Shown here: positions 1-64,000 of the stretch, one piece after another
Layout: every line of letters starts with the position of its first letter
How positions within the stretch are numbered: position 1 is the first letter of the stretch
Source: Lepidostoma basale
Lineage: Eukaryota; Arthropoda; Insecta; Trichoptera; Lepidostomatidae
NCBI GenBank assembly: GCA_022606425.2
Contig: JAHDVF020001519.1
Span: forward strand, 310,001-374,000
Direction of reading: 5' to 3'
Length of the DNA: 64,000 nucleotides
Program-made: the position numbers and the translations under genes
Notes under the pieces: generated by a model
Told to the model about the DNA's origin: nothing
What the model saw: the letters and a program-made list of their open reading frames with translations, nothing else
Database searches by the model: none

Positions 1-223
1 AGGATCCACTTTTCATCACAGGTAATGATTCGAGTCAAAATCCCTTCATTATTGTGCCGGTTGAGTAATGCAACGCAGCAGTCAACGCGCGTTTGTTGAT
101 TTGCTTGTTTTCTTTTGCGGCACCGTCGCCATACACATCATTAATCCTTCGAGCCGTTTCTGCAGCACTGGTGCCACGGTGGAACTCGTACTCGTAAATA
201 ACGCGATATTTCAAGTTTTCCAT
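1..223 (-). pseudogene. mariner transposase, internally deleted and cut by window edge
   Basis: Read on the minus strand from an ATG at 223, the protein begins MENLKYRVIYEYEFHRG and continues with TSAAETARRINDVYG, which matches the N-terminal helix-turn-helix of mariner transposases (terminal-repeat binding). After about 35 residues it jumps, with a frame change near 60-100, to sequence reading LLNRHNNEG and TRIITCDEKWIL. This is the segment around the first catalytic aspartate (TCDEKW) of the DD34D domain. More than 100 residues that normally separate these parts are missing, so the copy carries an internal deletion and cannot encode a working enzyme. The rest of the catalytic domain lies beyond base 1. 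The family call rests on two motifs in the right order. Confidence 0.8.
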
Positions 224-654
224 TTTGTAAACTGTATGACGCAAAGAAAAAAAAATTGAGGAAAAAACAAATGAATTATAATTTTCGAAAAACAAATACT
301 TGAGTAAATAGCTGTATAAATTTAAATTTGGAATTCCTAACCAAAGAGAAGATATTTGAGATCAAAGTTGGCAGTACGGCAAAACGCCAATTTCATATGT
401 AAGGACCTAATATTATATTTTAAGTCTAGATCAAAACAATGTTTATTTAAATTTCTTTTTTTTAAGCCTAAAGGAGACAATCGTTGTATCTGAACTGAAA
501 AAGTATTTTAAATAATCAAAATATATTCAGTTTTTATAACACTTTATCTAATGAATAAAAGTATTTATTTACATTGTGTGCAGAGGTACAGCGAGTATTT
601 CTAAATATATACTAGTGACGATATTTTTATGCAATTTGTATTTTTGAATGTATA
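224..654. other. AT-rich stretch, nothing recognised
   Basis: It may include the mariner 5' flank. No open frame with family resemblance and no repeat seen elsewhere in the window. Confidence 0.4.
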
Positions 655-870
655 CAAATACTTGTAGACAAATACTGGATTTTATCCGTTGCGGGTTAAT
701 CATTTTTTTCAGACGTAGTGGTTGTAAGAAGGGCGCAATGGGGGATGTTGTTTACATAAAGTGATCGCTTAACCCAACCAATGACAGGTAGTCCTGTAAA
801 CGCCTCGACTACCATATTCTGTTTCCAAAAATTTACATCTTCGTCTCTATTGAGATACAATTGATATTTT
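655..870. repeat. repeat X, copy 1
   Basis: This segment (tactggattttatccgttg near 675, then cccaaccaatgacaggta and tacatcttcgtctctattga) recurs at 16930-17368 and 47328-47458. It has no coding potential. The family is unidentified. Confidence 0.7.
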
Positions 871-880
871 TATGATTTTT

Positions 881-1107
881 ATCAAATCAAATCAGTTTAT
901 TTACTCAAAAGACATTACAAGCAGCATAAATGTTTAAGGCATCTATTGAGTACAGGTAAAATATTATATACATTCAACAAGATGCTTTCTAAAGTCGAGT
1001 GTATTTTTCCCCTGAACGTACTTTCACTAATATGAAAGACGTCGATCTCCGAGGAGACCGCGTTCAGCAGACTGGTTCAGCAGATTGATTCTGGCGGCCG
1101 GTAGATA
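881..1107 (-). mobile_element. LINE A, 3' end fragment
   Basis: On the minus strand this matches the last part of the A element at 4835-5110, including the codons around the terminal SEIDVFH and SESTFRR segment and the 3' end with ACTGATTTGATTTGAT. It is 5'-truncated, as expected after incomplete target-primed reverse transcription. Confidence 0.85.
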
Positions 1108-1305
1108 AACGAATGAAGCTGTCCGTTTTCTAGAAATTTTATTTTAATTTATGAGAATGAAATGTTTCGTCTGTAGCTTTGCCTGTCGACGGCATTATTA
1201 AATGTCAGTGACGATTCCCATAAAAGATAATAAAACCTTCACAAAACAGACGTTTTCATTCGTATTTATAATTAAATATGAAGTTTTACATCATTGTGCA
1301 AGAGA
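1108..1305. mobile_element. HH6-class foldback element
   Basis: Two arms (cgaatgaa...ttttctagaaattttatt on the left, ttttcattcgtattta on the right) face each other around a diverged hammerhead-like core on the minus strand (GAAACAT after a GC-rich hairpin). It matches the HH6 elements at 14895, 30901 and 49891. Confidence 0.65.
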
Positions 1306-1419
1306 ATTAGAACACTGTTTTTTTTTTCATTCTCTGATAATTTTTTATGTCATGTTTCGAAAGTTTTATACCTTCCTCACAGGGAGAACAATATAAACTG
1401 TTCCCATATTCTATTTAAA

Positions 1420-1741
1420 AACATACTAAGAAGTAAGAGGAAGCAAGGTAGAGATGAGGTCCCCAAGACTTATGTGTGGTAGAACGATATACGACAGAAT
1501 CTCAAATGCTGATATAAGAAAAGAAGATATAAGAAATAAGCGGAAGAAGGTATTATGAACAAAATTATGAAAGGATCGCTGCATTGGTTCGGACATATGG
1601 AACGCATGGATGGAGAAAGAATGGTTAAGAAAGTATACGTTAATGATGTAAATGTGGTACGGAGTCGAGGCAGACCGAGGAAAACATGGCATGACCAAAT
1701 AAATCAAATTTTAAAGGTTAGTCATGTTAGAAGTGTGTATG
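1420..1741 (+). mobile_element. LINE T copy, 5' part, interrupted
   Basis: The frame from 1555 reads MNKIMKGSLHWFGHMERMDG, then RGRPRKTWHDQINQILK, which is the C-terminal region after the RT domain. Reading upstream (1445-1555) is broken. The copy stops near HVRS and resumes at 5122, after the inserted A element. It belongs to the MERMDGE lineage, whose tail is GTTT-like rather than TTAG. Confidence 0.85.
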
Positions 1742-1911
1742 CGCCGTTAGTCGCCAACAGACCGGTGGGGAGTGATGGCGGCCCGTGGAATGTGGTGTCC
1801 AGGAGGCGACCTGCCACCGTCCGAGGTACTCGGAGAATGGACAGCCCCTCCCCCACCTCCCCGGTTCTTAAATTTTTCCACTTTTTCCCATTCCACCCCG
1901 ATACCTCGGTC

Positions 1912-2117
1912 GGTGACATGGCGTCTTACCTTAATGGTTTACGTAAGGCATCATATACGGTGCATAGAATCAAGCCCAAGGAGGGAAGTTCCTATGTATC
2001 GTTCAAGATTGGAATACCTGATTGGAGGTCCTGGAGCCTAAACACTGGCCACGCCGTTCTTTCATCAAGGAGTGGCGAGCGGGTGTTGCGGCTCCGCGAC
2101 TTCCGAGAGCGAGCTGA
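1912..2117 (+). pseudogene. LINE A ORF1, C-terminal remnant
   Basis: One frame reads SYVSFKIGIPDW around 2000-2030. After a frameshift the next frame reads KHWPRRSFIKEWRAGV (2040-2090) and stops at TGA 2115-2117. The pairing of an SFKI-type strand with a WP-x-(S/G)-x-x-(I/V) segment is typical of the C-terminus of CR1/Jockey-group ORF1 proteins, which bind element RNA. The N-terminal half is missing or unrecognisable between 1742 and 1912. The second segment shares its frame with ORF2, separated only by the stop. Confidence 0.5.
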
Positions 2118-2135
2118 CTTGGTTCCTCCAATTAT

Positions 2136-4987
2136 TTGTCTTTCCTATATCAGAATGTTCGTGGATTGAGGACAAAATGCTCGAAATTCTTCTCCAATGT
2201 CTCGGTGAGTGACGCTAACATAATCGCTCTCACTGAGACTTGGCTGAATTCGAGCGTCCTCTCCTCTGAGCTTTTTGATATAGAGAACTTTAATGTGTTT
2301 CGCAGAGATCGAGCAGGCGACAGTGGCCACAGTCGCGGTGGCGGCTGCTTGTTGGCGGTCGGGAGGGGAGATGCGCTGAGGGCTGAGCGCGTCCCCAATC
2401 TTGAATCAGTCAATGAGGATCTCTGGGTAAAACTTATGTATGGGGTAAATCATGTAACATATATATGTGTTACATATATACCACCGGGGTCTAATTGGGA
2501 AATTTATAACCGATTATTTGATGCGATGCATACGAGCTTCAATCTGATCGGAGGTAAAAATGTCATTGTGATGGGCGACTTTAACCTGCACTCTGCTCAT
2601 GGGATCGACAATGTCCAGCGTGACTTGGAGTACCTATGCGCAGTTTTTGGGCTTGCCCAGCACAATGTCGTTTTGAACTCAGATTCCAGAACCTTTGACT
2701 TGATTTTGAGTAACATAAAGTTGCAAGTTTTCAGATCAATGTCCCCATTAGTCTCTGAAGATGATTACCATCCCGCGCTAGAATTTGAGTACTCTGGTAA
2801 AGATAACCCTGGTGTTACCAGAGTGCCGCGACATAATACAGAAATCTTCAGAGGATGGAACTTCAGTCAGGGTGATTTTCTGAAGCTGTACCAGCTGATG
2901 ATTCAACTTGACTGGAGCGACATGTGTAACTTGACCACCGTAAATGATGCCTTACAGTATTTTTACAGTGAAATTTATAAATTGTTTGATTTGTGCTTTC
3001 CCAGAAAACACATAAGCAATGGTGGACGGAGATATCCGAGGTGGTTTTCCAGGGAAATCATCGCGGACATTAAGACCAAACATGCCCATCATGTGAGGTG
3101 GAAGGCTACTGGTTGTCGGAGTGAGTACGAACTTTTCAGTCTGTACCGCTCGGTGGTGAGACGCAATGTTCGATCAGCCTTTCGAACATATGTGGGCACC
3201 ATTGAGGGCAATCTTATGGATGACCCTGGATCCTTCTGGAACTACGAAAAAAGTCTACGAAAGGATGGGGGCATCCTAAACACTATGATGCATGGGGATA
3301 GGGAGGTTGAGGGTGTAGATATAGTGAATGCATTCGCTAAACACTTTCAATCTGTCTATAGCAATGTTCCCCCGCGGCTTAATTTCAATTCAGCGACTGA
3401 GTTAAGTGCCAATTGTTGTGGTCATGGCTTTGTCATATCGCAGATAGAAGCGAATGATATTATATCCTCCATTAAAGCTATGAAGAATTCGCACTCGGTT
3501 GGTCCTGATTTTCTTCCCATTTACTTCTTTAAAGGCTGCTCTGAGCTCCTAATATCTCCGCTGTATTTTTTATTTAACCTATCGTTAAGTACAAATACTT
3601 TTCCTGATCTCTGGAAACTTTCCAGAATCAGTCCTATTTTCAAGAGCGGCGCAAAAGAGTCGGTCGAAAACTACATACCTGTAGCGATACTGTCGGCTCC
3701 AGCCAAACTATTTGAATCAATTTTACACAAATTGATATTTCCCAAAGTCGACCCCTATATTATAACAGAACAACATGGATTCAGGAAGGGGCGCTCGACT
3801 GAAACTAATCTCATGGTATTCACAGATTACATTGCAAGGGCCTTGGATGATGGTCACCAAGTTGACTGTTCATATAATGATTTCTCAAAGGCCTTTGACA
3901 CTGTGAACCACGACATTCTGATAGCAAAGCTATCTCAAATTGGATTCTCTTCTCAGTTGATTATGTTTTTCATTAGTTACCTCGAGGGGAGAAAACAATA
4001 CGTCTCATACGGAATTTTTCAATCGGATCCTTTTCTTGTAAATTCAGGGGTGCCACAAGGTTCAAACTTAGGGCCACTCCTCTTCACCATCTTCATAAAT
4101 GATATTGCGAAGGTGATAAACTTCTCGCGATTTTTTTATTTGCCGATGATCTGAAATTATTCCTGGAAATTAAAAATCCTGAAGACTGTCTTCGCCTCCA
4201 GTCGGACATCAATAATATTGTCAACTGGAGTCACAGTAATCAAATGCAATTCAATGTTTCTAAATGCGTTATGCTATCTTTTACTAGAGCATTGAGAACT
4301 GTGTATTATAGATACACAATGAACAACCAGCAACTAGCACATGTATCTACGATGAGAGATCTCGGGATCATCTATGAGAGTAGGCTGACTTTTCGTGCAC
4401 ATGTTGAGAGAATTTGTGGCACTGCACTGAAGATGTTGGGCTTCATCGTCCGGACCGGCAGAGTTTTCAGGGATCCCAATGTGCTCAGAGTCCTATACAA
4501 CGCATTGGTTCGGAGCAGACTCGAAGGTGGTTCTGTGATATGGAGTCCTCACGAGGCGAGATATTCCATTATGCTGGAGAGGGTTCAGAAAAAATTTCTG
4601 AGGTATCTCTACATGAGGGAGTATGGTAGCTATCCTTGGCTCTATCCCACGGCATTTCTTTTGGGAATGCTCGGAACCAATTCTCTACAGCTTCGAAGAG
4701 ATGGACATCTAATTACCCATTTCTTTAGATTAATTAGGGGATACTTCGAGAACTCGGCCGTACTGGAGGGTGTTCGGCTTTTTGTCCCCGATAGATATCT
4801 CCGACAGCGACAGCACAGATTGTTTTACCTACCGGCTGCCAGAACCAATCTGCCTCTGGTGACACCGGTGGGAAGAGCAATTAGTCTGCTGAACGCGGTC
4901 TCCTCGGAGATCGACGTCTTTCATGTTAGTGAAAGTACGTTCAGAAGGCAAATACTCTTAATTCTGGAGAGTATCCTGTCTTCCTAA
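2136..4987 (+). pseudogene. LINE A ORF2, endonuclease plus reverse transcriptase, one frameshift
   Basis: The N-terminal part is an apurinic-type endonuclease: YQNVRGLRTK, then ALTETWLN (catalytic Glu), VMGDFNLH (Asp and Asn) and a SEDDYHPAL segment near its end. The reverse transcriptase follows: GPDFLPIYFFKGC, ISPIFKSG, HGFRKGRSTETNL, NDFSKAFDTVNH (first catalytic Asp) and SGVPQGSNLGPLLF. In a T run near 4131-4137 the frame breaks, so the catalytic FADDLK lies in the next frame and continues to the stop at 4987. The first codon tracked, at 2136, is TTG and an in-frame TGA lies at 2115-2117, so no clear ATG start is seen. A C-terminal domain of about 170 residues ends in ILLILESILSS. The frameshift makes this copy inactive. 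Confidence 0.9.
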
Positions 4988-5121
4988 TGTTGAACCATCT
5001 CTTATGCGTTTCTGGTAGTATACTATATATAATATATTATTTTACCTGTTCTCAATAGATGCCTTAAAAATAAATTTTGTAATGTCTGTTGATGAAATAA
5101 ACTGATTTGATTTGATTTGAC

Positions 5122-5200
5122 TCGTTGTATGAATGTGGAGGAAGCTAGATAGGTTTGCCAGAATACGGGAAACGGCGTGATGTTTTGTTTGTTTGTTTGT
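5122..5200 (+). mobile_element. LINE T copy, 3' part after the A insertion
   Basis: It resumes with RCMNVEEAR, then AAACGGCGTGATG and a GTTT repeat, completing the copy that starts at 1420. Confidence 0.85.
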
Positions 5201-5732
5201 ACTTAGAAGCAAAATGTAAAAACGCGTATTAAATGCATTAAGGAAACAAAATAAAACACATTTTTGTTATTATTTTTTTAAATATAAATTGGAGAAAAGT
5301 GTTTCCCATATAAAATTATTTAAGATTTAACAATCAGTCATCTTCTGTTACGCGGCCGTTGATTGTTTCGACTTAAAGGAGGCTTTAAGGATTAATAATT
5401 TCATTCCGCGAAGAAAAAAGTTAATGACAAAGTAATACAAATTACAAGGAATTATTATAAAGCCTTAAAAGCTTTGGAATTGCGTAATGAAGAAAATATT
5501 TACGAGAAATTTAATTTTCTCTCAATTTTTAGCATATTCCAATATTAAAAATAATAATATTATAATGTATTCATAAAATCAATTCCATATACTCGTATAC
5601 TGTTTTATAATTTAATTTTCCTTTTGATAAAGTTTTTATAACTTTTCAAAATGTCTAGATAAATATACCCCCAGGGAAAATAACATTGTATAAGTTAATT
5701 AATAAATCTAGAAAATGAAATTTAAGATAATA
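5201..5732. other. AT-rich stretch, nothing recognised
   Basis: No coding frame and no match to other repeats in the window. Confidence 0.4.
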
Positions 5733-5985
5733 AAATGATTCAACAAAAATCTCTTGATGGACATTCATTTAAAATAATAATTAAATAAAAATATGTTTTT
5801 TCATAACTATTTTTACTTTTGTCTTTATTTTGACAGCAACCGGCTTCGCCAGGCTCGCTGGCATCGACAGACTGGTCAGTTTGTCGATGCCAGCGAGTCT
5901 GGCAAAACTGGTCGCTGTCGGAATAGAGACAAATATGGAAGTTGTTATAAAAAATATCGTTATATTTAATATTGATTCATTTATT
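5733..5985. mobile_element. HH1-class foldback element
   Basis: It starts with the HH1 end (ctcttgatgg then aataataattaaataaaa) and contains two inverted hammerhead-like cores meeting near 5865 (left arm ccaggctcgctggcatcgac, right arm gtcgatgccagcgagtctgg). The right copy has lost GAAAC (it reads aaaact). Confidence 0.8.
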
Positions 5986-5992
5986 TTTCTCA

Positions 5993-6065
5993 TTCACAAA
6001 TGAGACGTGACAACTGAAAAACATTTAGGCGACTCATTTGGACACAAAATAGTAAACGAAAATTC
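5993..6065 (-). mobile_element. LINE A2, 3' UTR scrap
   Basis: It matches the 3' end of the A2 copy at 21800-21875 (ggcgactcatttggacacaa). Confidence 0.65.
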
Positions 6066-6127
6066 CATATCGATACAAAACTAAGAAATCACAAAATAAT
6101 AATAATATACTATTAGTATTTGTATCT

Positions 6128-6322
6128 GTAACCATTTAATTTGGTAACACCAACCGGTTTCGCTCCCGCCGGAGCTTCTTTAGGGTGAGAGAGTGAACTA
6201 AACGTAAAATCAGAGAACAACATATGAAGAAAAAATCACAAAATGGAGGGGAGAAATAAAGGTAGGAGAAAGTGTGCGCGAGGACGAATTGAATGTTAGA
6301 ACGGTGAGTCATGATCATTAGG
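6128..6322. mobile_element. HH2-class element with inner spacer
   Basis: The left arm carries a minus-strand core (ccaaccggtttcgctcccgc in plus). The interior (gtaggagaaagtgt, gaacggtgagtcatga) also occurs in the HH2 element at 56608-56830, so a spacer-containing form of this element exists. Confidence 0.75.
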
Positions 6323-6659
6323 GAAAAATTATGGAGAATTTCTGATTAATATTTTAGCAGCGGATCAGAAGAGTTAAATATATATTATAATACTCAAAAG
6401 TTATTTTTAATGGGGAACGTGGCTAAAATGGGGCTACGGGAAAGATTACTTTAATTATTAAGAGATATTTGAGTAAAGGGCTTTCTATATTTCTAATACT
6501 TCCAAGTTATCTAATTTTAGACATGGGGAATTTTTGTGAAGCATTTTCAGGCCAGAATCTTTAAGAAATATTTGGTTTGTCTCTTACAGATGGTAGGCGA
6601 ACTAAGAGAAACATTTACTATTCAGACATCTGAGATGTTCCTTCACCTTTACGTTTATC

Positions 6660-7085
6660 ACCGTTTATTTTTTTTATTTAATAATGTCACGCCACAAATT
6701 AAGTGCTTCATACGAAAATTTTAAGAAATAACATACGAGTATCTCAAAAAGTTCACAAATATTTCGACGTCAATGAGGAGGTACTTTTTCCAGAATTGAT
6801 AATATGTTTTTTATGAACACCGCCTAACTGACACTAAATATGTTCAAATCCGAGACGATTAAATTCAACGTCCGAATTGCTCTTTCTTTTGGCATCACCA
6901 AAGGTGGATGGTTCTGCGTGACGGAACAAAGAATGATTTATGCCAGCGTTGTCGCAGAATCAGCTTGAAAAAAATCGTCGCTATAAATCCTTCTCTCCTC
7001 AATTCAAGGGTGTTATGCCCTAGTATACCCACGAGAAATCATAAACGTTTATGTCTAAAGAATACACAATTAGCTTTTGAAACTG
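6660..7085 (-). mobile_element. LINE A2 3' fragment
   Basis: On the minus strand it encodes degraded pieces equivalent to the A C-terminus (around RTIHLWCCQK-type remnants with the PVG.AI...SDL.IFSVS region) and matches 21785-22262 throughout. Stops and frameshifts are frequent. The plus-strand open frame here is a shadow. Confidence 0.75.
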
Positions 7086-7540
7086 TGTTTGTTAATATTA
7101 ATTAGAGGTAAAAGTTATACGCTTACGAGTATGTTATTTGTTTTAACAACAAATTATTTGTTTAAAACGCTTCGCTTCCATAAGAGCTTCACCAGGATCA
7201 GATAAAAATGATTCTGAACAGAATGTTTGCTGAAGAACCCTTATGAAGCTCAGATGAATAAAGAAATAATAAAGCTTCTAGAAAACAAGTAATTTCAGTA
7301 TATTAATTATAAGAATGGGGGTGATTCTAGGATGCTACTTGTGAACGCACTCTTCCGTAAAATCAATCATACTTCCGGATACATTCCCTGTCGTGATCAT
7401 TTCCCAATACCTCCGTCACTTTCCTGTCGTATATATTTTGGTATAATTAATCCACGGGCTTACGTCACGTAAACGTAAACAGTCACAGTACAAAAAAATA
7501 TTTTTCTTTGATAAGGTTCATAGATTATTTTCTGTTATAA

Positions 7541-7580
7541 GTAAATAATTTCCGTTTTGATTAAAACGGAAATTATTTAC
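7541..7580. repeat. perfect 18-bp palindrome
   Basis: gtaaataatttccgtttt (7541-7558) is followed by a 4-base loop and its exact reverse complement (7563-7580), abutting the broken 5' edge of a T copy. Confidence 0.95.
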
Positions 7581-7753
7581 TTAAACAAAGTGAATGATGC
7601 ACTTAAAGTTGATATCGAAAAGAAAAACCTATCCAAAAAAGCTAAAATGGCCGGGCACAATGGTGTTCTTATACCGACCCTTATTTATGAAAGCGAAGCA
7701 TGGAAGTGGCAAAAGAAGGATAGAAGTAGAATAAATCCAGTAGAAATGAGATA
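7581..7753 (+). mobile_element. LINE T internal fragment
   Basis: It reads KVNDALKVDIEKKNLSKKAK, then NGVLIPTLIYESEAWKWQKK and INPVEMR, then stops. This is the region just upstream of the GHMERM segment. There is no 3' tail. Confidence 0.85.
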
Positions 7754-7769
7754 ATATTAATTAAGAACA

Positions 7770-7862
7770 CTTGTTTATTTTTTTCACACTATTTTATTTT
7801 GTTTTATCGAACCAACCGGTTTCGCTCCTGCCGAAGCTTCGTCAGGGTTATTCATAATTCAA
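7770..7862 (-). mobile_element. HH2-class element, one arm
   Basis: The minus strand carries CTGACGA, an A, a GCTTC/GGAGC stem, GAAA and CCGGTT, followed by GGTT. It is one arm only. Confidence 0.75.
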
Positions 7863-8364
7863 TATCTACAAAGATGTTTTTCTATCATGATGGCTAAGGC
7901 GGATATCAAAATAAACTTATAAATATCAAGTATGCGTATAAATCTTTACATAACGTGATATTCCAACACAGCATTCATTTACAATCGTTGCCATATTAAG
8001 TCAGTAAAAAAAAAAAAATTATTTCATTTTTTGATACGAAATCGTATTCGAATATAAAATAGAATTGTGAATATCGTATATCGTAGAAGAATTACATTTT
8101 TATGAGCAATTAAGTTAAATCTGCGCCAAAATCCCATTCCTTTTTATTTTCTACCCCTACATGCTAAGGGGTAGCTTAGGGGGTGCGTATTATTCTCTCC
8201 ACGTGGAATAATACAAATCAGGGGATGAAAATGGATATCTTGATAATGCGAGTCAGCAAATCGTCGCGGATATGAATCTGTATAATTTAGAGCAGCTTTA
8301 GACGTGAAAATGAGGCAGATTTTCTATTAATGCTGTACATTTTTTCATTTCAATAATTATTTCT

Positions 8365-8505
8365 TTACTTCCTCTTCTTCTTCTTCTTCTTCAGCCTGTA
8401 TTGACCCTCCACTCCTGGACGTAGGCCTCCTCTCGCATTTTCCATTCTCTTCTATCCTGAGCGATCCGCATCCAGGCACGTCCTGCACTTCTCCGGATGT
8501 TTAAA
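8365..8505 (-). mobile_element. LINE J 3' end with (GAA)n tail
   Basis: The minus strand reads AGRAWMRIAQDRREWKMREE, then AYVQEWRVNTG and a stop, followed by GAAGAAGAAG. The AxDRxxW...EEAYxQxW pattern ends many arthropod RTE-group proteins. Confidence 0.75.
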
Positions 8506-8744
8506 TATTTGACGTACTCCAAACAACATTTTTTTATTTTTTTAAGACAGTGATAAAAAAAAAAATTGCACTTTTTTGTATTTTATTTTCTAACGCAGAA
8601 GTAATTTTTAGTGTTCAAATTTCAACAAGTAAAGTGGGTAAAAATATATACTGACGATGGACATCTGAAGTCCGAAACTTCTTTTCAAAAGTGAATATTA
8701 TAATGAAAATACAATATTTTTTTAAAAATATACAAAAAGGTTTT

Positions 8745-8890
8745 TCAGTCTTTCAGACCTTAAGATTGAGAGGTATCCTCCGAAACATGTCGTGTTTTTT
8801 TAAATATTTTGTGGTTATAAATCAAAGTTTTTTTTAATTTCCTAAATATTATTATGAAATTCCACAGTATTAATGCTTTAGCTTTCAATT
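8745..8890 (+). mobile_element. HH5-class element, one arm, degraded
   Basis: It shows a gaggtatcctc hairpin followed by CGAAACATGTCGTG. The flank (tgaaattccacagtattaat) also occurs beside HH5 at 45379 and HH7 at 42660. Confidence 0.65.
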
Positions 8891-9768
8891 GGGGTTCTTT
8901 TTATTCAATTTTTTTCGAAACAAAAAATCAATTAAATTTAAATATTTGCAAAACTGTTTTGAAAGCTTTTTAGTTCCCATACTTACAAAAAAAAATAGAA
9001 ATAATTTGTTTCATTGTACTATATTTACGCTTGTGTATTGAATAGCAAGCTTAATTATAAGTCTCTCATTGATTAAACTTATCACGAAGCAAAACTTTAA
9101 TATTATGTATTAGCACGACCATTCATCTCAAGCTACCTTACATTGTCTACAAGTTGCCATTAATCAAATTTATCACAAAAGCCCTACAAGGATTACGAAA
9201 TAATCAAAAATTATTTTCTATTGTATTAACATTCTTTCGACACTTTCACAATACTACGATACTTTTGGCGAACCCAAAATATTCACATCTGATAGACTTA
9301 CTTTCTTGTGTGGTAGAGTTTTGATTATGTTTCAAAGAACAAATTTGTTAATGCCTAATTGTATATAATACTTGGACGTCGTTATAAACATTATTTAGAA
9401 AAAGATCTAGTAAATTAAATCAATTTGGTAGAAAGTAATAAACTCTCTTATGAAATTAGAATAAGGTATAAAAGCTTTGCGCGGCGTTTGTTACAACACG
9501 CCTTTACTTAAAAAGTATTTATATAAGTTACACGAAGCAATTTGGTATTTTCGCAAGTTTATGGATTATATTATATTCTTGGGCTTACTTTCTTAATAAC
9601 TCAAGAAAAATATACATAATACCGTTATATGTATACAAGAATTCATCGTGTAGAAAAGTAGTTTTAGAAATATATATATTTTAGGTGTTTTATGTATAAA
9701 GTATAGCATGTGTATTGTTGCTAAAGCAATCAAATGGAACTAAGTTTATTATTTATGCGAACATGACA
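8891..9768. other. AT-rich stretch, nothing recognised
   Basis: No coding frame or repeat match up to the TA-flanked MITE. Confidence 0.4.
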
Positions 9769-9770
9769 TA

Positions 9771-10370
9771 GGGTCAAAGCACCAATTAATGACCGTTTAA
9801 GGTTCAGCTTGTACTGAAATCCACATTAAAGGCATTAATTTCATTATTTCAGTGTACAAAATAAAAGAAAACAATAAAAAACACATTGACTTCTCTAAAT
9901 TCTCTAACTTTTTTATTGAAATATGAGTATTACTATTAAAATTAATATTTCTCTAAAAAAATAGCACAATCACCAGTAAATGACCACTTCAGGTTATATT
10001 GATACAATACATAGATTTTGTTACATTGTCACATTATGAAATACCCTAACATATAAAAATATAATATGTAAATATTCAAAGAATTGCATAAGAAATAACA
10101 TTAAAAAAACACTTACCACACTTTTCCTTATAAAAAACTACTAACAATCTCAATATAACAACGGGAAGACACACTTTTACCGTTTGACAAGGCACATTTA
10201 AAACTGATAGTTTTGTTTCTTACCAACAGTTGTCTCTGCCTACCTCTTTTGTCATAGTTTTTTGGGATTAAAGTTTTTTGACTGGACACATAGAGCAATT
10301 CTTATTATATTTTGTTTTATTAACCAATGGTCATTTACTGGGGGGCGGTCAAATACTGGTGCTTCGACCC
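9771..10370. mobile_element. 600-bp MITE with TA target duplication
   Basis: The left end GGGTCAAAGCACCA and the right end TGGTGCTTCGACCC are inverted repeats that continue imperfectly to about 28 bp. TA flanks both sides (9769-9770 and 10371-10372). The interior is AT-rich and non-coding. TA duplication fits the Tc1/mariner superfamily, but no transposase identifies the parent. Confidence 0.7.
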
Positions 10371-10424
10371 TATTCCATAGTTACCCACAATAGTCGTAAG
10401 CTTTTATCAGAAACGGTGAATTAT

Positions 10425-11004
10425 TACATTTACAACTCATTGGTACGGAGCAGATCCAAAAGTTGTCCTCACGAGGTGAGATATTCCGTTATGCTGGAGA
10501 GGATTCAGAAAAACAATCTGAGCCATCTCTACATGAAGAAATATGGTAGCTATCCATGGCTCTATCCCGCGGAATTCCTTTTGGGAATTTTGGGGACCAA
10601 GTTTTTGCAGCTTCGAAGAGATGGGCATCTCATTACCAATTTCTTCAGATTCATCAGGGTAAATTTCAAGTACTCAGCCGTACTGGAGGAAGTTGTTTTT
10701 TTTGTACCTAATAGATATTTCCGACAGCGACACTATAGATTGCTTTACCGACAGGCCGCCAGAACCAACCTGTCTCTAGTGACACCGGTAGGAGGAGCAA
10801 TTAGTATGATGTACGCGGTCTCCTAGGAGATCGAAGTTTTTCATATTAGTGAAAATACGTTCAGAAGACATATACTTTCGACGTTAGAGAGTATCTTGTC
10901 TTCCCAATGTCGAACCATCTCTCGTGCGTTCCTGGTATTATATTGTACATAATATATTTTTAACTTTAATATTGCTTGAAATATCTCTTGACTTAAACTG
11001 ATTT
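10425..11004 (+). mobile_element. LINE A 3' fragment
   Basis: It reads YNSLVRSRSKSCPHEVRYSV, then MLERIQKN, YGSYPWLYPAEFLLGILG, RTNLSLVTPVGGAISMMYAV and a stop. Its equivalent is 4490-5105 of the main A element. The reading frame starts falsely in the upstream MITE. Confidence 0.9.
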
Positions 11005-11005
11005 G

Positions 11006-11115
11006 AAACTGTTAAATTAAAAAACTTTGTTTTTGTAATACAATTGTATTTTATTTTACGCGACAGCTGTTTCATCAACCTACCTTATCATCAGGTGTTA
11101 CAATAATATATCAAA
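11006..11115 (-). mobile_element. HH4-class element, one arm
   Basis: The minus-strand core is intact at CTGATGA, GAAA and CAGCTGTC, but stem II is weakened (TAAGG...GGTTGAT). The arm attccaattg-type spacer plus tattttattttac is shared by all HH4 copies. Confidence 0.8.
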
Positions 11116-11435
11116 TGTCAATTTTTTTAATCTTAATGGCTATTTGTTCCAATGTTAATTTGAATAATTTTATTGATATAATTTTGAAGTTCTACTTCCT
11201 GTTATTGTTTATCGTTTTATAATTTATTATGTTTCATCATTTTTGACTCTATACTATATGTAATTGTTCCTTCTAATTACTGTTTTATTATTATTATTAT
11301 TATTATATTTTTCACCATTAATATTTTCTCCTATAAATAGTAACTAACCGTTATTTTAATTAAATATTTATTGACAATTGAATAGTTTCAATAACAACTG
11401 ATTTGATTTCATTATTTGGTGCTTAGTTAAAGTAC

Positions 11436-11585
11436 TTTCATCATCATCATCGCCAGTGGCGTTACAGTCCAACATGGGGCCCGGCATTTTTCCGAATTTT
11501 TCGCCACTCTCCCGGTCCATCGCCTGCATCCTCCAGTTTGTAACGCCAATTGCCCCTAGATCCTCCTCCACACCATCCATCCATC
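11436..11585 (-). mobile_element. LINE K 3' end with GAT-repeat tail
   Basis: The minus strand reads MDGVEEDLGAIGVTNWRMQA, then MDRESGEKFGKM, resembling the LINE C-terminal pattern VxxDLxxxGVxxWRxxAxDR. A GATGATGATG tail follows. Confidence 0.65.
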
Positions 11586-11774
11586 CATCTCATAGGAACA
11601 CTGATTAAAATTGCTCACGCAAGATAAAATAACTCATGTAAGGGTCGTCGTTAAATAAATTGCTCAACTTGTAATAACTTGATAAACACATATAAACAAC
11701 ACTGAACTCTAATTCTTCAGGGACGAAGGGTGAATTTTATTTAAATTTATATAAAATATAACAATTTATTAACA

Positions 11775-12275
11775 ATGGTGTTCTACAACCGACCCTTATG
11801 TATGGAAGCGAAGCATGGAACTGGCAAAAGAAGGATGAAAGTTGAATAAATGCAGTAGAAATTTAGACGAATGTGTGGATACTCTGTGTACGATAGAGTG
11901 TCGAATGAAAATATAAGAAGTGAATGCGGTGCGAATGATGGTGTCATGAACAAAATAATGAAAGGATCATTAAGATGGCTTGGACATATGGAAAGAATGA
12001 ATGAAGAAAGAATGGTAAAAAAATTATATGTCAATGATGTAAATGGAATCAGAAATAGAGGAAGACCGAGGAAAACGTGGCACGATCAAATTAATCAAAT
12101 ATTGAATGTCGGCCATGTGAGGAGTCAGAGAAATCGACACGCATGCTTGACACGATGTATGAATGTTGAGGAAGCGAGAGAAATATGTCAGGAAAGAAAA
12201 ATGTGGCAATCCATTATTTCTGCCTACCCCTTCGGGGAGACGGCGTGATGGTTATTTAGTTAGTTAGTTAGTTTA
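11775..12275 (+). mobile_element. LINE T copy with (TTAG)n tail
   Basis: The best frame (11871-12248) reads MCGYSVYDRVSNENIRSEC, then MNKIMKGSLRWLGHMERMNE, RNRGRPRKTWHDQINQILN and CMNVEEAREICQ, ending YPFGETA. The upstream NGVLQPTLMYGSEAWNWQ part is in another frame. The tail is ttagttagttagttag after GGCGTGATGG. It is 5'-truncated. Confidence 0.92.
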
Positions 12276-12327
12276 AAATATATTTAAATTAAACACTAAG
12301 CTTCGTTACATAATTTAAAATAAACAT

Positions 12328-12470
12328 TTTCCCTTCCATTTCTCCACAAGGATAGGCAGAGAATATTGACTTACTATCCAGACAACGATTTCTCCACATT
12401 CATACAACGAGTCATACACCCACTTCGATTCTTCCAACTTCTAACATGCCAACTTTAAAATTTTGATTTT
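12328..12470 (-). mobile_element. LINE T 3' fragment
   Basis: It matches the T end from GGAGAAATGGAAG back through the CMNV.EA region. It is degraded and has no repeat tail. Confidence 0.7.
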
Positions 12471-12559
12471 GATTTGACATCATTTTTTTTTTTATTACAT
12501 AATTTTAATATGGTTTTTACAAAATATTTTCTGAACATCAAAAATCTGTATAATGAAAA

Positions 12560-12740
12560 AGAAAATTATGCAAAATGTCTTTATTATTATGTATTAAGTG
12601 TACTTCCAAGTGTGTTTATGTTCGACCGGTTTCGGCAGCTTGCTGCCATCTTCTGGTATGGATTTTGTGTAATTTTTTATTGTTTTCATTATTTAAAATG
12701 AACTTCTACCAAAAAATTTCAATTAAAAACATTAATTATT
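12560..12740 (-). mobile_element. HH3-class element, one arm
   Basis: It carries the core at 12620-12658. The distal arm (aaaatgaacttctacc) resembles the HH1 arm (aaaatgaacttccatc), which ties the two classes together. Confidence 0.75.
12620..12658 (-). ncRNA. hammerhead-like motif, HH3
   Basis: The minus strand reads CAGAAGA, U, stem II GGCAG/CUGCC with a CAAG loop, GAAA, CCGG, UC. The core differs from CUGANGA by U4 to A. Stem I is barely supported, with one pair next to the core. Confidence 0.55.
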
Positions 12741-13235
12741 TCAAAATTCTATGTTTGGCACTGGTTCTAAGAGACGAGATTTGGATTAAAGTATCTAGCC
12801 ACAGTATTAATGAAGGCTGGTTTCGAATAGCTGGGGTCGTAACAAAAATATTACCTAAGAGAGTGGGATGTTTTTAGTGCGATATATTGACCAAAATACC
12901 CCACGCTTAACTGTTTTAATTAATGATTTTAGTTGGGGTCTATTTATTTACCCTTGTGAAGATATAGAATCTTGAGTATAAATGTAGAGTAATATCAAAA
13001 TTTGTTTGTGATATCAGTGAAGCGGAAAATACATATAATGGCTACCAGATATCTAAGCTTTCTTCATTTCAAAACATAAAATTTAATGTTTCTTACCTTA
13101 TAGGAATTCACCATCGGAAATTGGATAAGTACTAGAAGATAAAACATTTTCAGTATACATAAATAAACGATGTTTAAAATTTTCATATTTAAGGTAAATT
13201 TATCAATTCTGGCCATCGAACAATTCAAATGATAA
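12741..13235. other. AT-rich stretch, nothing recognised
   Basis: No frame or repeat with support. Confidence 0.35.
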
Positions 13236-13239
13236 AGAG

Positions 13240-13667
13240 TCTGTAATATATAGAGTCCTCACAAGGCTCGCCTCCATTATATTAGAGAGGTTTCGGAAAA
13301 AAACTTCTGAGGTATCATCTCTACATGGGGGAATATGGTGTATAGCTATCCATGGCTCTATTCCACGGCATTAATTTTTGGAATGCTTGGACCAACTATC
13401 GGCAGTTTCGAAGAGATTGGCATCTCATAAGCCATTTCCTTAGATTACTCAGGAGATATTTCGAGAACTCGGCCGTAGTGGAGGGTGTTCGGCTTTTTGT
13501 CCCTGATAGATATCACCGACAGCGACAGTATAGATTGTTTTACTTACCGGCCGCCAGAACCAATCTGCCTCTGGTGACACCGGTAGGAAGAACAATTATC
13601 TGCTAACTGCGGTCTCCTCAGAGATCGAAGTCTTTCATATTAGTAAAAGTACGTTCGAAAGACATAG
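13240..13667 (+). mobile_element. LINE A 3' fragment without tail
   Basis: It matches codons from the SPHEARYS region to SESTFRR (for example RLFVPDRYHRQRQYRLFY, TNLPLVTPVGR). It stops abruptly where an inverted A fragment begins. Confidence 0.88.
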
Positions 13668-13912
13668 CTACCATATTCCCTCATGCAGAGATACCTCAGA
13701 ATTTTTTTCTGAACCCTCTCCAGCATAACGGAATATCTCGTCTCACGAGGACTCCATATCACAGAACCACTTTCGAATCTGTTCCGAACCAATGAGTCGT
13801 ATAGAAATCTGAGCACATGGGGTTCTCTGAAAACTCTTCCGGTCCGGACAATGAAGCCCAACATCCTTAGTGCATTGCCAAAAATCCTCTCGATTTGTGC
13901 ACGAGTCATAAG
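13668..13912 (-). mobile_element. LINE A internal fragment, inverted
   Basis: The minus strand reads MTRAQIERIFGNALRMLGFI, VRTGRVFREPHVLRFLYDSL, SGSVIWSPRETRYSVMLE and MREYGSY. It is fused back to back with the preceding plus-strand fragment, and their sequence content partly overlaps. Confidence 0.88.
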
Positions 13913-13964
13913 ATTATCTTAATAAACAAATTATTTACGATGAATATAATAAATTATCCATCAG

Positions 13965-14011
13965 ACCGTCCTCCCTAAAGGGTGGGCAGAATAAATGAAC
14001 CGCCACACTGT
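13965..14011 (-). mobile_element. LINE T 3' tip
   Basis: Only about 45 bases of the T terminus (CGGTTCATTTATTCTGCCCA in minus) are present, directly abutting the tail of the next T copy. Confidence 0.6.
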
Positions 14012-14150
14012 TAACTAACTAGCCATCAAGCCGTTTCCTCAAAAAGGTAGGCAAAAAATTGACTATTTCCTGACATACTTGCTTCTTCAAACATCCATAA
14101 ATCGTGTCATGCACGAACTCGATTTCTCCAGCTCCTCACGAAAAAGAAAT
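14012..14150 (-). mobile_element. LINE T 3' fragment with short tail
   Basis: taactaactagcc begins the minus-strand copy. Codons of the CMNV/EEA and RRACMT region are recognisable but mutated. Confidence 0.75.
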
Positions 14151-14221
14151 GTTTTCGCAAATCCATTAGAAATACACAATTAAAGTATTTTTTTGCTTTC
14201 AGCTCTGAAAATACGAAAACG

Positions 14222-14440
14222 AAACGTCGAGAGATTGTCAAGGAGATTTCACGCTAATCCTAGATTTCCTTGAAGAATCTGTTCGCGTTGATTATGCCAC
14301 GTTTTCCTCCGTAATCCTTGATCCCTGGCACGTACGTTTCGTAAACATTCTTGACCAGCCTTTTATCTGGCATGCCTACGTGACCAAACCATCTCGAGTC
14401 TGCGAGCGACGCCGACATGGTGTTCTCTATCCCGCTTTCT
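14222..14440 (-). mobile_element. LINE fragment related to T
   Basis: The minus strand reads MSASLADSRWFGHVGMPDKR, then LVKNVYETYVPGIKDYGGKR, which parallels the T GHMERM...KKVYVNDVNG...GRPRKTW segment but is clearly a different family. Confidence 0.65.
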
Positions 14441-14584
14441 CATATAATAATTACTCTTTCGTGCAATATTTAACATTGACAGAACAATTTGCCGGTAAAA
14501 TGTAGCGTAGCTTCTTACATTTCATATACAGGCTGATTCGAAAATGAAAATATTACTCATTTTACATAATTACTGTCCCAGTTT

Positions 14585-14666
14585 ATTATTACTTAAACAA
14601 TGATGTTTAACTCGTCATTAAAATTAATACGAATGAAAACGTCTATTTTCTAGATATTTTATTATG
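14585..14666. mobile_element. HH6-class element, left end only
   Basis: aacaatgatgtttaactc, then aatacgaatgaaaacgtct and a tctaga step match other HH6 left ends. It is cut by HH4 at 14667. Confidence 0.7.
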
Positions 14667-14830
14667 TGGTCCATTGTTTTGGCCGAAACGCTATGATACT
14701 TCAACATTTTAAACTGTTAAATTTAAAAAAATCTTTGTTTTTTATATTATCACAATTGTGTTTTTTATTTTTCGCGACAGCTGATTCGTCAACCTATGTT
14801 GACATCACCAGGTGTATCAATTGTTATAGC
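14667..14830 (-). mobile_element. HH4-class element, one arm
   Basis: It starts with the HH4 end (ccattgttttggccgaaac). The minus core reads CTGGTGA, T, GTCAAC/GTTGAC, GAAT, CAGCTGTC, so A6 and one A of GAAA are altered. Confidence 0.8.
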
Positions 14831-14894
14831 AAATTAATAATTATAAAATTTTGTGTAGACTTAGAGTCTGATATTCTATCACATATTTATTGTT

Positions 14895-15110
14895 TCTTGA
14901 ACAATGATGTTAAACTCCATATAAAATTATTAATATGTATAAAAAAACGACAGTTTTTAATGAGTCTTATTATAATATTTATTTATGACATGTTTCGCCC
15001 CTCTAAGGCATTATCAAATGTCATTTCATAATGTCTTAGAAGAGCGAAACATGCCATACATGAATATTATAATAAAACTCCTTAAAAAATATCACATATT
15101 TTGAAGATAA
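14895..15110. mobile_element. HH6-class foldback element, two arms
   Basis: It begins ttgtttcttgaacaatgatg. Two inverted cores face each other around 15022 (left on minus, right on plus, the latter with CATGCC replacing CATGTC). Confidence 0.8.
14981..15022 (-). ncRNA. hammerhead-like motif, HH6, with U3/A8
   Basis: The minus strand reads UUGAUAA, U, stem II GCCUU/GGGGC, GAAA, CAUG, UC. Relative to CUGANGA, position 3 is U and position 8 is A. Stem I is short (AU/AU). Confidence 0.5.
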
Positions 15111-15117
15111 TATCTAG

Positions 15118-15265
15118 TGATTTATTGTTCCTTGAATAATGATGTAAAACTCCATATTAAATATTAAATACGAATGAAAACGTCTGTTTTCTAGAAGTTT
15201 TATCAAAATGTATGGCAATGATATATTTCATCTGTCTATGGCATTATCAAACGTTTGAAACTAAA
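15118..15265 (-). mobile_element. HH6-class element, one arm
   Basis: The core reads UUGAUAA (15244-15250 on minus), U, GCCAU...AGAU, GAAA, then UAUAUC. The end cttgaataatgatgtaaaac is typical of HH6. Confidence 0.75.
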
Positions 15266-15642
15266 TTAACCAAAAGATATTCAAAATTCTCTAGAAGAGG
15301 TGTTAAAATAACGTTAAATTATATATTTATGTAAAATATTAAGGGACCCTCAAAATTCTGCATGTTTTGATGTATCAAAATATGTCTTACGCTCTGTTGA
15401 AATATAAAATAATTAAATCAACAAGAAGTGAGATAACTCTTGCGTACAAAAATTGGATGAAGTTAAAAAAACATGTTTTTCGAAACCTTTTCTTGAATGA
15501 TGTTTACCATAAGCTCCTTTATGTAAATGTAGACCACTGAGATGTTAAAGTTTATTGTAAATATTATCTTGAGACGATGATACTTAATTGATTATCTTAT
15601 CCAAATATAAAATATTGAGAATGTAAATATCATAATGTTTTT
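15266..15642. other. AT-rich stretch, nothing recognised
   Basis: No frame or repeat match. Confidence 0.35.
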
Positions 15643-15705
15643 CCATAATCCAATGATTTCACTAAAATCTCTTGATGGAAATTCATTTCAAATAATAATT
15701 TAATA
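15643..15705. mobile_element. HH1 element, left part, interrupted by HH4
   Basis: The left end of HH1 (aaatctcttgatggaaattc then aaataataatttaata). It resumes near 15930. Confidence 0.8.
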
Positions 15706-15929
15706 ACTGTTAATGAAAAAACTTTGTTTTTATATCACAATTGTATTTTATTTTACCACAGCTGTTTCATCAACCAATGTTGGCATCATCAGGTGTTACA
15801 ATGATGTCAAAATTGGTCTATGAAACAGCTGTCGTAAAATAAAATACAATTGTGATATAAAAATAAAGTTGTTTAATTAACAGTTATAAAATGTTAAAGT
15901 ATCATTGTGTTTCGGCCAAAACAATGGAC
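15706..15929. mobile_element. HH4-class foldback inside HH1
   Basis: Two arms each carry the acaattgtattttatttta-type flank and a hammerhead-like core. The left (minus) has CTGATGA, T, GCCAAC/GTTGAT, GAAA but GTG in place of GTC. The right (plus) ends GAAACAGCTGTC but lacks CTGATGA. It is flanked by near-identical aaataataatt-type direct repeats, consistent with a target duplication in the HH1 host. Confidence 0.82.
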
Positions 15930-16147
15930 TATTTAAATAATAATTAAATAAAACAATGTTTTTTTTATATTATTTCCACTTTTGTCTTTATTTCGACAGC
16001 AACCGGTTTCTCCAGGCTCGCTGGCATCGACAGACTGGTGACACTGTTATAAATTTTATTATATTACTGTTTATCACAGTGTTATCAGTCTGTCGATGCA
16101 AGCGAACGTGACGAAACCGGTCGCTGTTGAAATAAATACAAAAGTGG
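15930..16147. mobile_element. HH1 element, right part, two cores
   Basis: caaccggtttctccaggctc and, inverted, gacgaaaccggtcgctgttg mark two opposed cores. It is cut at the T copy starting 16148. Confidence 0.85.
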
Positions 16148-16530
16148 AACTAACTAACTAAATTACTAACCATCACGCCATCTCCCCGGAGGGGTAGGTA
16201 GAAAGAATGGAACCCCACACTGTTCTGTCCTGACATACTTCTCTCGCTTCCTCTACATGCATACACCTTGTCATGCACGCACGTAGATTTCGCCGACTCC
16301 TCACGTGACCAACATAAAATATTTTATTTATTTGATCTTGCACGTTTTCCTCGGCCTTCCTATATGTCTAGCTCCGTTCACGCCGTTTACATATACCTTC
16401 TTCACCTTTCTGTATTCACTCATTCTTTCCATGTGTCTAAACCATCTTTCATTATTTTGTTCATAACACTTTCTTTCGCACCACATTCACTTCTTATACT
16501 TGCATTTGACACTCTATCATATAAATAGTT
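16148..16530 (-). mobile_element. LINE T copy
   Basis: The tail actaactaacta is followed on minus by the T end. Codons for GRPRKT, the WxxQIK region and RVSNA..RSECGA-type sequence are present but frameshifted. 5'-truncated. Confidence 0.85.
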
Positions 16531-16929
16531 AAATATCATTATTTTATATGAATTATTACTTACGTTATACCATGATTTACGTACGTGTATCTAAATGGAC
16601 CTTGTTGTATGATTAAGAAAAAAAGACTGAACCAATTTTAGAAAACCAATTACATTGTGTGTACTCCATGGATCTCTAGTGAGATAGAAAGACAGTTACC
16701 AACTCTCATTGGGATGTTGACTTTTTTGGACTGTCTTTGTGCCTTTCTTAGTTAATTTAAGTAAACAAAACCCTTTGCCCTTTGCTCTCCCGTTGGTCTA
16801 CTAACGAGTACAAAGGACCAAATTAGGTTGGATGTAATATTTTTTTTGTAAACTTTATACTCATATTTTTAAATTAATTTTATAACTTGTGTAGTAATGT
16901 TATAACGTCTACAATAATAACATCATTAA
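16531..16929. other. unassigned stretch
   Basis: A region (ctttgccctttgctctcccg, 16766-16800) is richer in GC than its surroundings. Nothing is recognised in it. Confidence 0.3.
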
Positions 16930-17368
16930 TCTTCTTGTCGACAAATACTGGATCTTACCCATTGCGGATAAATTATTTTTTTATAAGCATTATTTGTTTC
17001 TCAATAGAGACGAAGATGTAAATTGTTTTTAATCGAGTAATCTAGTACTGTATGATTTGCAAAGCCTTTCACAGTGCATTAATAAAGATTTTCTGCTTAA
17101 TGCTTCCCAATCTTAATAGATGACGTTAGTGTAGAGTGAACTAAAAATGTAAAGATAGGCGCAGCATCCTATCATATATACAACTTCCAAAAAAAAAAAT
17201 TGTCAGCCGTGTGGCCGTAAGAAAGGCGGAATGGGGATGTTGTTAAACATAAAGCGATCGCTCAACCCAACCAATGACAGGTCATAAGTCCTTTAAGCGC
17301 CTCGGCCACGATATTCTGTTCCCAGAAAACAATTTACATCTTCGTCTCTATTGAGATACAATTAATAA
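16930..17368. repeat. repeat X, copy 2, split by inverted sequence
   Basis: 16930-16985 and 17195-17368 align with the two halves of copy 1. Between them, 17015-17042 is the reverse complement of 17333-17360 (acaatttacatcttcgtctc), so part of X is present in inverted orientation inside the copy. Confidence 0.65.
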
Positions 17369-17764
17369 TTGATCTTCTTATTCTTTTAGCTCATCTTCTA
17401 TCAGAGGTTGGACAACGTCATGGGCTCTAAGCAGGGATATTGTGCTGCAACTGAACCATTCTTGAAGATTTTTTCTCCAAGATTTTCCTCTTCTTCAATA
17501 TGAAATGCTGCAACTGATTGTCCAAGGTAAAATTAATGGCAAAATAACATTATTAATGAAAAACAATTTAAACATAAAATGGTTATACTCGCACATCAAT
17601 TCATCTGATGTCTGACATGGCCGACCTTTAAATTAATTTGATCCTGTCAACTTTTGTTCGGTCGTTATTTACTTCGTTCTCCATTCACATTGTTAACATT
17701 TGCAAACATTTACATTTCTTATAGGATAACTGGAATTTTTTTTAAAGTTGATTTACGTTTTGCC

Positions 17765-18035
17765 TTACTACTTCTTCATCTTCTTCCTTTTTTTAGACCA
17801 ATGTGGTCTGTTTTCCAGAGTGTTGCTCCTCCTATGAGGTAAATTCCCAGCTGTCCTTCTATCTTTTAGTTGAGGTTGATTATACAATGCAATATAGGGG
17901 AGTCTGCTGGGATCGATTCTTTGAACATGACCGTACCAGTCCCTTTTTCGCTGTCTGCTCCATCTTATAATATCCTCAACCTCACATATCTCTCTTATTC
18001 TGGTGTTCCTCAGGCGATTTCTCTTTTTTTTTTTA
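17765..18035 (-). mobile_element. LINE I 3' fragment
   Basis: The minus strand reads RLRNTRIREICEVEDIIRWS, then RQRKRDWYGHVQRIDPSRLP, continuing out of frame to GRPPK-like remnants and a GAAGAAG end. It belongs with 29160 and 56125. Confidence 0.85.
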
Positions 18036-18424
18036 ATCTTGATTTCCTTCAATTGATTTCCTTCAATTCCCCCTTAAAAAGGAAATATCAAAATTCAATT
18101 TTTATTCTAAGGGAATATTGGAATTTAAAAAATAATAATCACATTCGATATTAAGATATTTATCGCGATACAAGAGTAATGTCAAAATAAAATTTGAATT
18201 TCTTAGAATATTAATTTGAATATTGGGTAGTTTCGGAGATCAATATAGTCTTAATTTATAGTCATGACATCATCAACATGATATTATCGATTGCATTGAA
18301 TATGCTGCAACGGTATAAAAATGCAAATACGAGTAGAATTTCAAAACAAGAATATGTCATAAATTCAGCGATTATTCTATATCCGCTAATGTTCGAAAAT
18401 GTTCAAAAAATAATTCAGAGATAT

Positions 18425-18890
18425 TTATAAATCAGGGAGTTTGGTAGCTATCCGTGGCTTTATCCCATCGCAATTCTCTTGGGCATGCTGGGTACCAATA
18501 GTCTACAGATTAAGACGGATGGGATCACATTTACCCATTTCTTTAGACTAATCAGGGGATTCTTTGAGAATTCATTTATCTTGGAGGGTATCCATCTTTA
18601 TATTCCTAATGGTTATCTTTGACAGCGACAGCACAGACTGTTTTATCTCCCAACATGCAGAACCAACCTGCTTTTGGTGAAACCGGTCGGAAGAGCAATC
18701 AAACTGCTGAACATAATCGCTTTGCAGATCGACTTCTTTCATATAAGTGAAAGTACGTTAACTTTAGATATAAACTTGTATTCCTACAGTCGAACTATCT
18801 CTGATGGGTTCCTGGTATTTTATATTATATTTAACTTGTTATCAATATATGCCTAAAACTTTATTTTTTTTAGAAAATAAACATACTTTT
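18425..18890 (+). mobile_element. LINE A 3' fragment
   Basis: It reads FGSYPWLYPIAILLGMLGTN in one frame, then broken codons to VKPVGRAIKLLNIIALQIDF. The 3' UTR is recognisable to about 18890. No TGATT tail is retained. Confidence 0.85.
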
Positions 18891-19044
18891 GAGACATGGT
18901 TATATTCAAAATTTTATAATAATGTTTTGTAAGTTAAACTTTTTTGATCATTATGAAGAGATGTCGTTTAAAGAGGAAAACTTGACTTTTAATAATTAAA
19001 TATTTTTAAAAATTCATTTCTTACTGTGATAAGTATTTTTCTTA

Positions 19045-19338
19045 CTATAGGTCTTGCGATCTGTTTATGCAGGATATTAAATTTCTTTCTGTGACAAAGA
19101 CGATCATCCTTTTCTCCATACCTTTGGTGGTCGTCCTGGTGGTCGACAGCCCTCTGGAGTCTCATGCATCTTGATCTTAGGAATCCTCGCTGGATTCTCT
19201 CGATGTGATGCCTCCAGAATCGTATTCTCTTCTACTCCATCTCACTATGTCATCAATTTTTCAGGATTTGCTAATTTCTTTTATGGGTATCCTATCTCTA
19301 AGGGTTCTCCCCACGATAGATCCCAATGTTTTTAAAAG
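19045..19338 (-). mobile_element. LINE I 3' fragment
   Basis: It matches the 29230-29540 copy on the opposite strand (gtggtcgtcctggtggtcga, ctctaagggttctccccac) with many frameshifts. Confidence 0.75.
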
Positions 19339-19607
19339 ATATAATTATTTTAATTCTCAAACTTGAGCACGAGTTTAAATTGGTTCTACAGACACGTGTA
19401 TACGAGTATACACGGGTTGGTAGAAATAACGTCATGTATATTTTGGAGGGAATAATAACTTAAGAAGAAATACAAGGACTGAATAAACAAATTCTGAGAT
19501 TCGTACTTATAATTTTCTTGGTATCATATTACTGAATTTTCAAATGATTCTAAAAGACATCTTAAACATTACAGTTGAAACGCGTTACTCCTACAAAGTA
19601 TAAAAAA

Positions 19608-19806
19608 TTAAATGATGTTTTTTTAACTACTTCTACTTTTGTCTTTATTTCGACAGCGACCGGTTTCGCCAGGCTCGCTGGCATCGACAGACTGGTTTGG
19701 TGTACCCAGTCTATCAATTCCAGTAAAAACTACGTTTTATTTAATTGTTTTTTAAAATGAACTTCCATCAAGAGATTTCAGAAATATCTTTTGTTTTCAT
19801 ATAATA
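19608..19806. mobile_element. HH1-class foldback with central deletion
   Basis: The left arm has the complete core sequence. The right side is the inverted distal arm (atgaacttccatcaagagat), but the second core is largely deleted. Confidence 0.8.
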
Positions 19807-19879
19807 AAATTCTATAAAACGTACGTTTTCCTCTTTTATTCGCTCTCTATTACGCTCATTTGAAGCTTTAGTTATTTAT

Positions 19880-20077
19880 TGATTAAATAGTAAAAAAAAA
19901 TAATTAAAAAATTGTGATTTCACTTTTAACCTTATTTTTTTGTACATGTTTCGAAAGCTAAACCAGCCACCAGGAGAACCACCGGGATAATGATATAAAC
20001 ACGTCGAAGAAAATATACTCAAATGTGGAAAAAACAGAGTTAAATTCATAAAAAAACGTCATTATGAAATTTGTTTC
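19880..20077 (-). mobile_element. HH7-class element, degraded
   Basis: gtacatgtttcgaaagc and ccgggataatgatata align with HH7 at 42530. The core is eroded. D is inserted at its edge. Confidence 0.5.
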
Positions 20078-20460
20078 TTCTTAAAGTGCCCTATCAGGTG
20101 CCCCCGACGTTGGCGATCACTCTGGTAAACTCCTCCCTATCCTGCGCTGTCCGGAACAGCTCCTCCACAGTTCCGATTCCCGTCCACTCCCTCACATTGC
20201 GCAGCCAGGACATCTGCCTTCTCCCTGCCCCCCTGCGGCCCTCTATTTTTCCCTTCAATATTAGATGCAGCAGGCGATACTTCTCTCCTCGCAGAACGTG
20301 ACCCAGATATGCAATCTTGCGGACTTTGATTAATGTCAGCAGCTCTCTATTTACTCCTGCACGATTTAGGACTTCTGTGTTCATCACTCTGTCTGTCCAT
20401 GGGATCCTGAACATTCTTCGGTGAAGCCACATTTCAAATGCCTCTAACCGGTTCTTTTCA
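20078..20460 (-). mobile_element. LINE D 3' end with open frame
   Basis: The minus strand reads KNRLEAFEMWLHRRMFRIPW, VNRELLTLIKVRKIAYLGHV, LRGEKYRLLHLILKGKIEGR and WLRNVREWTGIGTVEELFRT, ending RVIANVGGT. This is the region after the RT domain of an RTE-like LINE. About 120 codons remain open, so this is a fairly young but 5'-truncated copy. Confidence 0.9.
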
Positions 20461-20607
20461 AATTTGTTTAACGTGACGTAAACAAGTGTTAACGCCTTTT
20501 ATCAAATAATAAATAGTACTGTAATATTACTAGGAGATTATTCAATTTACATAAATGATATTATATATCATCTGTCCAAGTGAAATCGGTATAAACTCTT
20601 TTTCTTA

Positions 20608-20857
20608 AACTAACTAACTAACCGTCACGCCGTCTTCCCGAAGAAGTAGGCAGTAATAATGTACTGACACACTTATTTTCCAGACATACTTATCTCGATT
20701 CCTTAACATTCATACATCGTGTAATTTACGAATGTCGGTTTCTCCGACTTCTCACGTGGCCGACATTCAATATTTGATTTATTTGATCATGCCATGTTTT
20801 CCTCGGTCATCCTCTATTACTAGTTCCATTTACATTTTTACCATTATTTCTTCATTA
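20608..20857 (-). mobile_element. LINE T copy, 3' part
   Basis: The tail aactaactaact, then the T end. It is interrupted by a 306-bp insertion and resumes at 21164. Confidence 0.88.
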
Positions 20858-21163
20858 AGTTTTCTCTCCCATCCCACACTATGTCAGAATTTTATAATAG
20901 GCCATAAAATCATGTACCATATTTTGCTTAGTTTTTTTAGATTGGGACATAGAAGTGGATTGAAATTAAACTGGATTAAATGTGACCTAGATACCCTTTT
21001 GTCTTTCGCTTGTTTTTTTCTGGAATGGTGTATTATTCATCTAATGTAAGTCCTGCGTGGATGGGGGGCGAGCCTAGGGATTGTTTGAGCGAAGCTGACG
21101 AAGGGGCGCCGCTGCGTCCTATAACAGTTTCGGGTAAGCGGCGGGTAACCTTCTATGTCTTCT
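20858..21163. mobile_element. unidentified 306-bp insertion with 12-bp target duplication
   Basis: ATTTCTTCATTA occurs at 20846-20857 and 21164-21175. Removing the insert plus one copy restores T sequence. The insert is AT-rich on its left and GC-rich on its right (cgaagctgacgaaggggcgc). It lacks terminal inverted repeats, poly-A and tRNA-like boxes. Confidence 0.8.
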
Positions 21164-21262
21164 ATTTCTTCATTATTTTTTCCATGGGTCCAAACCATCT
21201 TGATGTTCCTTTCATAACACTTTCATTCGCACTGCATTTACTTCTTATATTTTTATTCTGAG
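21164..21262 (-). mobile_element. LINE T copy, 5' part
   Basis: It continues the copy at 20608 through codons of KGTSRWFGPME and NKKYK-type sequence, then stops. Confidence 0.85.
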
Positions 21263-21784
21263 GATAGCGGTCACCTCTGAAATATGTTGTTATTTTTATT
21301 TTATAAAAATATTTAATAAATTAAAACATAATCAGCGTTTTTTTTTAGTTTTAAGGTTTTTAAACACCTGTATATAGAGGGCACATTTTTTTTTGCAAGT
21401 ACATAGGCTGCTATATCCGCTACAGGGTAGTTGCAAGGAATGGAACCGCGATAATGACCCACTTTCTCAGTACTTCACGCTTCAAGAGAATGTTCACTTT
21501 TGAATCCCCCCTCTACAGGGTGGGTGTGCTGGAGTGCCGAACACTCAACTTTCACATTCCGTGTAGTGTCTTTGCATTTGTTAAATAAAAATACGAAAAA
21601 TTTGAAACATAAGGGTCCTAGCGTATCTCGACCTTAGTACTTAACTTTTGAGATAATAAACAGCTTATTTTATCTAACCAACTCCATCTTAAGGGGCAGG
21701 CAGAAATAATGGACTTCATTTATTCATTTATTCATTTTAAACATATCTTAAAGGATTAAAGAAATTTTTTTCCAATGCACTAAA
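21263..21784. other. unassigned stretch
   Basis: 21395-21580 looks code-like on minus (HPVEGGFKSEHSLEA, then PFLATTL in another frame), perhaps a LINE end. I could not assign it. Confidence 0.3.
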
Positions 21785-22262
21785 GATTTATTTATTTATT
21801 TATTTATACAAGATACACAAATGAGACATTACAAACGATAAAACATTTTGGCGACTCATTTGGACACAAAACGGTATTACAAAGATAAAATAAAACAAAA
21901 CAACATGAAACCAAAAATCATGCATATCAGAAGGAATCCAAATATGTCGACGTTAGTGAGGCAGTACTCTTTCCAGAATTTGCAATATTTTTTTATGAAT
22001 ACCTACTGCCTCACTGACACTGAAAATGTCCAAATCCGAGATTATTAGATTCAGCGTCCGAATTGCACTTCCTACTGGCATCACCAAAGGCAGGTTGGTT
22101 CTGCGTGACGGAGTAAAGAACAATTGATGTCGGCGTCGTCACAGGTTGCTCCAGAACATAGGGGTTCTCAATAGAGCCCCGAATAAATTTGAAAAATGTG
22201 TTGACAGTAATCCTTCCCTCCTCAGTTCGAGGGAGTTATACCCCAGCATACCCAAGAGAAAT
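21785..22262 (-). mobile_element. LINE A2 3' fragment
   Basis: The minus strand reads FLLGMLGYNSLELRREGLLS, RRTNLPLVMPVGSAIRTLNL, IISDLDIFSVSEAVG and ILERVLPH, then a stop and 3' UTR with ATTTATTTATT. It is homologous to the A C-terminus but a distinct subfamily. Internal stops are present. Confidence 0.88.
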
Positions 22263-23103
22263 TCCGTTAAAAGATACACGTTAAAGATACACATTTTTTT
22301 TTTTTTTTAAACCCAATTGGGTTATACGGTTACATTTTTAGATCTTACTATTAACCCTTAACGTACCGTGTTCAAAACAAAACGCTCGCTCCCATGTGGT
22401 CAATTCAGTTTACCGCTAACTTTATCTAAATATCAAGCATATGACTCGATGAATCAAAATTTAATTTATGTCATCTTGTAGGGAATTTCATTAGGAATAG
22501 ATCGATATCTATAACATACATGGATTATTTGAAAAACATATCATTATTAATTTTTTTCTGGAACCATGCGATTTCTGATATAGAATGCGAGACAGCATAT
22601 GAGCAACTGACACCAAGTATAAACTTGTCTCGCCCCGCCGCGCCGTGGGGCTATAATTTTACGTATGATAAAGGCACCTAGGTAAAATGTAAAGTACGTT
22701 CAAGACAACGAGTACGTATTAATATTTGTCCCTTTTGGTAAAGTGTCATTTGTAAAGTGTAAAGTGTAATTTTCACAGTTCTGATATTATTAAGTTGCGT
22801 GCTGCGTTTCCGTCCACAGTCGGTATTATTACGTACCTATGAGAAAAGGCCAAAGATATAATTTATAATACGTTCAAAACAGCGAGTAAGTATTTGTCAC
22901 TTTTGATAAAGTTGTAAATATTAGCAAAACGAATTCTACCTTAACACGAATGAAGGTGAGGGCAGTCTTAGAAAATATTTTTTTTTGGGATGAAGGAAGT
23001 AATTTTTTGTTTTTTTTTTATTACGAAATATTGAGAACACTTCAATGGAAGATTACAATTTTTTGTATAATATTAGGGTCCATAGGTTTTAAGAAAATCA
23101 ATT
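22263..23103. repeat. AT-rich stretch with a degenerate direct repeat
   Basis: tacgttcaagacaacgagta (22693) and tacgttcaaaacagcgagta (22870) begin two related segments of about 70 bases. No gene is recognised. Confidence 0.5.
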
Positions 23104-23465
23104 TTAAATTGGCAGTGGAAACTCAATTGACCACATGGCAACGCGACGGTTAATTATGTATTGTTTCAGATATTTTTTATATTGAGTTGTAGTGAGATTC
23201 CTTGTGTTTTTAGGTAGTTCATTGTAAAGTTTCAGTCCATTGTTCAATATCCTTGATTGTCCTGTCTTAGTTCGTGCAATCGGTAAGTGATATCTGTCAC
23301 AATTCCTGGTCCAGTGTCTGTGTATGTCTGAATTTTTAGTTAATTTGTAGGTGCTGTCTGTTGTCTTTTCCATGGTCACTCTGTATACAATTTTTAAGGT
23401 CTCATATTTGGTCAGGTCTGATATGTCCATTTGTTTTGTTTGTCTGTAAACTTGTATGGTATACT
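23104..23465 (-). mobile_element. LINE C, C-terminal coding remnant
   Basis: The minus frame reads YETLKIVYRVTMEKTTDSTY, IHRHWTRNCDRYHLPIARTK and ILNNGLKLYNELPKNTRNLT, ending KQYIINRR. The R-x-H-L-P...T..GQ...I...G..LYNELP...K..LK pattern is the usual C-terminus of CR1/Jockey-group reverse transcriptases. The RT core is absent. It is a single copy in this window. Confidence 0.8.
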
Positions 23466-23584
23466 TGTATATATAATAATAAGTAATACATAATAGATTA
23501 ATAAAAAAAGCGAGAAACATAAGATGCATGACAAATTATTAAAATAAATATATCATACAATTATAATAAAGTTAGTACTTCCCT

Positions 23585-23775
23585 CAGATGAGCCAAACTA
23601 TCACAAAATATGTCAAACTCCGAGGTGATACGATTAAGAAAAGATATTGCTCTACCTACCGACATAACCATTGGCAGGTTGGTTCTGCATCGTGGGAGAT
23701 AAAACAATCTATGGCCCCTTTGTCAAAGATCAGGGATGAACAGACCTACTCGTACATCACTCAGGATTTCTGAGT
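23585..23775 (-). mobile_element. LINE A-like 3' fragment
   Basis: It resembles 55060-55230 (ggcaggttggttctgc, gggagataaaacaatct). No tail remains. Confidence 0.75.
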
Positions 23776-23794
23776 TGTGTATACAACCGCTTAT

Positions 23795-23905
23795 CAGTCA
23801 ATTTTCTTTCCTGTCATACTTCCTTCGATTTCTCAACATTAATACATCGTATCATGCACGCATGTCGCCTTCTTTGACTGCTCACGTGGCTGATTTTCAA
23901 TTTTA
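23795..23905 (-). mobile_element. LINE T fragment, split by SINE
   Basis: It matches the T C-terminal codons around RRACM and CMNVEE. The copy appears to resume at 24146-24225. Confidence 0.7.
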
Positions 23906-23914
23906 GATTTTTTT

Positions 23915-24145
23915 ACTCTTTTATACAACAGGTCGTTTGAACCCAATTACTGTAAACAATTTATTTTAGCTATTATATTGATTCTTATGACACGTGAAGG
24001 GTAGCCAATCTATCGCCATTTTATTGTCACGAGAATTCTACACTAGACCAAAGACAGTGTGACAATCACACTGTCATCGCCAAGAATCGAACCCGGGACC
24101 TTCGGTATGGAAGTCAGACCTCTTACCACTCTGCCACGAAGGTCG
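23915..24145 (-). mobile_element. tRNA-derived SINE
   Basis: Minus strand: an A-box-like TGGCAGAGTGGTAAG, then a B-box GGTTCGATTC (an internal RNA polymerase III promoter), a unique body (cactgtctttggtctag, caataaaatggcgatagatt) and a truncated or altered 3' end. It belongs with the SINEs at 25055, 38410, 49128 and 51322. Confidence 0.88.
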
Positions 24146-24225
24146 ACATTTATTTCATTGTAACACACTTTCCTCGATATGCCTCTATTTCTAGTTCCAT
24201 TTACATCGTTAACAAAAACTTTCTG
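24146..24225 (-). mobile_element. LINE T fragment, resumption after SINE
   Basis: acactttcctcgatatgcct and gttccatttacatcgttaac correspond to T codons GRPRK and VNDVNG on minus. Confidence 0.7.
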
Positions 24226-24239
24226 TACAATTATTTTTT

Positions 24240-24585
24240 AACAACAACACCAAAAAACCATCACGCCGCTTCCCCGAAGGTGTAGGCAGAGAGAATGGGC
24301 CGCCACACTACTTTGTCCTGACATACCTCTCTAGCTTCCTCCACATTCATTCAGCGAGTTCAACACGCACGTGGATTCTTCCGGCTTCTGACATGACCAA
24401 CCTTTAGAATTTGATTAATTTGATCGTGCCATGTTTTCTTTTATACCATTCTTTCTTCATTCATTATTTTCACGTGTCATCCTTCTAAATGAACCTTTCA
24501 TTATTGTGTTCATAAAATTTTCATTCGCATTGCATTCACTTCTGAAAATTTAATTCAACACTCTATTATACAGATTTTTAGACGT
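24240..24585 (-). mobile_element. LINE T copy, AAC-type tail
   Basis: On minus it ends GGCGTGATGG followed by TTTT/GTTG repeats rather than TTAG. The coding part is frameshifted. Confidence 0.85.
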
Positions 24586-24589
24586 AAAA

Positions 24590-25032
24590 CCAACAAACAA
24601 ACCATCACACCGTTTCTCCGCAAGAGTAGGCAGAGAGAATGGACCGCTACACTACTGTATCCTGACACACCTCTCTAGCTTTCTCCAGATTCATACAACG
24701 AGTCATACTCGCACGTCGATTTTTCCGACTTCTTACATGACCAACCATTAAAATTTGATTCATTTGGTCATGGCCAATTTTCCTCGATCTACCTCGACTA
24801 CGTGCTCCGTTAACATCGTAAACGTTTACTTTCTTTAGCATAATTTCTCCATCCATGCTCCCCATATGTCCGAATAAACGCAGCAAATATTTCATAATAC
24901 CTTCTTCCGCTCTACATTCATTTCTTATATTAATTCTGTCGTACACCGTTCTATCACACATTTGTCTTAAGAATATCATCTCTACCGCATTCTGTTCCCA
25001 TCCTTCTTCTGCAAATTCCATGTTTCGCTTCA
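24590..25032 (-). mobile_element. LINE T copy, MERMDGE lineage
   Basis: The frame 24647-25033 reads NAVEMIFLRQMCDRTVYDRI, RLFGHMGSMDGEIMLKKVNV and GHVRSRKNRRASMTRCMNLE. The tail is GTTT. 5'-truncated, with a long open remnant. Confidence 0.9.
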
Positions 25033-25054
25033 TTACATTATTTCTGTAAAATTC

Positions 25055-25383
25055 TCAATGTTTATTATTATTATCATTATTATTATTATTATTATTATTA
25101 TGATTATTATTATTTTATTATTTTTATAATGATTATTATTATTTTGTTCAATCACTCTTTACATCATGACAGCATGAGCCAAATCGATGTAAAGGTTACC
25201 AAGCAACATTGTGATTCTCGTGACATGTGATAGATAGCAAATCTATTGCCATTTTATTGTCACGTGAATTCTACACCACACCAAAGACAGTATGACAATC
25301 ATATTGCCCTAACCGGGAATCGAACCCGGAACCTTCGGGGTGGCAGTGAATGCACTTACCACTCGGCCACGAAGGTCGTCATT
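25055..25383 (-). mobile_element. tRNA-derived SINE, full length
   Basis: Minus strand: the head runs from 25383 (GACCTTCGTGGCCGAGTGGT), with B-box GGTTCGATTCC, body, ACATCATGACAG-type 3' region (in complement) and a long TAA-repeat tail. The A-box TGGCCGAGTGGTAAG and B-box indicate pol III transcription. The 3' TAA tail is probably recognised by a partner LINE, which I cannot identify here. Confidence 0.92.
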
Positions 25384-25845
25384 AATATTACAAGTTTAAC
25401 ATCTACTTTTTTACGGTAAGCGATCTTAAAATCAATATTTTTTAAATTCATAAGTTCCAGAACATTAAATACTCTGAGAACTCAGCACGCGTCATTAAAC
25501 TATTAAACTCTTCTAAAAAGTTTGAAAATGTTATGATTTATCGCCTATTAGATTCGCCCTGGGAGCTAGCAACCAGTGAACTACATAGCAACATTAATAA
25601 AGACTTTATATGGTATACGAGTACATGCATTCTTGTACCAAGCGCTACGGGGTACAATTTCAATAGCGGAACACAGACGCAATGTATACACGAAGACTTA
25701 TTTTATATAAACACTTTTTGAAAAAAATAATGAAATTGGAACAAGAACAATAAATAACTAACTAACCAACTAACCACGTGACTGACACTCAATATTTCGT
25801 GGGTATTCTACGAAAAACACTAAGTCAAAATTACTACTTCTGAGA
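25384..25845. other. unassigned stretch
   Basis: No frame or repeat with support. Confidence 0.35.
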
Positions 25846-25886
25846 TTACGTTGGGGCTCCACAAGGCACTTGAAGAAGAAGAAGAG
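25846..25886 (+). mobile_element. LINE D terminal scrap
   Basis: cacttgaagaagaagaa preceded by acgttggggctcc is the D 3' terminus only. Confidence 0.65.
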
Positions 25887-26689
25887 AATGATCGATAAGG
25901 ATTCTTAAATATTTTTTGAATGTTTGAACTCCCAAACTTAAATTAATAAAGACCAGTTGCAACCCGTGAATATTTCACGGAAGTTTAGATTTTCTACCGT
26001 TTGAAAACTAAGTAAACTGTACACTCGTAATCAGTAATAAATCTTAACATTTAATGAAAATGTTTCTTACAATTAACAATACCAAATTGTTATCCTTTTA
26101 TTTTCTACTCTACTGTCAAACAACAGTACAGAACAAATATCGAAATAATACAAAAACGTTCTCAGGCATACGCATCGTGTGTATTTAGAATTTTTTTTTT
26201 TTTTTAGAGAAACGAAGTATTTTTCTCTCGCTCTCATGTATTCAAAATATTTTCGTACGCTTTCTTGATAACATTCTGGTTTTTGCCTATTTAAATTATG
26301 ATGCGATTTTTTTAACTTACGTACGTGTATGATTGCCCGTTTCCAAGTCTCCAATAAGAAATTTCTCATTCTTCTTTAGTGTTGACTGAAAAAGGAGATT
26401 TATTTTTAAAAGTCTTTCGAGGCGCGGAATTTATGATCGGGTGTTTTGGACAAAATCTTCGATATTTACGAACGTTCTTATAAGCTTTGTGGACTTTTTT
26501 CGTACGTGAAAAAGCTTTCTGCGAGAATGTACAAAGTGGGAACGTTTTTGGAGAATTACTATAAAGTATTACATACATATTTATAGGCGCATTTCAAGCT
26601 CGAATGGGTAAACCCGAAAGCTAACAAGTACCGTTTTTTTATTCAATAATATTAAATGAAATCATTTTATGCTTTATTTTTGTTTTGCA
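25887..26689. other. AT-rich stretch, nothing recognised
   Basis: Short open frames here lack family resemblance. Confidence 0.35.
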
Positions 26690-26845
26690 CAAGGATAATT
26701 ATTTTATTTTAAGTTTATATTTTTCGACATGCTTCGAAGACAATCATCATCGGGAGAACGATATAAACTCGAAAAAGAAACCAAAAATGTTTTAATTTAA
26801 AAAAAATCGGCCATGTTCAATTTCACAGTATTAATGTCCAATCTA
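26690..26845 (-). mobile_element. HH7-class element, one arm
   Basis: The minus core reads CCGATGA, T, GATTG...TCTTC, GAAG, CATGTC. The flank ttcacagtattaatg is shared with HH5. Confidence 0.7.
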
Positions 26846-27194
26846 AAAAAAATTCATGACTTTCATAGTTTTAATTATTTTTTAAGTCCATATATAAAAC
26901 GTGAATTGCTTAAAAATGGAGGAACATATCGGAAAGAAGGGTTTTTGGCGAGAACAAAATTAATAGTGCACTCAATGTCATCATTGCAAATACACATAAC
27001 ATCTGTCAAAACTGATCATATTTGTATTTTAAAAACGATCGTATCTTTATAATATCACTAAGGAAGGACCGGGTTGTCCAAAACATTTCTGATATTTTTT
27101 TTTCTTTTTTAACGTTTGTGGTGTATACAAAGTATTTTAAAAAAGAGAAAGACAAATTAACATTTACATTTAAGCAAATATGCCAGTGTATAAA

Positions 27195-27690
27195 AGAGTT
27201 CTGGTGCCAACCCTTATGCATGAAAGTGAAATTTGAAGCTGACAAAATAATGATAAAAGTAGGATAAATGCCGTAGAAATGAAATCACTAAGAAGAATGT
27301 GTGGATTTACGATGTGCGTTAGAACACCAAACGACGAAAAATGAAGAAATGTAAGGCGGATGGAAGCGTCCTAAATAAAATTAAGAAAGAGGCAGATGGT
27401 TTGGACATATGGAACGATTAGAAAATGAAGAATCGTTAAAAAGAAGACAAGCAGTGTAAATTAAAAGAAGTCTAGAAAGGACAAGGAAGATATGGCATGA
27501 CCAAATAAATCAATTCCTGAAAGACGGCCATGTTCGAAGAAGGAACAATCGACGAGCGTGCGTGTCACGCTGTGTGAATATAGAAAAGGCGAGATGGTAA
27601 CACCAAGATAAAACAGTGTGGCAATCTATCCTCTCTGCGTCCTTCTCTGGAGAAACGGCGCGATGGTTAGTTTAATTAGTAGTAAAGCTA
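27195..27690 (+). mobile_element. LINE T copy, highly degraded
   Basis: VLVPTLMHESE, then INAVEMKSLRRMCGF and later frames equivalent to VWTYGT and RKDKEDMA are recognisable. It ends GGCGCGATGGTTAGTTT. Confidence 0.85.
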
Positions 27691-27772
27691 TGTATGATAC
27701 AATATTTTTTTTGAATTTGAAACACAGCACTGTATATTCCACGTTAGTTTATACAATATCTTTATAAAATAA

Positions 27773-28163
27773 CTAGCTGACCCGGTGAACTTCGTACTAC
27801 CTCAGAATCAATAAATGTTGTGTTAACTTATAAGTTGAATACACAAAATGAATTAAATTAAATTAATGTGCAAAAATTAAAATGAAAAGTATTTGAATTA
27901 CATTAATATGAATGTAATTCACTTGGAAGCAAGGGATTGAATTTATTGAACCGAATCGAAATGATTCGCACAGCTTTTTGCACTATTTTCTGTTAAAATA
28001 TTATATTTGCTGGATGGGATATATTTTTAATGTATATTTTAATAGTTATTCTGCTATTCGGGACGGAGACAAATCCAACAAATCAAAGATCATAAAAATC
28101 GGTCCAGCCGTTCTTTAGTTATTAATGGTGTAACTAACAAGACTTTGTTTTATAAAATATAGA
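27773..28163 (-). mobile_element. non-autonomous Helitron
   Basis: On minus it starts TCTATATTTTAT and ends GGGTCAGCTAG, flanked by A and T. This fits the Helitron rules of 5' TC, 3' CTRR (here CTAG) and insertion between A and T. The body shares sequence with the helicase-bearing copy at 62600 (gacggagacaaatccaac, ggtccagccgttct). Confidence 0.82.
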
Positions 28164-28378
28164 TAAGCAATCATCACAGAAGCCGGTTCATACAAAATGT
28201 ATGAGAAAATGAATTTTCTTCATAATTTTTTTTTCGAGATTTTTTCCAACGTTTCAATAGTTATTCTGCTATTCGGGACGGAGACAAATCCAACAAGTCA
28301 AAGATCATAAAAAAACGGTCCAGCCTATCTTTATTTATAAATGGTGTAACTAACACGACTTTGTTTTATAAATATAGA
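28164..28378 (-). mobile_element. Helitron, 5' portion of a second copy
   Basis: It has the same 5' end (TCTATATTTATAAAACAAAG on minus). It continues inward to atacaaaatgtatgagaaaa, which also occurs at 63068. Its 3' half is missing at the junction with the preceding copy. Confidence 0.78.
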
Positions 28379-28379
28379 T

Positions 28380-28455
28380 AATAAAAATATTAAAACACGA
28401 CAATGTTTCTTAGGTGACCTCTATCTTCAGGTGTAAGTATATAAGTAAAATATAA
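28380..28455 (-). mobile_element. HH5-class element, one arm
   Basis: The minus strand reads ACAC, CTGAAGA, T, AGAGGTCACCTAA, GAAA, CATTGTC, GTG. The core block is exact, with one extra base in stem III. Confidence 0.75.
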
Positions 28456-28492
28456 ATGTAGAAAGATTTATTATACTCGTATGTACAATATT

Positions 28493-28725
28493 ATGACAAA
28501 TCACTAAAAATATAAGGACTAATAACAGTGCGGAAAAAACAAACATCTACAAAAATCTTCTTCTTCTTCTTCTTTTTCACTTTTGGTAGACTCAGGAGTC
28601 TGTTATTTCAGGCGGGTCTTCTTAAGACGCTGAACTCCAGCTCTCTCTCCACCGTTTCGGGGGTCTTCAACACATTAAATATAATGACCAATCACTAAAA
28701 ATAATGTGGACTAATAACAGTGGAG
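28493..28725. repeat. about 40-bp direct repeat around a LINE scrap
   Basis: caatcactaaaaata and ggactaataacagtg recur at 28493-28532 and 28685-28725. Between them, 28555-28680 reads on minus ETVERELEFSVLRRPA and has GAAGAAG at its 3' end, so it looks like a short GAA-tailed LINE end. The repeats may be an old, long target duplication. Confidence 0.5.
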
Positions 28726-29029
28726 AATAATCGATTTTTAATAGTAATAATACATAATTATAAGTAAGTACATAAATCAATTTGAAAATAACTGGATTAA
28801 ATTATTATTGGGAATGGGAGATTAGCAAATTAAAACTGAAAAGGGTGTTTAAAGAGAAAGGAGTAAATTGAGGAATCTGATTATTGATGTGTTTTCCCAA
28901 TCACCCGGTAATAATCCCTAAGCTTACCCCTTTCCCTCCCCCCTCTGCGCTTAATAGCTAATTATGTACATCCCCCCTCTCTTTCTAAATTAACCGCCTC
29001 CTCTTAATGTAACTTGTATCTCGATATTT

Positions 29030-29110
29030 AATTTTTAATATGTATAAAACCCTGAGGAAGCTCGCATAGAGCGACACCGGTAGGCCCTCATTCTCAAAAA
29101 TCAAGTGGTT
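29030..29110 (+). mobile_element. HH10-class element remnant
   Basis: A single hammerhead-like motif in a stretch without inverted arms. The C-rich segment upstream (28915-29000) is unassigned. Confidence 0.5.
29050..29084 (+). ncRNA. hammerhead-like motif, HH10
   Basis: It reads CUGAGGA, A, stem II GCUC/GAGC, GACA (one change from GAAA), CCGG, UA, with a 2-bp stem I (CC/GG). Confidence 0.4.
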
Positions 29111-29159
29111 GTATACCAAATACATAAAAAAATTGTTTAATTAATTTTAAATATGTCCA

Positions 29160-29588
29160 ACCACCTAGAAATAGCTTCTTATCAGAGTTATATATAATGA
29201 GTCTTTCTATGACATACGGAATCGAAGCAAGAGCAGACACTGTCAGAACCAAACATCTCTTAAGAGTAGCAGAAATGAGAACATTGCGACCTTTTGTGAG
29301 GAGAACCCTTAGAGATAGGATACCCAATGAAAAAATTCGCAAATCTTCCAAAATTGAAGACATTGTGAGATGGAGTAGGCAAAGAAGACGATTCTGGAGG
29401 GACAACATTGAGAAAATGGATCCAGAAAGAATTCCTAATATCGTGATGCACAAGACTCCAGAGGGCCGTCGACACCAGGACGACCACCAAAAGATAGAAA
29501 AAAGGCTAATCGTCTTCATCACAGGAAAAAAGTTGATATCCTGCATAAACAGATCGCAAGATCTACAATCAGAAGAAGAAAAATAAGT
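29160..29588 (+). mobile_element. LINE I 3' end with long open frame
   Basis: It reads MTYGIEARADTVRTKHLLRV, AEMRTLRPFVRRTLRDRIPN, IEDIVRWSRQRRRFWRDNIE and MDPERIPNIVMHKTPEGRRH, then diverges. A GAAGAAGAA tail follows. This is the post-RT region of an arthropod LINE. The RT core is absent. Confidence 0.88.
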
Positions 29589-29616
29589 AGAGTCTTTCTA
29601 AATTTATTTTTTAGTT

Positions 29617-29690
29617 ACTAACTAACTAACCATCACGCCGTTTCTCCGAAAGGGTAGGCAGAAAGAATGGACTGTCACACTTTTACTGAT
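29617..29690 (-). mobile_element. LINE T 3' tip
   Basis: actaactaactaacc plus the last 60 bases of T. Confidence 0.8.
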
Positions 29691-30496
29691 GCGGCACTCC
29701 ATCCCTCTCTTTTCGCCCCGCGGGAGACGCGGTGTGGTGGGTTGCGAACCTCATCGCCACATTGAATAAACAAAAGTGGAATAAACAGTGTTGTGTTTTA
29801 AATTCCAATTAAAATCGTTATTCCATCAGTGTTAATGCCTTAATTTTCTATAATATTTTTGTTAAATAAAACTATTATTTTGCAAATAAAAAAATTACGA
29901 AACATCACAATATGTTAGCAATATAAAAATCTCCAAACGTTATATAACACTTCATTATATTGAAGATCATTGGAGTGATTGCTTTTCTGAGAACGAGGAT
30001 ACGTCGCAATTATAGGCACACAACATTAATTTCTTATATTGTCTTTACTGTTTCCTTACAATTTTCCCAGTATTATTCATATTAATATTTATTTAGATAT
30101 ATAATATGTTTTCGCTTTTGCCAAGATTAATTTTCCCGAAAATTGAGATAAATACGAAACATCTCTGAAATAAATATATTATATGAACGTATGAAACAGA
30201 AACGAGTTAATATTTCAATTTGGGGTTTATTCAAGGATTCCGAGAAAAAATATTGTATTTAAATTAACAATATATTGTATTATTTTATAATTTCATATCA
30301 TAAACAGAGCTTTACGAAGTTTAAACGAAAAATTCTGTGTAATGTTGATGAGAATGTTTTTTCATAATAGTCATTACAGATTTAAATAATAAAGGAATAT
30401 GTGCTCTCAAATACGATTCTTAGAATAGACTTGAAATTAATTTAAGATATATGCAGGTACCTTTTCTTGAGTGGTTACGTGTGAAGTATGCATTAA
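29691..30496. other. unassigned stretch with a GC-rich island
   Basis: 29700-29760 (tcgccccgcgggagacgcgg) is far richer in GC than its surroundings. I could not identify it. The rest is AT-rich. Confidence 0.35.
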
Positions 30497-30635
30497 AATT
30501 AAATCAAATCAAATCCGTTTCTTTCAAAAACAGACATTACAAAATATTTTTTTAGGGTATTTATTGAGAACAGGTAAAATAATATTAACTATTTTCAATT
30601 ATTTTTAAAGCATCTATTGAGAACAGGTAAATTTT
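30497..30635 (-). mobile_element. LINE A 3' UTR, partly duplicated
   Basis: tcaaatcaaatccgtttc and the tattgagaacaggtaaa segment match the A end. The latter segment occurs twice (30567, 30612). Confidence 0.75.
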
Positions 30636-30644
30636 TTAAAATTA

Positions 30645-30900
30645 AATAGTTCATTGTTTTGGCTAAAACACTAAGATACCTTAACATTTTTAACTGATCA
30701 AATAACTTTGTTGTTGTATCACAATTGTATTTTATTGTACGCGACAGCTGTTTCATCAACCTATCAGGTGTACATTATCAGGTGTTACAATTGTAATTGT
30801 AACACCTGATGATGTCCCCATAGGTTGATGAAACAGCTTTCGCTTAAAATAAAATACAATTGTGATGCAACAACAAAGTTATTTGATTTAACAGCTTAAA
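30645..30900. mobile_element. HH4-class foldback element, two arms
   Basis: Begins ttcattgttttggc. The right (plus) core has CTGATGA, T, GTCCCC..., GAAA, CAGCTTTC. The left (minus) core keeps GAAACAGCTGTC. Confidence 0.85.
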
Positions 30901-31045
30901 ATTAATTGTTTCTTGAACAGTTTTGCAGAACTCCATATTTAATAATAAATAAGAATGAAAACGTTTGTTTTCTAAATGTCTTATTATAATACATATTATG
31001 GAAATGACATATTTCGTCTTTCTAAGGTATTATTAAATGAGCCGT
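30901..31045 (-). mobile_element. HH6-class element, one arm
   Basis: ttgtttcttgaacagttttg start, gaatgaaaacgtttgt, and a minus core UUAAUAA...GAAAUAUGUC. Directly abuts HH4. Confidence 0.75.
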
Positions 31046-31321
31046 TATTTTTTAAATCGTAATAAGTCATTTTTTCATGTTTCCATTTATTTAAAAATGA
31101 GCGTTTGAAGGAATTATTGGCAAAACATTAAACAATGTTTTGGTGATATTTTGTGTGACCACTAAAATGTAGTTAAACTTTTAAACGTAATAATTTCTTT
31201 ATTTATGTATTTTATAAATATACAGTGGTTATACTGTTTTTCCGCGAGTACACTACTCATTCTGGCTCAAAAGGACAATTTACATACTCAATAATTACAT
31301 ACAAATATACAACAATCGTAA

Positions 31322-31475
31322 GCCATTCAGGACATACAGTACCACAGACTTGGAAACCAGAACATCTTACAAAATCACAAAATTATAGAACCATTCATGA
31401 AATATCAATGACGTGGAAACATAAACATATTGCAATTTTGAAAAATTACAAAAGCATTCAGGATATGTCAAAATA
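31322..31475. repeat. degenerate tandem repeat, unit about 63-68 bp
   Basis: cattcaggacata (31324), cattcatgaaata (31392) and cattcaggatatg (31455) begin successive related units with matching TGGAAACC/TGGAAACA and AAAATTACAAAA positions. Confidence 0.5.
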
Positions 31476-31504
31476 CAGACTCTTATTGTATTATAATTTT
31501 TTTT

Positions 31505-31670
31505 AAGATAATCAAATGATTTTACTGAAATCTCTTGATGGAAGTTCATTTTAAATAATAATTAAATAAAACGATGTTTTTTAACTACTTCCACTTTTGT
31601 CTTTATTTAGACAGCGACCGGTTTCGCCAGGTTCGCTGGCATCGACAGACTGGTAACACTATTGTAAACT
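31505..31670 (-). mobile_element. HH1-class element, one arm
   Basis: It has the complete distal arm (atttTACTGAAATCTCTTGA) and one core. Confidence 0.85.
31612..31652 (-). ncRNA. hammerhead-like motif, HH1
   Basis: The minus strand reads stem I CAGU, CUGUCGA, U, stem II GCCAG/CUGGC with a CGAAC loop, GAAA, CCGG, UC, then stem I GCUG (three pairs plus a wobble). A6 is U in every HH1 copy here. Confidence 0.6.
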
Positions 31671-32054
31671 TAGTCCTTTATATACATACAGATCAGGGGT
31701 ATTATATCAGATGTATTATAATTGTTAATATATCAGTATATCAGATGTATTATAATTGTTAAAAAATAAAAATCTTTTTTTTATATATTCTTAGTTAATT
31801 TATAATTAGGCTTTCAATAATATTATATTGTAAGAAATAAGTAAATCAAGGGGAAAATTAAAATCACATTTTTATACATTGGCTTTACATTTGTTGATTA
31901 ATTTATTGAAGAAGTCGTGGTCCATTGAATGTACAATATAAAAGAAGGATATCTATACCTTATCAAAATTACTATTAACTCATTTTTTCCAAAAAATTAC
32001 TTATACCCCCCTCAAAAATAACGGCCCAAATGCCATTAGTATTATTAATATAAT
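31671..32054. other. AT-rich stretch, nothing recognised
   Basis: tcagatgtattataattgtt is repeated at 31708 and 31741. Nothing else is recognised. Confidence 0.35.
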
Positions 32055-32114
32055 TACTTTGATGAATCGCTTTTTATACGATTACAGCGCGAGCCAAATC
32101 GATGTAAATGGTAT
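32055..32114 (-). mobile_element. SINE, 3' part, split by Tigger element
   Basis: The SINE 3' body (agcgcgagccaaatcgatgt). The body resumes at 33236 in the correct order. Confidence 0.82.
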
Positions 32115-32218
32115 ACCATATTTTACGGACAATAGGACGCACCTTAATTTTTAAGCAATTATAAAAATATATATATATTAGATTTTAAAGCCAGACTAAA
32201 TAAAAATTCTTAGTTATT

Positions 32219-32600
32219 AAAAGCATTTGAAATGTGGCTCCATCGCCGAATGCTCAGAGTTCCCTGGACAGACATGGTTACCAATACCGAAGTCCTGAGG
32301 CGAGCTAGAGTTGACAGGGAATTGTTATCAACTATCAAGGTTCGAAAGATCTCATATCTGGGTCATATACTGCGTGGGGAAAAGTACCACCTTCTCCAAC
32401 TGATATTGGAGGGAAAAATTGAGGGACGCCGAGGGCCCGGAAGGAGACAAATGTCCTGGCTGCGAAACGTGAGGGAGTGGACCGGCATCCGAAGTGTTGA
32501 GGAGCTGTTCCGAGCGGCGCAGGACAGGGACAGGTTCGCCGAGGTGATCGCCAACGTTGGGGGGACCCGACAGGGCACTTGAAGAAGAAAAAAAAATTAA
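32219..32600 (+). mobile_element. LINE D 3' end inside the Tigger element
   Basis: It reads KAFEMWLHRRMLRVPWTDMV, VDRELLSTIKVRKISYLGHI, LRGEKYHLLQLILEGKIEGR and WLRNVREWTGIRSVEELFRA, ending VIANVGGTRQGT with a GAAGAAG/A-rich tail. It is open throughout, hence relatively young, and 5'-truncated. Confidence 0.92.
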
Positions 32601-32644
32601 TATAACCTAAAACTGACCTACAAAATCCCTGTAAATCGTCACCT

Positions 32645-33125
32645 GAACTTTCTTATTCTGCTATTTTATCGTTATCGACGGTCCTTTTCAAAATATAAGA
32701 TAGTCTCCATTGCCATCGAGAGCGTTAATTATGCCGCACTTCTTAAACTATTTTACAATGGTATATTCTCTCACTCTTGTCCACGACTATTTTATCTACT
32801 TACACACTTTTTTGATTACAGTTCGTTTTAAATCTCCCTTCGGCGTGAATTTGTGTTGGGTTTCATCCATCATTCATTTATTCCATTCCTCACTCATAAA
32901 CGTTAATGGTTTATTTCTCAAGACATCAAGCGGTTGCAATTGTGAAGTAAGTCCTCCCGGAATAACAACAAGCTTTATATTTCCCCGTCTCAATTTCTGT
33001 TTCACATTTTTTTTCAAATAACTACTTAACTAATCTAGCACAAGAATTTTCAATAAAGCATCTTCCTTTCTCTCCCACACTCTGTTTATCCATAATTTAT
33101 TCAAATATATAACCATTTTGAAGGG
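32645..33125 (-). pseudogene. Tigger/pogo transposase, C-terminal remnant
   Basis: The minus strand reads VWERKEDALLKILVLD (the Asp region of the DDE domain), KKNVKQKLRRGNIKLVVIPG, GLTSQLQPLDVLRNKPL and, after stops, FKKCGIINALDGNGDYLI. The VIPGGLTSQLQPLDV block and the closing KKCGI.NALDG block are diagnostic of pogo/Tigger/jerky-type transposases. Several stops make it dead. The N-terminal DNA-binding half is missing. The plus-strand frame at 32710 is its shadow. Confidence 0.88.
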
Positions 33126-33235
33126 AGGAATTTTAAATCAAACAATGGACATTTTTATATTCTTTCAAGTATCTGAATATTGAGGTAATTTTTTGAAGAA
33201 AAAGTGTGTTTTATAGTCCGCAAAATACGGTAGCT

Positions 33236-33332
33236 ATCAATATGATCTCGTGAGATGTAATAGGTTCTGATCTATCGCCATTTTACAATCAGATGAATTC
33301 TACACCAGACCAATGACCATGGTGACAATGAC
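33236..33332 (-). mobile_element. SINE, resumption after Tigger
   Basis: gatctatcgccattttac and gaattctacaccagacc are SINE body. The tRNA-like head is missing where the A LINE begins. Confidence 0.8.
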
Positions 33333-33499
33333 GCGTTGGTTCGCAGCAGACTCGAAAGTGGTTCTGTTATATGGAGTCCTCACGAGGCGAGATATTCCGT
33401 TATGCTGAAGAGGATTCAGAAAAAAATTCTGAGGTATCTCTACATAAAGGAGTATGCTAGTTATCCGTAGCTCTCTCCCATGGCATTTATTTTGGGAAT
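33333..33499 (+). mobile_element. LINE A copy, 5' segment
   Basis: It matches 4503-4670 of the main A element and ends with ATTTATTTTGGGAAT, one copy of the D target duplication. Confidence 0.9.
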
Positions 33500-33991
33500 C
33501 TCTCTCTTCCTGTGCCGTGTCAGGTCCCCCCGACGTTGGCGATCACTCCGGCGAAAACCTCCCTGTCCTGCGCTGCCCGAAACAGGTCATCCACCGTCCT
33601 CATTCCGGTCCACTCTCTAATGTTGCGCAGCCAGGACATCTGTTTTCTGCCAACTCCCCGTCTTCCCTCTATCTTGCCCTCCAATATAAGTCGGAGGAGG
33701 CGGTACTTTTCTCCACGCAGCACGTGACCCAAATATGAGACCTTTTTCACTTTGACATTCGACAACAGCTCTCTCTTGGCTCCGGCTCTCCTAAGTACTT
33801 CGACGTTACTGACCTTTTCGGTCCAAGGTATACGAAGCATTCTTCTGTGTATCCACATTTCGAATGCTTCTAACCGATTCATTACGTTCACTTTTAGAGT
33901 CCATGTTTCACTTCCGTATAATAGAGCTGACCATATGTAAGCTTTTATCATTCTTTGTCGAAGTTTAAGATTTAAATTATTATTATTATAT
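33500..33991 (-). mobile_element. LINE D insertion with 15-bp target duplication
   Basis: The minus strand reads MIKAYIWSALLYGSETWTLK, VNVMNRLEAFEMWIHRRMLR, LLSNVKVKKVSYLGHVLRGE and REWTGMRTVDDLFRAAQDRE, ending VIANVGGT, followed by a GA-rich tail. ATTTATTTTGGGAAT flanks both sides (33485-33499, 33992-34006). This is the longest D copy here, with 143 open codons. Confidence 0.95.
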
Positions 33992-34450
33992 ATTTATTTT
34001 GGGAATGCTCGAAACCAATTCTCTTCAGCTTCGAAGAGAAAGGCATCTCATTACCCATTTCTTTAAATTAATCAGGGGATATTTCGAGAACTTGGCCGTG
34101 CTAGAGGGTGTTGGTCTTTTTGTCCCTGATAGATATCTCCGACAGCAACAGCTCAGATTGTTTTACCTAAAACCAATCTACCTCAGGTGACACCGGTAGA
34201 AAGAGCCATTAGTCTGCTGAAAGCGGTCTCCTCAGAATCGACGTATTTTATATTAGTGAAGGTACGTTCAGGGGACAAATACTCTTGACTTAAGAAAGTA
34301 TGTTGTCTTCCTAATGTCGAACCTTGTTTAATGCGTTCCAGGTATTATGTTGTATTTTTATAATACTTTAAATAAACTCAATAGATGCCTTTAACATTTT
34401 ACTGTTTGTAATGTCTTTTAAGTAAATGAACTGATTTGATTTGATTTGAT
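33992..34450 (+). mobile_element. LINE A copy, 3' segment
   Basis: It resumes GMLETNSLQLRRERHLITHF, runs through RYLRQQQLRLFYL and ends with the TGATT-repeat tail (gatttgatttgatttgat). Confidence 0.92.
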
Positions 34451-35039
34451 TTGGTTTAAACACCCCCTTTCGTACTCCTTTCACGGTAAATCTACCATTA
34501 TACAATAATCTCTAAAACACACGTCTTAGATAATACCATGAAACATGGATATGCCTGTTATACCAGGAAAAATAATTGGATATTATAAAACAAAATAATA
34601 TAATATAATACTATTCGTATAAAAATATCGGAATATGTTTTCAGGCATATGATATTCAGTAATCTCTTCTCTGCTTATAGCATTCCCCATACCAAAAGTA
34701 TTTTTTTTACTTGAATATCAGAAATCTTGCTGACTTTATTAAGTGTTATTTTTATTTCGTGTAAGCGGATGCTTTTTTACATATTTCAAGAAAAAAATGC
34801 GAGTAAATTAAACTTTTGACATAGGTTTTGCATATGAAAGGAGACAACTTGAAAATTGACTTTGTGGAAATTTATTTACACGGTACAATGACTTAAAAAA
34901 TGTCCATTTTGATATCAGCAACCCACGTTAAATTTTTTGTTGGAGTTAAAAAAACAATAAAATTAAACACGAATTCGGGTTTTTCTACAGAATATAATTT
35001 ATACTTTCGCAGGAAGTACTTAATTTGTTTATGAACCAA
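34451..35039. other. AT-rich stretch, nothing recognised
   Basis: No frame or repeat match. Confidence 0.35.
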
Positions 35040-35268
35040 CAAACTAACTAACTAACCATCACGCCATTTCCCGGAGGGGTAGGCAGAGAGGATGGAACGC
35101 CACAATGGCCTGTCCTGGCATACCTCTCGGGCTTCCTCTACATTCATACATCGTACCATGCACGCACGTCGATTATTCCGACTTCGAATGTGACCGCCTT
35201 TTAGTAATTGATTAATTTGGTCATGCCATGTTTTCCTCGGTCGTCCTCGGCTTCTTTTCCCAATTTGC
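35040..35268 (-). mobile_element. LINE T 3' fragment
   Basis: The minus frame reads GKRSRGRPRKTWHDQINQLL, RSRNNRRACMVRCMNVEEAR and ILSAYPSGKWRDG. The tail is TTAG. It belongs to a sublineage (FEVG/GKRSRGRP) shared with 37495, 39216 and 59526. Confidence 0.9.
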
Positions 35269-35284
35269 AAACATTTATATTTAG

Positions 35285-35335
35285 CTTTTACATCACTTTA
35301 TTTGTTTAAACGAACTGATTGGTTTCGCTTTTCAA
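35285..35335 (-). mobile_element. HH2-class scrap
   Basis: ctgattggtttcgctttt next to a tttatttgtttaaacgaa arm. The core is incomplete. Confidence 0.45.
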
Positions 35336-35374
35336 ATTAAATGTCAAAAAAATAGTTAATTGTTTTGTGTTTAA

Positions 35375-35450
35375 TGTTCATCAATTTAGTCATGCCGTGT
35401 TTTCCTCGGTCTTCCTCGCTTCCGTATTCTATATACATAGTTAACGTATT
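35375..35450 (-). mobile_element. LINE T internal scrap
   Basis: It matches T codons for NDVN...GRPRKTRHDQI on minus. Confidence 0.6.
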
Positions 35451-36149
35451 CTTATTTATTTTAAATTTATATGGTTATAAACAAAAAAACGCGTTTTTCT
35501 TACAACTTGTATATAACATTTTTAATACAAGACAAATGATAAAGTTGATAAATGTATAATACATAATTTTTTTAAATTACAAAAAGGCATAAAACACACA
35601 GACCGAAGAAGAAATTTAACAAGAAAAAACTAAAAGTATGACCAGACATAGACTATACATTATTTGCGGAATTTGTGAGTCATTTATGACTTGCGGCAAG
35701 CTATTAAAAACTTTTGAGCCCTTATAAAAAAATATTGATAGCAAAGGCACTGTGGAATTCTATTATAATAAATACAATTTGGAAATTGAAAAATAACGTT
35801 GTATTTAATCCACAAAATATTAAAAATCATCTCCTTAAATACTTTGTCTACTTTTAGTCTCCTCCTTTTCCCAATCATATGCAAATTAATCATTTAAAAT
35901 ATCAATGCAAAATATGTCTTTTCAAACGTATGTTTTTACTTGATTAATGACAATTTTATATTATCATTTAATTATTATGTACTGTTACTGTTTAATATTA
36001 TTTATTAGTTCTTACAAATAAAAAAAATATTATTTGTACTTAAAGCCAAAGATCCAAATCCCAGGATATTTTTTTATATTTAAATGTATTATTTATTTGT
36101 ATTGTATCGATTTTTATATCGGTTTTTAATAAGTCTTTCTTTGTTAAGT
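35451..36149. other. AT-rich stretch, nothing recognised
   Basis: No frame or repeat match. Confidence 0.35.
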
Positions 36150-36225
36150 TTTTATTGTATATTTTTACACATGAGGATGGATTAATCTTCCGAAACATGT
36201 CGTGATTATTAATTGTTTGTGAATA
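36150..36225 (+). mobile_element. HH5-class element, one arm
   Basis: ATGAGGA, T, GGATTAATCTTCC, GAAA, CATGTC, GTG. The core differs from CUGANGA at C3 and U4. Confidence 0.6.
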
Positions 36226-36239
36226 ATATAGAACCTTAT

Positions 36240-36470
36240 TCTTAATAGTTCATTGTATTAGCCGAAACACTATGATACTTTTACATAATAAACTGTTAAA
36301 AAAGACTTTGTTTTTTGTATCACAATTTTATTTTTATTTTACGCGACAGCGGTTTCGGCAACCTATGTTGACATCATCAAATGTTACAATTAAACGAAAC
36401 CGCTGTCGCGTAAAATGAAAATACAATTGTGGTACAAAAAACAAAGTTTCTTTATTTAACAGTTTATAAC
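36240..36470. mobile_element. HH4-class foldback element, two arms
   Basis: Left end ttcattgtattagccgaaac. The left (minus) core is TTGATGA, T, GTCAAC/GTTGCC, GAAA, CCGCTGTC. The right arm keeps GAAACCGCTGTCGCG only. Confidence 0.85.
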
Positions 36471-36589
36471 GTTATTTTTAAATTTCCCTATAAAAAAATC
36501 TAAAATTTGTATTGTTTCTTGTTGGATACCCATGTAATTCATAATTGTAAGCAACCTGGTCACACAAATATTATGGTAAAAGATCATCC

Positions 36590-36724
36590 CTATATTTGTA
36601 AGGCATACTTATCTCACTTTCTCAATATTCATACATCGTGTCATGCATACACGTCGATTTCTCCGACTACACACGTAGCCGACAAACAATATTTGATTTA
36701 TTTAATCGTGCCACGTTTTCAAGT
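36590..36724 (-). mobile_element. LINE T fragment
   Basis: Minus-strand codons correspond to NVARLNKSNI, RRV.A.HDV.I and IE.VR. Both ends are missing. Confidence 0.75.
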
Positions 36725-36737
36725 CTCAAAGAGTGGT

Positions 36738-36810
36738 AATTGAAACGGTTAATAAAATACCAACAGGTAATCGATCTCTAGTAAGACAACTCAAAAGATG
36801 ACGAGACAGT
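36738..36810 (+). mobile_element. possible LINE I 3' scrap
   Basis: KIPTGNRSLVRQLKR then RDSY resembles the PEGRR.PGRPPKRWRDSW segment of I. Too short and mutated for certainty. Confidence 0.3.
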
Positions 36811-37494
36811 TATACATCTACATGCCAGGAATGCCAGGAACATGACATGCCATCCTAAATAAATCAGAAAAAATCCATTAATATCAGCAATATTCAGAAT
36901 ATAAAAAAATGATGGGAATGATAAAATAATCAATTCACGAACAGCCTCTGTCCTCTGTCTAAAGCTCAACAACAAACCACATCTGGCCACAATTCTAGTT
37001 AACTTTAGAAAGCTCGGTGTTAAAGTGAATGAAAGAAAATTGGTGAAGTCTTCCTACCACGGGCAAGAAACATCCATCTACCTAATTTCTAATTAGAAAA
37101 CTTTTTGTTTTATTCTTCTATGTCCCAAAAAGAAATTTGCAATTTTTCTCGCATTTTCTTGGGTACTGAATAAATTTTAATTAGGTTCTTGAGCTTTCAG
37201 TCCTCATTTTTATTAAGATTTACTCTTAATATTAAAATGTTGTTACTTTGATTTATTATTAATCTCAAAGACGAAATTAACATTTTAGTTCATTCAAATA
37301 CTTATTTATAAAAAAATTTCAGTGGTAAATAAATTATTCTTAGAACGTAGTTCCTGAAAAAATGTATCTGTTTTATAAGGCAAAATTGTTTTATAATGAG
37401 CAGTAAACTAATGACTAATGACAAAGGATTAAAAAAAATCAATGAGGTACTTAATTCGTAGTGCGACATTATGAAAATTAAATTAATAGATATA
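36811..37494. other. unassigned stretch
   Basis: 36900-37080 is less AT-rich, but no family match is seen. Confidence 0.3.
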
Positions 37495-37940
37495 CTAACT
37501 AACTAACTAACCATCACGTCATTTCCCCGGAGGGGTAGGCAGAGAGGATGGATCGCCACAATGGCCTGTACTGGCATACCTCTCGATATTCCTCTACATT
37601 CATACATCGTACCATGCACGCACGTCAATTATTCCGACTTCGAATGTGGCCACCTTTCAGTAATTGATTAATTTGGTCATGTCATGTTTTCCTCGGTCGT
37701 CCTCGGCTTGTTTTCCCACTCACGCTGCTTGTGTACAACTTTTTAACCATTCTACTCTCATCCTGCCTTACATTTCTTTCTTATTTCATCGTTCGATATT
37801 CTATCATACAACGTTTTCCCGCACATTCTTCTTAGTGATCTTATTTCTACGGCGTTTATCCTGCTTTCATCCTTCTTTTGCCAGCTCCAAGCTTCACTTC
37901 CATACATGAGGGTTGGCACTAGAACTCCATTGTGTATATA
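37495..37940 (-). mobile_element. LINE T copy, inverted partner of the next copy
   Basis: The tail actaactaactaact, then T codons in the FEVG/GRPRKT sublineage, back to HNGVLVPTLMYGSEAW. Frameshifted. Confidence 0.88.
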
Positions 37941-37961
37941 TAAATATTTATATAATTTGTA

Positions 37962-38275
37962 ATAACCTATCCAAAAAAGCTAGAATGGCAGTGCACCATA
38001 GTGTTCTTCTACCGACCCTTATGTATGGAAGCGAAGCATGGAACTGGCAAAAAAGGATGAAAGTAGAATTAATGCAAGAAATGAGTTCTCTTAGACGAAT
38101 GTGTGATACTCTGTGTATGATAGAGTGTCGAATGAAAATATAAGAAGTGAATGCGGTGCGAATGATCGTGTTATGAACAAAATAATGAAAGGATCATTAA
38201 GATGGTTTGGACATATGGAAAAAATGAATGAAGAAAAGATGGTAAAAAATTATATGTTAACGATGTAACTACTTC
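37962..38275 (+). mobile_element. LINE T internal copy
   Basis: LSKKARMAVHHSVLLPTLMY, GSEAWNWQK, then MNKIMKGSLRWFGHMEK in another frame. It lies head to head with the preceding minus copy across about 20 bases. Confidence 0.88.
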
Positions 38276-38314
38276 GGCTCGGGTATAAAATCAACCATGA
38301 ACTGATTCTCGACA

Positions 38315-38395
38315 CATTTTGAAAATTCCTTAGAAGGGCGAAACATGCCGTACATAAATATTATAATAAAACTCCTAGAAAACTATCATTTTTCA
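38315..38395 (+). mobile_element. HH6-class element, right arm
   Basis: UUGAAAA, U, UCCUU/AAGGG, GAAA, CAUGCC, then the HH6 end. U3 and A8 are present again, but the GUC has become GCC. Confidence 0.65.
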
Positions 38396-38409
38396 TAGAT
38401 CTTAATAAA

Positions 38410-38668
38410 AAAAATATTATTATTATTATTATTTTGTTGAATCGCTCTTTACATCATGACAGCATGAGCCAAATCCATGTAAAGTGTATTATATCTATCA
38501 TAGTGATTCTCGTGACATGTGATAGGTAGCTAATATATCGCCAGTTTTTTGTCACGTGAATTCGCCAGACCAAAGACAGTGTGACACTCACACTGCCCTC
38601 GCCAGGAATCGAACCCGGAATCTTCGGGTGGCAGTCAATGCACTTACCACTAGGCCACGAAGGTCGTC
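38410..38668 (-). mobile_element. tRNA-derived SINE, full length
   Basis: Minus strand: head GACCTTCGTGGCCTAGTGGT, B-box GGTTCGATTCC, body and TAA-repeat tail. Confidence 0.92.
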
Positions 38669-39203
38669 GAAAAATGAGAAGGTCATTAATATTATTATAT
38701 ACTCATTGTGAAATTTCGCAACAAAATTATAAGTGTCAAATTTTCATTAAGGAGTGATTTATTAACACAGAGCAGGTACACGTTTTAGGCTCGTGTTATT
38801 AATTAAAATTAATGCACTGAGTCAAGAGGCCAGAACATTCCTTCCGGATTCAATCTGTCTCATTAGAATTCCATGAGCGACTTCGAGGAACGGCTGGAAT
38901 CTTTGATTACTTCTATTTGAATGTACCTTTTACAAATTCTCGAGTAGGAACCCTTAAGGCGAGGCAATACTTCAATCCGAGAAAATCCTTATCCTAAAAA
39001 AACTCTCATGTCATTAAGGTTAATTTAATTTAAATGTATTTATATAGCCTAACATATTAACATTACAGATAAAAAAAATGGCATTTATTCTCAACAGTTT
39101 AGCTATGAATATAAATATAAAAATGAAACTGTACAATTCGATATGATAATGAAAATCTGTGTATTTCTTTTAAGAATCTCGTTAAATTTTTTAATGTTAG
39201 ATA
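38669..39203. other. unassigned stretch
   Basis: No frame or repeat match. Confidence 0.35.
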
Positions 39204-39215
39204 AAAGCAACGGTA

Positions 39216-39376
39216 ACTAACTAACTAACTAACCATCACGCCATTTCCCCGGAGGGGTAGGCAGAGAGGATGGATCGCCACACTGGCCTGTCCTGGCACA
39301 CCTCTCGGGATTCCTCCACATTCATACATCGCACCATGCACGCACGTCGATTATTCCGACTTCGAATGTGGCCGGT
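39216..39376 (-). mobile_element. LINE T, 161-bp truncated insertion with 12-bp target duplication
   Basis: AAAGCAACGGTA flanks both sides (39204-39215, 39377-39388). The TAAC repeat (TTAG on minus) directly follows the left duplication, so the 4-base repeat is the true 3' terminus of the element. Confidence 0.95.
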
Positions 39377-39631
39377 AAAGCAACGGTATATTTTTTATAA
39401 TTTATGCCCAAACAGAAAAACTTTGTTTTTTCCCTTACAAGATAAATCACATATTCAATCTGGTAGCATTAGAATCTCTTCATGCCTTGGTAATGATATC
39501 CACAGTAGTTACCTCTTGCCTTCTCTAAAGGATTTTGTGGTGTCTGAGAAAATCTAATTTTGTGGCATTGGAAATTTGTCATTTATCCACTTTTAATTTA
39601 CTTTGAGGTTTAATTTGTAATCGCAAATAAA

Positions 39632-39912
39632 ACCCTATCCAAAAAGCTATAATGCCAATGCACAACCGTGTTTTCGTATCCACCCTTATGTATGGAAATA
39701 AAGCATGGAACTGTCAAACAAAGGATGAAAGTAGAAAAAATGCAGTAGATATGAGATTATATTAAACTCATATGTAAATATCTGTGTATGATGAATTTCG
39801 AATGAAAATATAAGAAGTGAATGCGCTGCAAATGTAAGTGTTATGAACAAAATAACGAACGGTTTATTAAGATGGTTTAGACACATGAGGAGAATGAGTG
39901 AAGAAATATTGG
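39632..39912 (+). mobile_element. LINE T internal copy
   Basis: Codons for HNRVFVSTLMYGNKAWNCQ and RMKI.EVNAL-type sequence, then GLLRWFRHMRRMSEE. No tail. Confidence 0.85.
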
Positions 39913-39914
39913 TA

Positions 39915-40085
39915 CATCCGCTTTTCATTCCTTTCTAACTTCTATATTAGTAATTCTATTACACATTGTTTTTCTGCATTTTCTATGGCATTCATCAAAC
40001 TTTCATCCTTCTTCTACCAACTCCAAGCTTCACTTTCATACATAAGGGTCGGCACTAGAATTCCATTGTGCACTTCCATATTTGC
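39915..40085 (-). mobile_element. LINE T internal copy, inverted
   Basis: It matches T on minus around SEAWSW and LVPTLMYESEA, back to back with the preceding plus copy. Confidence 0.75.
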
Positions 40086-40164
40086 TTCAGTAGATATATT
40101 TATATTTGGAGTGAAATTTTGAGTTCAACATTTACCAGCAAAATAATCAATATACTATGCAAAT

Positions 40165-40236
40165 ATGTATATTTATGATTTTACTAAAATCTGTTGATGG
40201 AAACTCATTTTACATTATAATTAAATGAAACGATGG
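40165..40236. mobile_element. HH1 distal arm only
   Basis: actaaaatctgttgatgg and ataattaaatgaaacgatgg. The core is missing. Confidence 0.65.
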
Positions 40237-40414
40237 CAATAGAAGTTAAAACAAAAAATGGAAGCATTTAAAAAACACACCGTTTTATTTAAAAAAAATT
40301 AAACCATTTTTATTTCATCCATTCTTTATGTAAATTTAAATAATCTAAACACAATATGAACTTAATTTTTATTTTTACTTGGTTACCATTTCTTTAATTT
40401 CTGAAAATGCAATC

Positions 40415-40497
40415 GTATGCCTTACATTTCTTCTTTATTCCATCGTTTAGTATTCTATCGTACATCGTTTCCGGCGCATTCTTCTCAGTGATCTCAT
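40415..40497 (-). mobile_element. LINE T internal scrap
   Basis: It resembles 37780-37850 (catcgtttagtattctatcg), the RRM..DDVR-NTKR part of the sublineage. Confidence 0.6.
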
Positions 40498-41017
40498 TAT
40501 GTATAGTATAATAATCCTCAAGAATTGTAACTTCCGTACCCAAATGTAGGTATGAAAAAAATTGCTTTGCGCCAATGGATTAAGGGAGATTTTCATATGT
40601 ATAATCAAATCTAATATTCCATTTATTTTTTCTCAATATCAAGTCACCTTAATAAAATATTCCCGAAACTATTTCGCTAGATTTTTGTTTCCGAAGTAAG
40701 TACGTGACAAAATTTCTTTTGTGCCTATTATTCTCTACCCTATTGGCAATTCAATATGGTGATTAGGGATTATTTCCTATGACGACCCTGCCTGAATGGA
40801 AACAGTTTAGATTTGGAATCGATTCAAATAAATGATTTTATATGAATCCCAAAACAATTACCTATTCAAATTTGTGACGTTCTAAAACGTTTTCATGATT
40901 TTAACAAAAAGCGTTATTGCCTATAAATATGTAGAAAAGAAATTCGTATAATAGATTTTATTACGGGAAAATAATTGTATAGGTACGTATTATACTAACT
41001 AAGACAAGGAGACATCA
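40498..41017. other. AT-rich stretch, nothing recognised
   Basis: No frame or repeat match. Confidence 0.35.
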
Positions 41018-41513
41018 GTAACTAACTAACTAACTAACCATCACGCCGTCTCCCCGAAGAGGTAGGCAGAAAGAATGGACCGCCACACTTTCCTTTCCAA
41101 ACATATTTCTCTCGCATCCTCAACATTCATGCACGCGCGTCGATTTCTCTGACTTCTCACATGGCCGACATTCAATATTTGATTTATTTGACTGTGCCAC
41201 GTTTTTCTCGGCCTTACTCTATTTCTGGTTCCATTTACAACGTTAACATATATAATAATATTTTTACCATTCTTTCTTTGTTCATTCTTTCCATATGTCC
41301 AAACCATCTTAATGATAATTTCATTATTTTGTTCATAACACCATCATTTGCACCGCATTCACTTCTTATATTTTCATTCCACACTCTATCATACATCTAA
41401 GAGATTTAATTTATTCTGCTTTCATCCTTCTTTTGCCAGTTCCATACTTCGCTTCCATACATAAGGGTCGGTAGAAGAACACTATTGTGCACTGCCATTC
41501 TAGCTTTTTGGAC
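41018..41513 (-). mobile_element. LINE T copy with small internal deletion
   Basis: TTAG tail, RNRVRPRKTWHSQINQILNV and GHVRSQRNRRACMNVEDARE in frame, then back to HNSVLLPTLMYGSEVW-type codons. About 25 bases around SLRRMCGYSV are missing. Confidence 0.9.
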
Positions 41514-41782
41514 GAGTCATGCACGCGCGTCGATTTCTCTGACTCCTCACATGGCTGACATTCAATATTAGATTTATCTGATCGTGCCACGTTTTCCTCG
41601 GTCTTCCTGTATTTTTGGTTCCATCTACATCGTTAACATTTATTTTTTTACCATTATTTCTTCATTCATTCTTTCCATATGTCCAAACAATCTTAATGAT
41701 CCTTTCATTATTGTGTTCATAACACCATCATTCGCACCACATTCACTTCTTATATTTTCATTCGACACTCTATTATACGTCG
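41514..41782 (-). mobile_element. LINE T copy lacking tail
   Basis: It starts mid-element (cgagtcatgcacgcgcgtcg) directly after the previous copy and runs to the CRMKI/VSNENI region. Confidence 0.85.
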
Positions 41783-42172
41783 ACGTAATTTTCTAAAGGC
41801 TGAACCCAACTGAATTCTGCGGTCGGCTTCTTTCTCAAAATTGTTTCTACCTAATTGAATGATTTGGCCAAGATATGTGTATACTTGTACCACTTCGAGA
41901 GCCGACCCATCGACGGTTACTGATTTCGGGATATAGTGTTCATTATACATTCACTTTCGTCTTGTACAAATTCATCCCGAGACCCACTCGTCTGAATGCA
42001 GTGTTCAGTTCATTAAGCATGTCTTCGAGTTTCTCCATAGATTCCGCCAGAATGACAATGTCGTCTGCAAAGCGAAGGTGGCAAATGTAATCGCCATTTA
42101 TATTGAGGCCATGTTCAAACCAGTCCAGAGTTTTAAATACATCTTCCAAAGCACAGGTGAACAGCTTCGGAG
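41783..42172 (-). pseudogene. RTE-type reverse transcriptase fragment (family G)
   Basis: The minus strand reads ALEDVFKTLDWFEHGLNING, DYICHLRFADDIVILAESME, KLEDMLNELNTAFRRVGLGM, NLYKTKVNV and, in the next frame, VDGSALEVVQVYTYLGQIIQ and QLGSAFRKLR. FADD holds the catalytic aspartates, and GLKMN..KTK plus YLGQ.I are RTE-clade hallmarks. The part preceding FADD continues at 42393 after a MITE insertion. Frame breaks make it inactive. Confidence 0.92.
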
Positions 42173-42384
42173 CAGTGGCGGTACGGCCATAGAAGCCCAG
42201 AAGCCCGACTTGCGTAAGAAATTATGAATGAAAACCTCTTCTGGCTTACAGAAGTTCAGCTCTTGTGGCTATTCCTCTTACATCTGATGGGTAACATTAT
42301 TGGAAGGTGATTTGGTGGGCTGTTGGTTTATGCGGGGGCATGATAACTTAGGGCTTCTGGGCTTTTATGGGAGTACCGCCACTG
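42173..42384. mobile_element. 212-bp hAT-like MITE with 8-bp target duplication
   Basis: The left end CAGTGGCGGTAC and right end GTACCGCCACTG start inverted repeats of about 34 bp that differ at only a few positions (AAGCCCAGAAGCCC conserved). CTTCGGAG flanks both sides (42165-42172, 42385-42392). The 8-bp duplication and CAGTGG-type end are typical of hAT elements. It is non-coding, so it depended on a transposase from elsewhere. Confidence 0.93.
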
Positions 42385-42392
42385 CTTCGGAG

Positions 42393-42470
42393 ATATCACG
42401 TCCCCTTGTCTGACTCCCCGTTGCAGAGGACGTTGAGGTGATTACATCACAAAAACGGCTCTTTGAAACC
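42393..42470 (-). pseudogene. RTE reverse transcriptase fragment, upstream part
   Basis: The minus strand reads LQRGVRQGDVISP, the RQGD-SP block just before the catalytic region, joining to KLFTCALEDVF across the MITE. Confidence 0.85.
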
Positions 42471-42529
42471 TAGCATATTATTATTATTATTATTCATTTT
42501 CAAACTTATAAATATTGTGATATCTTAAC

Positions 42530-42700
42530 AGTGCTATAAATGACGATTTTATGAATTAAAACACTGTTTATTCCAGTTTTCAGTTTATTGTTCTCGACAT
42601 GTTTCGAAGGCTGACACCTTCATCATCGGGAGAATGATTTTAATTCATAAAAAACTGGTCATCATGGAATTCTACAGTCTAAACGCCTTAAGTTTATCTT
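42530..42700 (-). mobile_element. HH7-class element, one arm
   Basis: Carries a complete core. The flank tcatggaattctacagtc resembles those of HH5. Confidence 0.8.
42591..42634 (-). ncRNA. hammerhead-like motif, HH7, with full stem I
   Basis: Minus strand: stem I UUCUC, then CCGAUGA, U, stem II GAAGG/CCUUC with a 6-base loop, GAAA, CAUG, UC, then stem I GAGAA (5 of 5 pairs). The one core departure is U4 to C. Confidence 0.65.
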
Positions 42701-43129
42701 AAATTAGAAAAAAAAAGTTTATACTTATTATTTTTTTTTGATATATCGCTTATGAAACATCTTTAAATAAAATCTCTCTGGACTAGATAGGTAGGTATTC
42801 AGCTTATTCTGGATGAAATATTGCATAACGAAATTAAAAATGAAATTGCTAATGTGTCATCCGTACAAGTATTCTCCGCGGTACATATTTCTGCAGCTCC
42901 CGAGAGCGAAATACGTACATTATATTTTTAATTAAAAATTCTAATTGCCCTCTCAACCCACACATAAGCTCATCTGTTTAATAAGCACAGACAAACTTCT
43001 GGTAGACGAATGTGTAACTTGATCGCCCACGAGTAGCGTCACGTGACATTTTTACATTTAAACGTATCCATTGTTTTGGATAAAACACTTCAACATTATT
43101 AAATATTAACATTTTTAATTTATTTATTC
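42701..43129. other. unassigned stretch
   Basis: 43070-43090 (cattgttttggataaaacac) resembles an HH4 end. The rest is not recognised. Confidence 0.35.
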
Positions 43130-43300
43130 TATTTTCGCCTTCACTTTGTCTTGTGAATTCATATTTGAATACTTTGTTTTATAACACTTTTTATTTTCAC
43201 TGAACTCAGACATATTTCGGTTTGAAGTAACCTTTATAGAGTTTAGTATACAATTTTAACAATCAAATAAAACAAAGCGGTCACTTATATACTAAATGGA
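43130..43300 (-). mobile_element. HH8-class element, one arm
   Basis: The minus strand has a GGTTACTTCAAACC hairpin, GAAA and TATGTCTGAGTTC. The upstream core block is eroded. Confidence 0.65.
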
Positions 43301-43344
43301 GATTGTGTTATGTATAAAAGTGGAAGAGGTATAATTAGGAATAA

Positions 43345-43440
43345 GGAGAGGAATATCCGAGAGGTATGTCAGGATAGAGCAGTGTTGCAGTCCATAATAT
43401 CTGCCTACTTCTACGAAGAAACGGATTGATGGCATGCTAG
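43345..43440 (+). mobile_element. LINE T 3' tip
   Basis: It reads NIREVCQDRAVLQSIISAYF-type codons and ends near the T terminus. The tail is lost. Confidence 0.75.
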
Positions 43441-43552
43441 TTTTTTGGTGGTTTTAGTAGAAAGTTGTTATAAACAAAATAATGAGAGGGTCATTATGTT
43501 AGTTTACGCACAAGAACAGATTTAAATAAGAAAAAATGACAAATAAAAAACA

Positions 43553-44055
43553 AACTAACTAACTAACCATCATGCCGTCTCCCCGAAGAAGTAGGCAAAA
43601 AAATGGACTGCCACACTTTTCTTTCCTGACATATTACTCTCACTTCCTCAACATTCATACATCGTGTCATGCACACGCGTCAATTTTTCTGACTCGTCAA
43701 ATGGCCGACATTCAATATTTGATTTATTTGATCATGCCACGTTTCCCTCGGTCTTCCTCTATTTCTGGTTCCATTTTCATCGTAAACATATAATATTTTT
43801 ACCATTCTTTCTTCTTTCATTCTTTTCAAATGTTCAAACCATCTTAATGATCATTTCATTTTTTTGTTCATAACACCATCATTCGCACCGCATTCACTTA
43901 TTATATTTTCATTCCACACTCTATAATACGTCAAATAGATCTCATTTCTTCTGCTTTCATCCTTATTTTGCCAGTTTCATGCTTCGCTTCCATACATAAG
44001 GGTCCGTAGAAAAACACCATTGTGCACTGCCATTCTAGCTTCTTTGGATAAATAA
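43553..44055 (-). mobile_element. LINE T copy, inverted partner of the next
   Basis: TTAG tail and T codons from QERKVW back to SKEARMAVHNGV. Frameshifted. Confidence 0.9.
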
Positions 44056-44059
44056 TGTA

Positions 44060-44310
44060 TATTTATGACAAATAATGTATATGTAAACGACGTAAACGGA
44101 ACAAAAAAAGGAGCAATATTCAGAAAAAAACATGACACAAAACAATAAATGTCGGCCACGTGAGGAGTCGGAGAAATCGACATGTTTTCACGACACGAAG
44201 TATGAATATTAAAGATTCGAGAGAGGTGTTCCAGGAAAAAACAAGGTCCATTTATTATTCTAACCCCTTCGGAAGACGGCGTGGTGGTTATTTGGTTTGT
44301 TAGGAATAAA
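44060..44310 (+). mobile_element. LINE T copy
   Basis: MYVNDVNGTKK, then CRPREESEKSTCFHDTKYE-type frames and the terminus ccccttcggaagacggcg. Head to head with the preceding minus copy. Confidence 0.8.
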
Positions 44311-44344
44311 TATCAACTGTTTAAATTAATAAAACTGTTATATC

Positions 44345-44560
44345 ATAATTTTTATTATAATCGAATGATTATACTGAAATCTATTGATGGAAGTTCTTAT
44401 AAAATAATAATGAAATAAAACGATGTTTTTAAACTTCTTCTACTTTTGTCTTTATTTTTTCAGGCACTCGTCAGGTTTCGTCAGGCTTGCTGGCATTGAC
44501 AGACTGGTGACACTGCTATAAACTGACTACTCTATATACATACATCAGGAGTGGTAAATA
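44345..44560 (-). mobile_element. HH1-class element, one arm
   Basis: Complete distal arm. The core is altered (ggtttcgtcaggcttgctgg in plus) with an insertion in stem III. Confidence 0.75.
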
Positions 44561-44604
44561 TAATTATATATACAAATAATTTGAAAATAATTATATAAAA
44601 TTTA

Positions 44605-44755
44605 CTGAATTAAAACAATTTTTATTGTTCATTTTTTGAGTGTCGCGACAGCTGTTTCGCCAAAAGTTCTTTGTAACACCTAATGATGCCAATATCGGTA
44701 TGCGAAACAGCTGTAGCCACACTAAAAAAATTAACAATAAAAATTGAGATATCAT
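44605..44755. mobile_element. HH4-like foldback element, divergent subfamily
   Basis: Two arms (caatttttattgttcatttt left; aacaataaaaattg right). The right core is CTAATGA, T, GCCAATATCGGTATGC, GAAA, CAGCTGTAGC. The left keeps GAAACAGCTGTCGCG. Confidence 0.78.
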
Positions 44756-44756
44756 C

Positions 44757-45083
44757 TTCTTCTTGTTCTGTCACTCCTCCGTGGTGCATTGGGCCTCAAA
44801 TAGGCTTCTCCAACTGACTCTTTTGCATGCCGGATGCCTAACATCATCCCAAGTGAGGCCTGCTGCTTTGACCTCGTCCTGTAGGGCTCTTTTCCGGGTG
44901 AGCCTAGGTCTACCTCGCTTCCTCTTTCCCTCCATAGGGGACCAGTCTAGTGTGCCCTGGGCGATGCAGGGTGGGTTCCGTCTTATAGTGTGACCGATCC
45001 ACAGACATTTGCGTCTAGCGACTTGTTTTTCGATTGACTTTCCGCTTGTCATGGTCCAGAGAACGGCATTTGACACTGTTTGG
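44757..45083 (-). mobile_element. LINE F 3' end with open frame
   Basis: The minus strand reads MSNAVLWTMTSGKSIEKQVA, RRKCLWIGHTIRRNPPCIAQ, GTLDWSPMEGKRKRGRPRLT, then LTWDDVRHPACKRVSWRSLF and a stop, with a GAAGAAG tail. WIGH.xR, KRGRPR.T and W..V...A.KR..WR are standard LINE C-terminal features. 5'-truncated, about 100 codons open. Confidence 0.88.
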
Positions 45084-45289
45084 GGAAAATAGATCTTTAA
45101 TATTGTGCGAAGGCGCCTATTTATAAATATATATAATAATATTTTCCAATAACGCCCGCGGTAGATTTCCGAGTCACATCTTTACAGCAGTACGCTTTCA
45201 ACGCTACTGCTGAATATTTGGAGCTTGAGTTTTTTCGAAATGAAACTGGAACGCCATATAGGGCGAAGCTTTGCGAAAGCTCCCTTTTG

Positions 45290-45330
45290 CCTTGTTAAGT
45301 CTGACCAGTCTGCCAGCAGACTTAACAAGG
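45290..45330. repeat. perfect 14-bp palindrome with 13-base loop
   Basis: CCTTGTTAAGTCTG (45290-45303) and its reverse complement (45317-45330). The region 45100-45290 has higher GC and no recognised family. Confidence 0.95.
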
Positions 45331-45344
45331 TGATATCATAAGTG

Positions 45345-45378
45345 TCATATATTTAAACAGTTAATAATGTTGAAATAT
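45345..45378. mobile_element. HH4 end, left part, split by HH5
   Basis: acagttaataatgttgaaat is HH4 distal sequence. It resumes at 45651. Confidence 0.75.
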
Positions 45379-45635
45379 TGAAAGTTAAGGCATTAACACT
45401 GTGGAATTTCATAGTTATCTACTTTGGGAATTAATTAAACATTGTTTAGACCACTTTTTTAAGAAAAATATATTAAAATACACGACATGTTTCAGAGGAT
45501 ACCTCCATCTTCGGGTGTAAAAAATATAAAAATTATATATATTTTTTACACCTGAAGACGGAGGTATCCTCTGAAACATGTCGTGTATTTTAATTTTTTG
45601 GTGGTCTAAACAAAGTTAAATAATTCCCAAAGTAG
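45379..45635. mobile_element. HH5-class foldback with 15-bp target duplication
   Basis: ATAATGTTGAAATAT flanks both sides (45364-45378, 45636-45650). Two opposed hammerhead-like cores sit in arms ending atctactttggga/tcccaaagtagat. The left arm extends about 40 bases further (gcattaacactgtggaattt). Confidence 0.93.
45547..45587 (+). ncRNA. hammerhead-like motif, HH5, all helices present
   Basis: Stem I UACAC; CUGAAGA (exact CUGANGA); C; stem II GGAGG/CCUCU (one G-U) with a UAU loop; GAAA; CAUG; UC; stem I GUGUA (5 of 5 pairs). The expected cleavage site is after GUC at 45582. Confidence 0.72.
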
Positions 45636-45650
45636 ATAATGTTGAAATAT

Positions 45651-45690
45651 CATAGTATTTTGGCCGAAACAATGGACTACAAGGAATAAA
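45651..45690. mobile_element. HH4 end, right part
   Basis: catagtattttggccgaaac then aatggacta is the HH4 terminus. Confidence 0.75.
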
Positions 45691-46074
45691 GACAAAAATC
45701 TCAGTAAAACTAGACTTTAAATAAAAGATTTAAAATATCCGCTACAAGTGCAAAAATGTAAAAACGAATACAGGTATAACCGAGAATGACAAATTAAAGC
45801 ATTTTATATGTGAATAATTCAAAATTATTATTAAACCTAAGTGAAAGTAATGAGAGAGTTTCAGCTATTGCGGTACAAAATAAACTGTACAATAAATTAT
45901 ACTAATGGTTTGCTACCTTCGAAAATAGAAATTAATTTACCTTTTTCAGACAATAAGTACGATTTTTAAAATAATCATTTTCATAAGAAAATACTTAACC
46001 ATAAGTTAATTAAGCTTTTAATTGCGAAAAGCATTTTTAACGAAGCCATTTGCAAGACAAAATATCTTTAAGAT
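45691..46074. other. AT-rich stretch, nothing recognised
   Basis: No frame or repeat match. Confidence 0.35.
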
Positions 46075-46392
46075 AACAACAACAACAAACCATCACGCCG
46101 TTTCCCCGTAAGGGTAGGTAAAGAGAATAGACCGCCACACTACTCTATCCTGGCACACCTCTCTAGGTTCCTCCATTCGTACAGCGAGTCATACACGCAC
46201 GTTGATTCTTCCGACTTCTAACATGACCAACCTTTAAAATTTGATTAATTTGTCATGCCATGTTTTCCTCGATCTACCTCGATTACGTACTCCATTTACA
46301 TCATTAACGTATACTTTCTTAAGCATTCTTTCTCCATCCATGCGCTCCATATGTCCGAACCAACGCAGCGATCATTTCATAATTTTGTTCAT
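46075..46392 (-). mobile_element. LINE T copy, MERMDGE lineage with GTT tail
   Basis: aacaacaacaacaaac precedes the T terminus. Minus codons include LRWFGHMERMDGE and VYVNDVNGVRNRGRSRKTWH. Broken at 46393 by a SINE fragment. Confidence 0.9.
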
Positions 46393-46467
46393 TATTATTA
46401 TTATTATTATTTTGTTGAAAAAAACTCCTTACATCATTACAGCGCAAGCCAAATCGATGCAAAGGGT
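46393..46467 (-). mobile_element. SINE 3' fragment inside T
   Basis: TAA-repeat tail and the gcgcaagccaaatcgatgc-type 3' body. Confidence 0.85.
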
Positions 46468-46607
46468 GAAAAAAAAAAGAATATCAAAGGAAATATACAT
46501 AGAACCTTATGGATTGCATCCAAAGAGGTTTATCTCTTCTGCAACCTCATTTAAGAGACGAATCGCTTTCAATACAGAAGAACTTCGAAGGGCCTCTGTG
46601 CGGCAAA
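46468..46607. other. unidentified sequence between SINE and resumed T
   Basis: It contains ttcgaagggcctctgtgcgg, not seen elsewhere in the window. It may be an alternative SINE 5' part or a separate insertion. Confidence 0.4.
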
Positions 46608-46650
46608 TTATACCTTATTCCGCTCTACATTCCTTACATAATCTTTGAGA
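46608..46650 (-). mobile_element. LINE T, short resumption
   Basis: accttattccgctctacatt matches the MERMDGE-lineage copy at 24900. Confidence 0.65.
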
Positions 46651-46667
46651 TTTAAGATAAAATATAA

Positions 46668-46885
46668 ATAACTAACTTAACATCGCGCCTTCTCCACGAT
46701 GGGGCAGGCAGAAATAATAGAATGTCACATTTTTCTTTCCTGACATACTTTTCTCGTTACTTCTCAACATTCATACATCGTGTCATGCACATAAGTTTAC
46801 TTCTCCGACTCCGCACGTAGCCGACAATATTTTATTTATTTGATCGTACCACGTTTTTCTCGATATTCCTCAATTGTAATTCAAT
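46668..46885 (-). mobile_element. LINE T 3' fragment
   Basis: A shortened tail, then the T end to the EK.WYDQIN region with several mutations. Confidence 0.8.
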
Positions 46886-47327
46886 AATTAGTTAATATTT
46901 ACTTTTTTATTGTACTTTTCATCTGTTAATATTTTTTTGCTGTTAACAATAAGTTTTCGGGCATTTTATAAACGTTTTTCATAAATTAATATTTTGTTTT
47001 ATTTAGAGTTGGAGATTATTTAAGTTAGGAAAAGTTTAATTATTTAAATCAAGTCTTGGCCTTGATATAAAATATACAGAGCTGTCCCTGATTTCCGGAA
47101 AGTTAATTAAAATTTAAGACGTGGCGCTTTTCCCAGCATGTATCATTTATTGTTTTACTTTCCATTTTCAAAGAAAATATGATTGAAAATGTTCAGTATT
47201 TATGCTTTTGGTTCCTTTAAATTGACATTTCCAATACTAAGCAAAGTCGCCTTTTGTATTTAAAAGAATCAGATTTTTTTTCAACACGACAAATAAGCAA
47301 TTTGTTTTGTTACCGATTTGTTTTGTT
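46886..47327. other. AT-rich stretch, nothing recognised
   Basis: No frame or repeat match. Confidence 0.35.
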
Positions 47328-47458
47328 ATAGTTTTGTAAGCAATAGCTCAATCCAACCAATGACAGGTCATAAGTCCTGTAAGCGCCTCGGCCACCATAT
47401 TCTGTTCCCAGAAAACAATTTACATCTTCGTCTCTATTGAGATACAATTAATCCTTAT
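47328..47458. repeat. repeat X, copy 3
   Basis: Matches 17265-17368 (aaccaatgacaggtcataag, acatcttcgtctctattg). Confidence 0.75.
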
Positions 47459-47482
47459 AAAAATATATATTTTTTTTTTAAT

Positions 47483-47580
47483 TTTGAGGTAGCGAGAGAA
47501 GTATGTCAAGAATGAACAGTGTGTCGGTCCAATATTTTGCCTAACCCTTCGGGGAGACGGCTTGATGATTTTAGTTATAA
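47483..47580 (+). mobile_element. LINE T 3' tip
   Basis: VAREVCQE-type codons and cccttcggggagacggct. Confidence 0.75.
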
Positions 47581-48221
47581 CTGAGCAACCATAAATAAAT
47601 AAAGTTTTGTTAACAAAATATTAAAAAAAAATACAATTCAGTAATGTTCGCAACATCCGATTTTAATTGAATTTTTAAGCCCAATTCTTTTGGAAAATTT
47701 TACAATCATTTGTTTCCCTAGTCAAAAACAAAAGCAAGCGAGCATAACCAACGAAATCGTCAAAATTTTCCAAACAGCATTTACATAAATCGGGCTCACT
47801 CTGACCCCTGACTGAAAAAACCTAAGTTTTTTTTTTACAGTTTTCGAAAGTTTTTTCTCCCTTGCCTAAACTCAGGCAATCATGAGCACCTGTTATTTTT
47901 ATGGGAAATCTTGACATGGGCGGCTCGTGAACTTTATTTTAAAAGTAGACTGTAAAAACACGCTACTAGGCACAAAGTATGCGAATGACTCGCCCAACTG
48001 TTTGTATTTTGGATTTATTATAAGGCCGACGTACGTTTTTTTTCCTTTATCGTTTAATTTCGTTTTTTGTGTTTTAACAAAAATAAATTTTGCCAATATA
48101 CCATTAACGGCAATATTGCATTAATAATTTGATTTGAATAAATTGAAAAATATTGTATTTTCACAACACTTTCGCATTTATCACAAATTAAAAAATTTCA
48201 TTCACTTTTAGTAATTTGTAT
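47581..48221. other. unassigned stretch
   Basis: 47700-47900 has near-even composition but no recognised frame. Confidence 0.35.
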
Positions 48222-48242
48222 TAGCACCAATTTATTTGGTAA

Positions 48243-48282
48243 CACCGACCGGTTTCTCTCTCGCCGGAGCTTCGTCAGGGTG
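48243..48282 (-). ncRNA. hammerhead-like motif, HH2 left
   Basis: Minus strand: stem I CACC, CUGACGA, A, a weakened stem II (GCUCC opposite AGAGA), GAAA, CCGG, UC, stem I GGUG (4 of 4). Confidence 0.6.
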
Positions 48283-48298
48283 GGAGAGTTTACTATCT

Positions 48299-48338
48299 CA
48301 TCCTGACGATGTTCCGGCGGGAGCGAAACCGGTTGGTG
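48299..48338 (+). ncRNA. hammerhead-like motif, HH2 right
   Basis: Stem I CAUC, CUGACGA, U, stem II GUUCC/GGAGC, GAAA, CCGG, UU (GUU triplet), stem I GGUG (three pairs and one wobble). Confidence 0.65.
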
Positions 48339-48392
48339 TTGCCAAATAAAGTGGCCTTAATACAAATTACTAAAAGTGTATTATTATTTTAT

Positions 48393-48440
48393 TTTATAAT
48401 GTCACACCACAAATTAAGTGCTTCATACGAAAGTTCATAA
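48393..48440 (-). mobile_element. LINE A2 3' scrap
   Basis: taatgtcacaccacaaatta matches 6683-6725. Confidence 0.6.
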
Positions 48441-48969
48441 AATTAACACTGAGAAAGGGGGTCTGTAGCGTGAAACTTGTTTGTAGAAAGTTCAAAAAAG
48501 CTTATTGAAATTATAATGTTTTAACAAAGCTAAAACCCGAATCCACATCACAAATTGATGATGAATATAAATGAAATTGAATCAAATTTGTTCGATACCT
48601 GCCAAACTTTTTTTTTAATTGTGAACTTGTTGTTTGTTTAATGTTCCTCTCAGCAAAGTATGTGATAATCATATATTTTAAAATCTTATTATTATTTTTG
48701 GAAGTTCACGAACAGTCCCTGATATTCCATTAACCTTAAAATATCACGACTTTGGACTAAAATCTAGAATTATTGAACGGTTATATATCACGTTACTGAA
48801 TTCACCTGAGTGAAGATAAACGACTTAAGTTACTCTCAGTGTAAGATGGAGGGAGGTTTATTATATCGTTTAATAATACCTTTATCAAATATTATCAGAA
48901 TTGCCTATTATCATTAGCAGGAACTGTTTATGAAACAAATATAAATTCACATAATTTATTTTTATTGTA
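48441..48969. other. AT-rich stretch, nothing recognised
   Basis: No frame or repeat match. Confidence 0.35.
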
Positions 48970-49044
48970 ATTGATACTAAGTGCACAATGGTCTTCTTGT
49001 GCCGACCCTTATGTATGGAACTAAAGCTATGAGATCTCTTAGAC
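48970..49044 (+). mobile_element. LINE T copy, first segment
   Basis: HNGLLVPTLMYGTKA then RSLR. Ends with TCTTAGAC, the left hAT target duplication. Confidence 0.85.
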
Positions 49045-49704
49045 CAGTGGTTCCGAAACTTCTTTGTCCCGTGGATCCCCTGCTGTTTTCTTTTATTTTG
49101 TATAGACTCCCTACTTTGGTAATATGTATATGTCCGGGTTCGATTCCCGGCGAAGGCAGTGTGATTTTCACACTGTATTCGGTCTCGTAGAATTCGTGAT
49201 AATAAAAAGGCGATAGATTAGCTACCTATCACATGTCAAGAGAATCACTATGATAGCTATGATAGCTTCACATCGATTTGGCTCATGCTGTCACGATGTA
49301 AAGAACGATTCAAATACGATACAAAATAATAATAATAATATTTTTTTTTTAAATTCACCTACAACTATAATATAAAATGAGTTTTGAAGACATAGAGCAA
49401 CATTAGGCCAATAGAAAAAAGAATCTGGAATTCTTGTCGACCATTTTTTTTTGCTCATTAGTGATCCGATTTCACGAGTGAGCTTAAAAAAAGGTGAGCT
49501 TAAGATCGCCAACGAAACATATCCGTTATTATTTCTTATAACTTCCATTGTAATAAAAATGTGTCACATTTTTTTATATTAAAACTCGCGCGGACCCACT
49601 AACATAGTTCAGGGACCCCCAAATCAATTTTAATTTTCCACGGACCCCCTGAATGATCCCGGGGACCCCCTGGGGGTCCGTACGGGCCACTTTGGGAACC
49701 ACTG
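49045..49704. mobile_element. hAT-like non-autonomous element containing a SINE
   Basis: Left end CAGTGGTTCCGAAAC and reverse-complemented right end CAGTGGTTCCCAAAG are the classic hAT-type terminus. The 8-bp flanks are TCTTAGAC and TCTTAAAC (one mismatch, so not recent). A SINE sits at 49128-49345. No transposase is encoded. Confidence 0.9.
49128..49345 (+). mobile_element. SINE, 5'-truncated, inside the hAT element
   Basis: It starts at the B-box (GGGTTCGATTCCCGG) and runs through body to a TAA-repeat tail. Confidence 0.9.
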
Positions 49705-49712
49705 TCTTAAAC

Positions 49713-49890
49713 GAATGTGTTGAAAATCTATGTATGCTTAATGTCGTTAAAAAACATAAGAAGTAAATTCAGTGCGAATAAAAGTGTTTTGAACAAAATA
49801 ATGAAAGAATCATTTGAATTGTTTGGAGAAATGGAAATAATGGATGAAGAAAGAATGTTAAAGAAAGTATTTTTTAACATAATCAACGGA
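49713..49890 (+). mobile_element. LINE T copy, second segment
   Basis: KNIRSKFSANKSVLNKIMKE, then MEIMDEERMLKKVFFNIING. Ends with ATCAACGGA, the left HH6 target duplication. Confidence 0.88.
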
Positions 49891-50077
49891 TTTATTGTTT
49901 TTTGAACAATGATGTAAAACTCCATATTAAATAATTAATACGAATGAAAAAACTTATGTTTTTCTAGAAGTTTTATTATATTGTTTTATTATATTATGAC
50001 ATGTTTCGCTCTTCTAAGGCATTATCATAATGTTATTAGGCATTATCATTATCATAAGTTTTTTCATTCGTATTATT
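49891..50077. mobile_element. HH6-class foldback with 9-bp target duplication
   Basis: ATCAACGGA flanks both sides (49882-49890, 50078-50086). Arms aatacgaatgaaaaaac and ttttttcattcgtatt. One diverged core on minus (AUGAUAA, U, GCCUU/GAGC, GAAA, CAUGUC). Confidence 0.92.
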
Positions 50078-50086
50078 ATCAACGGA

Positions 50087-50270
50087 ACTAGAAATACTTA
50101 AAAATCAAGGAAAACGTGGCACGAGAAGTCGGAGAAATCGATGTGCGTGCATAACACGATGTAGTTGAGGAATCGAGAGAAGTGTGTCAGGACAGAGAAG
50201 TATGGCAGTCTATCTTCTCTACTTACCCCTACGGAAAACGAAGCAATGGTTAGTAAGTAAGTTTGCTTTT
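50087..50270 (+). mobile_element. LINE T copy, third segment
   Basis: TRNT-type codons, then GRRNRCACITRCS-type frames and a tail resembling TTAGTAAGTAAG. Confidence 0.82.
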
Positions 50271-50274
50271 ACTT

Positions 50275-50307
50275 ACTTAGTCGGAAAAATCGACAAGCGT
50301 GCATGTT
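50275..50307 (+). mobile_element. LINE T fragment before the G insertion
   Basis: agtcggaaaaatcgacaagc, ending GTGCATGTT. Confidence 0.75.
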
Positions 50308-50747
50308 CTTCTTCTTCTTCCTAGCCTTCACTGCTGGATGTAGGCCACTTCCATCTGTCTCCATTTTTCTCTATCCTGTGCCGCTTCAATCCATTTTTTC
50401 CCGGTGACCACAACAATATCGTCGGCCCATCTCTTCTGTGGCCGACCCCTTTTGTTTTCCCATGGCCTCCACTTTAAGACTTTGGGAGTCCATCTTGAAC
50501 TTGGCTGTCTGGCTACGTGTCCTGCCCATTGCATTTCAATTTTGCGATCCGATCCATAATATTGACGACTTTTGTTCGGCGTCTGATTTCTGTATTTGTA
50601 ATTCTATCACTCGGACTTATGGGCAACATTTGTCGTTCCATTGCAACGATGCGCGAATTTCAATTTGTGGACAGTATTTATGGTCAGGGACATTGTTTCC
50701 AAACCATATGTCATCACAGGCAAGATGCATGTTTCGTGCTAAACATT
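50308..50747 (-). mobile_element. LINE G insertion with 9-bp target duplication
   Basis: GTGCATGTT flanks both sides (50299-50307, 50748-50756). The minus strand reads CILPVMTYGLETMSLTINTV (broken), then MQWAGHVARQPSSRWTPKVL, RGRPQKRWADDIVVVTGKKW and IEAAQDREKWRQMEVAYIQQ, then a stop and GAAGAAGAAG tail. This is the C-terminus of an RTE-type reverse transcriptase. Confidence 0.93.
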
Positions 50748-50756
50748 GTGCATGTT

Positions 50757-50855
50757 ACGGTGTATGAATGTAACAGAATGAAAAGAGGAAGCTAGAGAGA
50801 TATGTCAGGACAGAGCAGTATGGCGATCCGTCGTCTTTGCCTACCCCTATAATTG
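50757..50855 (+). mobile_element. LINE T fragment after the G insertion
   Basis: Resumes ggtgtatgaatgtaa and REICQDRAVWRSV-type codons to ctacccctat. The tail is missing. Confidence 0.75.
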
Positions 50856-51321
50856 TTCAAGGAACAATATACACGATGTGTTAAATAAATGTCATAAAAT
50901 ATTAAAACGACTTTCCAAATACGTTTTCATAAATATAATATTAAATACTGTGTATGTATAATAGTTTCACATCAAGTTTGTTCATTGTTCACTAAACAAT
51001 ACAAGATAAGGAAAGATTCTTTAGAAACTTTTATTTTCTAAAGCTGGGCTCAAGATATCACATATAACTTGTATATTTTTTAAACGAAACATTTGAATAA
51101 CTATTATATTCACGTTAAACTTTACATAAAGATAAGTAGAATGTGAATAATACTAACTTTGTACCTCAAGCGTTCGTTTTTCGTTTTGCCTAGAGAAGGG
51201 TTTCCCAAACTGTGTTTCCCGAGAAGGTATTTATAATAAGTTTCCCCAAAAAGTATTTAAAACAAAGCGATTTTTCCATTTATTGACTGTAATATTATAG
51301 TTTTAGATATGACTAATATAT
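50856..51321. other. AT-rich stretch, nothing recognised
   Basis: No frame or repeat match. Confidence 0.35.
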
Positions 51322-51587
51322 GACGACCTTTGTAGCGGAGTGGTAAGTTCATTGACTGCCACCCCGAAGGTTCTGGGTTCGATTCCCGACGAGGGCAGTG
51401 CGATTGTCACACTGTCTTTGGTCTGGTATAAAATTCACGTGACAATAAAATGGCGATAGATTAGCTACCTATCACAATGTCACTAGAATCACTATGATAG
51501 CTATCATAATACCCTTTACATCGATCGTCATGATGCAAAGAACGATTCAACAAAATAATAATAATAATAATAATATTCATGTTGGCT
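51322..51587 (+). mobile_element. tRNA-derived SINE, full length
   Basis: Head GACGACCTTTGTAGCGGAGT, A-box-like AGCGGAGTGGTAAG, B-box GGTTCGATTCC, body and TAA tail. Confidence 0.92.
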
Positions 51588-51654
51588 CATGCTGTCATGA
51601 TGTAAAGAGCGATTTAACTAAATAATAATAATAATTATAATATTCATGTTGGCT
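51588..51654 (+). mobile_element. second, truncated SINE end in tandem
   Basis: Only catgctgtcatgatgtaaag and a TAA tail, bounded by two copies of TAATATTCATGTTGGCT (51571-51587, 51638-51654). Confidence 0.82.
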
Positions 51655-51727
51655 TCACAATTTTCATTTCTTTTTGGGCAATATTGAGGAGAAAGAGGTT
51701 ATTGAAGGGTTTATAATTGAAGGACCT

Positions 51728-51947
51728 TGAAAAACAGGAAGACCGAGGAAAACGTGGCACGATCAAATCAATCAAATATTAAATGTCGGTCACGCGAGGA
51801 GTCGGAGAAATCGACGTGCGTGCATGACAAGATGTATAAATATTAAGGAATCGAGAGACGTACGTCAGGATAGAACAATGTGGCCTTCCATTCTTTCGGC
51901 CTACCACTCCTGGGAGACGGCGTGATGGTTAGTTAGTTAGTTTGATT
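51728..51947 (+). mobile_element. LINE T 3' fragment
   Basis: GRPRKTWHDQINQILNVGH, then RRSRRNRRACMTRCINIKES-type codons and terminus gacggcgtgatgg with a TTAG tail. Confidence 0.9.
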
Positions 51948-52004
51948 TATATTATTAATTATTAACTAAATTATTATATTATTAAGTTAAATTATAAAAC
52001 TTTA

Positions 52005-52180
52005 CGTACAATATCAACCAATGGTGTTAGCTAATACCTGATGATGTCAACATAGGTTGACGAAATAGCTATCGTGAAAATAATGAAATAAAAAGTGTGA
52101 TACCATAAACAAAGTTTAATAATTAAATAGTTATTAATGTTGAAATATCATAGTGTTTCGGCCAAATCAATGAATGACGA
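52005..52180 (+). mobile_element. HH4-class element, one arm
   Basis: Contains an intact core and the HH4 end (atcatagtgtttcggcc). Confidence 0.85.
52035..52076 (+). ncRNA. hammerhead-like motif, HH4, exact conserved bases
   Basis: CUGAUGA, U, stem II GUCAAC/GUUGAC (6 of 6) with an AUAG loop, GAAA, UAGCUA, UC. Stem I is short (UAC/GUG, two pairs and a wobble). The GAAA/UC and CUGAUGA blocks match the hammerhead consensus exactly. The one extra U before stem II is the departure. Confidence 0.7.
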
Positions 52181-52634
52181 TTATTATCTTATAATTATTA
52201 TTTTTATTAGATTTACTGATTGTATCATTACCAACCCTTCAAATTACAAGGTATTCCGTTAAGATTCTGAAAGTGCTCCATCATAGAGAAAGTTTAGAAA
52301 ACCCTGGACTGGAGTATCGTAATATTAAAAATAAGTATGTGATTTTCTTTTTCATCCATTTCGCTTCAAAAATTCAAGGTAATCTGTCCCCGTAAAACTT
52401 ATTCCCATTCTTAATCGTCCGGCTAAGCAATATTTTCACTTGACATAATAGTACCTATCTAAGTCCTAGCATACCACCAGGTCATCTGTAAAGTATTGCC
52501 AAATCATGTGACAAATAACAAAGGGATCGAAAAAAAAGAAGTACGAATTTATTTGAATCCTAAGTTAGATAATCTCGTGTTCTTATTTTATTTCCATAAC
52601 ATTCCCGACCGTAGCAAAATTCCTAGACCGAATA
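52181..52634. other. unassigned stretch
   Basis: No frame or repeat match. Confidence 0.35.
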
Positions 52635-52895
52635 AATACGACAGCAGGATAAATTCTATGAAGGTGAGATCCCTTAGATAGATGTGTAGTAAAACGGATT
52701 TTCTGTTACTTTTATCATAAAAGAAAAAATAACTAGAAAAACACTATCACTAAAGATTTTTTCAAGGCGGAATTAATACGGTAAAGATAAAATCCCTTAG
52801 ACGTATACGTGTTAAATGAATCACAATAGAATTTCAAATGCTGATATAAGGAAGAAATGCAGAACGAAAGAAATTATTTTGAACAAAATAATGAA
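52635..52895 (+). mobile_element. LINE T, two internal scraps
   Basis: 52635-52700 has RINSMKVRSLR. 52765-52895 repeats that position (VKIKSLRR) and continues NRISNADIRKKCRTKEIILN then KIMK. The repeated register suggests two different fragments. Confidence 0.75.
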
Positions 52896-52979
52896 AAATC
52901 AATGTTACAAAATAACAAGATATCAATTGTTTATCTATATAAAGTCGTTGAATTGTGTTATGAGCAAAATTCTCATTCT

Positions 52980-53045
52980 AATTCTCCGCTATTTCTTCAC
53001 TGATGGATGTCGGATTCTTCAAAAGTCTCCATTTTCCTATATACT
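52980..53045 (-). mobile_element. LINE G/J 3' scrap
   Basis: The minus strand reads RKMETFEESDIHQ, comparable to EKWRQMEVAYIQQ. Confidence 0.55.
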
Positions 53046-53599
53046 AAGATAAATTACAGATTACTATTTAAAAATAAAATCTCTTAACTACTAACCGGAT
53101 AATATTTTTATAAGCAAAAAATATTTATATTTTTAAATTTTATAAAACTGTTTTTAAAAGTAAAGTGGTGAATAAAAAGCATTGTTCGTCTCACAATAAT
53201 GTTAGGCTTCACGAGATGACGTAACATTTTCTTCGACAAAGAAAATCATTATTAAATTTGAATTTTGCCTAATAATCCATTTTCCCGAGCATTTGCCGAC
53301 AGCTTAAAAGCTTCGGTTGTAAAAAATTTAAAATAACAAAAAGTTTGTAATTAGTAAATGAAAGCTCACTTCATTATTACTACAAAAAAGGAAAAGGATT
53401 AAAATAAAAGTTTTTAAATTTAGTTTACAAGATGAAAATCAGAAATATATTTTCAAATTATGATTAAAGAATGGAAAATCTCATCCAGCTTCGTAGGGGT
53501 GGTTTGTTTTTCAAATCTACTTGATGGCTTATATTGGAAATAGTATTCAATAATAATTTTAATATGCAAATTTAAAACAAAGCCTTAAAATGTACAAAC
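53046..53599. other. AT-rich stretch, nothing recognised
   Basis: No frame or repeat match. Confidence 0.35.
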
Positions 53600-53650
53600 A
53601 TTAAGTTTATTTCCACTATTTCTTCATGTTTCGACCGGTTTCTTTACAAT
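53600..53650 (-). mobile_element. HH3-class scrap
   Basis: catgtttcgaccggtttct keeps only the GAAA/stem III/stem I part. Confidence 0.5.
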
Positions 53651-53683
53651 TAACATTCCATATACAGTTGAACTCGGTAATAA

Positions 53684-53831
53684 TAATAACAACAACAACA
53701 AACCATCACGCCGTTTCCCCGTAGGGGTAGGCAGAGAGAATGGACCGCCACACTACTCTATCCTGGCACACCTCTCTAGATTCCTCCACATTCATACAGC
53801 GAGTCATACACGAACGTTGATTCTTCCGATT
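53684..53831 (-). mobile_element. LINE T, 148-bp insertion with 10-bp target duplication and GTT tail
   Basis: TCGGTAATAA flanks both sides (53674-53683, 53832-53841). The tail is TTG/TTATTATT on minus. MERMDGE-lineage terminus. Confidence 0.92.
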
Positions 53832-53989
53832 TCGGTAATAACGATCACGGATATTGCGATACTTCATGTCTTTATGTGATCGATGTTTTTGGAAGCATTT
53901 AAAAATACGTATTCTTTAAGAGTAAATTTTGGCTATCCCATCTTCCTCGTAATAACCAAGGTCGACTGTATGTAAAAGCTTAAAAATAT

Positions 53990-54160
53990 ATATATATGTA
54001 GACACCAAACAATGGCAGCGCGCTGCAGAAGTCGATCAAATATTTGAGAAAAGAGAATTAAAACTAAAGATATAGGATTAAACAAAATGTAGAAACATTT
54101 ATTTGATTTAATTTCATTATTTACAATAAACTTCAACGAAAAAATGTTATAAATACTACG
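53990..54160 (+). mobile_element. HH3-class element, degraded
   Basis: atggcagcgcgctgcagaag then gatcaaa and a tttacaataaacttcaac arm resemble HH3 parts. The core is lost. Confidence 0.4.
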
Positions 54161-54184
54161 TAAAATGCCAGGAAAAACGGAAAA

Positions 54185-54346
54185 AATTAAAGAATTTTTG
54201 ATGTGGTCGATATGACGGGTACAAAGGCTGCCACTATACAACAAAAACTACATTGGGCTGATCATTTCATAAGAATGGAGAAAATACTGTACTCTCAGCT
54301 AGGTATCCCAAGGAAAAATTGCATAAGGAGGCCAGAGAAACGCTTC
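54185..54346 (+). mobile_element. LINE E, first segment
   Basis: Reads QQKLHWADHFIRMEKILYSQ, then LGIPRKNCIRRPEKRF, matching the LRW.GH..RM....PKQ...YGQL..GKR..G...KR(Y/F)KD region of arthropod LINEs. Continues at 55244. Confidence 0.82.
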
Positions 54347-54419
54347 AAATCAAATCAAATCAAATCAAATCAAATCAGTTTATTCTCTCAAAAGATATTA
54401 CAAACTTTTTTCATAGTTT
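54347..54419 (-). mobile_element. LINE A copy, 3' UTR and TGATT tail
   Basis: Six or more AAATC units (TGATT on minus), then the A 3' UTR. Interrupted by D. Resumes at 54919. Confidence 0.92.
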
Positions 54420-54918
54420 CTTCTTCTTCTTCAAGTGCCCTGTCGGGTTCCCCAACGTTGGCGATCACCTCGGCGAACCTGTCCCTGTCCTGCGCCGCTT
54501 GGAACAGCTCCTTCACACTTCGAATGCCGGTCCACTCCTTCACGTTTTGCAGCCAGGACATTTATCTCCTTCCGAGCCCTCGGCGTCCCTCAATTTTCCC
54601 CTCCAATATCAGTTGGAGAAGGTGGTACTTTTCCCCACGCAGTATATGACCCAGATGTGAGATCTTTCGAACCTTGATAGTTGATAACAATTCCCTGTCA
54701 ACTCTAGCTCGCCTCAGGACTTCGGTATTGGTAACCATGTCTGTCCAGGGAACTCTGAGCCTTCGGCAATGGAGCCACATTTCAAATGCTTCCAGTCTGT
54801 TCATAGAGTTAACTTTCAAGGTTCAAGTTTCACACCCGTACAATAAAACAAACCACACATAGCATTTGATCATTTTATGGCGGAGTTTCGAGTTTACGTT
54901 ATCATTGCAGAAGAGTGA
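54420..54918 (-). mobile_element. LINE D insertion with 11-bp target duplication
   Basis: TTTCATAGTTT flanks both sides (54409-54419, 54919-54929). The minus strand reads MNRLEAFEMWLHCRRLRVPW, VDRELLSTIKVRKISHLGHI, then a stop in place of Gln before MSWLQ, and RDRFAEVIANVG. GAAGAAGAAG tail. Very close to the D copy at 32219. Confidence 0.95.
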
Positions 54919-55243
54919 TTTCATAGTTTAAGACATCTTTTGAGAACGGGTAAAATATAATAAATATAAAACACCAGGAACGCATGAGAGATGGTTCGAT
55001 ATTCGGAATACAATATACTCTTCAAAGTCAAGAGTATTTGTCTTCTGAACGTACTTTCACGAATATGAATGACATCGATCTCCGAAGCGATCATGTTCAG
55101 CAGTTTGATTGTTCTTCCCACCGGCATAACCAGAGGCAGGTTGGTTCTGCATGCTGGGAGATAAAACAGTCTGAGTTGACGCTGTCGAAGATAACCATCC
55201 GGAACATAAAGATGGATAGCCTCCAAGATGACGGAATTATTCA
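54919..55243 (-). mobile_element. LINE A copy, coding 3' segment
   Basis: The minus frame reads NNSVILEAIHLYVPDGYLRQ, RQLRLFYLPACRTNLPLVMP, VGRTIKLLNMIASEIDVIHI and ILLTLKSILYS. TTCA at 54344-54347 and 55240-55243 may be a short target duplication. Confidence 0.92.
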
Positions 55244-55505
55244 TGACTCCCTAAAAGCAAACCGCTCCACAGGACTTAACATTGTTATGAATTTTGGGAA
55301 AAACTGGCAGATGGAGAATTACAATACATTAAGGCACGCAAGACGCAGAGAGGACCCTACAGAGAGGAGGAGAAGATGAAAGGAAAGACCATCGGGGCTA
55401 GGTGGCAGTTCCAGTACCAAAGTTTTCCCTTGCTCTAAATGCTCCAGAGTGTATAGGTCTATGATAGGACTCAATAGTCATTAGAAAGGCCCACATCCGT
55501 GAAGG
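55244..55505 (+). mobile_element. LINE E, second segment with zinc finger
   Basis: DSLKANRSTGLNI continues the KRFKD line. After frame breaks, FPCSKCSRVYRSMIGLNSH appears, a C2H2 finger of the CxxCxRxxxSxxGLxSH type that ends several LINE families. Confidence 0.8.
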
Positions 55506-55894
55506 ACAATCTTCCTCAGATAAGAAGGATAGCCGATGAATTATAACTCCTAAAATATCAATGTTTTTCGTTTATATTCAAAATAGATACAAACGAGCGT
55601 TTGATTTCTTGTTTAAGATTACAAAAACAGAGCATGTTGAAGTTAGCAGTTATTTTAGAGAGATCACGATATCGCGATTCACATTAAATCATTGTTGTGC
55701 TGAAAGAAATAATACAAAATGCAATAAAAATGTTTCATGTCTTCGCGTATAAACATCATAAAACGTTTTTACTCGTAGAACTGAGATTAAAGGTGTGTTC
55801 TGCATTTCAAATAGACGGTCGAAAGCGAAATTATTATTACAACAGTATGAGACATTTTGATTTATATGATTTTGAACTAATCTGAATGATGTAA
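55506..55894. other. unassigned stretch
   Basis: No frame or repeat match. Confidence 0.35.
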
Positions 55895-56100
55895 ATAAAA
55901 TTAAAATAAAACCCCATAAAATACAATCGAATAAAAACCGCTGTTTTCTAGAAGACTTTTTTTTGTATTTAATGGTAATCACGAGTTTCGCCTTGGTAAC
56001 GCATTACCCAGGGTTTGATAATTCCTTTATTTGCATCTCATTCACATAAATTATGATATAACTTCTAGAAAACCGATATTTTACATCCGTAATATTAGCC
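55895..56100. mobile_element. possible HH6-like foldback
   Basis: ttttctagaagactttt and, inverted, ataacttctagaaaacc resemble HH6 arms. The centre (gagtttcgccttggtaacgc) is unlike other HH6 cores. Confidence 0.45.
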
Positions 56101-56124
56101 TATAAATTATATAATAAATATAAT

Positions 56125-56512
56125 AATAATCTTCTTCTTCTTCTTCTTCTTTTAATAGATCTGACGATCTGTGACACAGAAATCATATCTCGTCGGATGA
56201 TGAGATCCAGCTGTCCCTCCATCTCTTAGGCGGTCTTCCAGGTGGGCGGTGTCCGGAGGGGATTTCATAAGCGGCTGTATATGCCAGTCTGTCACCATCC
56301 ATTCGGGCTACATGGTCCCCCCAGTTTCTTCTTCTTGATCTACTCCACTGAATGATATCCTCTATTTCGCAAGTTTTTCTTATGTCTACGTTGCGGACAC
56401 GATCTCGGAGAGTTTTTCCAGTAATTGATCTTACGACCTTCATCTCCGATATTCTTAGTTGTACCTTGGTTCGCACAGTGTCAGCCGGGGTCTTTACAGC
56501 GTACGTCATGAT
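56125..56512 (-). mobile_element. LINE I 3' end with open frame
   Basis: The minus strand reads MTYAVKTPADTVRTKVQLRI, SEMKVVRSITGKTLRDRVRN, VDIRKTCEIEDIIQWSRSRR, RNWGDHVARMDGDRLAYTAA and GRPPKRWRDSW. It then stops and ends with a GAAGAAGAAG tail. Best-preserved I copy. Confidence 0.92.
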
Positions 56513-56607
56513 TTTTAAAATTAATAAAATTCTGATATTGTTGTCGATACTTATGTACTTGTATATGAACGTGCAATATACTTGTTAAATGTGTATACAT
56601 ATAATTC

Positions 56608-56830
56608 ACTTTATTCGTTAAAAACCCCAACCGATTTCGCTCCCGCCGGAGCTTCGTCAGGATATCAGAATTTACTTCACATAAAATCAGATAACAAAAT
56701 ATAAAAAGAAATATAAAGTGGAAAGGAGATAGAAAGGTAGGAGAAAGTGTACACGAGGACAAATAGAATGGTAGAACGGTGGGTCATGAACGAAACCGGT
56801 TGGTGCTTATAACAAATAAAGTGGTTTATA
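56608..56830. mobile_element. HH2-class element with inner spacer
   Basis: Left arm: a minus core CTGACGA, A, GCTCC/GGAGC, GAAA, TCGG. The right arm has gaacgaaaccggttggtg without CTGACGA. The inner spacer is shared with 6128-6322. Confidence 0.88.
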
Positions 56831-57532
56831 CACAAATCTAACAAGCGTATTATTTCAATTTCAATTTATTAAAGAAATCATATATATTACAGATATTTTC
56901 CAATGCGTTTATAATTACAATTAAAAATATATATTTTATCACAATGAAAAGGAACAATAGAGTAAGATAAAACATAAAAAAATTACATAATTTAAGAACA
57001 ATCAAAAATAAAGAAAAGATATAAAGAAACAATGAAGTACAACTTGAAAACCAAGAAAAGCAAAATATAATATAACTTATAAAAAACGAACGTTTTTCAA
57101 TTGTATTATTTACCTTTAAAATATTATTTAACTTGAAAACAGATGTCTTTATTTGTAATAATTATTTAATAGAACGTTCATTTTAAAAACGCCCATTCTA
57201 CGTGGAAACATCCCCTACTCTTTAATCTGTGTATGGGTGTTGAAGTACTTTTCTTCAAATAGACTAATTATAGGGAGAATACTTCACATCCGATAAGACC
57301 CTCGGGCGGCTTTTTTCAGTATTACTTCTCATTAATCATTCCACTTGAAGCCACCCGTCAAAATGTTAATACGTAATATTTTCCCAACTCTAACGGGTGG
57401 AAGGAGTAGAAAACTTTGGAAAATTAGTAACACATAAACACATACGTTCTTAAACATTTATTTATATATAATGCTAGCTTATGGAATTGTGTGTTCTGAT
57501 ACGTTCCATTCAATTTTCAGACTGATAAAAAA
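56831..57532. other. AT-rich stretch, nothing recognised
   Basis: No frame or repeat match. Confidence 0.35.
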
Positions 57533-57748
57533 AACTTAGTTGTTAATTGAAATTTATTGGTAAAAGTTCATTGTAAATAATGAAAATAGAACGATTAAAT
57601 TCAAAATTATTTTATAATATGTATTTTGTTTAATTACACTTGGATTTATGGCTTCGACCGGTTTCGGTAGCTCGCTGCCATCTCCTGGTCAAATCAGCGA
57701 GAAGCTGCCGAAACCGATCGAAACTATAAAACCAAATGGAATTAAACT
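57533..57748. mobile_element. HH3-class foldback element, two cores
   Basis: The left (minus) core is CAGGAGA, U, GGCAG...CUACC, GAAA, CCGGUC. The right is truncated before CTGCCGAAACCGATC. The distal arm aaatttattggtaaaagttc matches HH3 at 12700. Confidence 0.8.
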
Positions 57749-57751
57749 TAA

Positions 57752-58280
57752 CTAAACTAACTAACTAACCATCACGCCGTCTCCTGGACTGCCACACCTT
57801 TCTTTCCTGACATATTTCTCTCGCTTCCTCAACATTCATACATCGTGTCATGCACGCGCGTCGATTTCTCTGACTCCTCACATGGCCGACATTCAATATT
57901 TGATTTATTTGATCGTGCCACGTTTTCCTCGGTCTTCCTCTATTTCTGGTTTCATTTACATCATTAACATATAATTTTTTTACCATTCTTTCTTCATTCA
58001 TTCTTTCCATATGTCCAAACCATCTTAATGATCCTTTCATTATTTTGTTCATGACACCATCATTCGCACCGCATTCACTTCTTATATTTTCATTCGACAC
58101 TCTATCATACACAGAGTATCCACACATTCGTCTAAGAGATCTCATTTCTACTTCATTTATTCTACTTTCATCCTTCTTTTGCCAGTTGCATGCTTCGCTT
58201 CCATACATAAGGGTCGGTAGAAGAACACCATTGGGCACTGCCATTCTAGCTTTTTTGGATAGGTTTTTGTTTGCGATGAC
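57752..58280 (-). mobile_element. LINE T copy, best-preserved coding part
   Basis: 159 open codons: NGVLLPTLMYGSEACNWQKK, INEVEMRSLRRMCGYSVYDR, SNENIRSECGANDGVMNKIM, KGSLRWFGHMERMNEERMVK, KLYVNDVN, NRGRPRKTWHDQINQILNVG and MTRCMNVEEAREICQE. This region follows the RT catalytic core in RTE-like and related LINEs. The RT core itself is absent from every T copy here, so all are 5'-truncated. A small deletion removes the codons for SILSAYPFG before the conserved GGCGTGATGG and TTAG tail. Confidence 0.92.
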
Positions 58281-58554
58281 AACCGGATTTAAACTTTATA
58301 TACGAGTATATAAAAGTATAAACCATCCAGAAACCCATTCAAACACACACAAATAATTTCATCAAAATCGGTCCGTTTTGGAGGAGTTCAGTGACATGTA
58401 CAGAAGAATGTTATATATGAAGATATAGTATACTTCATATGTCAATACTGTGAAGCTCCTTAATTATGATTTTTTATTTAACTAAGTTCTCTAATTATGA
58501 TCCGTTATTTAAGAACGGGGGTTATTATTACACCAAACGGAATAATTGGGGATT
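58281..58554. other. AT-rich stretch, nothing recognised
   Basis: No frame or repeat match. Confidence 0.35.
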
Positions 58555-58985
58555 CGAATTGTCAGTAGGGTCGCGGTGAGTCACATCTTGCTGGAGGGTG
58601 TGACGCCCAGTTGCATTCCACCGGCAAAACTACTGACTAGTCCAACTCGTTAGCGTCCCTGTCGCGAACCCCGGGCAATGGGATCACACTCATAACCGTG
58701 TGATCACAGCAGATAACGAGGGGATGAAAGGCGAGTTTCTGGCGCTTCCAAACCAGATCCAACCAGCTAAAGGAAGGTAACCCCGACAGAAAAATCTACC
58801 AGAGAAGGCAACGGGAAACCACTCTGGTTACCTTCTCCCAGAAATCACTATGGCGAAAAGGAGTGGACAGGAATAACAAGGGTTCTAGAACCTGTTGCAA
58901 ATAGAGATGCCTTTGCTGTAGTGATCGCCAACGTTGGGGGGACCTGACACGGCACCGAAAGAAGAAAAAGATTAGAAGAAAAAGA
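58555..58985 (+). mobile_element. LINE 3' UTR-like region ending in a D terminus
   Basis: 58560-58870 (gggtgtgacgcccagttgc, gaaggcaacgggaaaccact) has the look of a non-coding LINE 3' region known from other arthropod repeats. 58870-58975 encodes NRDAFAVVIANVGGT-like codons and GCACCGAAAGAAG, the D terminus. Confidence 0.6.
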
Positions 58986-59039
58986 AAGAACACAGCTCGG
59001 TTGATCTGCATTCTTAAGGCTGGGCAAAATCTTCAAGTC

Positions 59040-59525
59040 GGACATGCCACACAATTTAAAAACAAAAGTGCTGGACAAAAGTGCTGGACAGAAGCACTGG
59101 CTACAGGCGTGCTACCTGTGATGACCGGATGCGAGACATGGACGTTTACTAAAGAAGCAATGCACAAAATCAAAGTTGCACAACGGGCTATGGAAAGATC
59201 CATGTTGGGTGTATCGTTTAGAGAACTTACCCAACGTGGAGATTAAAAGACGCACGAGGGTCCCCGATGTAGGGATACGCATTGCAAAGATAAAGTGGCA
59301 GTGGGCTAATGGAAGGTGTGTTGGCGGGATGATGGAAGATGAACCCAGAGGGTAACTGAATGGAGGCCAAAGTTGGGCCGGAGAAGTGTCTGAAGATAGC
59401 CAACCAGATTGAATGATGGTATTGTGTGCGGACGGCGGGAAGGGCCCGGAGAACACTGGCGAGACACCGTGAGATATGGCGTAAGGTTGGAGAGGCTTAC
59501 GTCCATCAGTAAATGGAGACAAGCT
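59040..59525 (+). mobile_element. LINE G-type (RTE) 3' end, frameshifted
   Basis: Reads GVLPVMTGCETWTFTKEAMH, KIKVAQRAMERSMLGVSFRE, then broken frames equivalent to KWQWANG, RRVTEWRPK and REGPGEHWRDTVRYGV. VLPVMTYGCETW and QRAMERxMLG are hallmarks of RTE-clade ends. A 13-bp tandem duplication (aaaagtgctggac) lies at 59063-59088. Confidence 0.9.
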
Positions 59526-59940
59526 GACGAACTAACCATTACGCCGTTTCCCCGAAGAGATAGACAGAGAGGAGTACCTCACTCTGCTCTAGCCTGGCGT
59601 ACCTCTCGAGTATCCTCTACATTCACGCATCGTAACAAGCAAGCTCGTCGATTTTTCTTGCTTCGAGTGTGGCCGCCTTTTAGTATTTGATGCTTTATTT
59701 GGTCTTCCATGGCTTCTCTTGCCATTCACACTGCTTGTAAACAACATTTTAAGTGTCCTTCTTTTGTCCATTTGATCCAAATGCCCAATTTAATTAATTA
59801 ATAATTACTTATGATGCAATTTTGTGCCATATATTTCTTCCTTATTTCGTCGTTTGGTATTCTATCACATATTGTTTTCCCATGAATTCTTCGCAGAGAT
59901 TTCAAGTCTACGGTATTTATCCCCTTTTGACATTTTATCC
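59526..59940 (-). mobile_element. LINE T copy, divergent sublineage
   Basis: aactaaccattacgccg terminus. The frame 59589-59780 reads NGKRSHGRPNKASNTKRRPH-type sequence. 59815-59940 holds the upstream RRI..NTKR part. Confidence 0.82.
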
Positions 59941-60189
59941 CAATTATATTTCAAAATACAAATGATATTTTTTTCGTTTCTCTTACTCTAAATATTGTTT
60001 CTTGTTTTAAGGAGAAAGGTATCTAAGGGATTTATCTCGAATGATATTTAATTATAATAACTAAATAGTCTTTCAGTAAGTTTTCTTGTTTTTGATACAA
60101 AGACTATATTTCTTGTATGAAATTTGATTTGTGATCTCTTCTGGGAGGCCATTAAACCAGTTTTATCCAATTAACAATCCTTGGAAAAA

Positions 60190-60335
60190 TATAATTGAAA
60201 ATTGTGTTACAGCCCTATTTATTTTCACTGAGAACAGACATGTTTCGGTTACAAGTAACCTTTAACAATATATTGTATAAATTACAATTTTAAGCTAAAA
60301 TGGTATACATAAGTAAGTTAAAATTTAATTAAAAT
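60190..60335 (-). mobile_element. HH8-class element, left arm
   Basis: The minus core reads UUGUUAA, A, GGUUAC/GUAACC, GAAA, CAUGUC. Split from its right arm by HH6. Confidence 0.78.
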
Positions 60336-60489
60336 TAATACGAATGAAAACATCAGTTTTCAAGCCTTAGAAGGGCGAAACATGTCATTCCCATTAAATA
60401 AAATAAAACTTCCAGAAAACTGACGTTTTCATTCGTATTAATTATTTATTATAGAGTTTTACGTCATTTTTCAAGAAAAAATAATTGAA
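60336..60489. mobile_element. HH6-class foldback inside HH8
   Basis: Long arms aatacgaatgaaaacatc and gttttcattcgtatt. One plus core remnant (GCCUU/AAGGGC, GAAA, CAUGUC). AATTAAAA may be its target duplication. Confidence 0.78.
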
Positions 60490-60580
60490 TTAAAAATTTT
60501 AACATTGACAAAGGTGACTTGTAACCGAAACATGTCTGAGTTCAGTAAAAATAAAAAGTGTTGTAATACAAAGTATAATT
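60490..60580 (+). mobile_element. HH8-class element, right arm
   Basis: Contains the core and the HH8 end tgagttcagtaaaaataaaa. Confidence 0.8.
60503..60538 (+). ncRNA. hammerhead-like motif, HH8, with U3/A8
   Basis: UUGACAA, A, stem II GGUGAC/GUAACC with one mismatch, GAAA, CAUG, UC. Stem I is CA/UG. Position 3 is U and position 8 is A, as in HH6. Confidence 0.5.
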
Positions 60581-60589
60581 AAAAACTAA

Positions 60590-60898
60590 CTAACTAACCA
60601 TCACGACATCTCCCCGAAGGGGTAGGCAGAAAGAATGGACTGCCACTTTTTTTTTCCTGACATATTTCTCTCGCTTCCTCATAATTCAAACATCGTATCA
60701 TGCACGCGCGTCGCTTTCTCTGACTCCGCACATGCCCGAAATTCAACATTTGATTTATTTGATCGTGCCACGTTTTCCTCGGTCTTCCTCTATTTCTGGT
60801 TCCGTTTACATCATTAACATATACTTTTTTTACCATTCTTTCTTCATTTATTCTTTCCATATGTCCAAACCCTCTTAATGGTCCTTTCATCAATTAAG
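60590..60898 (-). mobile_element. LINE T copy
   Basis: 99 open codons from MMKGPLRGFGHMERINEERM through RNRGRPRKTWHDQINQMLNF and KRRACMIRCLNYEEAREICQ. TTAG tail. Confidence 0.92.
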
Positions 60899-60980
60899 TA
60901 TAATTATATTTATTCAAATATGAATCAACAACACAAAGTAAAGGCGAATATAGAAGAACATAAAAACAATGATTTTACTT

Positions 60981-61121
60981 AATTGCGTAGATTTTCACGG
61001 TTGGCAGCAATATGTTTGTTGTGTTTTTACCCTGAAGATGGAGACTGCAACGATCTCCGAAACGTCGGTCGAGAAGAAGTTACTGAAATCACACGGTGTT
61101 ACCCAAAAACACAACAAACAT
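60981..61121 (+). mobile_element. HH9, 141-bp element with 13-bp target duplication
   Basis: AATGATTTTACTT flanks both sides (60968-60980, 61122-61134). An inverted repeat TATGTTTGTTGTGTTTTT / AAAAACACAACAAACATA brackets one hammerhead-like core. Confidence 0.93.
61029..61069 (+). ncRNA. hammerhead-like motif, HH9
   Basis: Stem I ACC; CUGAAGA (exact); U; stem II GGAGA/UCUCC (5 of 5) with a 9-base loop; GAAA; CG; UC; stem I GGU (3 of 3). Stem III is the 4-base palindrome ACGU. Confidence 0.72.
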
Positions 61122-61134
61122 AATGATTTTACTT

Positions 61135-61591
61135 GTTTATTTAACTAAATGTAACCCTTGTTCTTTGATAACTGACTCAAAGCAAAGTAATTATTCTGTG
61201 TTTTAACTTTTAAAATCTTCAGTAGAACAAATTTCAGAATAAATTTAATTACACTTTATCTTAAAAATAGTTCCATTATATGCAACTTCTTTACGCTGTA
61301 TAAAAGAACTCTTTTCAAATGCCTTGAGCGATTTAATTAAAAAGCAGTGTTTTACGAACACCGTAACAAAACAACCGACAGTTGGTTATCCCTGACTTTG
61401 TGTATTATGGAAGCTCCTGAAAGGAAGCAATTTGTCAACAAAGGTAATAATTTGTTCTGCGTTTCTTTGTCGAATAACCAAATTAATGGAATGAGTTATG
61501 CCTCAATTGAACACTCCGGAAAAAAAGGAATAAAAAAAAAAACAGTGAACACTGAATTGTATAAAATATATTTGTTAATCGAAGCTGACTC
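61135..61591. other. AT-rich stretch, nothing recognised
   Basis: The 85-codon frame at 61347 has no recognisable domain. Confidence 0.3.
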
Positions 61592-62240
61592 ACTAACTAA
61601 CTAACTAACCATCACGCCGTCTCCCCGAAGGGGTAGGCAGAAAGAACGAACTGCCACACTTTTCTTTCCTGACATATTTCTCTCCCTTCCTCAACATTCA
61701 TACATCGTGTCATGCACGCGCGTCGATTTCTCTGACTCCTCACATGGCCGACATTCAATATTTGATTTATTTGATCGTGCCACGTTTTCCTCGGTCTTCC
61801 GCTATTTCTGGTTCCATTTATATCGTTAACATATATGTTTTTTACCATTCTTTCTTCATTCATTCTTTCCATATGTCCAAACCATCTTAATGATCCTTTC
61901 ATTATTTTGTTTATTCGCACCGCATTCACTTCTTATATTTTCATTCGACACTATATCATACACAGAGTATCCACACATTCGTCTAAGAGATCTCATTTCT
62001 ACTGTATTTATTCTACTTTCATCCTTCTTTTGGTAGTTCCATGCTTCGCTTCCACACATAAGAGTCGGTAGAGAACACCATTGTGCACTGCCATTCTAGC
62101 TTTTTTGGATAGGTTTTTGTTTGCGATGACAACTTTAAGTGCACCATTCACTTTGTTGCCTGCCCCAACCCTTCTTTCAATTATCCTCTCCACTCGCCAT
62201 CTCCATCTCTTGTAAACATACTATCTAAATGCACGAACTC
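61592..62240 (-). mobile_element. LINE T copy, longest upstream reach
   Basis: The T end with TTAG tail. Frames include NKIMKGSLRWFGHMERMNEE and RMCGYSVYDIVSNENIRSEC. Upstream the frame reads MERIIERRVGAGNKVNGALK then VVIANKNLSKKARMAVHNGV, show the order of the post-RT part. Frameshifts near 61915 and 62070. Confidence 0.92.
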
Positions 62241-62384
62241 AACTACTCGCTCCAAATTATATACTCGTAATATAATCATTTGATTATTATTTGATGTATA
62301 TATTTATTTTGTTTTTGACAAAATGAAAGTGTTTTTTTTTATACATAATTTAGATAATTCTACAATTTTACTTCAATACAGAGC

Positions 62385-62437
62385 TGTTTTTGAGTGTGAA
62401 GGTTAGAAGAGTCTCATATTTGGGTCATGTGCTAAAG
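62385..62437 (+). mobile_element. LINE D internal scrap
   Basis: Reads LSVKVRRVSYLGHVL, the middle of D. Confidence 0.65.
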
Positions 62438-62449
62438 GTAAAAGCAAAG

Positions 62450-62545
62450 ATAGCAGTTCATAATGGATTTTAAGTGCCAAATCTTATCTATGTAATTGAA
62501 GCTTGGAGCTGGCAAAAGAAGGATGAAAGTAGGATAAATGGGGTT
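62450..62545 (+). mobile_element. LINE T internal scrap
   Basis: KAKIAVHNGF, VPNLIYVIEAWSWQKKDESR, directly after the D scrap in the same orientation. Confidence 0.75.
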
Positions 62546-62599
62546 AATTCGGTGTCCCGAAACATGGTTGTTTTTGTTTTTAAATATCAATTTTGTTAC

Positions 62600-63275
62600 T
62601 TTAATTAGTTATAATGAATAAAGTTCAATAAATGTTCAAAATTTTTAATGAAAATTACATTGAAATGAGTCTACTTCACGGGGCGGCAACAAAGGATTTA
62701 CTTTATCGAAGCGAATTGAAATAATTTGCGTAGCATTGTTGCAATACTTTCTTTTAAACTATAACATAATATTTACTGGATCGGTTGTACGCGAGTCGAT
62801 TATCTGCATTGAAGTCCCTTTTAATATACATCATTTTTTGTTTTATTGTGCGGTGCGAGAACGAACACAATGCGGATGGTTTGCGGACACGTGATACTAC
62901 GTACAATAGACCGTGAGAGAAGCATTCATTTTCTAAATTCAGGCCACAAACCCCCAAGGATTGACCTTGTGATTTGTTGATCGTCATGGCGAATAATACA
63001 TAGCGCCACAGAGTCGATTATTTGAGGCAAGCGTTTATTTCATATCATCAAAAAAGCCGTTCCACACAAAATGTATGAGAAAATAATTATTCTGTATAAT
63101 TTTTTTTCGTGATTTTTCCAATAAATTAAAATTGGTATTCTGCTTTGAATAGCAGGACATCCCGAAGGACGGAGACAAATTCAACTAATCAAAGATCATA
63201 AAAATCAGTTCAGCCGTTCGTGAGTTATAAAATGGTGTAACTAACACAATTCTGTTTTGTCTACTCGTATACTCG
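62600..63275 (-). mobile_element. Helitron with helicase remnant
   Basis: It shares gacggagacaaat, atcaaagatcataaaaatc and cagccgttc with the Helitron copies at 27773 and 28164. Termini are not clearly preserved. Confidence 0.78.
62754..63000 (-). pseudogene. Helitron RepHel, C-terminal helicase fragment
   Basis: The minus strand reads MTINKSQGQSLGVCGLNLEN, ECFSHGLLYVVSRVRKPSAL and then diverges to a stop. TINKSQGQSL...GL.L...CFSHGQLYVA.SRV is the closing helicase motif of PIF1-type helicases as found in Helitron Rep/helicase proteins, which drive rolling-circle transposition. The rest of the protein is missing. The SRV block has lost the A/C before S, so it reads VVSRVRK. Confidence 0.9.
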
Positions 63276-63624
63276 TATAGTATTTATTAATGTTTTGTTT
63301 TACTCAAGAAAATACATGTCATTACTACTCAACGATAATTGATTAAACAAAAATTACATCTCAGTTTTGTGACATCACTGATCAAATGTCCTTTCATATT
63401 TGTGTATTAAATGTTTAATCCAAAAGGCTTCTTACACCAACTTACCGGAAGTAGCAGGTGCGTGAAAGTAGCGAATTTTAATTATTGTTGGTAGCCTCGA
63501 AGATTGTTTTCAGTAAGCTTTCATAAATATCTGTTTTGTATAAATTTTTAGATATCGTGTTCTATATTCTTGTACATTTTACCATTTTTTTTTCTTCTTT
63601 TTTATGATGTTTTTCCTCTTTTAA
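63276..63624. other. unassigned stretch
   Basis: No frame or repeat match. Confidence 0.35.
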
Positions 63625-63760
63625 GTTTGCTTTTCTCGACATATTTCGAAGGTTTTGGACCTTCATTATCGATAGAAGGATATTAATAGTTTATTACTTT
63701 CGACGATTAAAGTGTAAAACCTTCGAAACATGCCGAGAAAAAAAAACTATAAAGTGAAAA
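63625..63760. mobile_element. HH7-class foldback element
   Basis: Left (minus) arm: ATCGATAATGAAGGTCC...CCTTC, GAAA, TATGTCGAGA. The right (plus) arm has aaaaccttcgaaacatgccg. Both cores are diverged. Confidence 0.75.
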
Positions 63761-64000
63761 AAAAAGTTATATATAGTCATAATTTATTTTTATCAAATTT
63801 ACCAGTTTTAATATCTTAAGTTTATAAAAAGCAAAAAATTTATGTTATGGAGCCAAGAGATTTGCCTCTTGCCAATACCACGTCGACCCTATATTTGAAA
63901 CGTTCAATTAGTTGATTCAGTTAATTAATGATCAGATGCAGCAATTCTTGATTTCTCCCCTGATAACATGACATAAACATCTCATGTCACGGGCTTAAAT

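What the first reader, a model, noticed from the sequence alone, without database searches (positions are those of the whole stretch)
5733..63760. Ten classes of short mobile elements, each built on a hammerhead-ribozyme-like core
Scattered through the window are about 35 short elements whose centre repeats one plan: a CUGANGA-like heptamer, one extra base, a stem II of about 4-6 bp, GAAA, a palindromic stem III and UC (or UU/UA). Class heptamers are HH1 CUGUCGA, HH2 CUGACGA, HH3 CAGAAGA, HH4 CUGAUGA, HH5 and HH9 CUGAAGA, HH6 UUGAUAA, HH7 CCGAUGA, HH8 UUGACAA, HH10 CUGAGGA. Stem II sequences are unrelated between classes but pair within each, which is what selection on structure would give. 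Stem I pairs in several (5 of 5 in HH5 at 45547 and HH7 at 42591, 4 of 4 in HH2). Hammerheads are known in Penelope-like elements and retrozymes. So many classes in 64 kb, all with an extra base before stem II, would be notable.
Basis: partly seen in the sequence, partly recalled or inferred. Interest (0 to 1): 0.92.

Follow-up and report, generated by a model that had tools for sequence, protein, structure and literature searches.

The report
Hammerhead RNAs in Penelope retrotransposons
The scattered hammerhead-like RNA motifs are real, and the best-studied of them are the start segments of a known kind of insect jumping gene (Penelope-like elements), built with one extra RNA letter in the hammerhead core.

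Summary
A covariance model finds 26 hammerhead-like cores in the window at E<0.01 and 35 at E<1. Cores picked by sequence alone show stem I and stem II pairing, stem II only with one base skipped after CUGANGA. Of 32 distinct strong cores, 31 carry one extra base (U 21, A 9, C 1). Class HH1 is the 5' end (pLTR plus tail) of a Penelope-like retrotransposon (PLE) with reverse transcriptase and GIY-YIG: a core lies 384-401 bp after 30 of 30 ORF ends and 98-99 bp before the ORF start in 19 of 19 places with both. HH1 copies are head-to-head, exactly one arm tailed in 16 of 17 pairs, with 9-14 bp target duplications in 14 of 16. HH5 borders a second PLE; HH9 has the core AUG as apparent ORF start; other classes rest on start-like peptides or less, and HH2 loci hold no PLE coding match. 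Minimal dimeric hammerheads in PLEs are known, and one- or two-base insertions there are on record. Less expected: the uniform extra base, and a class with U3-A8 for C3-G8. Cleavage is untested.

The parts
31612..31652 (-). HH1 core (CTGTCGA + T), the HH1 copy of the window with the longest upstream match (58 nt)
   Evidence: E 2.4e-9; 55 matches reported, 40 of 1431 first-look candidates scored
31677..31684 (-). TATA box (TATATAAA); its TATAAA starts 31 bases before the A of CCAGT next to the core
   Evidence: sequence, distance counted by hand; use as a promoter is inferred
31498..31549 (-). Tail of the HH1 copy: start of the PLE ORF, MNFHQEISVKSFDYLK
   Evidence: ATG 99 nt from the heptamer; same in the tailed copies of other loci
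19654..19694 (-). HH1 core
   Evidence: E 1.2e-9
5797..5954 (.). Head-to-head HH1 insertion: cores 5834-5874(-) and 5877-5917(+)
   Evidence: inverted repeat; E 1.5e-7 and 1.9e-6
15997..16126 (.). Head-to-head HH1 insertion: cores 15997-16037(-) and 16086-16126(+)
   Evidence: E 9.4e-7 and 2.4e-5; sequence
48200..48381 (.). Head-to-head HH2 insertion: cores 48243-48282(-) and 48299-48338(+); MSHHKLSASYE after the right core
   Evidence: inverted repeat, 90-nt arms; E 7.8e-8 and 4e-11; peptide
6148..6187 (-). HH2 core
   Evidence: E 1.4e-10
7810..7849 (-). HH2 core
   Evidence: E 1.9e-11
56625..56664 (-). HH2 core
   Evidence: E 7.7e-8
12620..12659 (-). HH3 core (CAGAAGA + T)
   Evidence: E 8e-10; an inverted ORF-start-like piece MNFYQKIS lies beside it at 12698
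57652..57691 (-). HH3 core
   Evidence: E 2.4e-5; MNFYQ downstream, by eye
52034..52077 (+). HH4 core (CTGATGA + T, 8-nt palindrome)
   Evidence: top score of the looser scan; E 5.3 with the model; MLKYHSVSAKSM downstream
15756..15796 (-). HH4-like core in a palindromic insertion, MNFHQEILVKSLDY downstream
   Evidence: E 0.18; peptide
30802..30843 (+). HH4-like core in a palindromic insertion
   Evidence: E 6.1, weak; same class by eye
11058..11098 (-). HH4-like core, damaged
   Evidence: E 0.52
45467..45599 (.). Head-to-head HH5 insertion: cores 45480-45518(-) and 45548-45586(+); the left arm carries the tail MKFHSVNALTF
   Evidence: 62-nt arms, 94% complementary; E 2.1e-9 and 2.1e-10; tail
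45364..45378 (+). Left copy of the 15-bp target site duplication of the HH5 insertion
   Evidence: ATAATGTTGAAATAT on both sides
45636..45650 (+). Right copy of the 15-bp target site duplication; the target reads like another PLE tail (MLKYHS)
8755..8795 (+). HH5-like core, MKFHSINALAF downstream
   Evidence: E 0.00055; peptide
36167..36205 (+). HH5-like core
   Evidence: E 0.00011
28395..28434 (-). HH5-like core
   Evidence: E 0.0065
21254..21292 (+). HH5-like core
   Evidence: E 0.0012
8647..8687 (+). Core of unassigned class (CTGACGA + T), just before the HH5-like core at 8755
   Evidence: E 0.0019
14983..15021 (-). HH6 core TTGATAA (U3, A8), MEFNIIVQETIN downstream
   Evidence: E 0.044; U3-A8 in the 4 distinct HH6 cores that passed the scan
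49994..50030 (-). HH6-like core, damaged, MEFYIIVQKTIN downstream
   Evidence: E 0.15
60362..60386 (+). HH6-like fragment
   Evidence: E 0.041
42592..42633 (-). HH7 core (CCGATGA + T), stem I 5 pairs
   Evidence: E 7.1e-8; an inverted MEFYSLNA start lies just upstream (read by eye)
26722..26757 (-). HH7-like core, damaged
   Evidence: E 0.19
63638..63676 (-). HH7-like core (TCGATAA)
   Evidence: score 6.6, weak; not in the model list
60233..60272 (-). HH8 core (TTGTTAA)
   Evidence: E 9e-5
60501..60540 (+). HH8 core (TTGACAA; U3, A8)
   Evidence: E 0.0014
61028..61070 (+). HH9 core; the core AUG opens a frame that runs through the tails
   Evidence: E 0.00038; 91 matches reported, 40 of 818 first-look candidates scored; frame open to the end of the copy in the 6 arms printed from 5 short loci
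29048..29086 (+). HH10 core (CTGAGGA + A)
   Evidence: E 7.9e-5
27054..27093 (+). Eleventh class (CTAAGGA + A, stem II GGAC/GTCC)
   Evidence: E 1.3e-5; likely relatives L031 5403-5442, L018 329-367, by eye

Best explanation
The cores are minimal type I hammerhead motifs, with a palindromic stem III suited to act as dimers, in the 5' ends (pLTRs) of several families of Penelope-like retrotransposons in an insect-like genome. For HH1 the layout is TATA box, start of the RNA just before stem I (inferred), hammerhead with one extra base, about 65 nt of leader, then the PLE ORF (MNFHQEISVKSFDYLK...). The short elements are what such PLEs leave when reverse transcription starts at one of two fixed sites near the ORF start (shown for HH1 as two 3' ends, with and without tail) and runs to the 5' end of the RNA (inferred): a pLTR-sized copy of about 100-160 bp, often joined head to head to a second copy. 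The extra base sits between A9 and stem II. In HH9 it is the U of an AUG (A9-U-G10.1) that opens a frame running through the tail, so there the ribozyme core and the start of the protein seem to overlap. In HH1 the same AUG opens, in most copies seen, only an 11-codon upstream frame, and the ORF starts further down. Whether the RNAs cut themselves, and what for, is not shown. That the unassigned classes (HH7, HH8, HH10, HH11, and HH2 in part) are PLEs too is inferred from the shared core and layout.
For: PLEs in the genome: 62 GIY-YIG matches (150 of 541 candidates scored); a 758-aa open frame carries RVT_1 and GIY-YIG, with 1343 relatives among 7995 candidates scored, those listed with an organism being insects. 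Linkage: 30 of 30 ORF ends of this family found in the first 38 loci are followed on the same strand by an HH1 core at 384-401 nt, 389 in 19 (some loci overlap, so fewer insertions). HH5-type cores lie about 270-310 nt after the last coding match of a second PLE family in L004, L014, L016 and L018. ORF start: 25 ATG places of the MNFH type, 19 with an HH1 core recognised upstream, at 99 nt in 18 and 98 in 1 (L006/L029 and L022/L026 are the same places and L031/L032 look like one insertion); homology stops about 14-17 codons later. The peptide resembles, by eye, N-termini of relatives (MEFHQV, MDFHQV, MFHQVP). One damaged copy, L066, runs from hammerhead through ORF start into the PLE ORF. PLE signatures: head-to-head arms up to 1.4 kb; exactly one tail in 16 of 17 HH1 pairs; shared flank of 9 bp or more in 15 of 16 pairs against 3% of 130 mismatched pairs (one of the 15, L032, is a TA repeat). 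M.FH-like starts follow 9 of 35 window cores against 4.6% of random places; two are not independent and one (7810, MLRFHK then stop) is doubtful. Structure, cores chosen by sequence only, 23 clusters: stem I 2.39 of 4 pairs against 1.51 dealt anew, stem II with one base skipped 3.0 against 2.12, both 0 of 2000; with no base skipped 1.83 against 1.62, 252 of 2000.
Against: No cleavage data. HH1, the family best tied to a PLE, has U at core position 6 (CUGUCGA), where A is conserved and, from general knowledge, important; HH3 and HH7 change U4. Of 7 cores folded alone, only HH5 and HH7 give a clear hammerhead-like stem I plus stem II. Where short copies begin near the core they begin 5' of the cleavage site (10 of the 40 best HH1 rows at query base 7, six before the heptamer; 40 of 54 longer HH9 rows five before it), so uncleaved RNA seems to be the template; in the Anolis PLE, ribozyme mutants inserted normally and no RNA reads began or ended at the cut site (PMC11167929). 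No intact pLTR-ORF-pLTR copy was found. None of the 11 HH2 loci (L044-L054) and not the window gave a PLE coding match at E 1e-6 (34 of 51 sequences did), so HH2 is tied only by a start-like peptide. HH7, HH8, HH10 and HH11 were not tied to a PLE ORF; HH9 only by structure. HH5-type cores in L011 and L017 lie farther from the coding match (about 860 and 450 nt).
Confidence: 0.88

Rival explanations
1. The elements are independent short non-autonomous retroelements (metazoan retrozymes) that spread as small circular RNAs cut out by their hammerheads.
For: HH2 occurs as three tandem 130-bp units in one place (L054), retrozymes are short tandem repeats with type I hammerheads (PMC7229834, passages), and no PLE coding match lies near the 11 HH2 loci.
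Against: HH1 copies carry a PLE ORF start and lie at fixed distances from a PLE ORF; copies end at fixed sites and begin 5' of the cleavage site, not at it (the lists hold only the best-scoring copies); of the ten HH2 loci cut out, none shows a tandem array in the 9 places printed. Published retrozymes carry canonical type I hammerheads with loop-loop contacts.
Confidence: 0.12
2. The elements are MITEs or other DNA transposons whose terminal inverted repeats happen to hold a hairpin.
For: Several window copies are near-perfect palindromes.
Against: Single, non-palindromic copies exist; HH1 arms differ by a tail on one side only; duplications vary from 9 to 15 bp; arms extend into an RT/GIY-YIG ORF.
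Confidence: 0.02
3. The cores are not ribozymes at all: a conserved protein-binding or promoter-proximal hairpin of PLE RNA that only resembles a hammerhead.
For: HH1 lacks A6; monomer folds are mostly not hammerhead-like; insertion of the Anolis PLE does not need cleavage (PMC11167929).
Against: CUGANGA, GAA, a palindromic stem III ending in U-H and pairing stem I recur across unrelated classes. Among 28 distinct cores with U4, A6 and A9, the 3-8 pair, which touches only in the folded core, is C-G in 21, U-A in 4, A-G in 2 and G-G in 1, with no U-G or C-A. Anolis PLE RNA with such a core is cleaved in the presence of its protein (PMC11167929).
Confidence: 0.2

Closest known systems
Minimal type I hammerheads of Penelope-like elements (Cervera and de la Pena 2014; Lunse, Weinberg and Breaker 2017; both known here only through passages and reference lists of other papers)
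   Same: location in PLE pLTRs, missing or minimal helix III and dimeric action, thousands of dispersed copies in animal genomes (PMC7761336, passages)
   Different: one extra base after A9 in 31 of 32 distinct strong cores here; whether the published consensus has it could not be read (papers not held)
PAc, Poseidon PLE of Anolis carolinensis (PMC11167929)
   Same: hammerhead at the pLTR-ORF junction, ORF start at the beginning of stem II, cut site 26 bp after the ATG (29 in HH9 here, counted by hand), AC-rich region at the tail, two 3' end sites differing by the tail
   Different: in HH1 and HH5 the ORF starts further downstream of the core; cleavage untested here
Endonuclease-containing Penelope elements of Adineta vaga (PMC3846280)
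   Same: head-to-head inverted pLTRs, tail on one of the inverted pLTRs, target duplications of 8-10 bp, pLTR that includes the ORF start (passages)
   Different: there low copy number, here hundreds to over a thousand first-look candidates per class searched, those seen mostly solo or truncated; duplications 9-15 bp
Plus-strand hammerhead of chrysanthemum chlorotic mottle viroid
   Same: one extra A in the plus-strand hammerhead (PMC3705267, figure legend; the exact site, between A9 and stem II, is recalled)
   Different: a viroid, type III and monomeric (recalled); here mostly U, type I and palindromic

Membership tests
Penelope-like element | one ORF with reverse transcriptase and GIY-YIG endonuclease | tested here: met
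   L032 ORF: RVT_1 E 1.4e-13, GIY-YIG E 6.6e-5; HH1 cores follow 30 of 30 ends of this ORF; HH5 cores lie by a second family; not shown for the other classes
Penelope-like element | head-to-head inverted pLTR arrangement with a tail on one arm only | tested here: met
   16 of 17 HH1 pairs have exactly one tail, L012 has none; HH5 pair in the window likewise by its flanks; HH9: 4 of 5 short loci by eye, L075 seems to have two
Penelope-like element | target site duplication of variable length at AT-rich sites | tested here: met
   9-14 bp in 14 of 16 HH1 pairs; L032 lies in a TA repeat and L031 gives 4 bp; 15 bp at HH5
Penelope-like element | complete pLTR-ORF-pLTR copy with tandem pLTRs | tested here: inconclusive
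   no intact copy found; L066 is damaged but has same-strand cores before and after ORF pieces
Penelope-like element | each of the ten or eleven classes tied to a PLE ORF or ORF start | tested here: inconclusive
   HH1, HH5: ORF and start; HH2, HH3, HH4, HH6, HH10: start-like peptides only, partly by eye, with no PLE coding match in 11 HH2 loci; HH9: open frame and paired arms; HH7: inverted start-like peptide by eye; HH8, HH11: none
Hammerhead ribozyme, type I minimal | core CUGANGA ... GAA-A15.1/U16.1-H17 | tested here: met
   of 31 distinct one-extra-base cores 21 without mismatch to CUGANGA, 7 with one, 3 with two; H17 is C in 23 and U in 8 (the scan itself asked for at most two mismatches). 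HH1 departs at A6, HH6 and HH8 at 3 and 8
Hammerhead ribozyme, type I minimal | stem II directly after A9, as in the canonical core | tested here: not met
   stem II pairs above the control only with one base skipped
Hammerhead ribozyme, type I minimal | match to Rfam hammerhead models | tested here: not met
   none at gathering or E 10 in the window, nor in two short stretches; RF00008 rang neither here nor in the 14 control genomes, so says nothing on absence
Hammerhead ribozyme, type I minimal | self-cleavage after H17 | not testable with these tools
   needs an experiment
Metazoan retrozyme | canonical type I hammerhead in short tandem repeats, no link to an ORF | tested here: not met
   minimal cores, PLE ORF links for HH1 and HH5; for HH2 open: one tandem array (L054) and no PLE coding match

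The most novel reading that the evidence does not exclude
In this lineage all PLE hammerheads use a +1 core: one W (U or A) between A9 and stem II. The extra base arose as the U of the PLE start codon (A9-U-G10.1), so cleavage of the core and translation of the ORF exclude each other on one RNA. Families that moved their ORF start downstream (HH1, HH5) kept the base, some changed it to A, and at least one class replaced the C3-G8 core pair by U3-A8, a natural compensatory hammerhead.
Probability: 0.25. Interest if true: 0.6.

Novelty: new member of a known kind. Interest (0 to 1): 0.4.

Why it matters
It explains much of a dense and puzzling set of repeats by a known retrotransposon group, and gives several independent families in one genome on which the function of PLE hammerheads, still called unknown in a review (PMC7761336, passages), can be tested. 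The uniform extra base and the U3-A8 class are concrete structural predictions, and the fixed 5' and 3' ends of the short copies suggest that uncut RNA, copied from an internal start, makes the solo pLTRs.

Tried and rejected
Rejected: MITE reading for HH1 (one-sided tail, variable duplications, ORF in arms); microRNA hairpins (sub-threshold Rfam miRNA matches lie in part on the palindromic insertions); the idea that the core AUG is the main start in all classes (wrong for HH1, where MNFHQ starts 99 nt after the heptamer; HH2 mostly has A there). A distance of 350 nt from ORF end to HH1 core, first read from merged matches, was wrong, with the family's own ORF, gives 384-401. Copies that begin exactly at the cleavage site: none in the HH1 rows, but that list holds only the best-scoring copies; in HH9 two second arms begin at the first base after it (L073, L074) among seven short second arms (starts 28, 64, 68, 68, 87, 87, 89), which may be chance or fold-back priming through stem I. 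Core pair 3-8: the scan asked for U4, A6 and A9 and so left out HH1, HH3, HH7 and HH8; damaged HH6-like copies at 49994 (ATGATAA) and L072 (TTGATGT) do not keep U3-A8. Species: not identified; relatives listed with an organism are moths, butterflies, locusts and leaf beetles. Alignment A4, used for the model and, was chosen by a scan that required stem II and stem III, so its pair counts (91% of cells paired) are circular for those helices; searches are the non-circular test. N-termini of 120 relatives: 3 matched the patterns for hammerhead-coded residues, of which one (P0046) looks spurious; no weight is put on it. For one search I took the 35 model matches at E<1, dropped 10634, 33807 and 48445, and added 52034, 30802 and 63638.

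Full report
What was checked. The window lies in contig C636 of an unnamed 769-Mb genome. A scan for heptamer, stem II, GAAA, palindrome and UH found 11 cores with one extra base and at most one heptamer mismatch, against 0.0 in 20 Markov sequences, and none without the extra base; a looser scan agreed. A covariance model (R1, from 12 cores, 5 of them from the window, alignment A4) gave 26 matches at E<0.01 and 35 at E<1 in the window with filters off. In 50 kb taken at five round coordinates of large contigs it gave 7 at E<0.01, about a third of the window's density. That sample is small; scaled up it would mean on the order of 100,000 in the genome. In 36 of the first 38 loci (all but L001 and L003) it gave 70 at E<0.01, none of them in L034 and L035, which come from bacterial-looking contigs.

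The extra base. Cores were also chosen by sequence alone (heptamer within one mismatch, GAAACNNGTH after 12-24 nt) and clustered. Of 23 clusters (75 places, 41 distinct cores), 11 had 4 of 4 stem II pairs with one base skipped and none with zero, two or three. With more loci (111 places, 55 distinct cores, again 23 clusters, 10 of them 4 of 4) stem I averaged 2.39 of 4 pairs (1.51 when partners were dealt anew), stem II with one base skipped 3.0 (2.12), both reached in 0 of 2000 deals; with no base skipped 1.83 (1.62), reached in 252 of 2000. Among 32 distinct cores at score 11 or more in window and loci, 31 have exactly one extra base; the one without is an AT-rich probable chance match (GC 0.10). 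The base is U in 21, A in 9, C in 1. Distinct here means different in sequence; many belong to one class.

Core pair 3-8. With positions 3 and 8 left free and U4, A6 and A9 required, 28 distinct cores gave C-G 21, U-A 4, A-G 2, G-G 1, and no U-G or C-A. All four U-A cores belong to HH6, so this is one inherited change; the HH8 copies at 60501 (TTGACAA) and 60233 (TTGTTAA) and one HH7-like copy (TCGATAA at 63672) have U and A as well, by eye, while two damaged HH6-like copies do not keep the pair (49994, L072). Both changes are transitions, so decay is not excluded.

What the elements are. A GIY-YIG search of the genome gave 62 matches from 150 scored of 541 candidates; the first and third best are bacterial UvrC. 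Among the rest is a 758-aa frame (L032, and its apparent duplicate L031) with RVT_1 and GIY-YIG, closest to PLE-type proteins; those listed with an organism are from insects. tblastn with 120 of these relatives and the L032 ORF found PLE coding pieces in 34 of 51 sequences; it found none in the window, in L002, in 4 of the 5 sample loci, or in the 11 HH2 loci L044-L054. With the L032 ORF alone, all 30 ORF ends found in 22 of the first 38 loci are followed on the same strand by an HH1 core at 384-401 nt, 389 in 19 of them (L006 and L029, and L022 and L026, are the same places). HH5-type cores lie about 270-310 nt after the last coding match of a second PLE family in L004, L014, L016 and L018, and farther away in L011 and L017.

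The HH1 unit. Long copies read TATATAAAGG, 31 bases from TATAAA to the A of CCAGT (counted by hand), the core, AATAAA, a short leader, then ATGAACTTCCATCAAGAGATTTCAGTAAAATCATTTGAT.... Of 25 ATG places of this type, 19 had an HH1 core recognised upstream, at 99 nt in 18 and 98 in 1. The peptide MNFHQEISVKSFDYLK resembles, by eye, the N-termini of relatives (MEFHQVPTTTSIECIK, MDFHQV, MFHQVP). A damaged copy, L066, continues from core and MNFHQE, with a frame change, into VKSFDYFKKANEATLKKHYLKLNVKLRMAT and on into the known ORF region. Copies end either before the ATG or after the tail. In 17 head-to-head pairs exactly one arm has the tail in 16 and none in 1. A shared flank of 9 bp or more is found in 15 of 16 pairs tested (36 bp of TA repeat in L032; the failure is L031), against 3% of 130 mismatched pairs. 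Arms reach 1.4 kb (L033), and L038 is a 2.3-kb palindrome. These are the marks described for Penelope elements in Adineta (PMC3846280, passages) and in part for the Anolis element PAc (PMC11167929, main text).

Other classes. In the window, an M.FH-like start lies 52-166 nt downstream of 9 of 35 cores, against 4.6% of 4000 random places. Two of the nine should be discounted: at 45548 the peptide MLKYHSI belongs to the target of the insertion, since the flanking 15-bp repeat ATAATGTTGAAATAT marks the end, and 8647 finds the same start as 8755; a third, MLRFHK at 7810, stops after six residues. Similar starts that the pattern missed are MNVHQEI (HH1), MNFYQ (HH3), MEFNIIV and MEFYIIV (HH6), MSNHLEI (HH10), read by eye. 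HH2 has 54 reported matches, 40 of 1183 candidates scored, and one place with three tandem 130-bp units (L054). HH9 has 91 reported matches, 40 of 818 candidates scored; 40 of the 54 longer rows other than the window itself begin at query base 28, five bases before the heptamer (tally typed). In five short HH9 loci the frame opened by the core AUG is open to the end of the copy in the six arms printed (METATISETSVEKK...KSHGVTQKH...), one of them running on into the neighbouring arm. [quoted passage not shown] the distance here is 29.

How it probably works. Shown, for HH1: position of the core before the ORF start, two fixed 3' ends, one-sided tails, target duplications. Inferred: transcription from the TATA box, reverse transcription started at the tail sites inside the RNA, running to its 5' end, giving the 100-160 bp solo units, and fold-back or template switching giving head-to-head pairs. 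Not shown: cleavage. The 5' ends that lie near the core lie before the cut site, so the copied RNA was mostly uncut; half of the best HH1 rows reach the query's own end and say nothing on this. HH1, with U6, may hardly cut, yet its best 40 rows are 95% or more identical, so mobility does not seem to need an intact core.

Against known kinds. PLE membership is met on ORF domains, arrangement, tail and duplications for HH1, and in part for HH5; other classes are placed by weaker evidence, and HH2 may yet prove something else. The hammerhead reading is supported by core and pairing but departs from the canonical core by the extra base, matches no Rfam model, and is untested for activity. [quoted passage not shown] The two founding papers on PLE hammerheads were not held, so no claim is made that the extra base is unpublished.

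Literature seen: passages of PMC7761336, PMC6155905, PMC4918200, PMC3705267, PMC3846280, PMC7229834 and PMC10085705; passages and the main text section of PMC11167929; search listings.

Noticed in passing
L034 (C102:19500-25500) and L035 (C729:132500-139500): UvrC-type proteins in long open frames: these contigs look bacterial, so the assembly seems to hold a symbiont or contaminant.
   Followed up: partly
L054 (C192:3580600-3581500): Three same-strand HH2 units at 130-bp spacing next to an inverted unit.
   Followed up: partly
L073 (C457:424120-424320), L074 (C1094:600600-600880): Second arms of two HH9 head-to-head copies begin at the first base after the predicted cleavage site; two of seven short second arms listed, possibly chance or fold-back priming through stem I.
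   Followed up: partly
window 45364-45650: The HH5 insertion sits in what reads like the tail of another PLE (MLKYHS), an insertion into an insertion.
   Followed up: yes
window 44502 (minus strand): A further HH1-like stretch (heptamer and 5' side of stem II) found by pattern but not by the model.
   Followed up: no
window 2118-4987: LINE-like reverse transcriptase frames (two overlapping open frames); the nearest listed relative of the first is 59% identical over 92%.
   Followed up: partly
window 38594-38664: tRNA-like match on the minus strand, just above the Rfam cut-off (33.3 against 29 bits).
   Followed up: no
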